A DNA stretch of 64,000 bases from Eutreptiella sp. 'Long Island Sound 2002' (taxonomy: Eukaryota > Euglenozoa > Euglenophyceae > Eutreptiales > Eutreptiaceae). Each line of letters opens with the position of its first letter. Positions within the stretch are counted from its first letter, which is position 1. The DNA is taken from contig OZ038385.1 of the NCBI GenBank assembly GCA_964036045.1, positions 20,860,720-20,924,719 of the forward strand. Reading direction: 5' to 3'. The notes beneath the pieces are model-generated. The model had not been told where the DNA came from. It searched no databases and worked only from the letters and a program-made list of their open reading frames with translations. The position numbers and the translations under genes were made by a program. Of this stretch, positions 1-64,000 are shown one piece after another.

Positions 1-3
1 GCT

Positions 4-885
4 GTGGTACACGCTTCCACCCCTCTGTGCAGGGCGTCCAACATGAGGGGTGTGCGTGGGCAGAGAACTACGGATTCATTCAAAAGATTGTTGCTTTGCA
101 TCTTCAGCCGCACTGGCAGAAACTTCACGCGCATTTGCGAGGTGCTGCCCAACGAGTACACGCCTCAATGGAAAGCGGCGCGCATTGGGCCGCATGGACA
201 TGGCAGTTTGCTTGGTGATGATGTTTGGTACGCCGTGTATCGGGACTACAGTGATCTGCCGTCGGACACCTGGAAACAAACTGCCAGATCACTGTGGCTG
301 GCCATGCTGTCTGAGAGAGGGGTGACGCCCACCACTGCAGATCAAATAAAGTTTGATGTCTTTGTCACCAGTTTGCAGGATGCGCCTGCGTGGCGAGAAC
401 AAAAGAAATTGGAAAAGGCTGGGCGTGGAGGCCAGAAGGAGGCGTCTGCCGATGCGCACGCTCTTGGTCTTGGCCCCAGCTCATTGGAGAGGCGGAAGCA
501 CACACTGGCCAGCTACCTCATGGGTCCGAATGCAGTGGGCCGGCAGCCAAGCACAGGGACACGGCGCCCCACCAGTGGTCCTGCACCTCAGCGGCGCTGC
601 AAGACACCGGGTGGCACATGCTACGCGCCAGTGCCAAAGAACTGCAGCAAGGGAATATGCACACCGCACTGCCTGAGCTTCCAAATTGCCTATGCACAGC
701 GGTTTGCAACTTGTACGCCATGCAAATACAAAAAGTCTGGAGTTCGACACAGGCACACACCACGTGCCACTGATGCAACGGAGCTCGCACCTTGGATTGG
801 GGACGTTGACTCAGCCGCAGCCGTTGACTCAGCCGCAGACGTTCTCAGCACGAGCACCGCGGACACAGGACCTGCCACCAGATAA
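4..885 (+). CDS. Hypothetical ORF, open at left edge
   Basis: A 293-codon open frame that may run off the left edge; the first codon shown is GTG, so the true start is unknown. Residues roughly 70-135 look protein-like (a stretch rich in Trp, Asp and Tyr with WYAVYRDYSDLP, then a helical segment), while the last 120 residues are Arg/Pro/Thr-rich low complexity. It overlaps the RING ORF at 686 in another frame. Between about 560 and 720 a third frame also reads plausibly, so the region may be one gene interrupted by introns or frameshifts. No family recognised. Confidence 0.3.
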   Translation: MVHASTPLCRASNMRGVRGQRTTDSFKRLLLCIFSRTGRNFTRICEVLPNEYTPQWKAARIGPHGHGSLLGDDVWYAVYRDYSDLPSDTWKQTARSLWLAMLSERGVTPTTADQIKFDVFVTSLQDAPAWREQKKLEKAGRGGQKEASADAHALGLGPSSLERRKHTLASYLMGPNAVGRQPSTGTRRPTSGPAPQRRCKTPGGTCYAPVPKNCSKGICTPHCLSFQIAYAQRFATCTPCKYKKSGVRHRHTPRATDATELAPWIGDVDSAAAVDSAADVLSTSTADTGPATR

Positions 886-1768
886 TGCGGAAGAGGAGAC
901 CGTCGAGGCCTACCTAGAGAGGCTGTTGGGTTCAGCTCCGCGGCGCAATTCCTTGCCCAGACGCCCGGGTGACACGCCATCTGAAGATGCTGATTTTGCA
1001 GAAGCGCAGACCGCAAATTTGCTTCATGACTTACAGCAACCGCCGCCAGCAGAGCGCAGACCCTCGGCGGATAGCGGCCGGTACATTGTGGAAGCCCCGA
1101 AGAAGAACTATCACTGCATTGTGTGCTATTGCTTTCTGTTGAACACTGCAGTTCTGCCTTGTGGACACACGATCTGCAAAGACTGTGCAGGGAGGATCAG
1201 CCGGTGCCCACTGGATCGTACTGTTTTCGTTGCTGCCAACACCCCCAGGAACCGCGCTGTTCAGGATGCTGTGCAAGAATTTCTGCTGTCGGAAGGGGCT
1301 CGTACTGCAGGCGCGATACTGGCAGCAGCAGGAGCTGCAATATTCTCTCCGGGATCCTCAACAAGACCACTGACAAATGCGGATGCCATGCGACAGGCCA
1401 GATTGCGAGCCTTCATGCACCTGTTGACACTGGATCCTCCTGGTGAACTAGCAGCAGAACCTCCTGGTGCAGCAGCAGCGTGTCCTGATTCACCATGCTC
1501 CCAGATACCAGCGCCAGCAGTGATTTCCAGAACGGTGGCTTCGTTGGACTCTCAGCGGTTGCGACAGCGGGAATGGAAGTGCACAACAGTGCAGCGTCGT
1601 GTGGAGCGGTCTGAGCAGCCACGTGCAGCAGCTGGAACATTGGTGCACGTCATGTTCAACGACGGCTGGTACGAAGGCCTGGCCGGCGGCGGTACTGTTG
1701 AATTCGGCGATGGAACAAGATTTCTCTGGAGCCGCATCCGCACCTGGCATGCAGCCAGCGACCACTAA
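686..1768 (+). CDS. RING-finger protein (C3HC3D type), probable E3 ubiquitin ligase
   Basis: 360 codons. Residues 144-177 form a RING finger: C144-x2-C147, C159-x-H161, C164-x2-C167, then C174-x2-D177. The eighth zinc ligand is Asp rather than Cys, as known in TRAF6-type and RBX1-type RINGs; such domains recruit ubiquitin-conjugating enzymes. Residues 1-130 are disordered-looking (Gln/Pro/Thr-rich). Residues 195-250 are Ala-rich helix. Residues 317-352 (LVHVMFNDGWYEG, then Gly-rich, then FGDGTRFLW) resemble a small beta-barrel of the Tudor/PWWP kind, an inference from pattern only. The true start may be upstream if exons join across the overlapping ORF. Whether this is a host gene or part of a mobile element cannot be told from the window. 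Confidence 0.6.
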   Translation: MPMHSGLQLVRHANTKSLEFDTGTHHVPLMQRSSHLGLGTLTQPQPLTQPQTFSARAPRTQDLPPDNAEEETVEAYLERLLGSAPRRNSLPRRPGDTPSEDADFAEAQTANLLHDLQQPPPAERRPSADSGRYIVEAPKKNYHCIVCYCFLLNTAVLPCGHTICKDCAGRISRCPLDRTVFVAANTPRNRAVQDAVQEFLLSEGARTAGAILAAAGAAIFSPGSSTRPLTNADAMRQARLRAFMHLLTLDPPGELAAEPPGAAAACPDSPCSQIPAPAVISRTVASLDSQRLRQREWKCTTVQRRVERSEQPRAAAGTLVHVMFNDGWYEGLAGGGTVEFGDGTRFLWSRIRTWHAASDH

Positions 1769-2189
1769 GGTCAGCTAAGTATACTATTTTGGTGGTATAT
1801 TTAATTATTTTTTTTGTTTATCTGTTTTTTTGTATGCACAGTGGCATGCACCATAGTGCAGCAGTATCACCATATATTTTTGTATGTCTATAACTTCTTT
1901 TGTTGTTGATTATTTATATTATCGCACAGTGGAATACACCACAGTGCAGCTTCTTCAGACACACGCATCGAATGGCCAGTCGTCTTTCTGCTCAGTGTAA
2001 TGTCGCTCTGTCTTCCCAGCTTTGTGAGTGCGCCAGTCAATGACGGAGGAAAGTAGTCGGCAGTTGGGGTTATGTGTCAAGTCCTTTTTTTTACCTTTCA
2101 GCATTGCAGGGAACAACAAAAAAGCATGCAGAGGTTCAAAAACCAGACGGTTGAACAGTTTTGAAAAAATGAACACCATATTTTGAAAA
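1769..2189. other. AT-rich non-coding stretch
   Basis: No supported gene. It contains two related segments (about 1839-1864 and 1925-1950), each pairing CACAGTGG with a nearby CA[TC]AGTGCAGC, which look like a short diverged duplication. A minus-strand ORF at 1955-2194 has no recognisable features. Confidence 0.5.
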
Positions 2190-2394
2190 AGCATTTATGT
2201 TTGTTAGGATACAAGCTGCAGTGGGTTTGAAAACGTTTCCGGATAGAAAACAATTGGAAATGGATTTTTGTTTGTTAGGATAAAAGCTGCAGTGGGTTTG
2301 AAAACGGTTTCGGAAAAAAAATAATTGGAAATGCATTTTTGTTTGTTAGGATAAAAGCTGCAGTGGGTTTGAAGACGTTTTCGAAAAGAAACCA
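2190..2394. repeat. 71-bp tandem repeat, about 3 copies
   Basis: TTTGTTAGGATA followed by AGCTGCAGTGGGTTTGAA recurs starting at 2200, 2271 and 2342, a fixed 71-bp spacing. Copies differ at a few positions. It passes directly into the pentanucleotide satellite. Confidence 0.9.
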
Positions 2395-2850
2395 AATCAC
2401 ATCACATCACATCACACCACATCACGGCAAATCAAATATGGTCACACACTTCACATCACATTAAAACACATGATATCACCACATCACACCACATCACATG
2501 AAGTCAAATCAAATATCATTGCACCAAATCACATCACATGAAATCGCATGGCATCACATGACATTCCATCACATCACATCACACCACATCACATCACATC
2601 ACGTCACGTCACGTCAGGTCACGTCACGTCACGTCACGTCACGTCATGTCACATCACATCGCATCTCATCACGTCACATCACATCACATCGCATGATGCC
2701 ACACCAAACCACACCACACGAGATCACACTACATCACATCGAATCACGTCATGTCACATTGCATCACATCACATCACATCACATTGCGAACACCACATCC
2801 TATCACCTTATAAGGCATCACATCAGATGGCATGAAGAAAGGTCAATTTG
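2395..2850. repeat. Degenerate CATCA/CGTCA pentanucleotide satellite
   Basis: About 450 bp built from ACATC/ACGTC pentamers. The centre (about 2600-2650) is a run of CGTCA, the outer parts CATCA, the pattern expected if CGTCA decays to CATCA by CpG deamination. Open frames through it encode only His/Ser/Thr repeats and are not credible genes. Confidence 0.95.
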
Positions 2851-2940
2851 CATTGGTTCATACAAGGTCAGATCACATAAGGTCCGCACACCTGCAAGGC
2901 ACCGCCTGTTTATGAGAGCTTTACCAATAACTGAAACTCC

Positions 2941-2970
2941 AGGTTAGGATTACGGTTAGGGTTAGGGTCA
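2941..2970. repeat. Short telomere-like TTAGGG tract
   Basis: GGTTAGGATTACGGTTAGGG followed by TTAGGG. Two perfect and two imperfect units only. A second such tract, also in the same orientation, lies at 5504-5519. Confidence 0.5.
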
Positions 2971-3037
2971 CCGAGCTGGTGGAACCAGTCTTGGTTTTAT
3001 AACCCTTTTTAGGGTCTAGGGTGGACCTACCAGGTTT

Positions 3038-3102
3038 AGCAAGCAAGCAGCAAGCAGCAAGCAAGCAGCAAGCAGCAAGCAGCAAGCAGCAAGCAGCACG
3101 CG
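3038..3102. repeat. AGCA/AGC microsatellite
   Basis: Alternating AGCAAGC and AGCAGC units over about 65 bp. Confidence 0.9.
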
Positions 3103-3443
3103 CGAAATGGGCCAAAATCAGAACTCCGTCGTGGTGCTTTGGATTCCAGTGAAATTTCGGTGGATGATACCTATGGGTGTGAAGTACAATCACACAAAGG
3201 TTGAGCAGGAAACTCAACGGTGGCGGCCGGGAACGGGATTCGCAAGTGGCAGACCTCAGTTTCAAAAACTGCAGTTCACGGCCCAAAACAGCCATTTTTG
3301 GGCCGAAAAAGCCCCGGAACGCATTCAAAACGGCCAAACGAAGGGAAACGATGGGTACACTACACGTGCGGCTTTACTTCCCCGTGTCAACGAGCCCTTT
3401 GCGGCCCTCTAACTCCATGATATGTCCCGGAAACGGCCCAAAA

Positions 3444-3994
3444 AGGCCCCCATAAGGTCCAAATGCCGACAGCCACAAACCAAGAATAGGCCATATCTTG
3501 GGCTACATGGCTCAAAACGCGATTCCGAGGGCACCTACTCCACCCGCAACCCGCCACTTTTTGTGGTTTCCACCCCTTAGAATTGCCCAAACGGACGCCT
3601 AGACCCCCATACCTAGGCCCACTAGGCTGCGGCAAGCTGCAAGCTCAAGCCCAAACAGGTGGGTGCCCAAATGGGTCAACAGGGTCCAGTAGGGGCAAAA
3701 AGATGACTTTTCTCAAAAATGATCCTAGACCATGTGCGACGCTAAAACAAGTGTTTTTGGACCGTTTTGAGCTTGTGGTGGCCCATTTTGGTACTCCGAA
3801 AATCCCAAAATGCCTTGAAACTGGGCTGTTTTGGGACCAAAAATGGGTCAAAAATGGGTCAAAAACGCATTTTTCCAGACCTCATCCTAGACCATTTGGG
3901 GTGCACAAACGGGTGAAATAGGCCCATTTTGAGCCCATTTTGGGGGCATTTTGGCCCCTCAGAAGTCCAAAAAGCCTTGAACGTGGGCCTTGTG
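3444..3994 (+). repeat. 0.55-kb direct repeat, copy 1
   Basis: Nearly identical (by eye about 2% different) to 4821-5371. It is non-coding, rich in CAAAAATGGG and GGCCC words and ends GTGGGCCTTGTGG. The two copies flank an unrelated 0.83-kb segment, a layout like a long target duplication. Similar A-rich/ATGG-type text recurs near 58060-58680. Confidence 0.9.
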
Positions 3995-4820
3995 GCACCC
4001 CGTAATGCGTGAAACAAGGAACATGCAACACTTGACAGGCACACAATAGCCGGATAGAGACATCAATTTTTTGGTACAGGTATGTGGCAGGAAGTACAAT
4101 GCATTGTACATATGCATTGATTTGCTCATAACAAGAGAAAGAGGAACGGGATCGCGGTGAAGCGAAAGCCGAGCGCAGACGTCAACACGAAGCTTGGGGA
4201 GCACATTCATTCCGAGTGGAGTACGGGGTTAGGTTGCTCGCTTCAAGGTTAGGATGAACGTGGTCCAAAACAACACAACGTATGCAGTAAGCTAAGGGCG
4301 ACGTGGGGGGCAGGAAAAAAAATTCACGCGAATTTTTTTCCAACTCACGTGGCACAAATCAATGGGATATGGCGGAATGGCACAAAGCGAAATTCAAAAT
4401 ACGGTCAAAAAGGTACCGGCCACGTCGGGCATTGATTGATTGCGGTGAAATGGACAGGCACATTGGAGGTAATTGATGGGATCGCGATGAAGCGAAAGCC
4501 AAATACCAAAACATTCAAAGTTAGGACGTTGGATAGAGGATCAACCTCTAGTTGCTCGGATTAGGGCGAATTTTTTTGGTGACATGGTCGTCTTCACAAG
4601 GCGTGGCACTACCAGTGTCCCAAGATCGCAAGGAGATACTAAAGCGAGGCCAAATTGGAAGGCTGTGCTTTTTAGATGCGTCAAAAGCATAAATACCACA
4701 ATGCTTGATGTAGATTGCGGAGTTGTCCCATTGTAAGGGAATAGGGTCACCAAAGTGAATAAGACAAGTGTGCTTCGTGACAAAGCAATCGTCATCAACG
4801 TGCGGACGCGCAGCTGCTGA
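3995..4820. other. Segment between the 0.55-kb repeats
   Basis: Unrelated to its flanks. GGGATCGCGRTGAAGCGAAAGCC-type words occur at about 4148 and 4480. On the minus strand about 4550-4800 has a protein-like open frame (112 codons within 4548-4910) with no family recognised. No terminal repeats or tail were found. Confidence 0.5.
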
Positions 4821-5371
4821 AGGCCCCAAAAGGTCCAAATGCCGACAGCCACAAACCAAGAATAGGCCATATCTTGGGCTACATGGCTCAAAACGCGATT
4901 CCGAGGGCACCTACATCACCCGCAACCCGCCACTTTTTGTGGTTTCCACCCCTTAGAATTGCCCAAACGGACGCCTAGACCCCCATACCTAGGCCCACTA
5001 GGCTGCGGCAAGCTGCAAGCTCAAGCCCAAAAAGGTGGGTGCCCAAATGGGTCAACAGGGTCCCGTAGGGGCAAAAAGATGACTTTTCTCAAAAATGATC
5101 CTAGACCATGTGCGACGCTAAAACAAGTGTTTTTGGACCGTTTTGAGCTTGTGGTGGCCCATTTTGGTACTCCGAAAATCCCAAAATGCCTTGAAACTGG
5201 GCTGTTTTGGGACCAAAAATGGGTCAAAAATGGGTCAAAAACGCATTTTTCCAGACCTCATCCTAGACCATTTGGGGTGCACAAAAGGGTGGAATGAGCC
5301 CGTTTTGAGCCCATTTTTGGGGTATTTTGGCCCCTCAGAAGTCCAAAAAGCCTTGAAAGTGGGCCTCGTGG
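4821..5371 (+). repeat. 0.55-kb direct repeat, copy 2
   Basis: Second copy of 3444-3994. Differences are scattered substitutions concentrated in the last 80 bp. Confidence 0.9.
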
Positions 5372-5503
5372 TGATGGGGTTCACTTGCAAGCCGATTCCA
5401 CTTTGTCAAGAGCCATCAATGTGTGAATCATTCTTGATGTCCCTCACCAGTCATAGCTGATGTTCCCTCTCCCACCAGCTCGGTCCCAATATTCAGTCTT
5501 GAT

Positions 5504-5706
5504 TAGGGTTAGGGTTAGCGTTTCGCTTACTGGCATACGGCAGGATACGGCAGGGAAAGCAGGATACGGCAGTATCCGGCAGATACTGCAGGATATGGCA
5601 GGATACAGCAGGATACGGCAGGATACGGCAGGATACGGCAGGATACGGCAGGATACGGCAGGATACGGCAGGATACGGCAGGATACGGCAGGATACGGCA
5701 GGATAC
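5504..5706. repeat. TTAGGG tract and GGATACGGCA decamer satellite
   Basis: ATTAGGGTTAGGGTTAG at 5504-5519 is followed by a tandem array of the decamer GGATACGGCA from 5533 to about 5706. The left third is degenerate, the right ten or so units almost perfect. The array ends at the point where the element C integrase frame stops. Confidence 0.95.
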
Positions 5707-5727
5707 GCGTATTACAGGAATACGGTC

Positions 5728-7225
5728 ATATTAGGGAAACCCAAATCCCCAACAGGGCTCTTGAGGTCCTCAGGAAAGGGGGTTTTGAAGAACCAAGCAG
5801 GTCGTCCTCCATGAAACAGCTCGCGGGGGGTGAAACCCGTAGAAGAGCTTCTCTGAGAGTTCATGGTCAGCACTGCCCAGGGCACTAGGCGTACCCAGTC
5901 TTTCGTACGTTCGTGTTTCATCAGGATTCTCAGGTTCTATTCCACCACACGGTTTTTTCTCTCAAAAAGAGGGTTAAACGTGTGGTTGTAGGGCACACCT
6001 GTGGTTACCTCAACGTTGAGGGCATTCAGCATTCTTTTGTACCATCCAGTGTCACTGCGGATGCGTATATCCTCATCAGAGTGCACCTGCTTAGGTGCTC
6101 CATCGGGTTCGAACCATTGTTCGACCAACATTTTCACAGTCTGCTCACCTGTGATTTTCTTATTGCAAGGGAACACACGGGTTAAGCGAGACAGGCCACA
6201 GGTGACCACTAGGCAACTATCATAGCCGCCGAAGCGAGGTAGGCCGTGGATGAAATCAACATAGAGAAGAGAGTTAGTACAATAGGGTATGGGTAAGCTG
6301 GAAATCAGTCCCCTATCCCTACTGTCGCTCTGCTTGCTGGCATGACAGCCACAAGCATCCACAATGGTCTGCATACGAGACCTCAGTTCAGTCAGGGTTA
6401 GACTAGAGTAGAAACACTCACGGAAGAAGTCCACTGAGCGATTAGCGCCAGTGTGACCTGAGCTGAGATGGGACCACTGTAGGCACCCATCAAGCCGTGC
6501 CTCAGGCACGACAATACGGTCCTCGTAGAAGAGGTACTGGTTGTTTTTATACCACTGGTGCCCGTCAATGACACGGGGTTCGAGTCCAGTGCTGAGCGCC
6601 TGGAGAATTTCTTTATACTCTGACTGATAGTCAGTTAGGCTCCAACCCTCGAGGATTCCAGCAGTCCGCATGGAAAGGTCAAGCTGGACATCCATACGCT
6701 GGAAAGCCTCTTTAGCGAGTGCCTCAGAGCTCTCACCAATAAGCGCATTGAAGTTATTGCACGATATATAGTCAGACAGATCAATTTAGATCAAGGGATA
6801 TGATGGACTGTCAGCCTGAACTGGCTCAGGTAAGTCCACCACCGCTTTAGTTTCGCTTTCTCCGGTGGTGGGCCCTTCTGAAAAGACTTCACTGGTTCCT
6901 GGTCACAGAACCAGACAATAGGATTAGATCCCAATAGTCATTACTGTGATGAGAGCACCAACATACCGGCCAGGAGTTCCTGGTCGTAGGTGCTGTAATT
7001 GGAACGCGCTGGGTTCCGTTTCCAGTTCCAGTGTCCCAGTGGCACAAGCCGCCACTCACTGGTAGGATAGTCATGCTTCAAGGAGCCACCACGGTTCAGT
7101 CCGCTAGTACGATAATGGCAGTGGGTTAGTTCAGCTGGGTTAAGCTCCTGCCATTGGTAGATCGTTCCAACCCCCCTACATCACTGGCATCAGTGATCAG
7201 GACTATCTCGCCCTTAGGGCGGGGT
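5728..7225 (-). pseudogene. Element C (Ty3/gypsy) RNase H-integrase remnant, left copy
   Basis: Read right to left. RNase H comes first: the LITDASDVGG motif near 7195-7165, then YDQELLAGML near 6990. Next is an integrase. Its zinc-binding region has the GHTGANRS-type segment and a later Cys pair; core D1 is in LYVDF, D2 in VHSDED, and the Glu in FERKNR. The main frame (6695-5937, 252 codons) continues in another frame from 5921 to 5728, so there is a frameshift near 5930, and stops break the RNase H part. The C-terminal end is lost at the decamer satellite. The reverse transcriptase is not adjacent: element D interrupts C at 7225/60337. Inactive copy. Confidence 0.85.
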
Positions 7226-7804
7226 TGTACCAGACTTGAGCACAGAAGCATAAGAGCTGCAGAAATTTGCAGAAATTTCTGCTGATGATCGAGCATTGGC
7301 CTCGGCGCAACCAGCGCAATCGTCGCCCGTGCCAGAAATTCAGGATCTATGGACGTCGACATTTTCAGAGTTTTGGGATATGAAATTACAATTTTCAGCT
7401 CGATCCACATCCAATGAATCCAAAATGAGCCGATTTGGAGCAGTTTTCAGCTCAGCCCAAAATGGGATTGTAAAAGTATATTCCATCATTTTGGATATGC
7501 GAATGATTGATGTTTTGCCATGCTTGTGCTCTGGTCTCCCCGATCTTCCTCAAATCTGTCCGATTCTTGAGAGATTGGTATGTATTACCTCATTCATGGG
7601 CAACATTCATGGTTATAGGTAATGATCATGGGTAAAGGTTTGAAGAGATGTCACCATGAATTTTCGAGAGTGAGATGTAATCAGAATTTGATGAAGGTTC
7701 AGGGTAGGAGACATCTTCGCACTTAACCAAATCCTCAAGAGAGCACTCTCCCATGTTTGGTTCACAGACTTGAGCCGGCCCAAAAGTGTGTATTTCTGCA
7801 ATTG
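5807..7804. repeat. Target duplication 1, left copy (about 2.0 kb)
   Basis: Matches 17162-19147 throughout, with about 1% substitutions and an 11-bp length difference near 6850. It spans the C integrase/RNase H and the first 579 bp of the D LTR. The GC-rich element 7805-17161 lies exactly between the copies. Outside the copies both edges continue naturally: the integrase frame runs left past 5807, and the D LTR runs right past 19147. Confidence 0.9.
7226..7804 (+). repeat. Element D 5' LTR, left partial copy
   Basis: Starts TGTACCAG and matches the first part of the LTRs at 18569 and 59522. It is cut at 7804 by the GC-rich insertion. The 5 bp before it read GGGGT. Confidence 0.9.
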
Positions 7805-8448
7805 CAGGAGAGGGCATGGAGGCGGATCAGGGCGGAGGCAGCGAGGCTGGCGGACAGGGACAGGGAGGTGGCGGCGCGGGAGCGCAGGGTGCGGGAGGAG
7901 GAGGAGGCGGTGGCCCGGGGGGCCCACCGGGTCCTCCCGGATCCGGAAGGGGACACCCCCTCCACGGAGGTGGAGGGGCGGTCGCCGTCAGGGAAAAGGG
8001 CCAGGGAGGAGGACGAGGAGGCACTGGAGGAAAGGGGGAAGCGGCGCAGGGGGGAGGAGCGAGGGGCAGGGGAGGCAGAGGGGGCACCGCGGCCGGCCAG
8101 CCCCGGTCCGGAGCCGACGCCAACGGACTGGGGCTCGGAGTCCCCGCCGCCGCGGCAGTATGCGCCGCCGCCGGTGCGGAGGTGACCCGGGACGGTCGCG
8201 GGCTGGAAGGAGGGGGAGTGTCGGAGCTGGCCCGCTACGTGAAGTGGGCGGGGAAGACGAGGGGAAGGCGGGAGAAGAGGGCGCCCCGCCCCTTCAGTGA
8301 CCTGGTCGGCAGGGCGGGGAGGCCCAGGGAAAGGGGGCCGGAGATGGATGAGGGGCGGTGGAGGAGGATGCTGGGAGCGGCGCTCCCGGGGATGCGCCTG
8401 GACTGTCCCCAGGAGAAGGGGAAGAAGCCCAGGGTTCAGATGCTGTGA
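7805..8448 (+). pseudogene. GC1a ORF1, C-terminal part
   Basis: Two overlapping frames. The first (to 8185) gives a charged coiled-coil-like segment (AADRDREV-style heptads, RAREEDEEALEE) and a Pro-rich end. The second (to 8448) carries a domain with SELARYVKWAG and, about 40 residues on, WRRMLGAALPG. This matches the C-terminal domain of the GC2 ORF1 (RRWVKWAGG then AAWEALLRDAV) and GC1b (AAWEAMLADAL). A frameshift near 8160-8200 separates the parts. Its role is unknown; by position and composition it would be a nucleic-acid-binding ORF1-type protein. Confidence 0.55.
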
Positions 8449-9654
8449 GAGCTATTGCAGCGGGAGGGGCGGTACGGTGGCGACGCGTAAGGCCGGGCAG
8501 GAGCAGGAACGGGAAGCGCTAGGGGCAGGGGGCCAGGGGCGTGCGGAGGGACGGGCAGATGGGATGCGGGGAAGCGGACGCGGGGGGTCCGCGGAGATGG
8601 AGGAGGGTGAGGAGGGGATGTGACAGACACGAGGAGAGGAGGAGGGGAGCGGAGAGGTGCAGGTGCGCAGGGGAGGGCAGGGACATGGCTGAAAGTGGAG
8701 GGGGATGTGGTGATGGCGGACGCGGACGAGAACCCCGAGCGGAGAGCACAGGACCAGCGGCGGGGGAGAGGGGAGATGGGGCGGCGGAGTAAGGGGGCGC
8801 AGGCGAGTGAGGAGGAAGCAACCAGGCAGTGGGACGCGAGACGTATCGTGGGTACGGCGAGCAGTGTGGGGCAGAACGAGAAGCAGACAGGAAGCAGTAT
8901 CGGAATGTGGTACAGTGACGGAGCAGAGAGCAAGGTCGTGACTGGCGAGAACGGCCGGCGAAGGCATGGAGCAGCGCTGTGCCCTTCGGGTGCAGCACGG
9001 TGCCAGGGCTCTGACTTGCAGGAGAGGCGAACGGGCAGACGCATCCAATATTCCGACAAGTTGGTGCCAGGGTCTTGGCTGATGGTGTGATCGGAGAGAT
9101 TGCTGGGATGGGCTGGTGGCATTGCAGGTGTACTCGAGTGCGGTGCAGTGGAGCCACGTCTCGGTGGCGCCCCTGTGGACTGGCAGCCGGAGTGTGCGGG
9201 CTATCCGCCAACGTGGTACATGGCGGCAAAGCTCTCTGCATGACAGGATGGTGCTGCATTGAAAACATTGGACTTACGTGCGCCCTGCTCTGAGGGGTTG
9301 ACCACGCCAGGCCTTGGTGGCCACCGGCGCCATGGGACACCTGCCAGGTGCAACGGAGTGCGAACCTTTGTCTATGGGGCTGGGCTCCACAGCGCAAATG
9401 CAGCGACGGGAATTCGACAAGCCTCTCCCTGACGCTCTCTCTGTGTTCCTTCGGCACATGCGGTGGCTCATGGTTGGTAGGAAACCAACGGCCATGCCAG
9501 ACCTCGGGCAGGGCGACAGTCCAGTCCACAGATACACCCCCAGCCCCCCCCCCACACAGGGCACCAGGGAACCAGGATGGGGTGAGAGGCGGGGACCGAG
9601 GGAGCACTAGGGGGGGGGAGACCCCAGGGGAAAGGGTAGCGGCGAGGGGGAGGG
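8304..9654. repeat. Target duplication 2, left copy (about 1.35 kb)
   Basis: Matches 13589-14931 closely. It lies inside GC1a and covers the last bases of its ORF1 and its 3' non-coding region. The minus-strand element GC1b sits exactly between the copies. Open frames here on both strands are GC-driven and not supported as genes. Confidence 0.9.
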
Positions 9655-9664
9655 GCAGGGGTAG

Positions 9665-9677
9665 AGGTAGGTAGGTA
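9665..9677 (-). repeat. (ACCT)n tail of GC1b
   Basis: The plus strand reads AGGTAGGTAGGTA; on the element strand this is TACCTACCTACCT close to the 3' junction at 9655. Same tail unit as GC2. Confidence 0.75.
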
Positions 9678-10204
9678 TCTTCGAGAGCTCGGGATGCCTC
9701 CTTTGACATTGCAAGAAGAAGGTCTTACCAAGGGGATGTCCTGTTCCTCCCACTGCCCTATGTCAGGTGCCTCTTGAGCCGCTCCCGCATGTGCTTGGGG
9801 AGCCACCCGGTCCATGTGTCCCAGGTGGGAGGGTGTCCCCACATGTGTCCATGGGTATAGCCACATGCCCCCGCCTTTGGGCGGCAGCTCTGGGGGCTGC
9901 CCAGCCGTGTGGAGTATCTCTCACCACAAGGGGTATTGCTCCCGCTAGTCTACGGTACGACCGCCTCACCCTTGTGACTTGAGTTGCGGGGCCACTCTGC
10001 TTGGCAGGCGACCCCCTACTGGACTGTGTACCGGCTCGCCTGTCACCGGTTGCTTCCATGGCTCCGTGTGATGTTTGCCATGGTCCCCGATGCAGCCTGG
10101 CTGGGCTCGGACCAGAGGCCTTGGAGTACCGCTCCTGCCACTTGCCCGGTGGGTCGGCTGGGTCGCCCCAGTGCGTCCGACCCATGGGGTGTTGGTTCTT
10201 TCCT

Positions 10205-10960
10205 GTCCCTCGGCCGCCCTACGTGTGTGCAGTGTCCTGGGCCGCTTGGCTCCTGTTCACCGGTGTGCCCGCGCGGTTTGTTGTGTTGCGTCTGCGGTGT
10301 CCTAGGCCACTTGTCTCATGTTCACCGGTGTGCTCGCTCGGTGTGTTGTGTTGCGTTTGCGGTGTCCTGGGCCACTTGGCTCCCGTTCACCGGTGCGCCC
10401 GCTTGGTGTGTTGTGTTGCATGTGCGGTGTCCCGGGCCACTGGGCTCCTGTTCACGAATGCGCCCGCTCGGTGTGTTGCTTTGTGTGCGCGGTGTCCTGG
10501 GTCACTTGGCTCCTGTTCACCGGTGTGCCCGCTCGGTGTGTTGTTTTGTTTGTGCGGTGTCCTGGGCCACTTGGCTCCTGTTCACCGGTGTGCCCGCGCG
10601 GTTTGTTGTGTTGTGTCTGCGGTGTCCTGGGCCACTTGGCTCCTTTTTTACCGGTGTGTCCGCTCGGTGTGTTTTGTTGCATGTGTGGCGTCCTGGGCCC
10701 CTTGGCCCCCGCTCACCGGTGTGCCCGCCCGGTGTGTTGTGTTGCGTGTGCGGTGTCCTGGGCCACTTGGCTCCTGTTCACCGGTGCGCTCGCTTGGTGT
10801 GTTGCTTTGCGTGCGCGGTGTCCCGGGCCTCTTGGCTCTTGTTCACCGGTGTGCCAGGCCGTGGTGTCTCGTCCCTTTGTTGCCCTCGGTGCACGCGCGT
10901 GTGCGGTGTCCTGGCCCTCGTGGCGCCCGTTCACCGGTGTGCGCGCTGTGTGCGGTGTGC
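10205..10960. repeat. About 64-bp minisatellite, roughly 11 units
   Basis: A unit containing CTCCTGTTCACCGGTGTGCC and GGTGTCCTGGGCCACTTGG recurs near 10251, 10315, 10381, 10447, 10511, 10575, 10640, 10706, 10769, 10836 and 10925. Long Cys/Gly/Leu-rich frames through it are repeat artefacts. It lies in the 3' region of GC1b. Confidence 0.9.
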
Positions 10961-11524
10961 GTGTGCTATTGGTGGTTGTGTCCCTCTTCCCCCCCCCGTA
11001 ATTTTCGTTTTTTTTTTGTTGGAGAGAAAAAAGAAAAACAGGGGCGCGCGTACACTGGAGGCACAGGCACGGGCAGCTGGTCCGGCGGTGCAATAGTGTT
11101 GTGTCCTCTGGCGTGTATCGTCGGTGCTGTGGCGGCGGCCGCAGCCCAGGGGTGCGGCTCACACGTCCTGATGTACACGGGTATGGGCGAGGGTGGGTTT
11201 GGTTACGTGTCTCTTTGCTTCTGGAGCTCGCCGGTTAGGCGGCTGTGTGGGCTGTGGGTGTGGGCTGTGGCTACGTTGTTCCCTCGGCGGGCCTGGTTAG
11301 GAGTCAAGGGTTAGCGGTTTCGGGGTGTGGCTCGGGTTTGATTTGTGTTTGGGTTTTGGCTCGGTTAGGCTGTTGCGACGGTAGCGGGCCTGGGTTCGGT
11401 GCCTTTGGGCGTAGTGGTGCCCGTTGTCGTGTGCGTTGGCATCCTTCGGCGTCCAGTTTGTTTGGTGACTTCTGGGCGGGGCCTGGCGTGGCGCCCCGTG
11501 GTGGTGGTTTGCTGGGCAACGGGG

Positions 11525-13571
11525 TTAGGTGGCGGCGCCGCAGGCCGGGGGGTCAGGCGCGTCGTGTTGTGTGGCGCGCAGGGCTCCTTGGGTGCTGTGG
11601 GTGCCGCCGGTGTCGGTGCGCCGACGCTTGTGGGGTGGTGAGGGGGTGTGCGTGTGCGGGGCTGGGCTTTGGGTGATGTCCGACAGGCGGATGCCGTCTC
11701 GCTGTGTCTCCTGGAGGGTCTCCCGCAGGCGCCTGAGGACATACGGGTGGTCCTGGGGCGTTGGGAGGTTGCGGGGGCAGACTCCCAGGGGGTGGAGCGC
11801 ATCGGCCAGCATGGCTTCCCATGCGGCCTGCGGCATCCACCCCCCCGCCGGCCGGAGGCGGCAGTTCTCCACCGACCCCTTGCGGGGCCCGTGGACCAGG
11901 CCCTCAAGGGAGGGCTCTCCCCGGGCCCACCCTCCAGCTCCCAGAGCTGCGTGTGGGTCCAGCGCTGCCACCTGTCCCTGGGCGGGGCCGCGGTCTTGGA
12001 CGGAGGAGTGGGCGTGGTTGGGTGTGACGGGGTCGTGGGGACCGGTGGCGGTGGCGGGCCCGGGGGATTCCTCGTAGTCCTGTACCGTGGGGGTGCGCGG
12101 GGAGTGGGGGCGCGAGCGGATGTGGACCCGCGGGTCTGAGCGCACGGTCTCCGCCTCGGGGTTGGGTGGGGACTCGCGGCGGCGGCGGTAGCGGGGCATG
12201 CGCTGTATGTGGGCTGTCATCGAGGGTTGGTAGGGGGGCGGGGACTCTGCTGGCGGACCCTGGCGTCGTTCTGGCCTGGTCGGGGGCGGTCCTTGGGCCT
12301 GGGGTGCGGCCTTAGAGAGGTGGCGGGACGAGGTGTGTCGTGCTTCGGCCGCGGCGCGCTCCGCTATGAAGGTGGTGGCGGCGGCGTCGGTGACGGTGGG
12401 GGTGCGCCGTGCTGGGCGCTGCTGCCTCCTGGCCTGGGATGGCTGGGGCCGAATGTCATAGAGGACGTCCTCGGGGGGTCGGGCTGGCGCTGTCGTAGTG
12501 GCGCCGGGTTTGGACTTGGGTTTGGGCTTGGCTGCGGGTTGCGGTCGTGGCGCGCTGACGGGTTTGGGTGGCTGTTTGGTGGCGGTCTTGGGTTTTGGCT
12601 GGGTTGCGGGTGCGGGCCTCGTTGGGGCGTGGGCCTTGGCGGCGGCGGGGTTGCTCGCGGTGGGGGCAGGTTTGGGGGCCCGTTTGGGAGGTGTCCCCCT
12701 CGGCCTGGGGGGTGGAGTGCTGGATGAGGACGTGGTGGTGGTGGTGGATGAGGTGGCCGTGGTGGTGGAGGTTGTGGAGTCGGAGGCGGAGGAGAGGGCT
12801 GTGGGAGACGGCGGATGGCCCTCGGCTTCGGGGGCGGGCGTAGGATGCTGGGTCCTGCAAGTAGCGACAACGAGGGTGCGGGTTTGGGCACAGGGCGTGT
12901 GCGCGCGTTTTCTCTGGTGACCCGTGCGTGCTGGTGCTGGTGTGGCGGCGTTGTCTGGGCTGTGCGGGCACGTGGGTTACCCGGGGGGTGGCCATATCTG
13001 CTCCAGGACGTGCGGGTGTGTTTGCTGGAGGTAGTCGAGGGTGCGGAAGAAGCATCGCTGGATGCCGGGCATGTCCTCCCCTGTGAGGTGGGGGTAGTTT
13101 TGGGTGGGGGTGTCTGGGCCCGGCCACAGCAGCGCCATGAGGCGGGCTGCCACCATGTATGGGCAGAGCTGTAGGGTGGTGGGGCGTGGGGGGCTGGGTC
13201 CCCTGCGGTTTTAGGGGGGCTTCCCTCTGCTGGGGGCGCAGCGTGACCCTCCACAGCCACCGGTCCGTGGGGAGTCCCCAGGTCCGTTGGGTCCACTTGG
13301 CGAGGCAATACATCGCCCTACCAAGGCCCTGGCTGCCGCTGCGGATGGAGAGCAGGGTGTCCAGGGATTTGCGTTCCCACGTGCCCCAGATGTGGGGGTC
13401 GTCCGGCTCGTCCCCCCTGGCGTACGTGTCGAGGCCTGGGTTGTGTAAGGGGGGGGCGTAGTCGGCGGGGAGGAGGGAGTCGGTGCCGTGCACCTCCCAG
13501 TGGTCAGTTGGTGCGTGGTAGTGGGTGGTGGAGAGGGTGTAGTGCAGATTGTACATGAGAGTCATGTACAT
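11525..13571 (-). pseudogene. GC1b ORF1 (Pro/Arg-rich), frameshifted
   Basis: Read right to left. The N-terminal part (from 13571) contains GTDSLLPADYAPP and a helical segment ending TWGLPTDRW, matching GC2 residues GTDTMFAPKTAPP and HWPPTGTVPW. A second helical block (about 13174-12985, with LCPYMVAARLMALLW) lies in another frame, then a long Pro-rich stretch, a short RS/SP patch, and a C-terminal domain with MPQAAWEAMLADAL near 11840. At least two frameshifts separate these parts, so this copy is not expressible as one protein. Confidence 0.6.
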
Positions 13572-13588
13572 GGAGGGGGTTGGCTGCC

Positions 13589-14931
13589 GGTCGGCAGGGC
13601 GGGGAGGCCCAGGGAAAGGGGGCCGGAGATGGATGAGGGGCGGTGGAGGAGGATGCTGGGAGCGGCGCTCCCGGGGGTGCGCCTGGACTGTCCCCAGGAG
13701 AAGGGGAAGAAGCCCAGGGTTCAGATGCTGTGAGAGCTATTGCAGCGGGAGGGGCGGTGCGGTGGCGATGCGTAAGGCCGGGCAGGAGCAGGAACGGGAA
13801 GCGCTAGGGGCAGGGGGCCAGGGGCGTGCGGAGGGACGGGCAGATGGGATGCGGGGAAGCGGACGCGGGGGGTCCGCGGAGATGGAGGAGGGTGAGGAGG
13901 GGATGTGACAGACACGAGGAGAGGAGGAGGGGAGCGGAGAGGTGCAGGGGCGCAGGGGAGGGCAGGGACATGGCTGAAAGTGGAGGGGGTTGTGGTGATG
14001 GCGGACGTGGACGAGAACCCCGAGCGGAGAGCACAGGACCAGCGGCGGGGGAGAGGGGAGATGGGGCGGCGGAGTACGGGGGCGCAGGCGAGTGAGGAGG
14101 AAGCAACCAGGCAGTTGGACGCGAGACGTATCGTGGGTACGGCGAGCAGTGTGGGGCAGAACGAGAAGCAGACAGGAAGCAGTATCGGAATGTGGTACAG
14201 TGACGGAGCAGAGAGCAAGGTCGTGACTGGCGAGAACGGCCGGCGAAGGCGTGGAGCAGCGCTGTGCCCTTCGGGTGCAGCACGCTGCCAGGGCTCTGAC
14301 TTGCAGGAGAGGCGAACGGGCAGACGCATCCAATATTCGGACAAGTTGGTGCCAGGGTCTTGGCTGATGGTGTCATCGGAGAGATTGCTGGGATCGGCCG
14401 GTGGCAGTGCAGGTGTACTCGAGTGCGGTGCAGTGGAGCCACGTCTCGTAGGCGCCCCTGTGGACTGGCAGCCGGACTGTGCGGGCTATCCGCCGACTTG
14501 GTACATGGCGGCAAAGCTCTCTGCATGACAGGATGGTGCTGCATTGAAAACATTGGACTTACGTGCGCCCTGCTCTGAGGGGTTGACCACGCCAGGCCTT
14601 GGTGGCCACCGGCGCGATGGGACACCTGCGAGGTGCAACGGAGTGCGAACCTTTGTCTATGGGGCTGGGCTCCACAGCGCAAATGCAGCGACGGGAATTC
14701 GACAAGCGTCTCTCCGCTCTCTCTGTGTTCCTTCGGCACATGCGGTGGCTCATGGTTGGTAGGAAACCAACGGCCATGCCAGACCTCGGGCAGGGCCACA
14801 GTCCAGTCCACAGATACACCCCCCCCCCCCACACAGGGCACCAGGCAACCAGGAAGGGGTGAGAGGCGGGGACCGAGGGAGCACTAGGGTGGGGGAGACC
14901 CCAGAAAAAAGGGTAGGGGCGAGGGGGAGGG
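13589..14931. repeat. Target duplication 2, right copy
   Basis: Second copy of 8304-9654. After it GC1a continues with sequence not found after the left copy, as expected for a duplicated target. Confidence 0.9.
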
Positions 14932-17145
14932 TGGCACACACGAGTGACAGCGCGGCACAGACAGGGAGGGCAGACGTACAGGCAGGGTCGACAGCGAGAA
15001 GGAGAATGGGATGGGAGACAGGCGAGAGAGGGGGCGCAGGGCGGCGGGACAGGGGTAGCACGGAGAAGAGCAGGGGGCACACGCAGGGCGCGCGGGAGCA
15101 GCGGGGAGCGCGAACACGGAACAAAAAAAAACAACAACAGGACAGGCGGACACACAGGAAGGGCACATAGAGGAGGCAGGGCGCGGGAGGTGGGGGGAAC
15201 AGGGGGCCAACAAGGGCGCAAAGGAACACAATGCCTCTCACAGAGAAGCACCATGCCGTTGACCCGCATAGAGCCGTAGCGGCCGCCCCGCCCGACCATC
15301 AGGGAACTGATGGAGGGGCGGCCGGCGGGAGAGGTCGACGGGGGAGTCCCCCCCAAGGGGTGTCTGGGGAGGCCGCCCAGGTCGGCTTACAGGTCGGAAG
15401 ACAGGGCAGAAGCCCAGAGGCGCGTGAGGGCGCGCGAGATACAACCATGGCGCGGGGAGGACCAGCGGCGAGCACACGGAGCAGGAGAACAACACTAAGA
15501 GGGCGGGCAGGAGACAGAGGGGAGGGGAGGGTAGAGAGGAGAGAGAGAAGATACATGTACAACAACGCGGGCTAAAAGGCTGGGTCGCCCGTATGGCCGG
15601 GGACCGCCAAGGGCCACGACACAGGATGGCGGTGGGACTGGACGAGAGCACCGAACGGAACGGAGACAGATGGCGATGCAGTGTTGTTGTGCATGCATGC
15701 AGGGAGGAGGGAACCACGCGGAAAAAAGCGCGGCAAAAAAAAAACGCGGACAACACCTCGCAGCACCACAAGGAGACAGGACAGAAAAGGACGAGTGGCT
15801 AGGGCCACACGACGGCCCCAGGGGACTAGGACAGCATGGGAGGCGGCACAGGAGTGAGGGGCGGGGGCGGGAGGGGAGCGACCCGTGCTAGGCGCACAAA
15901 ACGGTCCCCGGATGCATGAGGATCTAGTGGGCCCGCGCCACAGGGTTGCTGGCGGCCCGGTGGGGTATAAACACGGGATGAAGGATGGGATGGGGACGCA
16001 CAACAACGCAGGGGATTAGGCCGGGGCCGCGGCACAGGGGAAGGGGGCGGGAAGGGAGCGACCAATGCTAGGCGCACGAAACGGTCCGCGGATGGATGGG
16101 GATCCAGTGGGCCCGCGCCACAGGGTTGCTGGCGGCCCGGTGGGGTATGAACACGGGATGAGGGATGGGATGGGGCCGCACGACAGCCCAGGGGATTAGG
16201 CCGGGGCCGCGGCACAGGGGAAAGGGACGGGGGCGCGAAGGGAGCGACCCGTGCTAAGCGCACGAAGCGGTCCCCGGAAGGAAGAGGCTCCAGTGGGCCC
16301 GTGCCACAGGGTTGCAGGCGACCCGGTGGGGTATAAACATGGGATGAAGGGACAAGGGGACGGGGCGGGGAAGGGCGTGTGGCTAGAGCCACACAACGGC
16401 CCGACGGGGTAGGTAGTCCATGGGACCCCGGGAACGGGCCGGTGCCGGGATGAGGCAAAGGAGAATGGGACATGGGATGGGCAGGGAGGCCGAAAGCGCC
16501 AACCAACAGCCCCATGGGATTGGGAAACCAGTCGCCATGGAGTGGTGAACCATGGGCCAACCATGGGAAACCTGACCACGGGAAGTCGGGAAAATGCCCT
16601 GAACTCCGGGACGGCCGTGAGGTGTCGGCAGGGGTGAGGGTTGACCTTGAGATCCCCGGGTCAATGGCCTGAGTACACGTAGGTTCACGCGTGAGCGGGA
16701 CCAGGGGGAACGTGGAAAGGGTTGTCCCCTGGCCTCCAGCTGTGGATGGACGACAACAAAGTGCATCCGGGAGCCGAGTGGGTACTCCAACCCGTGAGGG
16801 ATGGGGAGTGGTGGAATGTGGTTGACAGAGAGAAATGCTCCGCTGTCGGCGAGGGCTATCCACAGGAAACCCGCCTGCAGGCGCCCAATAGGCTGTGCTA
16901 GGGGGGGAAGGCCGGGGGATCCTTCAAAGGGTGACCGGAAGGAGCTGAAACCCTGAGGGCAGCGACTGAAGGGAGCCTACCGCCGGTCATGCCCCAAAGG
17001 AACCTGGTTGAAGTTCTCGGCCGTGAGGTGAGACAGGGGTCGCCAGGGGAACTGATGGTGGGGAGCACTCCTTCCCGCCAGAGGCGGCCACCATGTAAAA
17101 CAAACAAGGATAAGTCAGATGAGGCTGCGGACGCGGCCGCCCTTA
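14932..17145. other. GC1a 3' non-coding region
   Basis: GC-rich and without a supported gene on either strand. It holds a 180-bp tandem repeat (15850-16390) and then unique sequence up to the tetranucleotide tail. Confidence 0.6.
15850..16390. repeat. About 180-bp tandem repeat, 3 copies
   Basis: GGGAGCGACC followed by TGCTAGGCGCAC recurs near 15878, 16058 and 16244. Each unit also has CCACAGGGTTGC then GGTGGGGTAT. Confidence 0.9.
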
Positions 17146-17161
17146 TTAACTTACTTACTTA
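17146..17161 (+). repeat. (ACTT)n tail of GC1a
   Basis: TTAACTTACTTACTTACT ends exactly where the right target copy begins (CTCCATGAAAC). Confidence 0.75.
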
Positions 17162-18568
17162 CTCCATGAAACAGCTCGTGGGGGGTGAAACCCGTAGAAG
17201 AGCTCCTCTGAGAGTTCATGGTCAGCACTGCCCAGGGCACTAGGCGTACCCAGTCTTTGGTACGTTCGTGTTTCATCAGGATTCTCAGGTTCTATTCCAC
17301 CACACGGTTTTTTCTCTCACAAAGAGGGTTAGACGTGTGGGTGTAGGGCACACCTGTGGTTACCTCAACGTTGAGGGCATTCAGCATTCGTTTGTACCGT
17401 CCAGTGTCACTGCGGATGCGTATATCCTCATCAGAGTGCACCTGCTTAAATGCTCCATCGGGTGCAACCATTGTTCGACCAACATTTTCACAGTCTGCTC
17501 ACCTGTGATTTTCTTATTGCAAGGGAACACACGGGTTAAGCGAGACAGGCCACAGGTGACCACTAGGCAACTATCATAGCCGCCGAAGCGAGGTAGGCTG
17601 TGGATGAAATCAACATAGAGAAGAGAGTTAGTACAATAGGGTATGGGTAAGCTGGAAATCAGTCCCCTATCCCTACTGTCGCTCTGCTTGCTGGCATGAC
17701 AGCCACAAGCATCCACAATGGTCTGCATACGAGACCTCAGTTCAGTCAGGGTTAGACTAGAGTAGAAACACTCACGGAAGAAGTCCACTGAGCGATTAGC
17801 GCCAGTGTGACCTGAGGTGAGATGGGACCACTGTAGGCACCCATCAAGCCGGGCCTCAGGCACAACAATACGGTTCTCGTAGAAGAGGTACTGGTTGTTT
17901 TTATACCACTGGTGCCCGTCAATGACACGGGGTTCGAGTCCAGTGCTGAGCGTCTGGAGAATTTCTTTATACTCTGAGTGATAGTCAGTTAGGCTCCAAC
18001 CCTCGAGGAATTCAGCAGTCCGCATGGAAAGGTCAAGCTGGACATCCATACGCTGGAAAGCCTCTTTAGCGAGTGCCTCAGAGCTCTCACCAATAAGCGC
18101 ATTGAAGTTATTGCACTATATATAGTCAGACAGATCAATTTGGATCCAGCGATATGATGGACTGTCAGCCTGAACTGGCTCAGGTAAGTCCACCACCGCT
18201 TTCTCCGGTGGTGGGCCCTTCTGAAAAGACTTCACCGATTCCTGGTCACAGAACCAGACAATAGGATTAGATCCCAATAGTCATTACTGTGATGAGAGCA
18301 CCAACATACCGACCAGGAGTTCCTGGTCGTAGGTGCTGTAATTGGAACGCGCTGGGTTCCGTTTCCAGTTCCAGTGTCCCAGTGGCACAAGCCGCCACTC
18401 ACTGGTAGGATAGTCATGCTTCAAGGAGCCACCACGGTTCAGTCTGCTAGTACGATAATGGCAGTGGGTTAGTTCAGCTGGGTTAAGCTCCTGCCATTGG
18501 TAGATCGTTCCACCCCCCCTACATCACTGGCACCAGTGATCAGGACTATCTCGCCCTTAGGGCGGGGT
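17162..18568 (-). pseudogene. Element C RNase H-integrase remnant, right copy
   Basis: Duplicate of the left copy at 5807-7225. The integrase frame (18049-17381, 222 codons) keeps D1 but is shifted near 17465, where GGTGCAACC replaces GGTTCGAACC of the left copy, so D2 and Glu fall in another frame. RNase H motifs remain readable at 18500-18320. Confidence 0.85.
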
Positions 18569-19147
18569 TGTACCAGACTTGAGCACAGAAGCATAAGAGC
18601 TGCAGAAATTTGCAGAAATTTCTGCTGATGATCGAGCATTGGCCTCGGCGCAACGAGCGCAATCGTCGCCCGTGCCAGAAATTCAGGATCTATGGACGTC
18701 GACATTTTCAGATTTTTGGGATATGAAATTACAATTTTCAGCTCGATCCACATCCAATGAATCCAAAATGAGCCGATTTGCAGCAGTTTTCAGCTCAGCC
18801 CAAAATGGGATTGTAAAAGTATATTCCATCATTTTGGATATGCGAATGATTGATGTTTTGCCATGCTTGTGCTCTTGTCTCCCTGATCTTCCTCAAATCT
18901 GTCCGATTCTTGAGAGATTGGTATGTATTACCTCATTCATGGGCAACATTCATGGTTATAGGTAATGATCATGGGTAAAGGATTGAAGAGATGTCACCAT
19001 GAACCTTCGAGAGTGAGATGTAATCAGAATTTGATGAAGCTTCAGGGTAAGAGACATCTTCGCACTTAACCAAATCCTCAAGAGAGCACTCCCCCATGTT
19101 TGGTTCACAGACTTGAGCCGGCCCAAAAGTGTGTATTTGTGCAATTG
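17162..19147. repeat. Target duplication 1, right copy
   Basis: Second copy of 5807-7804. It begins CTCCATGAAAC and ends GCAATTG, after which the D LTR continues. Confidence 0.9.
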
Positions 19148-19376
19148 TTTTGTGCTTGTGTTCGTACGTGTTGTCTTGTGCCTTGTGCATTGTGGAGTGC
19201 TAGTGTTCGCCTTGGGTAGGTCCTAGCGAAGCAAAACAAGGTAAACAATATTTTCCACAAGCAATGGAAATGGATTTTATAACTTTAGGTCAAAATAGTT
19301 TTATAAATGAAATGCATAAGAGGTTTTCCTTAGATAAATATCATGAGCCCAGAGTTAGCCATGCGAACTCGGTACA
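18569..19376 (+). repeat. Element D 5' LTR
   Basis: TG...CA ends with the short inverted termini TGTACC/GGTACA. It differs from the 3' LTR at several percent of positions, more in the first 200 bp. An ATG at 19264 opens a frame that runs out of the LTR into the leader. Confidence 0.88.
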
Positions 19377-19716
19377 TGCTAGCAGTTTCGGCAAACCGAG
19401 TTTGAACCCCCCACCCCATAATGCATTGCATTGGCCTATAAGTTTCACTTCAAATTGTCCACTTGGTCTTTTCCAATATCTTCCACATGAGATGAATTTT
19501 CCATTTGGTCTTTATAATTTCCATGTTTATGTGAAATCCATGCCTAGGTCCCAAGAGCGACCTTGGCACCTCTTTTCCGACACCCCACCTTTTCATTTTG
19601 GCCCTAGGTTGATTTTCCAACCTTGGCTATCCAATTTTCATTCACACATAATTCAATCGTCTCCAAAGCACTCCGAGATCTTACTCCGTGTCCCTAGGCT
19701 CCACGAGCAGCCTTAG
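19264..19716 (+). CDS. Leader ORF starting inside the D LTR
   Basis: 150 codons. The first 37 residues are LTR-encoded (MEMDFITLGQNSFINEMHKR) and the frame crosses the primer-binding site. The part beyond the LTR is Pro/His/Phe-rich and contains two of the hairpin repeats. Element A's gag also begins in its LTR, so this may be the vestige of a similar start. No family recognised; the coding status of the distal part is doubtful. Confidence 0.35.
   Translation: MEMDFITLGQNSFINEMHKRFSLDKYHEPRVSHANSVHASSFGKPSLNPPPHNALHWPISFTSNCPLGLFQYLPHEMNFPFGLYNFHVYVKSMPRSQERPWHLFSDTPPFHFGPRLIFQPWLSNFHSHIIQSSPKHSEILLRVPRLHEQP
19377..19394 (+). promoter_or_regulatory. Element D primer-binding-like site
   Basis: TGCTAGCAG directly follows the LTR CA end. 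Element A has TGGTAGCAG at the same place. Likely a decayed initiator-Met tRNA site. Confidence 0.5.
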
Positions 19717-19860
19717 TACGCAATTACACTACTTTCAGAACTCTTAATTGCCGGTCATCACTTGCCTAGGCTCCAGGAGCAGCCTTGGGAAGCGATGCTT
19801 ATTCCCTCAAATTCGATTCAAGCATCCAACTTGTTACCTTGGCTCCACGTGCAGCCTTGG
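19543..19860 (+). repeat. Hairpin repeat cluster with covarying arms (5' side of D)
   Basis: Five copies of CCTAGG-YYN...NRR-CCTTGG at about 19543, 19602, 19692, 19768 and 19840. Arms change together: AGGTC/GACCT, AGGTTG/CAACCT and AGGCT/AGCCT, loops 6-8 nt. The same motif is found in D's 3' region. Confidence 0.7.
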
Positions 19861-20865
19861 TGCCTGTTTGTTGTCCGTGTAGTATGTGTGGTATGTATTT
19901 TGTGCCATGAGTGTTGTGAAAGTGTAGTGCAATGGGTCGGCTCATGTTCGATGTATGGATGCTTATGGAATACCACGGGCCGGAACGCCGTCTTCATTGG
20001 CCCCGACAACATCATGGTCATCAACATGGGATTCCTCGTCGCCGCCCACACCGTTGGCGGCCGGGGTAGGCCATCGGGCCATGTCAATGCCGACTACTTC
20101 ACGGGTTTGCCCCAGCATGCCGCTGCCCTCAACATTGGCGGCTGGCTACGCGCAGCGGCCGCCTCCGTCGGCGACGCCTACTTCGAGACCTTTGACTACG
20201 ACATGAGCATGCGCCTTGCCGCCCCCCTCATTGGCAGCGGGGTAGCGGCCGCCTCCATCAGCGTGCACAACTTCGAGATCTTTGCCCACAACATGTTCAT
20301 GCGCCTCGCCACCCTCTTCATTGGCGGCGACGCAACGGCTGCCTTCTTCAACATTGACAAGCTCAACATCCAGAACCTCAAGTTCAAGTTCAAGCCGAGA
20401 ACCGTCGCCACGCTCAAAAGGGATGTGCTTCCTCTCCTTCCTCTTTCATGTGTTTGGTCGAGTGAACAAGGTCCCCCTCCCTTGAAACACAACAATTTCA
20501 ATAACATTTTTCACTTTTGCTACTTCAAGCTGTTTTTCTCAAATCAAATTTCTTCAACCAATTTTTCAAGGCAATACAAAAAACCACAAGGAATTGATAA
20601 CAACCACCACCTCTCCTTCCTTGCCTCATGCCCTCGCACTCCCATCTTCCTCTCTCCCAATCCTTTTGCATTGCGTTCATGCATGTTCCAAACAAAGGTG
20701 GTGAAAGAAGATCCCTTCCCTTCCCTTCCTCGTGCATCCATATGTGTTAAATTGCATGACATTGTGGGACAGGGAACCAATGTGATACCACAACAAAATC
20801 TCCTCCACATACATAATCCCTATTGGTACCAAGGTTTCAACCTCCCAAAACGTTCTCCTCCATAA
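19762..20865 (+). CDS. Hypothetical D ORF with internal duplication
   Basis: 367 codons. The central part (about residues 90-215) is GC-rich and codon-biased unlike its AT-rich flanks. It contains a twofold repeat: SMRLAAPLIGSGVAAASI and FMRLATLFIGGDATAAFF. The N-terminal 60 residues are Cys/Val-rich and may form a membrane segment or be untranslated; the C-terminal third is AT-rich and less protein-like. The GC-rich core looks acquired. It resembles in style the short GC-rich stretch at 57370-57540. No family recognised. Confidence 0.4.
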   Translation: MPRLQEQPWEAMLIPSNSIQASNLLPWLHVQPWCLFVVRVVCVVCILCHECCESVVQWVGSCSMYGCLWNTTGRNAVFIGPDNIMVINMGFLVAAHTVGGRGRPSGHVNADYFTGLPQHAAALNIGGWLRAAAASVGDAYFETFDYDMSMRLAAPLIGSGVAAASISVHNFEIFAHNMFMRLATLFIGGDATAAFFNIDKLNIQNLKFKFKPRTVATLKRDVLPLLPLSCVWSSEQGPPPLKHNNFNNIFHFCYFKLFFSNQISSTNFSRQYKKPQGIDNNHHLSFLASCPRTPIFLSPNPFALRSCMFQTKVVKEDPFPSLPRASICVKLHDIVGQGTNVIPQQNLLHIHNPYWYQGFNLPKRSPP

Positions 20866-20922
20866 ACAAAACAAGCCACAAGGAATCCACAATTTGAGTC
20901 TTGCCACCCTCCTGGACTCTCC

Positions 20923-21942
20923 ATGGAGGCCAGACTCAGAGCACATGCACGGGAGATGGAAACCTTGGAGGCCATGGGTGCGGCCTATGATGGGTCACAA
21001 ACCCGAAAGCGACGGGAAACCGGTAACTACCCTTTGCTCCCTTTCCTTTCTCTCAGCCTCCACTTGCCCCCAACCAAGCGCTTGTGCGCAAGTAACTATA
21101 GGTCAAAAACCAAATTGCTTTTGCATGACATGATAAGGACACCCATGAGTGGTATGGTTTTCCAGTCCTCCCCACCAAATTTGGAAGATAGTGCGCCTCC
21201 ACAAGTGGTAGACTCACATGAGTCCTCCACTACCAAAAATCCCAATCATAGTTCAGAACTGATAACACAAGTGGTAGACCCTCATGGGTCCTCCACCCCT
21301 ACTAGTTCGGAGACCACAACAGGCACGGAAATGGTAGACTCACACGAGTCGTCCATCAGTCCAAGTTCATCAAGTGAGGATACTAGGCACGTCGTAGGCT
21401 CCGAGGAGCCGTCCACAAAAGGTACATATGCTCTGCCGGTAGTAGACTCACTGGAGTCCTCTGCCACTCCAAACTTGGACACCACATCTGAAATTGAGGT
21501 GGTCGACTCCACTGAGTCCTCCACCATTTTCAATGTGCAAAATAGGTTTGAAATACAGCTGGTAGACTCTCACGAGTCCTCCATCATTCGTACCTTTGAG
21601 GCGGTACACAGCCAAGAGTCTTCTGACATTTCTCCCCGGAATGCCACGGGTAGTCCTGGAGGACCTCTTGTGGTACAACCCCGGAATGTGCCTCTGAATT
21701 GGCTACTTGGCTTGAGGAGGCACTATGGACCGCCACAACAACCAACGAAAAAGCCAAAGGCACACTCTTTAGTAGTAGTTTCGAATGTGGATGACGCACC
21801 ACGAACCCCACCTCCACGCAAGCCATACGCTGTTTACATCCCGTACAGAGAGTATGAGGTGTATCCATACAATTTGAATGTGGGGATGGTGCCCACAGGG
21901 GAAAGGTCAGGGGAATTCCCGAACGAGGATCCCCGGGCATAG
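20923..21942 (+). CDS. Ser/Thr-rich repeat ORF with [VM]VDSxESS motifs
   Basis: 339 codons. Residues about 95-230 contain seven to eight copies of a motif like VVDSHESST spaced 15-24 residues apart, acidic and Ser-rich, probably disordered. Each DNA copy is also a hairpin whose arms covary (21205-21640). The C-terminal part is basic/Pro-rich with several Tyr. The frame continues past the TAG at 21940-21942 into the next region, so it is probably the 5' end of a longer decayed ORF of element D. Function unknown. Confidence 0.5.
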   Translation: MEARLRAHAREMETLEAMGAAYDGSQTRKRRETGNYPLLPFLSLSLHLPPTKRLCASNYRSKTKLLLHDMIRTPMSGMVFQSSPPNLEDSAPPQVVDSHESSTTKNPNHSSELITQVVDPHGSSTPTSSETTTGTEMVDSHESSISPSSSSEDTRHVVGSEEPSTKGTYALPVVDSLESSATPNLDTTSEIEVVDSTESSTIFNVQNRFEIQLVDSHESSIIRTFEAVHSQESSDISPRNATGSPGGPLVVQPRNVPLNWLLGLRRHYGPPQQPTKKPKAHSLVVVSNVDDAPRTPPPRKPYAVYIPYREYEVYPYNLNVGMVPTGERSGEFPNEDPRA

Positions 21943-23321
21943 GAAGGTCGTGGATATAGTCCACAACCCTACCAAGCAGGCCTTGAGGTCTCTCCATTGC
22001 GGATGGGTGGCATACACGACGATATTTCACCCATACAACGCCCTCAGCCATTGGTTGATTCCATTGACGGGTATAGCCCTGCATCCAATGCAGACAGCCA
22101 GGCGACTATCCCACGGGACCTTTCACCACCCTATGCATCCCCACCACCAGGTATGTGGATTGTGCACATGGTTCATCCTCATGAATCATCACCATTGCCA
22201 CCGCCTCCACATATTGACATGGAATCGTTACCACGTGTGATGATAGCTAGCATGGATGTGGGTGATGATGATTCATCGTAAGCAAGGGAACCCCAACCAT
22301 AGATCGCAAGCATCGACATGTCAATGTCACCGCCACGCCATATTCCAAGGGCCAGCATGGATGACGGTGATGGTCTAGCACAAGGACTGAATGTGCACCG
22401 TCATCATGCAAATGCGCCAGAGCCGCAGCCCTTCATAGGGAGTATTGACATTAGCTGAATTGACATGAGTGTGTCACAATCTGTCACATTGGGATAGCCA
22501 GCATGGATGAAGGTGAGAGTGCAACACATGGTCGGTACCACCACCATCCTAGCGCCGCTGCAGATCCGCAGCCGTTAATTGCGAGTATTGACATGAGCGG
22601 CATTGATATGAATGTGTCACAACCCCGGCACATTTTCATAGCCAGCATGGATGAAGGTGACACGTTGGCACTAGGTTGAAATGTGCACCATCATCAATCC
22701 GGTGCTTCAGATCTGCAGCCTTTCGTTGCGAGTATTGATATGAGTGTGTCGCAATCGCGACACATCCCCATAGCAAGCATGGATGAAAGTGATGGCATGC
22801 ATGGCATGGGAGAACCAGGTGTGCCGAGCACATCTCATCCACAGCCCATGATTGAAAGCATTGACATGAGTACATCCCATCCGCAACGTGCTCTTGCTAC
22901 TAGCATGGATGTTGACAGTAGAGACCTGTGTTGGTCACAAGAGAGTGAGACCCCACATCCATACGTTGACAACTGTGAGGCTGCGTGCTATCGGTCACAA
23001 GTACTCATAGCACACATGAATGACGACACGAACAATATCATCCGTTCTCAACACCAGCCATACGTCGCTAGTTTAGATGGTGTTGATGCACCTAACATGG
23101 CCAATCCACAGGTGCACATTGCTAGCATGGATACGGATGGCGAACCGGCTCTTGCTGTCTCCTGGGACCAACCAGGGGGGTCACCTGGATACACAGGAGT
23201 GTGTCAAGATCATGATGGTTTTGCACGTGGGAGAAGCACCGATGTGCAAGACGAGCAGCCACCATGCCTAAGTAGGTGGGACGGGGTACTTAACCCCAAT
23301 ATCCCCATTGCTAGCCCCTAG
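21943..23321 (+). pseudogene. Tandem-repeat ORF with IASMD/IASIDMS units
   Basis: Continues the frame of the preceding ORF with in-frame stops (21940, 22279, 22306, 22456) and then a frameshift near 22480 into the frame that ends at 23321. Four to five units of roughly 45-50 residues each carry IASMDE(G/S)D, a His-rich stretch (VHHHQ), QPxIASID, then MSVSQxRHIP. The units are diverged but recognisable. A repetitive acidic protein of unknown function within D. The last ORF part (22683-23321) is intact. Confidence 0.5.
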
Positions 23322-23414
23322 ACTACCGTTTTAAGGTTACCATGGTTGATTTCATTTAAACTCAGATGAATCTGTCAATTTAACCCAATTGAACACAATT
23401 GAACAGGGACAGAA

Positions 23415-25693
23415 ATGCACGCGCTCAGAGCGCTGCCGCATTCACGCGCGCGCACTCAGTCGTTTGAAAAGGGAACAGAAAAAAGGCGTCACAGAGCAGA
23501 AAAAGAACGTGCGTGGCTGCAAAATATTGGGGAAAATAATGTAGTACCACTAGCACAACTTTACCCACTTCCTTTGAAATTTTGGGGAGTGGTGCGTAAG
23601 TCTGTCCGTGAAAGTTGAATAGTGGTAGTACAAACAATATGTTCTATTCATTACTGTAGATCATGGTGACTTGTCAACGCTTGTTTGACCCATGTGGGCT
23701 ACGGGAGTTCCTATTGGATAGCACTAACACAACCAATCTCTTTGGTGAAGAGGTCATAAACGTATTGGCTAACTTCTTTTGTCAAACACCACGGCACCAG
23801 AACTTGTTGAATGAGGTTCACAACAAAATAGTCAATGGAGACCAACGCCAAATGTGTGCACAACAACTCATCAAGGGTGTTCCAAGTGTGGTATGCACAC
23901 CAAAATATGCGGTGCAACTACTGGTGGACCTACGTGTGCCACGCAATCGGTATGCAATACTCCAAAACGTTATGACCCAAGTTGGTACCACCTTCTCCGC
24001 AAAAACTAGAATTGATTGGCAACCAAGACTTCCAAGTAGACAACATATGGAACAAGGTTGGACCCAACTAGTTGGGGCAATGCAATTGGATTATTCCAAA
24101 ATTGATAAAGAAGCCCAAGCCGTTGGAATATCATGGCCCCTACCCAAAGTCTTCCAATTCATTGAGCAACACCCCATCTTTCATCAACATTGGGAGTCAA
24201 GCACGCCGGTGATGCTCATTATCCGCGGTGATGCCTTCCCAATTTCCGGGACCCAATGGTCTCAAATCTCCCTAACCTTCGGAAATTGGGGGGCATTGGC
24301 GCGGAATCTTTCACATACGTTTATAATTGGGGTGGCCTATACCGATGATAAAGACGCAAGTGTGCTAGCAGGCCTTTGGGACAAAAATGTTAAAGTATGT
24401 TGTTCAATTTAACGTTAATTTGTCAATTTTGCGTGTTGAACGTTAAATTGAACGATGAGACGTTGACGTAGGAGCTAGTACTTGTTGCGTAGCAAGCATA
24501 TGAGGCCGATTATTGTTTTTCTAGATACTCCAAGAGATTGTGGATAGTGGCACCATTACATGGTTTGGGTCTCGCACGAGTGCCAAAGTGTGGTGTGGCA
24601 GAGATGAACCCTGGCTACGCCCATGGCTAGGAATTAGTGAATTTTGGGACCTTGGTTCAATTTATACAAATGCCACATGGAGCCGTGAACTACAAAAATT
24701 CATGGATGTCTTACGTTAGAGAACACCAAGTCAAGATGCTACCTACGGCACATCGAGCCTTCGTTGTGTCCAAAAAAAGGGGTGTATGACGGAGCCTTTA
24801 CTTGCTTTGGAAGATCGTTGTAGATGGGTGCAATGCATTTTACATTGTTCAATGGCAATAGGCCGTTTAATTTGTACTTTCATAGATGAGCGTATTGACG
24901 ATCTCTCAACTCCATGTGCCCAAGCCATCCAAAACATTTTGAGAGTTTGTAGAGTCAGATGGCGGCGGCGGCGGTGGTGCTTGTTTTTCATTTTGCAATG
25001 TGTGTGATAATGGGCATCCTCATATGATGATGGACATCCTCATCTCAATGCCTATGTGGCATCATCACATTTCATCGCATTGCCATTGCACAAAGTGTGT
25101 TACATTGTCGTGCTTGTGTGGTTATTTTATGTTTCTCTCTTTTTCGTCAGAAATTGTTCAAGGTGAAAGCAATACCAGAGGATGAGGAAGCCCTAGTGGA
25201 TGAGAGTGCGGAAGGCGCAAAGATGGATGCGATGGTGAATGAACCCCAAGAGGAGATTGAAATGATTGAAGAGGGAACTAACGGGCCCCAAACAAAGGAG
25301 TCTTCCGTAGGGGAAGGGGATGACGATGGTGAACAAGGGGATGACCATGGTGAACAAGGGGATGACGATGGTGAACGGCCACTACGGCTAGGCGACTTTG
25401 AAAAGGTTTGGGTGCCCATGAGAATGGATGGAGCAAATGAATTTGTAGCATGGTGTGGTTACGAAGCAAGTAGACTCAAAGGCACTAGCCTTGACGACGC
25501 CACTCCGGAACTATGGCGTACATCACGAAAACCCGGCCGGAGAATGTTGCTAATGCCTCCACAATTCCCGTGTGAAGATGACCTCTCCCTAGTAGCGGTG
25601 TGGCGGGCCGATGGTGAAAAAGATGAGTCGGAGGCATTGGCAAGGTGTAGGGACTATGAGGCTAAAGAGGCAAGGAAGAAGAAAGAGACATAG
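23415..25693 (+). CDS. Intron-containing gene of unknown function inside element D
   Basis: Probable exons: 23415 to about 23591 (donor GTGCGTAAG), 23663-24394, 24525 to about 24950, and about 25151-25693. The main exon (23663) encodes about 245 residues, with helical segments and GDAFPISGTQWSQISLTFGN, a layout faintly like some large DNA-transposon proteins, though not a firm match. The third exon has an in-frame TAG near 24718. The last exon is acidic (three repeats of GDDHGEQ-type) then ends KEARKKKET. Introns in the same orientation as the host retroelement are unexpected. It could be a captured host gene or an old DNA transposon gene; the start is uncertain. Confidence 0.45.
24395..24524 (+). 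other. Probable GT-AG intron with perfect 15-bp inverted repeat
   Basis: Donor AAA|GTATGT, acceptor TTGTTTTTCTAG|ATA, keeping the frame open on both sides. GTTCAATTTAACGTT at 24402 and its exact reverse complement at 24439 would form a hairpin. A third copy of the 15-mer lies at 25828-25842. Confidence 0.6.
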
Positions 25694-26105
25694 TGCTTTA
25701 CAAATGTATATGAGTTTTTTGATTCTATGTGGTGTATGAGGGTGCTCATGTGGTCATGTGTTCCTCAATACATGAGACAAATCGAGCCCATGGTGCCACA
25801 CCTCATCGTGCCCCATTCGGCATCGTGGTTCAATTTAACGTTCATTTTCCTCAATCCGTTCCATCGGTGTGCCTATGTGCATTTGTCTTTGTGGAAAGGT
25901 AGCAAGGTGGTTTGCCATTGGTGGAAAACTCATTTTTGCATGAGGTAGTATATGTTTGGGTTTTCTTTTGGCCTCCAAAATGTGATACTCTGAGCAAAAC
26001 ACACTTGTGGGATTGAAGCATTCAATATCACACAACCGAGTACAATTGAAACAATTGCATTGAGATGGAATGAACAACCATAACCTTAGAATGGTATTCT
26101 AGGGC
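25694..26105. other. Non-coding, AT-rich
   Basis: No gene supported. Contains the third GTTCAATTTAACGTT copy (25828). Confidence 0.5.
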
Positions 26106-29100
26106 ATGGACGCCACGCTCATGGAAGTCAATACTTCCATGGAGGAGCTTGACGCATCTCGTCACAATACCCCACAGGTTGTACACACACCACGAACCCC
26201 ACAATCTGGGCATGTAACTTTAGATTTGAGGACACCTTGTATTGCTGTCGTTCCTGCACACGTCGTGCAGGCGCCCGAAGAAACAAACATCACGGTAGGA
26301 ACACCACTCCCCGACGTCATTCCTGTTAGACGTTTTCCGCAGCGCCCTCCGTCTCAGCCACAAAGGCAAAGGGAGGTACAGCAGCATGAAGCTTCAGTTT
26401 GGATGGAGGAAGCCACCCCCGCAGCTTCGTTTTTCCCCCTCCCGTCTGGAGCATGCCACGCCCGTAGAGATTCGAGGGCTTGGTGTAGATCGTGACAATG
26501 CTGGGCATCGACCACAAAATGTGGTGAGCGTGCATTCTTCAGCCATGACACAAGAGCCTCAACCCGCAGGGGAACTACCACTGTCAGCACAGGTAGGAAA
26601 CTTGCATCAGGACAGTCGTCCGCAGCCCCAAAACGTGCAGCACGAACAGGTGCACCATCACGGACACCTGCAGGAACACAACCAATACACACAGCACCAA
26701 CACATGCACCAGCAACGACAAGCACAACATCAACAACCACCGCAACAGCACCACCAACACAGCCATCAAGCTGGCCAAAAGGAAAACCACCACCATCATC
26801 AACACCACCACCACCACAACCGCCACCATCACCAACACCCAACACAACAAAAACACACACACCAACATCAACGGCAAAGCCACGCAGGCTATGTCCATAC
26901 AAACCACAAAGACCCGCAGCACCATCGCCCAAACCAACACAAAACATCATAGCCGGCACACTCACAGTTGCCAAGCACACAACCACATGCTGCATTGCAC
27001 GAGCACGACCGTGTGGAAGTGGTGTCGCATGCACAGACAACACATGAGTTGTCAAGGACACACACCAAGCAAGAGATGGTGGCTCAACCACAATCACAGC
27101 TAGGTCGAGCTGTGAGGCAACCACAACTTCCCGGCGTTCAGTTTGATGCCTCGGTTTTGACTGTAGCCTGACGTCAGCCGTCGGTCCATTTTGACTCAGA
27201 TATATCTTTTCGAGATGCCCCTCCTGCACCAGCTCCTTCTATGGGCAGACCCACATGTCCGCCACAAAGAGCAGTGCCTCTCTGGCACATGCATACACAG
27301 GTTGTAAACCAGGAACGTCAAATGACAATATCAAAGCATGGCACACACAAAATGTGTCCCAAGGAAAACTCCAGGCATGAGGCTCTCATGTACCACTCTT
27401 CTGGTCGTAATTTCCATTGTGCAGATGATTGTTCTTGCAGAAATGTGGCGGAGGTCGAATCACTACAGCACAAATTCTAGGATCTTCAACACAAGCAGGA
27501 GAAGTTGGAGCGTGCCTTAGCGACGGCACGACCACTCACAGAGGAGTTTCGGACACCTACAAAAGAATCAAGGCATCGTAAAGTCCCAACGGTGCAGTTC
27601 AAAACCCCTTCATTGGATTTTGAATTCGACACAGATGAAGATGAGGATTTCCCACAACAACCGGGAAATGGTGGCGTGAGGCTAAAAAGCCGATTGACTG
27701 GAAATGTTTTGGAAGTTACGCCCCCAAAAACCACTCCTTTTTCTCCTTACGCTGCTTTTCCATACATGATGCCCAGCAAGTGTGCTACCGATGGTCCGTT
27801 TGCGCAAGTAAACGCTATCGGATCCTCCACGGCAGCTATCTCAACCCCGCAGTTTTTCGCTCATCCGGCCTCTTTTAAAACGCTGGAACAGGATGTGATG
27901 CCCATTTATGATGGGACAGACAGGAAACTATGGCCCCTGTTCGCTGAGGCATGGCCCTCTTGGTGGGACCGCCAGCAAATGCCGGAGAGCAAGAAAGCCA
28001 ATCAATTAATGGCTGCATTTGAGGGACAGCTACACAATCACATGGAGGGCAAGATGAAAGAGCGCCAGGGTAGCTTAACATATGAAGAAATGATGGAGTA
28101 CGTGGCCCACAATCTCGGTCGCGTAAAGTCGACTACCCTCCGTGACGATTTTTGCGATACCCCAAGTTCATCAGTTTGGAATCCCTCTGGGCTGTTGTTT
28201 TTCCAAGGAGAACACGACAAACGTAAGGATAGATATTTGGCCGCTTCCGGGAGCATCTCCCTTACAGAGGAGCGGAGCATTATTGAGAAAAAATTGCCTG
28301 TTTGGCTGCTGAAGCAACTCACCGATGCTGAAACAGACAAACAACTTCGTGAATGTTGGATCACCATTGAGGGTTTGCCCACAGGCCAAAGCACAGGTGA
28401 CATGGCACGCCTGCTAGAGGCAGCAATGCCTGTGGATATTCGTGAATCCTTTGAGGAGCAACGCCAATATAGGGTGTGATTTGGCCAACAATAGGCACGC
28501 AATGATATTTTGGCCTGGTTCACTCAGAAGCAGCGTCGGGCAAATGGGGTGCCCCTTTTTGCCTCCGAATGGACATTCGAGTTTCATGTTGATTGCTTGT
28601 TTACCGAGTTGTCTCGTATTTTGGCTACACGGGAAGCTCGGGGTGAAAACCGGCAGGCCGCTGGCCTCCGTTTGGATCACACCACAGTCCAAGAGGGGAG
28701 TGATCGTCCAGCCATTCTTGTGGCTTCACACATGCTTGCAGGCGCTGAACCACTGCGTAGTCAGCCTGAAGCGCCCACGGTACCGCCAACCCAGCCAGCG
28801 GCTCAAGCACCTACCCAAAAGCTCCTTGTTTTGCGACCACCCATTTCCGAGCCACTCAGTCCTCAAGTAGGTGATGAGCATGTAGGCAATTTTCAGGCTC
28901 CTTTTTATGATCAGCATAACCGCCCTAACCCGCGGAGCGGATTTCAATATGGCTATCAATCCAATAATTCACATAACTATTGGAGTCCATTGGCGTCCTC
29001 TGGGGCGCAAGGAATGGATCGGTGGCGCGAGTCCTGGGATCCTGGCCCTAGTAGTGGTAAGGGCATGGATTCTACAAAGGGAAAAGGCCACGACAAGGGC

Positions 29101-29691
29101 TTGCCTTATGGCAAGGGTTCTGCCATGAACACGGCCCACAACCAAGGCAAGGGTCCTGGCTATGGCAAAGGACGACATTCTGAAAAGGGAAAGGGCCCCG
29201 GAAAAGGAAAAGGTTCAGAGACGGGCTGTGGCTATGGCTCAGCTCCTTACTCGGGGCAAGGTTATGGAGAAGCCCATGGTGTTGGAAAAGGCCACATGGG
29301 TTAAGGAGGTAAGAATAAAGGTAATGTTGGTAAAGGCAAAGGCGCAGAGAAAGGTAAAGGCAAAGGCAAGGGCAAAGGTACAGAGAAAGGAAATGTTCGT
29401 GTGGTACAGGCAGCACACGAAAGTGAGTACAAGGATCACGGTTGGCAAGAAGATTGGACTGGTTGGCACAATTATGAAGAGTGGGGTAACAAGTGGACAC
29501 AGTCCGAGTATCCCGCGGATGCCAATATACAAGCCGTGGACGCATACCCCTATGGGTACGAATATGACACTGATGTGTGGGAGTATGATGTTTGGGAGGC
29601 AAACATGGTAGACAATACTCCCGAGGCACCGCAGCCCGCCTCAACTGAGGGCATCATACAGGCACATGATGCCTCGCCTGTGGGGGAGTAG
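26106..29691 (+). pseudogene. Element D Gag-like polyprotein region
   Basis: Starts in one frame (26106 to about 26440), then another frame runs to 29691 with in-frame stops near 26950, 27169, 27478, 28477, 28489, 29302 and 29689. Parts in order: a His/Gln-rich low-complexity stretch (26650-26950; a competing frame also reads well here); a short coiled coil near 27480 (LQHKQEKLERALA); a capsid-like helical domain (27870-28470, beginning DVMPIYDGTDRKLWPLF and containing GxFxxW-type spacing); then a long Gly/Lys-rich GKGKG tail (29030-29400), likely RNA-binding. Most stops can arise by one C-to-T change in CAG, CGA or CAA. The family call rests on position before protease and general composition. 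Confidence 0.6.
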
Positions 29692-30289
29692 GGTCGCCAT
29701 ACATTGCATCGAGGTGGTAGTGTGCGGCAAGATCCAGCCCCGGAGCCCACCTGTCGCGGTGAGCCCGAGGGTGGACCGCGTCTGGATTCATCCCTCCTTT
29801 CATCCGAGTTTGCACTTAAACCACCGAGTGTGTCCATTAGTGAGTGTGTTGCATCTAAGCCAGTAGGTGCCCCTCCCCTTGACAATAAGGTGAGTACTTA
29901 CCACCACGATGCAAGTGATCAGCACGCTCCCATTCAGTTGCATGGGCCACCAAATACCAGTTTAGTTGCATGCTCTACGCAAACATCTTTCCCAGATGTC
30001 TTTTCGGCATCTATCGCTTGTTTTCAAAGCTTTGAGGCCATGCTACACAAAATGACAGACCGTTTGCTGAAAGGTAGTGGATATCATAGGTCACCAAAAC
30101 AGACCCCCCCAAAGAACATCCCCAAGGACACACACAAGAACTTAGGCAGCCGCAAAGAAAAAGTCATGGCCACAGCTACGTCGACCTCAACGACTCAGTG
30201 CAAACACCCACAGGCTAGGCTGAATCCAACTGAATGGGATCCTGCGTGGCACAAGCAAACGTTTGAGCGTCACATGCAGGCCACTCAGT
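29692..30289 (+). pseudogene. Element D gag-protease linker, split by element A
   Basis: The 29704-30289 frame continues the Gag frame after the TAG at 29689. It is Ser/Thr/His-rich with no recognised domain. Element A is inserted at its end; the frame resumes at 41055 as the protease region. Confidence 0.6.
30285..30289 (+). repeat. Element A target duplication (TCAGT), left
   Basis: TCAGT immediately before the TG of the 5' LTR. The same five bases at 41055-41059 follow the CA of the 3' LTR. Confidence 0.9.
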
Positions 30290-30821
30290 TGTAAGTGCGG
30301 CTAGCCCCATCTGCTCAGATTTTCAGACATTCTGCCCAGATTGGCTACATTTTGGTCATTTTCTTTGCTTCGGCGGAATTGCCGCCTCGCAGCTCAGTCA
30401 CAGGATATTTCCTATATATTTCTGATTTGCCGGATTTGATTCCGCGGTCCATTTCCCGTAAATCCGCCGCGTTCCGCTATTTTAGCTGGAATCGCCATTT
30501 GCCGCTGACGCGCGCTCGCGGGCCAGATCGGCCAAACATTTTTACATAAATGGATTATTTAAATCTTTTCAGACAGTTTTGGACACTCAGATGTATTTAG
30601 AATAATTCCCCTCAATTTTCTTCATAGACTGGGATTTTCTGCCGGATAACAATCAGCATGGATCTTGCTTCTGTTGTCGCTGCTCTCGCCTCTGTTGGTG
30701 TCCGAGTATCCGGTTCTACCCCCAATAACAACATCCAGGGAGACTCCTCGCGTGCCTGCCCCACTGGTCTTGCCGGCCCCGAGCCCTCCGGCACCCACAA
30801 CGACCCAGGGCAGCACTTTCA
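30290..30821 (+). repeat. Element A 5' LTR
   Basis: TGTAAGTGCGG...GCACTTTCA. Identical to 40523-41054 except near 30629-30637 (two changes) and 30709 (one change). It contains the ATG of gag at 30658. Confidence 0.95.
30413..30420 (+). promoter_or_regulatory. Possible TATA box in element A LTR
   Basis: TATATATT, 238 bp before the gag ATG. The only TATA-like word in the first half of the LTR. Transcription from about 30440 would leave the gag start within R/U5. Confidence 0.4.
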
Positions 30822-33513
30822 TGGTAGCAGAGGCTACCTGAATGTTGTTCCTTTGGTGTCCCAACCACAGCTAGCTCCCCAGTACGGCCCCGTAGACTCC
30901 GCCACCTCCGGAGACGTAACGATTACGCTGCCGTGGTGCTGTGCGAACGAGGCCTTGAGAGGACTGCCTTGCGCAAGCCCAAATTGCCCAAGAAGGGTAC
31001 AAATCAGCAGCTGTGGAGGCCCAGATTACAATCAAGATCCCAGTCGAAATTGGCCATCAAGTAGCTGGAATCTCCCAGCCTACGCTAAGGGCAACGCTCC
31101 GGTGGAGCTTACGGACCTGGCAGGTACTAATACTCCTTACCAATGTCCACATTTTGAGACCATCGACGCCGACATTGACGACATTGAGATGGGTGGTCCA
31201 GGTGAGGTACCTACCTATAATCGACCAGACAATTGGGCACAATGGGACAACCATTTGTCTTCAGAAGTGACCCGTAACCTTCAGAGTCTTGAGGCCCTTT
31301 GTCTATTAGCCACGTCTAAGCTGATAGGTCAAGAAAGAATCGCCTCTGATTTTTTATTCGAATATTTTTTCCTCCTTCAAGAAGAAATTAAGACCAGGAT
31401 GTGGTGGTGTTCTCAAGAAGATGAATCTTTTGCCATTTTCTTGCAGATCTGGGAGGCAAGTCCCTTCCCGAAGGAGAAGACCGAGGCACCTGTTGCCGGG
31501 CCCTCCGCCCCTCATCCCTCTGTTTCCATCCGCGACGATCTAGCCGCCGCGGTTGAGGAAGGAATTTTAGAGGCAGCTAGGCAGGCAAGCCTGGAAATTA
31601 GGACTGAAGGAGCTCCCCAAGTGGACTCCTGGCTGCGAACCACTGAGATTAGCGGTCCGACAGCCTGCTCAGGCCCTTCAGGACACGGTATGTACTGTCC
31701 TGCCGACTGCTCTTGCAGATTACAGCGAGATACTGAGCTCCAATTGCTCAAAGATCAAATGCAACTCATCATTCAGACGCTGGGAATTAAAGATCTTTTC
31801 AAGACCCACATGAGGTCTGAGGGCGCATCATCGGTGGAACAAACAACAGAACCGTCGGAGGAGGCGACAGAAATTTTTTCGATTGCTCCTTCGGTGGACT
31901 CTAAGACCACCGACGCAAGGATCAGCAGGACTAAGCTAAAGGAAAGGGTTACAATCTCTCGATCTCAGAGTAGATCGGCGAAGGCTAGGAATGAGGTTCA
32001 GAATGCCAAGCGAACTGCCTCCCGTACTGCCCTTCCTGCTGTTGATTCCAATGCAATAGCCCAGATGTTGCTCGCCCAGACCCTCGCCGGAGCTGGTGTG
32101 GCTAATGATGCCGCCAAGGTGTCTGCCATTACGGCCGGTGTTGGGCTGGATTCACTTCTAAATCCCACTTCATTGCGACTTCGTCAGGTTGCCAAGCAAC
32201 CGAAGTATAATGGGAACCCCAGACGTTGGCCTCAGTTCCAACGGGAATTTAAATTGTGGGTGAAGACTCAAAAGCTCCAGGATGATCAGTTCCTGATGGC
32301 CCTCTTGGACTGCCTTGAGGGAGCGCCGGCCAACACTTGGCTCAGGACCTGGAGTGATCGTGAAGATTCAAGTTCCCCCCTTACCTTTGATGAGGTGTGG
32401 GAACAGTTGGAGGTACGTGGATCCCGGCTGCCAGAGGACCATTACCACCAGATGTTGAAGAATTTTCCTTCGTTCTCGCGATTAATCTTGCACGAAGTGC
32501 AAGACAAGAGACAGCGCTTCTGGAATCTCGTAGAAGAATCTGAACATTCAGGCGAAAAATTTTCTAGTGCCGAGCTGAAAAATCTGATTTTTGACAAGAT
32601 CCCCTCCAAAACTGCCGCCACCCTTCGGAATAAACAATCCGAAGAAAAGGTTAAGACCTGGTGGGCGGAAGTCGATGGCTTCGACGCCTCGGCCAACCGG
32701 TTTACAGTCAGGGAGGCACTTCAAAAGTGCTCCCCCACGTCGTTTACCAAGGTGAAATTCACTGAAAACACGTGGAAAATCAAGTTTAATGAACACGAGG
32801 ATCGGGACTTGTTTGTCCAAGTCCTCAATAGGGGAGTAAGTTTCCACGGCCATCGCCTGAAGGCCAGGAACTGGGTGTTTTCGCGCACCCCGAAGGAACT
32901 CTGGGAAGAGGTTGAGCGGCTCGCCGACGCCGCCAATCAGAATTTCCATGAGGGTCTTGGGGGAAACAAGAATACCCAGCAAAACACCCAAAATGGGGCC
33001 CAAAAGGGCAACAAAAAGGTGAATGACACCCGGAATGTTCAGGATCATTGTAGCATCTGCCTTCTTCTAGGTTCTACGAACCGAGCTAAGACGCATTCTA
33101 CTGGTAATCACCGATGGTCTGCTTACGATCACAAGGTGATTGGTGAAAATGTCAGTAATTCGCAGAATTCAGACAGGAATGACAGGCAGGTGCATGGTGG
33201 AAAGGGGGGAAAGGGTAATCCGACCCCCTCCGGTGGAAACAAAAATACTGGAGGCCCTGGCGGGTCCCAAGGCAAAGGGAATCGGACTCCATCCGGTTCC
33301 GGTGGGCAGCCAAACGGTCAGACAAGTCCCAATGGCAACGCCGGAGGCGGAAATCGATATCCAGGCCAAACCCCTCAATCCGGTACAAATAAAGGAAATG
33401 CTCCAGGATCACAGGGTAAGGGTAAGGGAAATCCTTCAGGAACCCCCTTCTCTGGTAAGGGCAGAGGGCGTGGCGACGGTGGTGGCCCATCATCTGGCGG
33501 CCGTGGCCGTTGA
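30658..33513 (+). CDS. gag: Element A Gag
   Basis: 951 codons. The ATG is inside the 5' LTR, so the first 55 residues are LTR-encoded; no closer ATG heads the frame downstream. The N-terminal third is Pro/Cys-rich with acidic patches, residues about 410-450 are basic. The capsid-like domain begins near residue 515 (KYNGNPRRWPQFQREFKLWV), matching the retrotransposon Gag pattern, and extends to about 780. A possible zinc site near residue 799 (CSIC then H and H) is not a standard CCHC knuckle. The C-terminal 130 residues are Gly/Asn-rich ending in RGRG repeats, likely RNA-binding. The TGA stop sits in GGCCGTTGACGT and would be Arg CGA before a CpG transition. Forms the virus-like particle. Confidence 0.85.
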   Translation: MDLASVVAALASVGVRVSGSTPNNNIQGDSSRACPTGLAGPEPSGTHNDPGQHFHGSRGYLNVVPLVSQPQLAPQYGPVDSATSGDVTITLPWCCANEALRGLPCASPNCPRRVQISSCGGPDYNQDPSRNWPSSSWNLPAYAKGNAPVELTDLAGTNTPYQCPHFETIDADIDDIEMGGPGEVPTYNRPDNWAQWDNHLSSEVTRNLQSLEALCLLATSKLIGQERIASDFLFEYFFLLQEEIKTRMWWCSQEDESFAIFLQIWEASPFPKEKTEAPVAGPSAPHPSVSIRDDLAAAVEEGILEAARQASLEIRTEGAPQVDSWLRTTEISGPTACSGPSGHGMYCPADCSCRLQRDTELQLLKDQMQLIIQTLGIKDLFKTHMRSEGASSVEQTTEPSEEATEIFSIAPSVDSKTTDARISRTKLKERVTISRSQSRSAKARNEVQNAKRTASRTALPAVDSNAIAQMLLAQTLAGAGVANDAAKVSAITAGVGLDSLLNPTSLRLRQVAKQPKYNGNPRRWPQFQREFKLWVKTQKLQDDQFLMALLDCLEGAPANTWLRTWSDREDSSSPLTFDEVWEQLEVRGSRLPEDHYHQMLKNFPSFSRLILHEVQDKRQRFWNLVEESEHSGEKFSSAELKNLIFDKIPSKTAATLRNKQSEEKVKTWWAEVDGFDASANRFTVREALQKCSPTSFTKVKFTENTWKIKFNEHEDRDLFVQVLNRGVSFHGHRLKARNWVFSRTPKELWEEVERLADAANQNFHEGLGGNKNTQQNTQNGAQKGNKKVNDTRNVQDHCSICLLLGSTNRAKTHSTGNHRWSAYDHKVIGENVSNSQNSDRNDRQVHGGKGGKGNPTPSGGNKNTGGPGGSQGKGNRTPSGSGGQPNGQTSPNGNAGGGNRYPGQTPQSGTNKGNAPGSQGKGKGNPSGTPFSGKGRGRGDGGGPSSGGRGR
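30822..30834 (+). promoter_or_regulatory. Element A primer-binding site
   Basis: TGGTAGCAGAGGC directly follows the LTR. It resembles the plant initiator-Met-tRNA site TGGTATCAGAGC. The gag frame reads straight through it. Confidence 0.75.
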
Positions 33514-33822
33514 CGTGGAAAGGGAAACCATCGTGTGGATCAGGTTTCAGGTGCAGACCAGGTGTCTGATGCGGATCGAGATTATGTCGAAAATGCCCTG
33601 AATCCAGCGGATGATCCGTTCCAAGATGAGTGGATCGACGAATCAGGCTGTGTTCACAATGTTAACGCAGCCGCTGGAGGTCAGAACGCCTAGGGGAGCC
33701 ACGAAAATCGCCCCTCCCCAGGCGATTTCAGGCATGATCCCAAAATTCCTGATCGACCATTACTTGATGTAGGGTCGCTTGTCTCCTCTCCCCTGGATCC
33801 GGCAGCGGATCCTTCTGTTGCA
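33514..33822 (+). other. In-frame spacer between gag and pol
   Basis: Same frame as both ORFs. 59 open codons follow the TGA at 33511, then TAG at 33691, then 43 open codons before the annotated pol ATG at 33823. The text is acidic and protein-like (DADRDYVENALNPADD). Gag and pol could be made by stop readthrough; alternatively the first stop is a new mutation. Confidence 0.7.
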
Positions 33823-36800
33823 GTGGACGAGGTTGGTGTACAGTCCAAGCACAGGGCTCGTCAGTTTGTCACAAAGCTGTGGGTCTCTGATTGCAAGGGA
33901 AATTTCCACCTCGCCACTTGTTTGTGTGACAATGGATCAGAGGTAAATCTCCAATCCAACTCATTCTTACCCGACGACTGCGTGTTTGAATCGCCTCATC
34001 CTGTTACCCTCGAGGGAGTTTCTGGACATTCTCTCGCAGGTGGGCAACGCGGTTGTTATATATCAACTCATTTGGTCGCTCAAGACCTTTGGGAAGAAGG
34101 TAATGTGGAGGAAGTTGTCCTTAAGGATGACTACTTCTATCGTGCTGACATAAAGTATGACCTTTATTTGGGCCATCCTTGGCTTCGTAAGAACAGGGTA
34201 GCGCCCGTAGGTCATCGTCGTTGTTTTTCGCTGGAGTCAGGTCCCTTGGAGCGTCCTGAATTTCGTTTTTTGCACGCAGGGTTTAAAAGTGCAGAAGAAT
34301 TTTTGAAGCAAAAAGTGACACCAAAATTTGGTGAAGATGTCACCATTGCAGAGGTGAATGGGAGTGCCGATTACTCCCAAGAGTTAGAATGTCTTCGTAG
34401 GGACTCCCAGCCACGACGCCCTTCGCGCTGGCACTCTTCATCCTACAGAGTTGTCGACAAATGGCGCGATGCAATTTGTGAATATTTTCATGAACACCAT
34501 TCCTTTTGGCCACAGTATGATGCTTTTGCTAACTGTATGAACAAGCGCTTTGACAAGCACTTCAGCGACGCTTGCACCCATAAATGGGACAAGAAGTTGT
34601 GGATTAATCCTCCGTTCCACTTAATCCAGCAGGTCATCCACAAAATCAAGCAAGATAAAACCCAGGCAATTTTAGTTGTGCCCTTGTGGGACGACAAGCC
34701 TTGGTTTCAGGAATTACAAGACATTTGTGTAGATTACATCGAACTTCCCAGGAAGATTAAGCTGTACGCCAGGGACGACACAGGTCCCCTGCCACAGCGG
34801 TCCTGGAGTTCGCTTGCATTCCTGGTGGATGGAAAGCTTTCTGACTCTAATTCTGCTGATTCTAGTACAGATTCCTGTGTTGGGTCTGAATCTGAGGTTG
34901 AGCGTGGTACTGATGATGAATCTATTTTTTCTGATTTTTGTCCGTCAGATACCCAAGGTGATTCAACGTCCAATGGATCCGCCTCGTCTCCCTCTTCCCC
35001 AATACGGTCGACATCGAAAAGAATCTTCAGTGCACGGGCGAGGAAAAATCTCCAATCGCGCCGCAAATTCAGAGTTTTTTATGAAAAACCCCCTGTGGAA
35101 GCTTTCATGGATCCTTTCGAGGAGCTGGATCACGAGGAGAATCTCTGGGATTTCGACACACGACCCACCTATCTTCAAGAGGCAGTTGATACGGACCTGT
35201 TTAGGGACATCCGTAAGAAGATTCTTCCTGCCAAAGCCGAAGAAGTCGCCAAAGTTTTTTCGACAGTAATTCCTGGCGACCAGGTGGACACTGAATTGTG
35301 TTCTAAGTCAAGAGAAAAGATTTTCGAGGAACGGAAGGACACAACCCTTTCAGGAAAGTTGATCAAGGACCCCCCTGTCCGTGGACAGTTCGGTGAAGCC
35401 TTCATCGAGCTTCGTGAAGGGTACAAGGCAAAAAAACAGCGCCCTTATGAAAATCATGGACACAAACATGAGATCCTCAGAAAAATCATTGAGAGAAATC
35501 TCCGGGAATTTGGTTGGCTTGAGGGTTGTATGACCAGCGAATGGTGCTGTTCACCCTTCACAGTCCCGAAGCCACCGCCTGCAGACCAGAACACCATTGA
35601 TGGTTGGCGAATGGTTGTTGATTTTCGCAATCTCAACGCCGAAACTAAGGCGGATTCACACCCCCCGCCCCTCATTGAGGAGGAAATCGCCAAGAGGGCA
35701 AGAGGTCGTTTGTTCTCTGTGCTGGATCTCCGTCACGGCTTTCACCAAATGCCGTTGAGGAAGGACAGCAGACCTCTCACCTGTATGTGCACGCCATGTG
35801 GCCCAGTCCAATGGACCGTCATGCCCATGGGGCTGAAGAACGCCCCCTCATTTTTTCAAAGAATGATGGAGGATGTGCTGTTCACAACCCATCCTGAGCT
35901 TCGTGCCTTCGTGAGTGTGTACATAGATGACATAATCATCGCGACGGAGGGGGAGGGACTGACCGAAGCCGAGCTGGTGGCCCTACATGAGAAGCAGCTG
36001 AACCAAGTTTTGGACATTCTTGACGCCAATCAGCTGATTTGTGGGCCAAAGAAGGGAAAATTATTTTTAAAATCAGTCGAATTTTGTGGTTCTCTCCTAG
36101 AGAATGGCACCCGACGACCCAGTCCAGGGAAGCTCGTCGCTATTCAGAAGTGGAAGCGCCCTGAGACGATCACGGAGTTGAGAGGATTCCTGGGTTGTTG
36201 CAATTTTTACCACACTTTTGTGCCGAATTATGCCAAATTTGCTGCCCCCCTGACTGAATTATTGAAGGTAGGGAGAGATGCGGGCAAGGCAGGTTCAAAG
36301 GTTCGTGTCAAGTGGACTGACGAGTGCGAGGGGGCCTTCCATCACTTGAAGGCGGCCCTCTGCGAAGTCGCCACGTTGCATGTGCCCCAATTTGACCGAC
36401 CCTTCTACATTAGAACCGACGCATCTAGGTACGCGATCGGAGCTGTCCTTGAACAGGTTGATGAGGCCACCGGCGATCATTACCCTCTTGCATTTTGGTC
36501 TCGGAAGCTAGCCCCACGCCAAATGCAATGGTCGCCGCGTGAGCAAGAGACTTACGCCATAATTTGCGCTCTAAAAAAGTACCAATCGTGGGTTGGCACC
36601 AATCGAGTTGAGGTCCTGACGGATCATCGATCTCTGGAGTATTGGGCCACCGAACACATTGATACTGTCGCGAGCCCAGCTGGTCGACGGGCCAGATGGC
36701 ACGAATTTCTCTCTCTGTTTGACCTCCATGTGTCGTATTTGCCTGGAAAACACAACACGGTAGCGGATGCTCTGAGCCGATGGGCTTACCCCGCCTCAGA

Positions 36801-38877
36801 GGGGCTGCAAAGTACCAACATCCATGGTACGGAGCAGGACCGCCATGTCATCATCGAATGGGATCAGGAAGAAAAGAAACTCATTCGACGTGCATGCATG
36901 CAGTGCGCTGTTAAACAGCACGCATTGCCGTGTCACGACATCACGGCCATCTCAGATCCGGCGCATGCCCATGAGATCTGCACCAAAACACTGAAAGTCG
37001 TGGAAAAAGTCACCGATCCCTCCTCAGGGAGTGTGAAACGGTTTGACTGCACCCGACGAGTAAGTCGATTTCGGTTGATCCAAGGCATTAAGCGTCGAGA
37101 TCCGGCCAAAACTCCACCCCTGCCGAAGGATTCCCTGATCATCCGTGACTGGACGTCCGATTACCTGCAGGATCCCATGTTTAAAGAGGTCTTTGGAAAT
37201 CTCAAATCCAAAGATGCTCACAGGGATGGGACTTTTGCAGAGTACTCGTTGGATGGGGGGAAGCTGTGGATGGAGGGTAAATTGTGTGTGCCAGACGCCC
37301 TAGCCCCCCGACTGTTAAACTGGTGGCACAAATGGGAGTCCCCCCACGCACATGGCCGTCGACTGTGGTCGATGATTAAGCATAGGTTGTTTGGATCGAG
37401 GCTCTACACTCACTGCATGAAAGTAGCTGCTGGATGTGCCCAATGTGCTGTCTCGACGCCCCCCAGCGCGAAGAAGCACGGCCATCTGAGGCCTCATCCT
37501 ATTCCGGAGCGCCTCTTTAACAGAGTCACGAGTGATTTTTTCTATCTCGGTGAGCTTGATGACGAAGAGTGCCATTGGACTAATAAAAAAGTCAATGGTG
37601 TGCTCCTCATTCAGTGCCGTCATTCCGGCTACATTCAAGTGTTGCCTTGCAACATTGAGTCGATGACTGGCAAGGCTGCCGCCAAATGGTGCGCGCAGAC
37701 CTGGATGGGAGGTTGGGACGTCCCATCCGAGGTGGTGACGGATTCAGGCAAAGAGTACACCTCCGAATGGTGGAGAGAATTGTGTGCTCGCCTTGGAATC
37801 CACCACCTCCGATGTGAAATTCACTCGCATCGAGCGCTGCCTGGCGAAAGAGCCGGCCGCTCAATAATTAATATGCTTCGTAAGGAGCTCGCGAGTGAAA
37901 AGGATTTCCATTGGATGGAAGTTCTCTTCGCATTGCTTCGCCGTTACCACAACACGCCTTTGTATCATGGCCTTTCTCCAAATGAAATTGTCTTTGGACG
38001 AAAGAAGTGTTGGTGGAACATGCCGTTGAATAATCCTCGCCCCTGTAAAGATGCTTCGCTGTTTTTGGACGAAGTCCAACGAGCAGATAAATCTGTGTCG
38101 AAATTAATCGAGAAGCATCAGGCTGACTGGCTTTGGGTTCAAAATCAAGGTCGAAAAAACCCCCACAATTTTGAAGTCGATGATCGAGTTTGGCTTCGAA
38201 AATCCGAAACCACCCTGGACGGAGATGACAAGCTTCTTCCCTTGTGGGAGGGGCCATTCGCTGTTACAGCGCGTCTTGGTGAGAACAGGTGGAGGATTCG
38301 TGTGGATGTCAGCAGGGAAATTGACGTTTCGGGCGATCGTCTCAAGAGAGAGATCCCCTCCCCCAAGGATCGGGTTAAACCCCTTTTTTGGACTGCAAAA
38401 CACTTGTCCGATCGGGTCATCGAAGGGGGGGGGTACGAACTCAAGAGGATTGTTGAAGCAAGACGTGACGCCAAGGGCGAATGGGAATTTCTGTGTGAGT
38501 GGAGGGGCTTTGATTCCAGTCACAACAACTGGGAACCAGCCCAATCTTTTGTCCATGGATACACCAAGGGGTTCATTGACTTCCTGAAGAAGCACCCCGA
38601 AATTGGCGTACTCCTGACAGATTGTTTGTCGAAACCAGACAGACAAGTGGAGAGCGACGGAAAACGACCTGTGGTGAATCGAGATCCAGCCTTTTACGGC
38701 CCTCAGCAGCCACATTCCAGGGCTGATCCGTCGATCCCCCCTCCTGCGGTCAGGCCAGCCCAGGAGCCAAATGAGGACCAAGCTTCAAGTTCGGCCGCTG
38801 ATTTGCAGCGCCCAAGCCGTACGAGGACCAGGCCAGACAGGTTGGTGGTCACATGTATTCGTGCTTGGCCGAATTGA
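33823..38877 (+). CDS. pol: Element A Pol polyprotein
   Basis: 1684 codons, uninterrupted. Protease: D36 in CDNGSEVNL, with DNG where DTG or DSG is usual, and a second strand LYLGHPWL. Residues about 205-335: Dam-type N6-adenine methyltransferase-like domain with N262-P-P-F265 and ILVVPLW. Acidic linker 340-400. Reverse transcriptase about 555-740 with LDLRHGFHQ and Y700-I-D-D703. RNase H with D866 (RTDAS) and TDHRSLEYW, ending ADALSRW. Integrase: zinc motif HxxH/CxxC (AGCAQC near residue 1205), catalytic D1238, D1307, E1342. Chromodomain about 1538-1595 (YELKRIVEARRD, then WRGFDSSHNNWEP), which in related elements directs insertion to chromatin marks. The first 34 codons may be preceded by readthrough sequence. 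Confidence 0.93.
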   Translation: MDEVGVQSKHRARQFVTKLWVSDCKGNFHLATCLCDNGSEVNLQSNSFLPDDCVFESPHPVTLEGVSGHSLAGGQRGCYISTHLVAQDLWEEGNVEEVVLKDDYFYRADIKYDLYLGHPWLRKNRVAPVGHRRCFSLESGPLERPEFRFLHAGFKSAEEFLKQKVTPKFGEDVTIAEVNGSADYSQELECLRRDSQPRRPSRWHSSSYRVVDKWRDAICEYFHEHHSFWPQYDAFANCMNKRFDKHFSDACTHKWDKKLWINPPFHLIQQVIHKIKQDKTQAILVVPLWDDKPWFQELQDICVDYIELPRKIKLYARDDTGPLPQRSWSSLAFLVDGKLSDSNSADSSTDSCVGSESEVERGTDDESIFSDFCPSDTQGDSTSNGSASSPSSPIRSTSKRIFSARARKNLQSRRKFRVFYEKPPVEAFMDPFEELDHEENLWDFDTRPTYLQEAVDTDLFRDIRKKILPAKAEEVAKVFSTVIPGDQVDTELCSKSREKIFEERKDTTLSGKLIKDPPVRGQFGEAFIELREGYKAKKQRPYENHGHKHEILRKIIERNLREFGWLEGCMTSEWCCSPFTVPKPPPADQNTIDGWRMVVDFRNLNAETKADSHPPPLIEEEIAKRARGRLFSVLDLRHGFHQMPLRKDSRPLTCMCTPCGPVQWTVMPMGLKNAPSFFQRMMEDVLFTTHPELRAFVSVYIDDIIIATEGEGLTEAELVALHEKQLNQVLDILDANQLICGPKKGKLFLKSVEFCGSLLENGTRRPSPGKLVAIQKWKRPETITELRGFLGCCNFYHTFVPNYAKFAAPLTELLKVGRDAGKAGSKVRVKWTDECEGAFHHLKAALCEVATLHVPQFDRPFYIRTDASRYAIGAVLEQVDEATGDHYPLAFWSRKLAPRQMQWSPREQETYAIICALKKYQSWVGTNRVEVLTDHRSLEYWATEHIDTVASPAGRRARWHEFLSLFDLHVSYLPGKHNTVADALSRWAYPASEGLQSTNIHGTEQDRHVIIEWDQEEKKLIRRACMQCAVKQHALPCHDITAISDPAHAHEICTKTLKVVEKVTDPSSGSVKRFDCTRRVSRFRLIQGIKRRDPAKTPPLPKDSLIIRDWTSDYLQDPMFKEVFGNLKSKDAHRDGTFAEYSLDGGKLWMEGKLCVPDALAPRLLNWWHKWESPHAHGRRLWSMIKHRLFGSRLYTHCMKVAAGCAQCAVSTPPSAKKHGHLRPHPIPERLFNRVTSDFFYLGELDDEECHWTNKKVNGVLLIQCRHSGYIQVLPCNIESMTGKAAAKWCAQTWMGGWDVPSEVVTDSGKEYTSEWWRELCARLGIHHLRCEIHSHRALPGERAGRSIINMLRKELASEKDFHWMEVLFALLRRYHNTPLYHGLSPNEIVFGRKKCWWNMPLNNPRPCKDASLFLDEVQRADKSVSKLIEKHQADWLWVQNQGRKNPHNFEVDDRVWLRKSETTLDGDDKLLPLWEGPFAVTARLGENRWRIRVDVSREIDVSGDRLKREIPSPKDRVKPLFWTAKHLSDRVIEGGGYELKRIVEARRDAKGEWEFLCEWRGFDSSHNNWEPAQSFVHGYTKGFIDFLKKHPEIGVLLTDCLSKPDRQVESDGKRPVVNRDPAFYGPQQPHSRADPSIPPPAVRPAQEPNEDQASSSAADLQRPSRTRTRPDRLVVTCIRAWPN

Positions 38878-40512
38878 GGAAGCCATCCTACCACATTCTG
38901 CTCAATCCACTGTTCATTCTTTCTGTTTATGTCATGATGTGGAGAACTGCGAATGTTTGATAATTTGACGTCAATCAACTTTTCTTTGGTCTCCGTTCGG
39001 CAGACAAGGCGTAGATACGCTGACGGAGTGTGCTGCCGTGTTCAGAAAAAACCAAACTCAGGCTTAATTCAGGCAGATTCGGGGTAATCTTGTCTCTGTT
39101 GGTCTGTGCATCTTTGGAGTTTGGCTACTCGTGCAGATGGAAGCAAATGTACATAGTGTCAACGCCGGCCGGCGACATTCACCCCTACAGGCACCCCCTG
39201 TAGTACTGGCTGCACCAGATGCGATGCCAGGGACTCAGATCTCACCTTCATTTGCCGTGATGCTGACGCCAAAGTCCAGATTCAGATCCAGGATCCTCAA
39301 ATTTACCTTGAATTTCTCAGGTTTGTCCATCATTCTGCCACTGTTGTACGAAACCCAGACGTCAATTGTTCAGACAACCTTCAGATAGGAGCTCTAGGGA
39401 CTCTAAAAGCAACCTCTGAAGTCCGTAAGCTTCGTTGTATTTTTGGCACACGCCAATGTGAGCTCAATCCGACTTGAAACTGTCGAAATTGGTGAATCCA
39501 AGTGTCTTGTGGGACTCATTCGAAGGATTGGCCTTGTCCAAGTTGATTGACACCGCCGCCACTGTAAATTCGGTGTCTCTCAGTTATATACTGTCAGTAA
39601 AGCGCCTTCAGTGAACCTTCGGCGCGTTACATGCCAAGGATCCAGGGCCAGCATGTCCCATCATGATGCATCATCACATGATCCACATTTTGATAGAATC
39701 TGTTAGATGCTCGCGCACCAACGTGCCGGAAAGCACAATTGAGCTGAATAAACGACAATATATATTAACTTTAGTCTAAACGAAAGTGTTAGTAGTTTCA
39801 GTTTCAGACATTCCGCTGCATTTCACCTTCATCTTAAGGAATTTGCTGATGTTAGGACAATTTAGACTGATTTCCTTGTCATCTCCTCTCATTCCTCGAA
39901 GATCTGTTTAGATCTAGGTGCACAGAAACACATCTCTACCTTCGGTGGTTCACTTAGGGTCTGTAGACTACATGTGTATTTGTTTAACCTCTCTGTGAGT
40001 GCTTAATCCCCTCAACCTCTGCCCAAATTCATTCTCATTTTTGCTGAATCTTGTGATCATCCACCAGATGCGTCTAATCTGAAGCACATGCTGTACTTTT
40101 CAGAACGAGAAAAGCGGGAATAACACGATGTAGAGTTCGGCGAGGACACCGTAGCGTGCTCGCGACAGCGAAACTGTGCCAGAGCGCTGAGATGTCACTC
40201 CAATTCTTGATCCCCCCACTCAATCCACCAATACTCTACCTCATTCTCAACCAATGCATGGTTTGGTATCGATTCTCGATACGTTTACATGCTTTCTAGC
40301 CCTTGACCTAATGTTTTACTGCACGGAGGACTGTTCGTCACTTCTCATTCTGTCTCATTTCAGGTTCATCCAGCCTGATTCAGTGCCAATTCAGCCCAAA
40401 TCAGGTCAGATCAAGCAGATTTCGCCCCATCAAGGCTACATTTCTATGTTTTTCTGGGACTTACCCGGACTACGTTCTTCGTTGACGTAGCGACACACCC
40501 CAGTGTGTTTTT
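38878..40512 (+). other. Element A 3' non-coding region
   Basis: 1.6 kb between pol and the polypurine tract. An ORF at 39131-39388 (85 codons) has no recognised features. No gene supported. Confidence 0.6.
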
Positions 40513-40522
40513 GGAGGGGGAG
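40513..40522 (+). promoter_or_regulatory. Element A polypurine tract
   Basis: GGAGGGGGAG directly before the 3' LTR TG, preceded by a short T run. Plus-strand primer site. Confidence 0.9.
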
Positions 40523-41054
40523 TGTAAGTGCGGCTAGCCCCATCTGCTCAGATTTTCAGACATTCTGCCCAGATTGGCTACATTTTGGTCATTTTCTTTG
40601 CTTCGGCGGAATTGCCGCCTCGCAGCTCAGTCACAGGATATTTCCTATATATTTCTGATTTGCCGGATTTGATTCCGCGGTCCATTTCCCGTAAATCCGC
40701 CGCGTTCCGCTATTTTAGCTGGAATCGCCATTTGCCGCTGACGCGCGCTCGCGGGCCAGATCGGCCAAACATTTTTACATAAATGGATTATTTAAATCTT
40801 TTCAGACAGTTTTGGACACTCAGATGTATTTAGAATAATTCCCCTCAATTTTCTTCATAGACTGGGATCTTCTGCCCGATAACAATCAGCATGGATCTTG
40901 CTTCTGTTGTCGCTGCTCTCGCCTCTGTTGGTGTCCGAGTGTCCGGTTCTACCCCCAATAACAACATCCAGGGAGACTCCTCGCGTGCCTGCCCCACTGG
41001 TCTTGCCGGCCCCGAGCCCTCCGGCACCCACAACGACCCAGGGCAGCACTTTCA
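40523..41054 (+). repeat. Element A 3' LTR
   Basis: 532 bp, TG...CA, followed by TCAGT. Its ATG at 40891 opens a frame that leaves the LTR. Confidence 0.95.
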
Positions 41055-41784
41055 TCAGTCCACTCCGGATGTTCAGGCTGTACATCATATTTCTGTGGCA
41101 GCAACGCAGACCCCGCAAGAGGCTTTTGTATCCTACATTGGGGTCAACCGAGCACGGTTCTCAATGAAAGTGCCGGTTGAGAAAATGGAACATGTGTTGG
41201 TGGACACAGGTGCAGAAATAAATCTCATACGTTCAGGGCTTCTGCCAAGCTCAAAGCTTTTTGAAACTCCACATCACAAAATCAACCTTATGGTTGCCAA
41301 CAAGCAATCCATGAAAGGAGGTGAACAGGCATGTAGTGTAGACCTTCAATTCTACAGGGAATATATCAATCGTAAGAGCCACCATAACAGTACTCACACA
41401 ACTATACCCATATACACATATGAAGGAGATATACAGTATGATCTTTTCAGAGGAAACCCATGGTTGTTCGACAGCCATGTTGGTCCTTTTGCTCATCGGG
41501 GTTGCCTCTTTATGGGGGATCCTGATGAACACGAAGAGTCTGCTAGTTGGTTGTACCCGCAGTTCAAAACCATACCTGAACAGTGGGATAAGCATGTTAA
41601 AGAGTATTTCCCTCCATGCGTCCAAGAGGTGGCGCGAAATAAGAACATCAACTCTAGTAACATGCTGACTCACCACGGTGATTTGGAGCCTTTCGACTTG
41701 CAATCTAATGATCCTTCTACATCCTACAAAACGTTTTTGAAGTTGATTCAACGTAAAAAGGCAATGCTCCCCCCCAAAGCATGA
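40891..41784 (+). CDS. Chimeric ORF: element A LTR start fused to element D protease
   Basis: 297 codons. Residues 1-55 are the LTR-encoded start of A's Gag; from 41055 the frame is D's own. Residues about 100-200 are an aspartic protease with VLVDTGAEINLI (canonical DTG) and YDLFRGNPWLF. A basic C-terminal part follows. The frame ends at 41784 after a C7 run, beyond which the D reading continues one frame over, so a 1-nt slip in that run broke the polyprotein. The fusion is an accident of insertion but gives D's protease a fresh promoter and start codon. Confidence 0.75.
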   Translation: MDLASVVAALASVGVRVSGSTPNNNIQGDSSRACPTGLAGPEPSGTHNDPGQHFHQSTPDVQAVHHISVAATQTPQEAFVSYIGVNRARFSMKVPVEKMEHVLVDTGAEINLIRSGLLPSSKLFETPHHKINLMVANKQSMKGGEQACSVDLQFYREYINRKSHHNSTHTTIPIYTYEGDIQYDLFRGNPWLFDSHVGPFAHRGCLFMGDPDEHEESASWLYPQFKTIPEQWDKHVKEYFPPCVQEVARNKNINSSNMLTHHGDLEPFDLQSNDPSTSYKTFLKLIQRKKAMLPPKA

Positions 41785-42340
41785 TCCATTTGACTACGTG
41801 GTGGAGAGAGACTTCTATGCTACTGTATGCAAGAAGTTTTCTTCGACGATGCCTAAAGTGGATGTTTTCGGCGGCAGTGGAGATTCCAATGCTCAAAAGG
41901 GTTTTACTGACCCGTACTGCAGTGTTTGGAGTGCATATTATTGCTTCATAAACACAAAGTATGAAGACATGCACCGGGTCATAGACAAAATAGTCCATGA
42001 AAAGGTACGGGCTATTCTCATCGTTCCTGCCTGGCATCATAGGCATTGGTTTCCCACACTCACTAGGATTACCACAGCCGCCTACCGTCTGCCATTGTAG
42101 GTGCTACAAATGCGTAATGGTGCTAGCAGCCCCCTCCCTCGTATTTTTTCCCATCTTGCTTGCTTGGTGGATGGCTCATTGATCCCCGTTGCACACTTGG
42201 ATGGTGAACCAAAGGACACTTTGAACAAGGATACAACGGCCAAATTGTGTAATATTGTCAATGACATTACGGGCTGTTCCCTGTTTGGCAGTAACAAAGC
42301 ATGTGCAGCAACCATTGTTGCCACAACATCCCAAAGTCAT
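41785..42340 (+). pseudogene. Element D methyltransferase-like domain (decayed)
   Basis: The frame at 41798-42100 encodes FGGSGDSNAQKGFTDPYCS, INTKYEDMHRVIDKIV and ILIVPAWHHRHWFPTL. It aligns with the element A domain that has NPPF and ILVVPLW. The catalytic NPPF position reads NTKY here, so activity is probably lost. A TAG at 42098 and a later frameshift (before 42350) break the frame. Confidence 0.65.
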
Positions 42341-42540
42341 GTGCGATTCGTCACATCTGTGATGTTACTCATTCCACACCTCCTGTAGTGCATCATTCTC
42401 TTGATCGTGATTACCTCACGGATATTGAGTACTCCTCAAGTGAGGGTGACAACACTTCAGATTGGGGATCCAACAGTAGTAGCAATAACACTTGCCTATC
42501 AGACTTTTCAGATCAAGCACTGCCACAAGTGAGTGTCAAA

Positions 42541-42939
42541 AAGTTGTCTAAATCAGCGGTTTTACCAACCAGGGGAACCATCGGCTCGGCCGGGATGGAC
42601 CTTTGCGCGGCCACCTCTATAAATATACCTGCAGGCGGACAAGTGCTTGTCCCCATTGATCTTGCTTTCACGCTTCCTGATGGTCTTTACATGCAATTGG
42701 CTTCCCGATCAGGGTAGGCTGCACACCAGCGTGTACAAGTAATAGGTGGTGTCATTGACAAGGACTACAGAGAAAATGTAAAGATCATTTTAGCACATTT
42801 GGGCAGTAGTGATTTCCCTGTCAAATGCGGTGACCGCATTGCACAGATGTTAGTACTTGCCACACCGGACTTTAGTTTGGTGGAAGTGGATACTTTACCA
42901 TCCACACAAAGGTCCACATTGGGTTTTGGGAGTACAGGT
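42541..42939 (+). pseudogene. Element D dUTPase
   Basis: All five trimeric-dUTPase motifs are readable in order: GSAGMDLCA, LASRSG, GGVIDKDYRENV, GDRIAQMLV and RSTLGFGSTG. dUTPase converts dUTP to dUMP and limits uracil in newly made DNA. A single in-frame TAG at 42715-42717, just after motif 2, interrupts it. It lies between protease/methyltransferase-like and RT. The left target-duplication copy starts inside the last motif region (42887). Confidence 0.85.
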
Positions 42940-44632
42940 GTGGCTTCAGCAAAGGCTACTATAAACAATGTCACAGGGGAACATCCCGGTTGTGAGCAGA
43001 TCCCCACGATCAACGTTTGGGTCTATTGGTGGTCCCACAGAGGATGTCACACAATACATATCTAGTGACATTTGTTTTTGTCGTTGTAATCGTTGCCGTT
43101 CTCATCTTGGATGTAATGCATGGTCAGTCTTCAAACGCTTGCTTTCTAACGATATTCAACCAAAAGACACATGCTTGCCATTTCAATCACGCCAACACTC
43201 TCCACATGTGTCCAGGGTCCACCAAATTTTAGGTTCCGGCAAGGTTCATCAAATCCCGTTAACACATAATGGCGACGAGGCCACACACAGCGCAAACATC
43301 TTCAAAGTAGTTGACAATGGGCCTAAGATTGAGGATCCTAAGTACTCCGAGTACTTGCAGTTTTACTTGGATGAGTATTCCAAGGATGTGCTTAGCGGAA
43401 ATGTCCCAAGGACAGCTGAAGACATTGTGCGTGGACCTTTCGGCTATGCGCGTATATTCAAAAACCCTGAAGCAGTTCCAAAACGCCAAAGCCCTTTTCC
43501 TCATTTAGGTGAACGAGGTGAAGCCTGAAGGTGAAGTTGAAAATTTTTTGTAATAAAACGAAATTTGCATGTAAGAGGATGGTTGGAAGAGGTATCTGGT
43601 GGCAGCGATTGGAGCTCCCCACCCTTTACTGTTCCCAAGCCCGTGCCTGCGGACTCCCCCCTTTTGGATAAGTGGAGGTTGGTCATTGACTTCCGATAGC
43701 TGAATTCGCAGACACGTGAAGATCAGGCTCCATTACCCCTCATTGAGGATATGCTTGAAAAACCTGAGTCTCACCGAATTTTTTCGGTCCTTGATTTGAA
43801 GCACGGTTTTCACCAGATGCCGTTGCATCCAGATGATAGGTACCTCACAGCTCTGTCCACACCTTTTGGTACGTTGCAATGGAAGGTTTTGCCAATGGGC
43901 GTCAAAAATGGACTTGCACAGTTCCCAAGCCTCATGGATTGAATTTTGCAACATAGGGGGTTGGACGAAAAAGACGGAGATGGTAACTGGAAATTTGTGT
44001 ACGACCCCCTGAAAAAGGCTTCCATCTACATTGATGACCTCATCCTTGGGTCACCAGACATCCACACCCATTTTGAGGACCTCCGCCAACTTTTGGAAGG
44101 GTTGAGAAATTGGTTCATTGTTTGCGAGGGTCAAGCAAAGGACAAGAATCAATTGTTTGTTACACAAGTGGAGTTTTGTGGACAGATCCTCAGCAACGGA
44201 ATTCGGAGGCCTTCTCCTGGTGCCTTCATGGCCATTGAAAAGTGGCCTCGACCCCAAACCGTCACTCAGCTCCGTAGTTTTCTTGGCGTCTGTAGTTATT
44301 ACCATGTGTATATCCGCAACTATGCTCATTTGGTCGGCCTCCTTCAAGATCTTTTGAAGGTCGGCAAGCAAGCTGGCCGCAAGGGCAGTAAAGTGAAGGT
44401 AAACTGGTGTACAGAGCATGATGCCTCATTTCAGGCGCTAAAAGATGCCGTTTGTGGTATCCGCAACTTGCGCTTGTATAAACCCGACCATCCTTTTTAC
44501 CTTCGTTGTGATGCCAGTGATGTAGCCGTAGGAGCAGCACTAGAGCAATACGATCCTGTAGCGGGAAAAATTGTTCCCATTTGTTTTTGGTCCCGGAAAC
44601 TCACTGAGGGTCAACGAAAATGGACTTCCCGG
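42887..44632 (+). repeat. Target duplication 3, left copy (1746 bp)
   Basis: Matches 50667-52412 over the same length with about two differences seen (near 44252 and 44466). GC2 lies exactly between the copies. dUTPase reads into the left copy and RNase H reads out of the right copy. Confidence 0.95.
42968..44632 (+). pseudogene. Element D RT and N-terminal RNase H, left (truncated) copy
   Basis: A linker (42968-43528), then stops near 43527-43542, then RT motifs: SPFTVPKPVP, VIDFR followed by TAG, LDLKHGFHQMPL, LPMGVKNGLAQF, a TGA where Trp is usual, and IYIDDLIL (44024-44040). RNase H starts with LRCDASDVAVG near 44505 and is cut at 44632 by GC2. The in-frame stops show this lineage was inactive before GC2 arrived, as the right copy has the same stops. 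Confidence 0.85.
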
Positions 44633-47600
44633 AGCAGTGGGAACAGGCCACCGCGCCCAACCGCGACACCGCCCTCCGCGCCGCCGGCCTCCGCACCCCG
44701 GACGACGACCTCCCCCCCCCACCTACAGACAGTGACCACCCCCCGCCGGAGGTCTGGGTTACAGTCCTCGAGCGCGGCCACTACTACGTGATAGCCGCTA
44801 TGGCTACGTCCCACGGCCCGCAATGGATCATCCAGGGGACAGACACCATGTTCGCCCCGAAGACCGCCCCACCAGGGGCAGTGGGGGACCCCACCACCCA
44901 GCACAGGATCCTCAGGGGTCTCCTCCAGCCAAGGGACACGCCCCCAGCCCGCGCCCTGGCCCAAATCACCTCAGGGAAGGCGGGCTACCACCTGGGATTG
45001 TCCATGCTCTGCCTAACCCACTGGATCCAGCGCCACTGGCCACCCACGGGGACCGTGCCCTGGGTTTGAGCCATCCCCACCGCCCACACACAAGTCGAAG
45101 CAGGCCCGGACACACGACCAAACCCCCCCCCCAGGCCGCAGCAGTCCCTCACCTGCGGGTACCACGCCATCCACAGGGTCCTCAACCGCGCGGGTCTTAG
45201 CCCAAAGCTAGCATGCCCCCTTCCCACCACTGACCAAGAGGTCCACCAGATACGAACGCTCGTCTGCGAAATCCTTGCCGCGGCAGCAGAAGACGGCAAG
45301 CTTCTCCTCCAAACCGCCCGGCCTACAACTGCCCACGCAAGCGCGCAGCAAGCGGACACATACACCGGCGCAGCACAACCCCCCGCACAATCCCCGCCCA
45401 TGCCCCCCCCCTCTCGCTGCTCAACCGGAGACCCACACACGCCCACTATCGCGCGCACCCCCGGGCCCCGCGACACGGGCCTCCCCCACCCGCCCGAACA
45501 CCAGCACACGCCCGCCACACACCCACCCACCGGCCACCCTTCACCGCCCCCCACACTCGACAACCCACACACACCCGCCAAGGGGAGCCCCACGCCCCGC
45601 CGCACGCCCACCCCACCCAGTGGCCCGCCCACGCCCCCCACACACACCCCAGAGGACCCAGGCCCACGCCCCCCGGCCCCTGAATGCAGCCCACGCGAAC
45701 TGTTCCCCCCCGCTGACACAAACCCACACGACCTCGCACATTGCAGGACCCGGGCCCAGCCGAGCCCAGAAAGAGAAGGCCGCAGCCCCGCGCCTCCCTC
45801 CCCCGCCGCAGCCGACCAGATCGGCCCGCCGGGCCGCCAGGTCACGACCGGGCCCCCCCAGCCGCCCGCCCCCAACCTACAACCCGGGGACATGCCCTCC
45901 ATCCTCCCCGCCGTGGCCGCGGCAGAAGCCGCCGCCCGCAAGCCCGCCCGCATCACAGCCCAACCCGCGTCCACCACCTCCTCCTCGTCCTCAGCCTCGT
46001 CCACCTCCTCCACCTCATCCTCCGACCCCCCCCTCCCCGCCAAACTCATCCTCAAGGCCACGGCGAAAGCCAAAGCCGCGGCCGCACGCACCAACCCCCC
46101 AACCCCCACACAGGCGACTCAGGCACCCCGGCAACCCACCGGGACGACCCCCGACCCGGCATCGACGCCCTCACACCTCCGGACAGAGGTACTCCTCAAC
46201 CTGGAACCGGACCCCAACCCCAAACCCGACCCCAAACCCAAACCGGACCCCAACCCCAAACCCAACCCCAAACCCAAGCCGGCGCCCACGCGACCACACA
46301 CAACACCGCATACGCAACGACACAAAACCACCCGATACCACCCCCACCCAGGCCCTCGCCCAAGCCAGGACCCCCCACCCACCACGACCCGCGCCCCCCT
46401 CCCGCCGGCACCCACCACCACCGCGGAGACGGCCACCCAGCACGACCCCCTCCAAACCCTCGTCAAAATCCCCGTCATCAAACGCCCCGTCATCCATCCC
46501 CCACAAACCACCACCACCGCCGGCCAAACCGACCCAGGGACGTGGGACCCCTCAACCATCGTCACCGTCAAGCCCGCCCCCCAACCCTTCCTCCATGCCC
46601 ACCACATAGTGCAGCCCCGGGGACTGCCCACGATGCCCAACCCCCCACCCCCACAAGGGGGACCGGAAAACCCACAAGGACTCCATGGGCCATACCCGCA
46701 ACACCAACCCCACCACTACACACACCACCACCACCAGCGGCCCCACCACCACCACTACCAACACCACCCCCACCTCTACCACTGCCCACCGCCCTACCCC
46801 ACCGGGCCACAACCCCCCGTACACCAACAGCACCAGCGGACGGGATGGCAGCCGCCGAACGCCCCGCTTGCATACCCACCCCCCCCGTACCAGCCACCAC
46901 CCCCGTACCAGCCGTACCCCCGCGGCCACCATCCGATGGCCGAGGGGGCCCCATGGACGACGGGGGATCTCCCCCCCCAACCAGCACCGCGTGACGCCCC
47001 GTACCCCCCCGGCCACCATCCGATGGCCGAAGGGGCCCCAAGGACGACGGGGGACCCCCCCCCCCAGGCGGCGCCGCGCGAGCCCCCCCAGAGGCCGCCG
47101 ACGCTTCCGGACTGGCCCGACTCGAGCGACGAGGGCCGGTCCCGCAAGCGGCGGCGCTCCCGCTCCCCCCCCGCACGGCACACTCGCCCACGGCGCCCAC
47201 ACTCCCACCGCGCCTCAACCACCCACTCGCGCCGCTCCCGCTCCCCCAGGTACCACCACGACCCCCAGGGACCCCGCTCCCGTCGCTCCCGCTCCCCCGG
47301 GCACCGCCACGAGCGCCACCGCCGCCCCATGTCCCCCTCCCCCTCCCCCCACCGGCCACCCAGCCCCCGCCACCACCACTCCCGCTCCCCCCGCCGCCAC
47401 CCCACGTCCACCTCCCCCTCCCCCCACACGCCCCGCCGGGCTCCCCGTTCCCCCCGCCACCCGTACCCATCCACCACCCCCAGCCCCCGCCACCACCACT
47501 CCCGCTCCCCCGGACGCCACCGAGCGCGCCACCGCCGCCCCATGTCCACCTCCCCCTCCCGCTCCCCCCTCCGCCCGTACCCGTCCTCCACCCCCAGCCC

Positions 47601-48129
47601 CCGCCGCCGCCGCTCCCGCTCCCCCAGCCACCGCCACCCCCGCCACCACCTCAGGTCCACATCTTCCCCCCGCCGCTCCAGGACCCCAGGCACGGACCCC
47701 TCCCCCCCCCGGGCCCCCGCCCACCTCGCCTGGTGGTCTCCCTCCGCTCTGCAGGAGCTCCGCCGCTGGGTGAAATGGGCCGGGGGAGCGGGAAGACACA
47801 GAGGGGTGCACACGGTGCATACCTTCGAGGAGGTGCGCACCCGCACCCCCGCAAACCCCAATGAGGCCGCCCCGGAGACCATCATGCCGCAAGCGGCATG
47901 GGAGGCCCTCCTCCGCGATGCGGTCCAGGGCCTCCGCCCCCCCTACACCCCCCAAGCCCTCCGCCGGTGGCTCCAGGCCACCCACCCCCAAGCCTGGGCC
48001 ACCGGCGCCCCCTCCCCACCCCGCCCCTCCCACCACCACCACACCAGGAAGGGGCAGGACAAGGGCAAGGGAAGGGCAAGGGACACCAAGGACCACACAG
48101 GCAAGAGGGCACGGAAGGGCCCCAAGTGA
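44633..48129 (+). pseudogene. GC2 ORF1: Pro-rich, RS-rich protein (one stop)
   Basis: About 1165 codons in one frame with a single TGA at 45067-45069 (CGA by one transition). The only nearby ATG (44620) belongs to the target. Segments: N-terminal domain with GTDTMFAPKTAPP and HWIQRHWPPTG; a second helical block (45154-45320, HAIHRVLNRAGLSPK); a long Pro/Thr-rich region; His/Tyr/Pro-rich 46700-46950; an RS-type region 47130-47680 full of SRSP and RRSRSP; and a C-terminal domain with RRWVKWAGG and MPQAAWEALLRDAV, ending Lys-rich. The first, second and last segments have counterparts in GC1b, the last also in GC1a. Likely an RNA-binding ORF1-type protein; function inferred from composition and position only. 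Confidence 0.6.
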
Positions 48130-50646
48130 GGGCAGGCACACGCAGGGACAGGGCGCCGGAAGCGACACCACAGGGGGTCAGGACACCACCCAAGAACCAG
48201 GAAGGAACGGGAACGGGGACCAAGACACGGAGGAAAAGGGCACCACGACACCCCCAGAGGACACGAGACCAAGGCACAGGCCCCCAGGGAGGGCAACCCC
48301 ACGGACCGTCACGCGACCACACCATGGGCTATAAGGGCCGGGCTGCGCTACCGTCGCGGTTTGACGCAGAGTATTGCTACGGGGGCTTGATCTCGGCTGG
48401 TCTCACGTCTGTGAGGGCGTCCGTCACCAACCTGTTGCGTCCAGTGGAGGAATGGCACTGCGGCGGCGCACCGATCCCGTCCATGATGAATATCGAGCAT
48501 CGCAAGGGGAAACGAAACGCTGTGATCCATCGCGAAGGCTTTGGTGCTGCTGGACGGTGCCCCCCTTCAACGCCATCTCCGAGCGCCGTGAAGACTGGAA
48601 GTACCAAGAATACTACCGATGCCCCGGACCCCAGCAGTCCAGCACCGGAGATATGGACATCCCCCTGACCCTACAGTGTGAGCTCATCCCTGCCGGCGGC
48701 ACCGACCCGGACCCTGCCAGCGCAGCCGAGCTGCAGTGAAAGCCATTCGCCACTCAAACAGCGTTCGGAAGCCACCTCCACCGTCCGACTCCTGATGTCT
48801 GTTTGTCTGCCTTGGAGAAGGAACGCTTTTCCTACACCCCGAGTACACCTGCCTGTCTGCGAGGCCCGGTGAAGATTGAGTCCGTGGGTGAGAGTCAGTG
48901 TGCACGCCCCAAGGACACCGTGATCATTCAGCAGAATTTCCCGAAGACCTAACCGACCCACACAGGCCAGGCTGACCTCCACTGACCCACCGCGGCACCA
49001 CGCGAGACCACGGCACACCACACCACAGCGCGCCACAGAGCAACGCACCACAGCACGACGCGACGCGACGCGGCACAGAGCGGCACAACACGACACAACT
49101 GACCCTAACCTGAGGGACTAACCGAAGCCAGCCACCGCACACCCGGGAAGGCGCCGCGCCACCACGCCACACACCGGCACCACAGGCCACACACGGGACC
49201 ACAGAGCGCCAGGCGACAACGGTGACGGACCACCCAGAAGATTACAGCCGGCACCGCGGAGGGGTAAGGACACGAGCAACCCCAGCCCCCTAACCCAAAA
49301 CCACAAGCAGCCGCCTGGCGCAGCCGCCCAGCCGGCAGAGCCAGGACCTAACCCAGCAAGAAGGGGCGCCGAGCCCACAGTGTACAGAGCCCACCCGACC
49401 CATGGGGCCGGAACATGGCCACACAGAACCCAACTGAAAACAGCAGCCCGGAAGACAACACTGAATACAGGCCAGTGCGTGCGCCAGCCCAGGGAAGGCA
49501 GAGGGAGGAACAGGCAAGCCCCCCCCCAAAAAAAAAAAAAAAAAGGAGGGGGGAAGGGGAAAAGGCACGAAAACAGCCCACAGCCGCCCAACCACCCGCC
49601 AACACCACCACAGGCGGCCAGGCCCCCCCCCCCAGAAAAAAAAAAAAAAAAAAAAAGGGGGACCCCCGCAGAGGCACAGGCGAACCACCCACCCAAAACC
49701 GGCAACACCAAGCCAGTAACAGCGGACCACGGGGAAAAGGGACAGAAAAAAAAAAAAAAAGAGAGCCACCAGCCCAGCCCGAAAGAAAGGGGATGGAGGG
49801 ACAGGGACCACAAAGCCCAAAAAAAAAAAAAAAAAAAGAAAAGAAAAAACCAAAGCAAAAAAAAAAAAAAACACACCCCGACAACCCAACCAAGACGGAC
49901 TGGGCACAGGCGAGACCCGGGCCCGGCACACACGCCCACACCGCGCGCCGGAACCGGAAACGGCGGGGGGCAAGCGGGGCGCCCACGAAACCACACACGT
50001 CCCAAAAGCAGACCGAAACCGAAGCCAAACCACGAACACCACAAATAGCCGACACTAGGGGGACAACACCACAAATTGAGCCCAAAAACACCCACCCTAA
50101 ACCCCAGCCAGGACAGACGGGGTTGACAAAACCCGCACCCAACCGCCAACCGGACCCAAACACAAACACCACACAACAGTAGGAAACCCAGTGCCCACAG
50201 CCCGGGCACTGAGGCAGCCCGTGCCATGCAGGTGACCCGGCCAAACGAGATCCGGAGCCCGGGGGTAAGGCTGCATCCTAAGGCCTGCGCTGCTTTGGGA
50301 CTCGAGGCGGACCGTGCGACACCCAAGCGCCTCGGAACCCTAGTACCAGGAACGTGCATGCACGCCTTGGGAACGGGATACGCCAGGAAGTCCGGTGAAC
50401 CCCTAGGGTTCCGCCCAAAGGAGGGGACGTGCGCAAGCACGGGGGCACACCCTCCCGGCGAGACAAGCATGTCACGCTGGCGGCGATCAGCCCTCCCGGC
50501 GTGGCCCGGGGCCGCTTTGTTGGGGGCCAACAGTCAGGTCTAGCGGGAAGTAAGCCGCCTCCCCTCTTCACGCGCGAAGCCTCTTCCTGTTCGTCACAGG
50601 GGCGACGCCAGGGGGAACCATGGGGCGCCTCTCCACGACCGAGTGC
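48130..50646 (+). other. GC2 3' non-coding region
   Basis: 2.5 kb without a supported gene. Includes a degenerate GCACC/GACGC-rich stretch (48980-49110), homopolymer clusters (49520-49871) and a last GC-rich 450 bp before the tail. Long minus-strand Phe/Gly/Cys-rich frames are artefacts of the A and C runs. Confidence 0.6.
49528..49871. repeat. Cluster of long A runs
   Basis: Five A runs of about 15-21 nt (starting near 49528, 49636, 49746, 49819 and 49857), most next to C or G runs. Confidence 0.9.
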
Positions 50647-50665
50647 ACCTACCTACCTACCTACC
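50647..50665 (+). repeat. (ACCT)n tail of GC2
   Basis: ACCTACCTACCTACCTACC directly before the right target copy. Confidence 0.85.
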
Positions 50666-50666
50666 C

Positions 50667-52412
50667 TGGATACTTTACCATCCACACAAAGGTCCACATT
50701 GGGTTTTGGGAGTACAGGTGTGGCTTCAGCAAAGGCTACTATAAACAATGTCACAGGGGAACATCCCGGTTGTGAGCAGATCCCCACGATCAACGTTTGG
50801 GTCTATTGGTGGTCCCACAGAGGATGTCACACAATACATATCTAGTGACATTTGTTTTTGTCGTTGTAATCGTTGCCGTTCTCATCTTGGATGTAATGCA
50901 TGGTCAGTCTTCAAACGCTTGCTTTCTAACGATATTCAACCAAAAGACACATGCTTGCCATTTCAATCACGCCAACACTCTCCACATGTGTCCAGGGTCC
51001 ACCAAATTTTAGGTTCCGGCAAGGTTCATCAAATCCCGTTAACACATAATGGCGACGAGGCCACACACAGCGCAAACATCTTCAAAGTAGTTGACAATGG
51101 GCCTAAGATTGAGGATCCTAAGTACTCCGAGTACTTGCAGTTTTACTTGGATGAGTATTCCAAGGATGTGCTTAGCGGAAATGTCCCAAGGACAGCTGAA
51201 GACATTGTGCGTGGACCTTTCGGCTATGCGCGTATATTCAAAAACCCTGAAGCAGTTCCAAAACGCCAAAGCCCTTTTCCTCATTTAGGTGAACGAGGTG
51301 AAGCCTGAAGGTGAAGTTGAAAATTTTTTGTAATAAAACGAAATTTGCATGTAAGAGGATGGTTGGAAGAGGTATCTGGTGGCAGCGATTGGAGCTCCCC
51401 ACCCTTTACTGTTCCCAAGCCCGTGCCTGCGGACTCCCCCCTTTTGGATAAGTGGAGGTTGGTCATTGACTTCCGATAGCTGAATTCGCAGACACGTGAA
51501 GATCAGGCTCCATTACCCCTCATTGAGGATATGCTTGAAAAACCTGAGTCTCACCGAATTTTTTCGGTCCTTGATTTGAAGCACGGTTTTCACCAGATGC
51601 CGTTGCATCCAGATGATAGGTACCTCACAGCTCTGTCCACACCTTTTGGTACGTTGCAATGGAAGGTTTTGCCAATGGGCGTCAAAAATGGACTTGCACA
51701 GTTCCCAAGCCTCATGGATTGAATTTTGCAACATAGGGGGTTGGACGAAAAAGACGGAGATGGTAACTGGAAATTTGTGTACGACCCCCTGAAAAAGGCT
51801 TCCATCTACATTGATGACCTCATCCTTGGGTCACCAGACATCCACACCCATTTTGAGGACCTCCGCCAACTTTTGGAAGGGTTGAGAAATTGGTTCATTG
51901 TTTGCGAGGGTCAAGCAAAGGACAAGAATCAATTGTTTGTTACACAAGTGGAGTTTTGTGGACAGATCCTCAGCAACGGAATTCGGAGGCCTTCTCCTGG
52001 TGCCTTCATGGCCATTGAAAAGTGGCCTCGACCCCAAACCGTCACTCAGCTGCGTAGTTTTCTTGGCGTCTGTAGTTATTACCATGTGTATATCCGCAAC
52101 TATGCTCATTTGGTCGGCCTCCTTCAAGATCTTTTGAAGGTCGGCAAGCAAGCTGGCCGCAAGGGCAGTAAAGTGAAGGTAAACTGGTGTACAGAGCATG
52201 ATGCCTCATTTCAGGCGCTAAAAGATGCCGTTTGTGGTATCCGCGACTTGCGCTTGTATAAACCCGACCATCCTTTTTACCTTCGTTGTGATGCCAGTGA
52301 TGTAGCCGTAGGAGCAGCACTAGAGCAATACGATCCTGTAGCGGGAAAAATTGTTCCCATTTGTTTTTGGTCCCGGAAACTCACTGAGGGTCAACGAAAA
52401 TGGACTTCCCGG
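50667..52412 (+). repeat. Target duplication 3, right copy
   Basis: Second copy of 42887-44632; begins TGGATACTTTACC and ends TGGACTTCCCGG. Confidence 0.95.
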
Positions 52413-53430
52413 GAAAAAGAGGCATATGCGATTGTATCCGCTCTTAGCAAATTTGAGACATGGATTTGAAACAATCCTATTTCTGTCATCATGGACCACA
52501 AGCCCCTGGATGGGTGGGTCTCGGAGCACCTCGACACACCCAGTGGCCCACGTGGACGACGTGGTTGGTGGCACGAAACCTTTTCAAAGTTCAACTTGTC
52601 TGTTTTGTATGTTCCCGGGAAGGACAATGAAGTAGCTGATGCCTTGTCGCGTTGGGCCTATCCGGCATGTCATGCATGGCAGGATGTTAGTAGTCATGGT
52701 TCACTTCAAGACAAGTTGGAACACAAGGCTATAGTGGCGGAAGAAAAACAAGCGGAAGCCACATGCGTATACACCATATCGGGTACTGAACCACACCCGG
52801 TATATGGGTGCCCCACCCTATCACAAGTGTTGGAATCATTGCCTCCCCCAAACATGGTTCGTGAGGAACATTGCGACCAGTGCAGTGCATCGAATGATGT
52901 CGTGTTGCAATGTAATTCATGTTTCATCAACACTCTTATCACAAGACGCCAAAAACGGATGTATACCAACACAGTGGCCTCAGCTGCGGGTGTAGCTTTG
53001 ATTGCAGGGCAAATGGCAGCACTGTCCAAAGCAACATCCCCCCCCTCAAATAATCATCTTTCAACAGAAGTGCATTCCCCCTCTATGTCCCAGTCCCACA
53101 GCGACCTCGGATCATCACGTAAAATTCCCAATATTGGGTCGGGGAAGGCTAATCTGCATACCCAGGGTGTGGATATTGCTGCAGCTAGCTTGGCCACCGC
53201 AGTTGCTCTTGCACTTAGCTCCGCCGCAAGCTTGAAAGCACCTAGGCCCCCTATTCATATTCGGGAACCTCTTCCTGTTCCTGCATATCCCAGTTTTCTG
53301 CAAAGATCCTATGGGATCCTTGGGATGAATATTATGAGCCGGATACCCTCATTTCGGGGCATTTATCGGGCACTCAAATATAACACGCCTCTAAAACCGA
53401 CGCCTTCCGGACTTACGCCTGAAAGATGGT
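50748..53430 (+). pseudogene. Element D RT and RNase H, right copy (continues into integrase)
   Basis: Same RT motifs and stops as the left copy, with YIDD near 51807. RNase H is complete here: CDASDVAVG, then REKEAYAIVSAL across the 52412 boundary, a TGA at 52467, then MDHKPLDGW and ADALSRWAYPA. The frame at 52491-53456 goes on as a 200-residue linker with a CDQC/CNSC Cys cluster (about 52870-52925) and an Ala-rich segment. It shifts frame near 53410 to enter the integrase zinc domain. Confidence 0.85.
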
Positions 53431-54738
53431 CGGCTATTCTACAAATCATACTGTGATGTTCCGGAAAAACTACACATCCCAGTAATTCAGGCATGGCACG
53501 GTGAAAGTGTCCACGCTGGCGCTGCATCCCCTTATGCCGACCTGCGGCGACGTTTTTGGATAGAGGGACTATCAGAAAAATGCAAACAAGTCAGCCGTCA
53601 CTGCCCGATATGTCAAGCGGTCCAACCCCCAAACCAAGCAAAAGAGGGTTTCCTTTTACCGCATCCGGTTCCCGACCGGATTATGACCAGCATGGCATTG
53701 GATACCTTTCACATAGGACCCGCCAAGGATGACCTTGGACGTCTTTTTGATGGTGTTCTCCTGTGTGTCTGCCGATTATCTGGAGCTGTTATATGTGAGC
53801 TTATTCTTTCCAATGGGTTCACTGGAGAAAAGGCAGGAAAAATGTTAGTGAAGCAATGGCTTTCCGTGTATGATGTCCCAACAGAAATCACAACGGACCA
53901 TGATCCCGAATTCACCGGTGCATGGTTCAACACACTTTGCGCAGGTTTAGGGATTTCCACAGCATACACGAAAGTTTTTAGATCCCAGACAAATGGCAGA
54001 GCTGAGGTTGCTGGTCATCAAATTTTAGAAATCCTCCGGAAAATCCATGCAGGTTCAACCCTGCAGGGCAATAACCCTAGCTGGGTTATGCATCTACCCT
54101 CAGTCGTCCGGGGTTACTTCCAGAAGCCGGGTCATCTAGGGCTTAGCCCTCATCAAATTTTGTTTCGCCGAGACAAAATAGGACCGGCGCCTTGCCTGCC
54201 TCCAACCAGCGAAGCAGCATGCGCCACACAATGGTTGCAAGAAATGAGGGATATGGACCGCCTTGTTAAGAGGCTCCAAGAACAACAACTAAAGGCTTAT
54301 GAGGTCCGTTACAACAAACATCGTCAACCATCCAGTGAATATTTTCCCGGCGACCTTGTTTGGGTACGTATGCAGCGTCCCCCAGTGACGGGTGCCCTTG
54401 ACCCTTTTTGGATAGGTCCATGTGATGTCATCTCCCGAAAGGGTCGTGACACATACATCATTGGGTCGGATGATCATACAACACACGAAAAGCATGTTTC
54501 AGAATTAAAGATTTACATGGAACCATTGTTGGGACCCTCCGTTCCACTATATTGGAGCAAGACACTGTGTAAAGCCAAACAACCTGATCCAAGTATGCCA
54601 TACTTGGTCCACAAAATCAGGGATCACAAGGTGGTGCGCAAGAACGGTGTCGACAAACTCTATTTTCTTGTCAACTGGCAAGATTATAGTGAAAAAAATG
54701 ACACATGGGAACCCGCTGAGAATTTTTTGCCAGGATAA
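53410..54738 (+). CDS. Element D integrase with chromodomain
   Basis: The frame is open from about 53410; 351 codons follow the first in-frame ATG (53683). The zinc-binding part is upstream of that ATG (WHGESVHAG, then CKQVSRHCPICQ, an H2C2 pattern). Catalytic D at 53701, D at 53896 and E at 54004; the last two are 36 residues apart, the D,D35E spacing. A GPY/F-like segment (LDPFWIGPCDVI) follows near 54400. The C-terminal chromodomain (54597-54738) has YLVHKIRDHK and LVNWQDYSEKNDTWEP. No stop lies within. It inserts the DNA copy into the genome; here it cannot be expressed as part of Pol because of upstream breaks. Confidence 0.9.
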   Translation, partial: DLRLKDGRLFYKSYCDVPEKLHIPVIQAWHGESVHAGAASPYADLRRRFWIEGLSEKCKQVSRHCPICQAVQPPNQAKEGFLLPHPVPDRIMTSMALDTFHIGPAKDDLGRLFDGVLLCVCRLSGAVICELILSNGFTGEKAGKMLVKQWLSVYDVPTEITTDHDPEFTGAWFNTLCAGLGISTAYTKVFRSQTNGRAEVAGHQILEILRKIHAGSTLQGNNPSWVMHLPSVVRGYFQKPGHLGLSPHQILFRRDKIGPAPCLPPTSEAACATQWLQEMRDMDRLVKRLQEQQLKAYEVRYNKHRQPSSEYFPGDLVWVRMQRPPVTGALDPFWIGPCDVISRKGRDTYIIGSDDHTTHEKHVSELKIYMEPLLGPSVPLYWSKTLCKAKQPDPSMPYLVHKIRDHKVVRKNGVDKLYFLVNWQDYSEKNDTWEPAENFLPG

Positions 54739-55135
54739 AGCCTACCATGGGTACGATATTGCATAGACAAAAAGATAGCATTGGATGTAGAACAACTTCT
54801 ACCCGTCACCAAATGAAGCATGATATCTGAAAAGGGTTGTCGGTTCATAAGGCTCTTGTGTCGCACATCCACTGCCCCCCCCCCCCCCCTCCTCCACCAC
54901 TTCTTTGTTGTGCTCTACAGCGTGATTTTGTGCCAGCCCTCACTCTCTCCCCCACCCTCTCCACACCGCTTCTTTGCATTGCCCTACAGTCCGTTCTCTC
55001 AACAACCAGAATGTCATCTCAGATGCGCAACCGATATGTCATCAAAAGTGCGCGGGCGCGCAAACTCAGTGCGTAATCCCGCTACGCACCGCACTCCTAC
55101 ACCTACCCTCATGACAACCGTCTGACAAAAAAGGG
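54739..55135 (+). other. Non-coding with poly-C run
   Basis: Contains a C15 run (54875-54889). No gene supported. Confidence 0.5.
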
Positions 55136-56329
55136 CATCAAACGCCACCGAGATGACTTGGACTTGTTTGTTGAACGGGACGCAGAATGTCGCGACGAGC
55201 TCCGATTTGCAGGCTATCAAGAGCTTGTCGTTGATTACGGCCAGTTCGAAGGCTGCGAGCTCCTGGCGGGGCGGGCACCGCCTTACCTGAAATTGGGGTT
55301 CGCCAAGAACATGTGCTTGGTGTTTTCGCCGAACGTGTGGCATGCCGCTCAAAGCCTCCAGAACTAGGTGGGCACGCGCGGCAGCTCCAACATCCGAGGC
55401 CTCGCTGATCCCGCGTTTTGGCAAGCCTGGAGGAGTATGCCGGACACACAACGTACGTGCCGCTCCAAGAGGGCAAAGGCCTCAACATGACTGCCGAGGA
55501 CCTTGACACGGGTGGTGTCTTCCTGTTCAGCAGGCCGAATGGCATGCTGTTGGTGGTGCCCCCAAGCAAACACCACCAGTCGGAGGCAGATCTGCGCCAT
55601 AGGTTTGCTTTGGCGATGCGGGTTTTGCCCATGTCTGAGGATACCCCCGGACCGTGCTTTGCATGGCAAGGCGGGCCTTGCTTCTCGTACGCCAAACGAG
55701 AGGTCTCGGGGCACAATGACATCCCTCAGGAGCTTTGGGCCTTCCTCCTCAAGCGGGTCAAGTGGTTGAAGGTACCATTCCATGTGACGCAGGTCATCTA
55801 CAACCTGTATCCGGGGACGGACCATCCACAGGGCCCCAATTGTCGGCCCACGTTGCCTCCGGCGCCCGTGGAATCAACGTCCCAGGCCACCAAGCTCCGC
55901 AAGCGCGAGAAGGGTCTGGATTCTACGGCGGCCGTCAATAGCAAGGAGGTACAACACTAAGGGACACCCGCGCCTCCGACGGAGTACGTTGAAGTCTCGG
56001 ATAACGAAGGGTCGGTCGGCCGCCCAATTCAGGTTCCTCACTACGATGATATCGGCCCTTTCTTCGCAGTGGAGCTCCAGGCCAGCGCCTGGCCCGAGGT
56101 CCAGCCGCGGTCTCGTCCGGCGGCTACGGCGCCGCGGCCCCAGCGACGGCCTCACTCGACGGCTACGCGGCCGCCCACCCATGCCTCCTGGCCGCCGTCC
56201 GCGGAATATGCCGAGGCAGCCATTGGCATGGGCCACGGTCGGGGGCAACAACCTGGGCAGCGCCAACACGTGACCCAATTCTATGGGCGAGGTGCCGGAG
56301 CCTCACTTGGGACCATTGTCCGCAAGTAG
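55136..56329 (+). pseudogene. Unknown gene downstream of D integrase
   Basis: The first part (to 55366) encodes KRHRDDLDLFVERDAECR and a hydrophobic segment ending NVWHAAQSLQN. After a frameshift near 55370-55420 a second frame continues to 55960 (180 codons, with MLLVVPPSKHHQSEADLRHRF and a conserved-looking Trp/Pro-rich end). The same frame passes a TAA at 55958 and reads on to 56329 with Pro/Arg-rich sequence. It is more GC-rich than its surroundings. No family recognised; a possible accessory gene of element D or a captured host gene. Confidence 0.45.
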
Positions 56330-59300
56330 GCCTAGTAGAATAATGTGGTATGAAATCTCCTCCCCTATGTCTGGACACATGGTGTAGATCAATGCCCCCC
56401 CCCCCCCTTACGCTCACCACTTCCACTTTATGAACAAATTTGACACACTTTGCAGATTGGTAGGCTGATTTTTCGGGGCTTGCCGTGCGCTTCACGTGTA
56501 CACAGTGCGAGCAACATTGTGTTTTTAACATCATGGAGGTCTCAAAGAAGCCCCAGAAATTTACAGCGTCAATTTTGGAGCCGTATACACAATTTTATAC
56601 AATTCCTGGTCGCTATCACGCGTCCAACCAGCCAGCCCCAGCCCCCCCCCCCCCCTGTGGTGGTTGCACAACGTCACCCCAGACCTCAAGAGGGTCCTGG
56701 TTGACATCACAATCGTCCACAACGTACAAATTGCATGGCTAGACTCCGAGTGAAGTCTTGCTTTGATTCATAGTTGCTTTCGGTGCTTTAGACCTAACCA
56801 TGGTGCTGAGCATGTGTTAGTGACATTTGAGTGCTAGGGAACCCGGAAGAGCCCTAAACAAAAAAAAAAAGGGAGCACGCACACACACAAACACACCGCA
56901 CATTATCTCCTTCCCTTCCCTCCCCTCCCCTTCCCTTCTCCTCATGTGCTTTGCAATTTGTGTTCGTGTTCCAAGGAAAAGGTTAACGCTAAGCCAAGCT
57001 AGGTCTTGCAAAACAATCATGATTCTCTAGGCGTTCACATGGCCTTGAACAATCCCCCCCCTCCTTCCCCCTCATCACACGGCTAAAGCTAGGCCAAGTG
57101 CCTTGCTAAGCAATGTGTTGAGAATCTAGGCCTTGATGGCCTTGACACAACTTCTTTCCTCCTTCCCCTCATGGGTTGGGTTCAAGGGTCTACCTCTAGG
57201 CTCCAATTATAGCCTTGAGACAAAACACTACACCTAGGTCCTTTCGAGTGACCTTGGTTGTTCTCCTTTCCCTCCCCCTCCTTACTCCCCTCCAAATTCA
57301 GCCCTCCCACTCTTCTTAGTCCTCCAATAGGTCCGTCTTATGTTGCTTCCCTTCCCTTAGGTGAAGCTGATCGCCAAGATCGATTTGGCTTCATCATCCC
57401 GCGGCGACACCATCGGCGACATCGACATCGTCGGCAACGACGACATCAGCGGAGCGGCCACCAGTCGGGACCTGCGTACTCGACATCACCATCGAAGTCT
57501 TCGTTGGAGTCCTCACGGTCAGCCATCGCCGCGGCTATTACATCCGACAACGGGATAGCTAAAAAACCCCCCCTATCAGTGCCCTGCCATCAGTGGCACA
57601 CATGCATTTTTTTTATCCTTGCCGGCGTTCTCAGCCCTCCTCTCTTTTTTTTTTCAAGCATGGGCCTCGACTACCAAAGTCCTGGCCATAATTCATAGTT
57701 TGTCTCGGCCTACATGGCCCTGACGAAGCATTTTTTTATCACAACTTCAGGTTAGGTGCCGCTCCAGAGTTTCAGGTCAATCCTGGTTTATGTATACACA
57801 GGTTTCAATCGTTTCACATTGCAGTGCTATGCGTTTACCGTCTTCACCGCCAAGGCGAAGTTTGGCGTGCGTGCACGGCTTCCATGAGTTCGATAAGATT
57901 TCATTACCGCTTGAGCTTGATCACCAACGCCATGGGAGTGCACGTGCGTTCGCGGTGGCAGTTAGGGATGACAGAATTGGACAGAAGATAGCTCTGCCCC
58001 CCCCCCCCCCCCGCCCCAGGGGTCAATTCAGCACTGCCCCCCCCCCCCCCCCGAAAAGTGCCAAAAAATGGCTTTTTGCCTAAAAGTGGCTCAATGGAGC
58101 CTTTTTTTAAGTGCACCCCCATATTTCAAGGTCACCTAACTCAATGGCGACCCCGGTTAACAGCCATATGACAGTCATATGCCACTGTAGGCTGAAAAAG
58201 GTATCCAGATTGCGAAAATTCTGAAATTCTGTCATGTTTACGCTAATTTTTGGCTGAAAATGGCCTTTTTGAGAAAATTGGCCAAAACGGGCGCAAAACA
58301 CCTTTAGCCCCCCCATTTTTGGGGATGCCAAATTCGAATACAGTGTCCATTTTGCGTCATTTGATGCCAAGTTCACCCTGCAGGCTCAACAAGAGGTCCA
58401 GATTGACAGTTTTTCACTTGATCAGTGCAGACACCAAATTTTGATGTCCAAAATGGGATTTTTGCATTTTCTGCTCAATTTTGACTATTCAAGTGTCTAC
58501 CCCCCCCAATTTGAGGGTGGGGAACTCAGTGGACAGGGCTGTTTCCGTCGGCAGGACCCCTCTTCACCAAAACCTGCACTTCTTGAGTTGCAGAGCCTGC
58601 CCAGAGTGCTAATTTTCACCGTTTTTAGGGCGTTTTGGGCGAAAAATGGCCAAATATGCATCCGGGACCCTCCCCCCTTAATTCGAGCGTGCCGGATTCA
58701 CCAGCGATACTCCCTTCAGCTGGTTTGACAGCATTGTCAGTCAATTCTGCACTGCAGTGCAGAAATTTTTGGAGATTGAAAAAAAAAGAAAAAAAAAGAA
58801 AAGAAAAAAATTTCTCTACCGCCCCATAATTTGAGGATGCCGGATAAAGTGGCAATGTCCGTTTTCCATCATATGTCACCCATCTGGACTGTTTTTGCCC
58901 AACAACGTGGCATGACTCTAGGCCCTAAAGTGGCTTTGACTTCAATTCTGGGTCACTCCAAGTATCATTCTAGCCCCCAGATGGCCCTGATTGATGACAT
59001 GACACATGCATGAGCTCAAGTACACCAAGGCATCAATCTAGGCCCCTTGTGGCGTTGATTAATCAAATGCCAATGGCTGAGCTCCAATATGCCAGGTTAT
59101 CAGTCTAGGCCCAAAAACAGCATTGATTCATATGGAAATACACTCGACAATCACTCTAGGTCTTATAGCGACCTTGATTGATAGTACAACATGAATTTGA
59201 GTTCTTGCATGACAGTTTTGCCCGTGTCTAGGCCTCGATCGCCCTGACAGAGTGGGTCACATTGCTACATTTTGTGCCGTTGTTTCCTCTCCCACCATTT

Positions 59301-59509
59301 CCTGTTTCAGGTTTACACGCCTTCATACAAGTCCAATACCAGTTTTTGTGTTGGATGCGGATGAGGATGTTTTTTTGGCAATGCTCTCTCCTACTTGCAC
59401 ACATTTTTCGCTATCTATTCCGGCTCGTCTGCGAAACAAGGGATTGTGCACACACTGAAAAGGAAAAAGAAGAAAAAAATGTCCTCCTGCGGAAACCATT
59501 TTTTTACCC
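56330..59509 (+). other. Element D 3' region, mostly non-coding
   Basis: Holds C runs of 13-16 nt (56395, 56642, 57997, 58037), a GC-rich 170-bp stretch (57370-57540), the hairpin cluster, and A/T-rich text with AAAAATGGC words (58060-58680) reminiscent of the 3.4-5.4 kb repeat. A GAAAAAA-rich tract is at 58775-58815. No gene supported. Confidence 0.5.
57010..59250 (+). repeat. Hairpin repeat cluster with covarying arms (3' side of D)
   Basis: CTAGG-YYN...NRR-CCTTGA-type hairpins near 57029, 57091, 57128, 57194, 57233, 58918, 58970, 59038, 59106, 59158 and 59227. Arms include AGGCC/GGCCT, AGGTC/GACCT and AGGCT/AGCCT. From 58918 on they form a diverged 50-70-bp tandem array with GAGCTC between units. 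Confidence 0.7.
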
Positions 59510-59521
59510 AGAGGAAGGGGG
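59510..59521 (+). promoter_or_regulatory. Element D polypurine tract
   Basis: AGAGGAAGGGGG directly before the TGTACC of the 3' LTR, preceded by a T7 run. Confidence 0.85.
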
Positions 59522-60336
59522 TGTACCAGATTTGAGCACAGAAGCATACAAGCTGCAGAAATTTGCAGAAACTTCTGCTGATGATCGAGCATTGGTCTCG
59601 GCGCAACCAGGGCAATCGTCGCCCGTGCCAGAAATTCACGATCTATGGACGTCGACATTTTCAGACTTTTGGGATGTGAAATTACCATTTTCAGCTCGAT
59701 CCACATCCAATGAATCCAAAATGAGCCAATTTGGAGCAGTTTTCAGCTCAGCCCAAAATGGGATGGTAAAAGCATATTCCATCATTTTGGATATGCAAAT
59801 GATTGATGTTTTGCCATGCTTGTGCTCTCGTCTCCCCGATCTTCCTCAAATCTGTCCGATTCTTGAGAGATTGGTATGTATTACCTCATTCATGGGCAAC
59901 ATTCATGGTTATAGGTAATGATCATGGGTAAAGGTTTGAAGAGATGTCACCATGAACTTTCGAGAGTGAGATGTAATCAGAATTTGATGAAGGTTCAGGG
60001 TAAGAGACATCTTCGCAACAAGGTCCTAACCAAATCCTCAAGAGAGCACTCTCCCATGTTTGGTTCACAGACTTGAGCCGGCCCAAAAGTGTGTATTTGT
60101 GCAATTGTTTTGTGCTTGTGTTCGTACGTGTTGTCTTGTGCCTTGTGCATTGTGGAGTGCTAGTGTTCACCTTGGGTAGGTCCTAGCAAAGCAAAACAAG
60201 GTAAACAATATTTTCCACAAGCAACGGAAATGGATTTTATAACTTTAGGTCAAAATAGCTTTATAAATGAAATGCATGAGAGGCTTTCCTTAGATAAATA
60301 TCATGCGCCGAGCGTTAGCCATGCGAAGTCGGTACA
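59522..60336 (+). repeat. Element D 3' LTR
   Basis: 815 bp, TGTACC...GGTACA, complete. An open frame enters it from upstream (59262-59918) but is not a supported gene. Followed by GCGGT. Confidence 0.9.
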
Positions 60337-61050
60337 GCGGTACCCCCAGGCAGTTGGAGGAGGCAATTTTTTTCTTCAACTCCTGGAAACACTCCTTCTC
60401 TCTGGCGGTCCACCTCCAGGGAGTAGTTTTCTTGATTAGGTCAGTGAGAGGGGCAGAGGAGTAGGTAAAAGTGTGGATGTGGCGCCTATAGAAGTTACAG
60501 GCGCCCACAAAACTCCTCACGTCATGTAGACCCTTCTTAGGGTCATCGCAAATCTGCATGTCCTGTAGGGGCTGCATCTTAGACGCGGCTGGTTTCAACC
60601 AGCCATACCCCACGTCGAAACCCAAATACTCCATCTCCTCTTTCATGAACTCGCATTTTTCGAGTTTGATTCGCAGATGGTTTTCTTCACAAACAATGAA
60701 AAATTCACGAAGGAGAAGGACATGGTCCTCTTGGGTATTGGTACCCAAACTCACGTCATCGATGTGGGCCTCCATTTCTGCACCTCGAGAAATCAACTCC
60801 TGTACTAGAGGTCCGCGCCTCAGTACGTACAAAATTTTGTTCACTAGTTCCTGGAAGAGTGCTGGGGCATTAGCCAGCCCGAAAGGCATGACCTTCCACT
60901 TAAACACGCGACCCTTAGGGGTTATAAAAGCCAGCAGTTCCTGAGCTGCGGCGGTTAGGTCTACCTGCCAGGAACCACTGCAAAAAAGATGTCCTTGTTT
61001 AGTGCCCTAGATATTTTGGTGAAATCCTGCAGGTTTTGATGTTGAAAATC
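60337..61050 (-). pseudogene. Element C reverse transcriptase remnant
   Basis: Read right to left. A segment like LQDFTKISRALNKD, then DLTAAAQELLAFITPKGR in another frame, then a 206-codon frame with FKWKVMPFGLANAPALFQEL, the catalytic motif as HIDD (60770) in place of YIDD, LGFDVGYGWLKP, and the connection domain VRSFVGACNFYRRHI. It ends KKKIASSN at the point where element D is inserted. The RNase H that should follow is at 7225 and 18568. The part upstream of RT (protease, gag) is not found to the right. Confidence 0.85.
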
Positions 61051-61909
61051 CAAACCAAGGCAGTAAGTAGAGCAAGAACAGGATGTGGATCGAATCAATG
61101 AATAGTTTGAAATCCAGTGTAACACAGAAGGGCTGCAGATAGACAAATCAGGTATGAATACATAGATTCAATCACAAATGGATAAAACAAAAAATTATAT
61201 GTGAAAACTGGCATGACTCTTGCTTCCGAATTAGCCTCAAGCACTTCATGTGCACTCTTTTGGATGAAATGGAGTTGGTTAGGAATATGGGCCAAAGGAG
61301 TTAGGCCAGACACAGATTATGACTTGGCCAAGCAACTGAATTCAGAAACAGTTAAAAAGTAGAGCCACAATAAGGGGTAGAAACAATTGAGTATAGGGGT
61401 CTTGGGGTGGGAGACCACTAGGCTTAACCTCCAAGGCCTTAGGCATGAAATGCCTATTTTATTTCGGTATAACCTCCATGAAAGAAGATACCTCCGCTCA
61501 GTTGAGTGGTAGGGGTGAACTTCATGGGGGGCTACGGTTATAACCCTAGTTACTTGACAAAGTGTACTTAAAGCTTCAAAAGAGAGATAAAAATACTTAA
61601 GTAAGTCTTAGCATCAACGAAAAGGGTTTTAAGGGGGGCTTGGCCTGGATCAAGCCTTCCAAGAAAGACATGGCAGTGACTTTTTCTTACTCCCCCCTGG
61701 AGTACTAGTTGATCACGCTAGTAGGACCAAGGAGGAAGGCTCAAATATTCCCAAAAATACCTCAGAAAATGCATGAAACCTACCAAAAACATTCTCATCA
61801 GTTCATAGAAGCCTATCACACTGTAGGTACCCTTGAAAAAAAGTGTAATGTCCCTTAGATGGGGCATTCCTCAAAAGTCGCCAGCGTGCGGTGAAAACGT
61901 TTGGTAAAA

Positions 61910-61990
61910 ATGTGGGGGTAGTGGGTTTTGAACCCAGGACTCCCTCCTTAACGCACACATGCTTGCCCACTAGGGTACAGTCAAACGCTC
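61910..61990 (-). repeat. Decayed tRNA-like sequence, possible SINE head
   Basis: On the minus strand: a box-A-like CCTAGTGGGCAAGC, 29 bp, then the box-B-like GGGTTCAAAACCC with a short stem, then ACTACCCCC. A 5' acceptor half does not pair with the 3' half, so it is not a working tRNA gene. Confidence 0.4.
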
Positions 61991-63150
61991 TAATGCGGAC
62001 GGCTATCGCTGCATAAACAGCAATTTAGTATACGTCCTGACCAAGGGCCAGGGCGGAGCAATACTCCCCATGGAGGACACTAATCTCCAGGAGCTAGGAA
62101 AATTAGAAAACGAAGGGAGTGAATGCTGCGGTTTAGCGAAAGGTGTAGCGATTTAAGAAGTCAAATCGCTAAAAATTGACGAAACAGCGCGAGAAATCGT
62201 CATTTTTACACTAAAACGTAGACGCAGACAGGCGCAACAGAAGCGGACTCCAGAAAAGGGGTTGCGCAAGCGTAAACGGCTCTGAAAAAAGAAGGTATGA
62301 GCCATAGTTTTTAAAGTTCTAAAAGAAATTTTTGCACAGTTGCTTCAAAATTTTTATCAACTTTAGGAAAAAGTATCGAAAATGAACCCACACCACAGAG
62401 CAGGTGGACAACCCACCTCTCAGGTATGTCAGTGTCATTTCACACGCATGCATTGCATCCGTGTCGGTTGCTTCGTTAAAAGGTTAGGGTTGTCACCGCT
62501 GTGTTCGTTGGGGGTTCGGGTGCTCCTCTCCTTTGCTCTGCACAGGTCAAAACAGAACTGAAAGGTATGCAAAGCGAATGGAGCACGCAGCGCGCACGTA
62601 GGGTTAGAATATGCGCTGTGCTCGCGATGCATGTGTCTAATTTAGGCATTAACACGCTGTGTCGCTTTTCCTGTCCTCGAATTCACCCTTCTTCTCTCCT
62701 CACGGGTAAGAAAAGAAAGTGCTTGCTCGTGTTCGTGTTGCCGTAGCGCTAAAATAGGGTTGCTTAAAATGCGTAGGCTTGTTTTGCGCTGTGCAGCGCG
62801 CCACTCTCTCTCCTCCTTCTGCAGGAAACAAGACAAGGAAAGCATGCATGACACACAGTGCATTAATCTCTTAGGGTGGTTTATAGTTCGCCGTAGGTTT
62901 GTTTAAGCGCGTAGGCTTGTTTTGCGCTCGTGTCTTCCTCGGCATTCACATGATGCGTGGTGAGTAAGGTAGGTAAGCCCAGGAGGAGCTCACCTCCTGG
63001 TTGAGTCACGCTGTGGTTGGTTGTGATGGGTTAAATTGGGAGAAATTATGAGGAATCGCAAAACCAGTGCATACCTGTGCATGGCTATGACGCATTAAAG
63101 GGTAGGCCACGCAAAATGCGCACGGTACAACTCTTGTTTAGGCTACCCAG

Positions 63151-63191
63151 GGACTCCACCCCACGTTCTATAAGACAACGGGTGGAGTTCC
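63151..63191. other. Inverted repeat
   Basis: GGACTCCACCC and GGGTGGAGTTCC separated by 18 bp; 11 pairs with one bulge. Confidence 0.6.
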
Positions 63192-64000
63192 TTAAGCTTG
63201 CTTGCTTGCACCTGGGTTTGAGGACAGTGCACTATAGGGCTACCTGAGAAGCGTATAATACGTGGAGGTAGTCTTGGTTCCTCAGCCGCAAACCCAGGCC
63301 ATCTGCCTTTGCTTTACAAGTGGGAAGGTAAGGGCGATTGGTGCAGTCTCTTTGAGCAGCGCTAAAATGTGCTGGGCAGATCACACAAACAGAAAACTGC
63401 AACTCAGCCAGGACTGGTGAGTGCAGTCTGACTTCACCGCCATTCTCGCTGTGCACGCACACTGAGCACTCCTTCCCTCCAAGCCCTGACAGGGAAACAC
63501 GTAGTGGCGTCCCTGTTAGGCCACAGTCGCTTAGTAGCGCTGTGTTCTCTTGCTTTCTCACAGGAGGGTCATTAGGACCCGAGACATCTTTGACAGCAGC
63601 TCCAAGTAGCGTGTGTAGGTGTTAGGGTCAACAGGCCTGGCAGGAGTTGAGTGCAAGTGATGAGTGCTCACCCTGCCTTCGAAGGCCGGTGCTGGCGTTA
63701 GTGAGTGTAGTGTAGTGGAGTCTCCTGTCCCGCGTGCTTTTCCACGTGGGTAGGGGAGTGTGTTAGCTTTTGGCCTTTAGCAAAAATGGGCGTTTTGTAT
63801 GCCCTTAGCACACTTGGCCACCCCTCCCCTCTAGTAGTTAGGGCTTTTGCCGTCTTCCCCAAGGATAGGCGCCAGCACAGAAATTGGGCGCCATAGGAGT
63901 GGTAATAGTTCCTGATTAGGACCTTTGGTCTGACGTCAGCGAAGCCCGGTCTCCGGGAGCCACGCCGGGGAGTGAAGTGAGACACACACAGACATACGTA

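Follow-up and report, generated by a model that had tools for sequence, protein, structure and literature searches.

Three GC-rich elements in a 64,000-nucleotide stretch of the Eutreptiella sp. 'Long Island Sound 2002' assembly (contig OZ038385.1; "the window," i.e., the whole stretch of DNA that was analysed) belong to three related giant LINEs (non-LTR retrotransposons), of which they are 5'-truncated copies. The evidence supports the view that the direct repeats on either side of each are real target-site duplications (TSDs) of 1.35–2.0 kb, and that they arose when the GC-rich elements inserted. Self-BLAST of the window recovered these repeats as target A (5807–7804 and 17162–19147; 97.3% identity), target B (8304–9654 and 13589–14931; 97.0%) and target C (42887–44632 and 50667–52412; 99.89%), matching to the base the three pairs in the preliminary description. 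That description had also argued against a chance tandem repeat, and chance is indeed ruled out, because of the length and identity of the repeats. Edge sequences place all inner edges of the duplicates against a GC-rich element without a gap, and on one side each element carries a tail of repeated tetranucleotides, either (ACCT)n or (ACTT)n.

The element inside target C, GC2 (44633–50666, plus strand), has at least 39 other near-identical 3' ends in the genome, is 98.7% identical to copies L018 and L029, and ends in an (ACCT)n tail (50647–50665, plus strand). Its open frame (44635–48126, plus strand) corresponds to the LINE's last ORF; it includes proline-rich and RS-rich parts, carries a single in-frame TGA at codon 145 and has a C-terminal domain in common with GC1b and GC1a. 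GC1a (7805–17161, plus strand) is split by GC1b and its duplicate (9655–14931); as its interval includes GC1b and the second B duplicate, its own sequence amounts to only ~4.1 kb, and the joined 4,080 bp is aligned by family copies L033 (1–4078) and L035 (1–4080). It has at least 39 other 3' ends in the genome at 96–97% identity, and its (ACTT)n tail (17149–17163, plus strand) extends two bases into the target; tails in family copies L032–L035 are (TTAC)n. GC1b (9655–13588, minus strand), nested in GC1a, has at least 39 other 3' ends in the genome at 93–94% identity; it has an (ACCT)n tail (9665–9676, minus strand), and its C-terminal ORF domain matches that of GC2 (E = 5e-5).

In the pieces scanned, the GC-rich elements of the window matched nothing in Pfam; Rfam gave no match at gathering score, and no relatives were confirmed in viral contigs. 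For copies elsewhere in the genome, a first look returned 1,129 to 2,048 candidates per family. Longer GC2-family copies extend to more than 18 kb, end in (ACCT)n, and encode a reverse transcriptase (RVT_1 in L029:5652–9998, plus strand; 2.1e-15, 57.4 bits against a cutoff of 29.6), with LINE-1 ORF2 proteins as best PDB matches (2.4e-13). They also match an APE-type endonuclease weakly (Exo_endo_phos, PF03372; 2.1e-4, 21.6 bits, under the gathering score of 24.5), and GDMN, SRID and GHS, which we take to be endonuclease motifs, are visible in the translation; the endonuclease of these giant LINEs is probably APE-type. The reverse transcriptase was seen in the GC2 family only, the family whose longer parts were fetched, and GC1a and GC1b presumably encode the same enzymes. 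Family copies have their 3' end in common and differ in 5' start point, and they show the LINE-type pairing of a 3' tail with a TSD of variable length, here from 8 bp to 1,998 bp.

Two of the three targets sit in Ty3/gypsy elements and the third, B, in GC1a. Target A is a piece of the integrase region of a minus-strand gypsy element (integrase core PF00665 in 5940–6785, minus strand; 1.9e-7, 31.7 bits, just under the cutoff of 32.6). Target C is the reverse transcriptase/RNase H region of a gypsy element that spans 41194–54735 (plus strand) with GC2 inside it, from pol pieces to a chromodomain. When mapped by tblastn with the pol of 33823–38877, the pol match of this host stops exactly at 44632, resumes in the second copy and runs past 52412 to 52715; a dUTPase (in 40891–42800) and the chromodomain (in 53683–54738) were also found.

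If the repeats are duplicated targets, the outer edges should continue naturally into the interrupted element, as the preliminary description had proposed, and same-genome paralogues (border at query 300/301; the window's own rows left out) bear this out, uninterrupted examples being found over all six edges. At the left edge of C, 6 of 11 paralogue rows cross the border and the remaining five end short of it. Among the matches listed for the right edge of C, 32 of 39 rows cross (six at ≥90% identity, the others mostly at 65–76%), and of the seven that do not, one begins at 301 (70% identity) and another at 304, the latter accounted for by a separate insert. Among the matches listed, all 39 rows cross the left edge of A, with an outer side of ~60–66 bases, and all 39 cross the left edge of B. 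The right edge of A has its empty site within the window itself, where a gypsy copy (59507–60336) reads through the border, and L033 and L035 align in one piece over the single-copy site at both B borders (1–4078 and 1–4080), leaving the right edge of the second B copy uninterrupted. Paralogue C22 is interrupted 4–8 bp beyond the right edge of C, which raised the suspicion of a shared hot spot for insertion; the 1.7 kb of DNA inserted there is bounded by inverted ends and resembles a DNA-type element unrelated to the LINEs, and the idea was rejected.

These paralogues also refute a reading of the elements as LTR retrotransposons with 1.35–2 kb LTRs around a GC-rich interior. Long direct repeats on both sides of an interior would invite such a reading, yet the A and C repeats code for gypsy integrase and reverse transcriptase/RNase H and extend outward into the same gypsy elements, and the B repeats belong to GC1a; each repeat is thus a fragment of some other element that runs on outward, which leaves this reading with virtually no probability. 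It is also very unlikely that the LINEs inserted exactly at the junctions of tandem duplications already present. Such an order of events would leave the same arrangement, but it needs three exact coincidences, and at the two single-copy loci of the C site that were measured (C4:57.61M and C3:146.55M) there is one ~1.7 kb copy each. An assembly artefact, in which haplotype pieces joined at element ends yield false second copies, might be suspected in a repeat-rich genome of 2,205 contigs, analysed here from its assembly, and the 2–3% divergence of the A and B pairs could be allelic. Against this, false joins would have had to place both inner junctions precisely at the ends of an element in all three cases, one of them nested, the window contains no N, and TSDs of 84 and 274 bp occur at copies elsewhere. 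Moreover, duplicate divergence tracks element age: the GC2 duplicates diverge by 0.11% and near-identical 3' ends of GC2 occur elsewhere, and the GC1a and GC1b duplicates diverge by 2.1–2.4%, their best relatives being 97% and 94% identical, respectively. As divergence goes with element age, we regard an artefact as quite unlikely.

The copies sampled elsewhere do not support kilobase duplication as the rule for these elements. From 24 other copies fetched (20 GC2-family, 4 GC1a-family and none of GC1b), a TSD was obtained for eight, of about 8, 13, 13, 13, 13, 13–15, 84 and 274 bp; six of these eight are thus about 8–15 bp, one is 84 bp and one 274 bp, and none reaches 1 kb. One of the eight is a GC1a copy and none is GC1b. 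A spread of lengths therefore exists among the other copies, and the GC2 family alone yields short, middle and long TSDs. Between its two repeats, the 84 bp TSD shows 97.6% identity and the 274 bp TSD 98.2%. The contrast between three of three kilobase TSDs in the window and none of eight outside gives a post hoc Fisher value of 0.006. Searches of fair power found no second flank copy of ~100 bp or longer in L023, L026 and L028 (allowing for as many as 2 mismatches per 100 bases) or in L027 (1 mismatch), and L026, a GC2-family copy with its 5' end in view, shows no TSD. Nor was a second flank copy found at L011 and L022 (a search that rules out only a perfectly identical one), at L014 and L033 (older copies, a weak test), at L035 (next to no power) or at L009 (excluding only TSDs above ~1.2–1.3 kb); L016 and L025, with high-copy flanks, were uninformative. 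A 1.4 kb repeat on the 3' side of L012 was considered as a TSD and left uncounted, as it is 89% alike and was taken to reflect homology between the target and the element family.

The interpretation offered in the preliminary description therefore holds in part. Its 1.35–2.0 kb TSDs from GC-rich insertion are real, whereas long duplication as the rule is not supported by the outside copies; short repeats at most other copies, an outcome that it had itself set against its reading, are what this small sample holds for the GC2 family. Nor is there support for the need of a wholly new mechanism; for human L1, TSDs of kilobase length that stem from second-strand sites far away have already been published (PMC5223499).

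We consider it likely that these are ordinary target-primed insertions in which the second end was joined to a break 1.3–2.0 kb off instead of ~13 bp. Because most measurable other copies have ~13-base TSDs, the window cases seem to lie at the far end of what a known insertion process produces. A common 3' end, a tail and 5' truncation of varying extent point to target-primed reverse transcription, in which one target strand would be nicked, the tailed RNA copied from the nick, and the growing cDNA end joined to a second break. This break would usually lie ~8–15 bp downstream, giving a short TSD; in the window copies it would have lain 1,351, 1,746 and 1,998 bp downstream, as a remote nick or as the end of a broken sister chromatid, and joining there with fill-in would duplicate the whole intervening stretch. 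The order of these steps and the nature of the second break are as we infer them. Microhomology at the 5' junction, scored by eye, is alike for long-TSD copies (GC2, 5 bp; GC1a, 2 bp) and short cases (L013, 3; L017, 5; L018, 0; L020, 0).

A replication-coupled variant is a special case of this explanation, with overlapping odds, and is a serious possibility, if somewhat short of an even chance. Here, at a replication fork, the first nick would become a one-ended break, and the end of the cDNA would be joined to the broken sister chromatid 1.3–2 kb downstream, so that the duplication would amount to a small unequal exchange between sisters, joined through a LINE, instead of a double nick on one chromatid. 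A spacing of 1.3–2 kb seems hard to reach for two nicks on one duplex, microhomology occurs at the 5' junctions, and L1 tandem duplications in tumours have been explained likewise (PMC7058536). The sequence, however, holds nothing to distinguish a sister break from a distant nick within one chromatid, and the 84 and 274 bp TSDs suggest a continuum. Under target-primed insertion with a merely rare outlier, three of three kilobase TSDs in one window would be odd, because none of the eight outside reaches 1 kb, though selection of the window may account for it. Rather doubtfully, the giant LINEs could instead integrate in two ways, one leaving a TSD of ~13 bp and the other, a distinct kilobase mode, reaching completion at a break far off, with some regions or periods favouring the latter such that nested duplications pile up as in the window.

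Like APE-type, L1-like LINEs, the elements described here combine a reverse transcriptase domain with 5' truncation, a 3' tail and a variable TSD, and they show a weak APE match. They differ in being longer than 18 kb and GC-rich, in an extra downstream ORF without an assigned family, in a 3' region of ~2–3 kb, and in their tetranucleotide tail, in contrast to the poly-A tail of L1. In PMC5223499, L1 TSDs in NER-deficient human cells range from 5 bp to 5.3 kb, and their median is 1,495 bp, as against 14 bp in corrected cells. The size range, target-primed LINE class and tailed inserts are the same as here, but that system is an engineered L1 in cultured mutant cells, whereas ours are natural copies in a large eukaryotic genome, where most measured TSDs are ~13 bp. 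The tumour duplications, explained in PMC7058536 by cDNA joined to a downstream break and bridging sister chromatids, resemble ours as direct duplications with a LINE at the join; a direct tandem example there is 22.6 Mb, compared with 1.3–2.0 kb in a genome assembly here. Our search, made partly with narrow phrases and outside the subscription literature, turned up no report of LINEs with natural TSDs of kilobase length; PMC10219456 reports a 7 nt TSD and is irrelevant to kilobase ones.

These data show LINEs longer than 18 kb, and LINEs that duplicate gene-sized stretches. The second cut by LINEs is described as still poorly defined (PMC5223499). Because a single genome contains numerous natural copies that are nearly identical and whose TSDs span 8 bp to 2 kb, the natural distribution of second-cut distances becomes measurable and comparable to the human repair-mutant data.

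The preliminary description placed each of the three GC-rich inserts between two 1.35–2.0 kb copies of its own target, and self-comparison together with edge sequences reproduced its borders exactly: pair A (5807-7804 and 17162-19147) around GC1a (7805-17161, + strand), pair B (8304-9654 and 13589-14931) around GC1b (9655-13588, − strand, nested in GC1a) and pair C (42887-44632 and 50667-52412) around GC2 (44633-50666, + strand). Its claim that the outer edges continue naturally into the interrupted element also stood: uninterrupted paralogues cross the outer edges of A, B and C. These were sought in the window's own genome (2.28 Gb in 2,205 contigs; the window lies at C8:20860720-20924719) with queries spanning the outer edges, the window's own rows being left out. 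The left edges of A and B were each crossed in 39 of 39 paralogue rows among the matches listed, that of C in 6 of 11 (the remaining five end short of it), and the right edge of C in 32 of 39 rows listed (six of the 32 at ≥90% identity). Match positions put a single ~1.7 kb C copy between both edges in paralogues at C4:57.61M and C3:146.55M. A gypsy copy elsewhere in the window (59507-60336) spans the right edge of A, and two GC1a-family copies fetched from other places in the genome (L033 and L035) span both edges of B. Repeats A, B and C are target sequence.

Repeat C consists of reverse transcriptase/RNase H sequence from a Ty3/gypsy element. When the pol of a neighboring gypsy (30290-41055) is aligned to it, the match occupies 43277-44632 in the left copy, stopping at 44632, and starts at 51057 in the right copy, where it continues past 52412 to 52715; pol pieces that come earlier lie to the left of the first copy, and those that come later lie to the right of the second. 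Repeat A is integrase sequence from a different gypsy element, and repeat B belongs to GC1a. The gypsy interrupted by GC2 also has a dUTPase domain (6.3e-16; 40891-42800). The neighboring gypsy is an intact-looking chromovirus whose 533 bp LTRs are 99.4% identical and whose target-site duplication (TSD) measures 4 bp (cagt); of its long ORFs (951 and 1,684 aa), the second matches RT, RNase H, integrase and chromodomain. One gypsy paralogue (L050, C22:6057300-6059100) holds an element of 1.7 kb whose ends are inverted; its site lies only 4–8 bp away from that of the GC2 5′ junction, apparently by coincidence. Elsewhere in the window, a 553 bp sequence occurs twice (3443-3995 and 4820-5371, 97% alike), with AAGGCCC...GGGCCTT close to its ends, resembling a terminal-inverted-repeat element.

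The inserts themselves are LINEs. Each has a GC-rich interior and a tetranucleotide tail at one end, (ACTT)n on the + strand in GC1a, (ACCT)n on the − strand in GC1b and (ACCT)n on the + strand in GC2; the last ~460 bases of each, used as query, found at least 39 other copies per family in the same genome (first-look candidates: GC2 1,198; GC1a 2,048; GC1b 1,129). Upstream of the portion kept in GC2, open frames of a longer copy (L029/L018) match RVT_1 (2.1e-15) and, weakly, Exo_endo_phos; the nearest PDB match of its proteins is LINE-1 ORF2, and the translation continues with a putative RNase H-like stretch. GC2, GC1b and GC1a have in common the C-terminal domain of the last ORF (E 5e-5 and 3e-5, single comparisons over short stretches). 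The GC2 ORF may open with a Ulp1-like protease, an impression given by H, D and C residues and not backed by Pfam. Minisatellites occur toward the 3′ end of both GC1b (65 bp units, 10225-10855) and GC1a (180 bp units, 15843-16352).

The L018 element, itself truncated, measures ~17.8 kb. Because the 576–607 bases directly upstream of its 5′ end are common to 8 of 13 copies tested (92–100% identity), the full GC2-family element exceeds 18.3 kb, and probably 21 kb: one copy (L019/L042/L049) is element-like for more than 21 kb, its end lying beyond the fetched stretch, and parts of its outermost 3 kb, known from that copy alone, are 77–85% like the shared 5′ region. L049, L042 and L031/L029/L018 show at least three long ORFs and a repetitive 5′ region with a recurring motif like CAGCCAGGAGTGGCGAGG.

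Outside the window, we sampled TSDs in 20 fetched GC2-family and four GC1a-family copies (L032-L035). The 5′ end was visible in eight of the 20, seven of which have a TSD: ~13 bp in L010, L015, L017 and L018, 8–9 bp in L020, 84 bp in L013 (duplicates 97.6% identical) and 274 bp in L024 (98.2%), lengths being uncertain by a few bases in copies with shared tail bases or microhomology. The eighth, L026 (C3:34160426-34170425), shows none and is joined directly, head to tail, to another partial GC2-family copy. Among the matches listed, a second copy of at least ~100 bp was absent in fair tests of L023, L027 and L028, and in weak ones of L011, L014 and L022 (identical copies only detectable, or copy old); for L009 only a TSD above about 1.2–1.3 kb was ruled out. 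L012, L016, L019, L021 and L025 are left out of this evidence. In the GC1a family, L032 has a TSD of 13–15 bp, and none was found for L033 in a weak test or L035 in one without power; L034 is likewise left out. L010 inserted into sequence resembling the 65 bp minisatellite unit of GC1b, and the gypsy family of target A lies in the 3′ flanks of four of the 20 GC2-family copies (L016, L017, L021, L022), in two directly at the insertion point.

No TSD measured outside the window reaches 1 kb (0/8, or 0/12 with the four fair negatives L023, L026, L027 and L028; upper 95% bounds on kilobase-TSD frequency, 31 and 22%), and one of eight reaches 100 bp. All three in the window exceed 1.3 kb (Fisher, 3/3 vs. 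0/8, 0.006, an unfair test since the window was picked for this feature). What is unusual is the occurrence of three kilobase TSDs in one window, two of them nested, in families where six of eight TSDs measured outside it are 8–15 bp.

An assembly artefact would not predict the observed match of duplicate age to element age, young with young and older with older: the duplicates of C differ at 2 of 1,746 bases, and the GC2 3′ end is near-identical in at least 39 other copies, while those of A and B differ at 42 of 1,986 and 32 of 1,343, the best relatives among the matches listed being 97% (GC1a) and 94% (GC1b) identical. A and B are similar in age within error, compatible with nesting. In element orientation, the tail is followed directly by the start of one target copy, and the end of the other runs straight into the truncated 5′ end, an arrangement that target-primed insertion with a second break downstream of the first would produce. 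Compared by eye with longer relatives, 5′ junction microhomology is 5 bp in GC2 and 2 bp in GC1a, in the same range as in short-TSD copies (0–5 bp, by eye). For human L1, PMC5223499 describes kilobase TSDs without excision repair, with a remote second nick offered as speculation, and puts TSDs >100 bp at most at 10% of events in HeLa cells; PMC7058536 attributes large tandem duplications to joining with a broken sister chromatid. Because the junctions fit target-primed insertion and these accounts of L1 provide precedents, we take the cases in the window to be extreme outcomes, in natural copies, of a known process.
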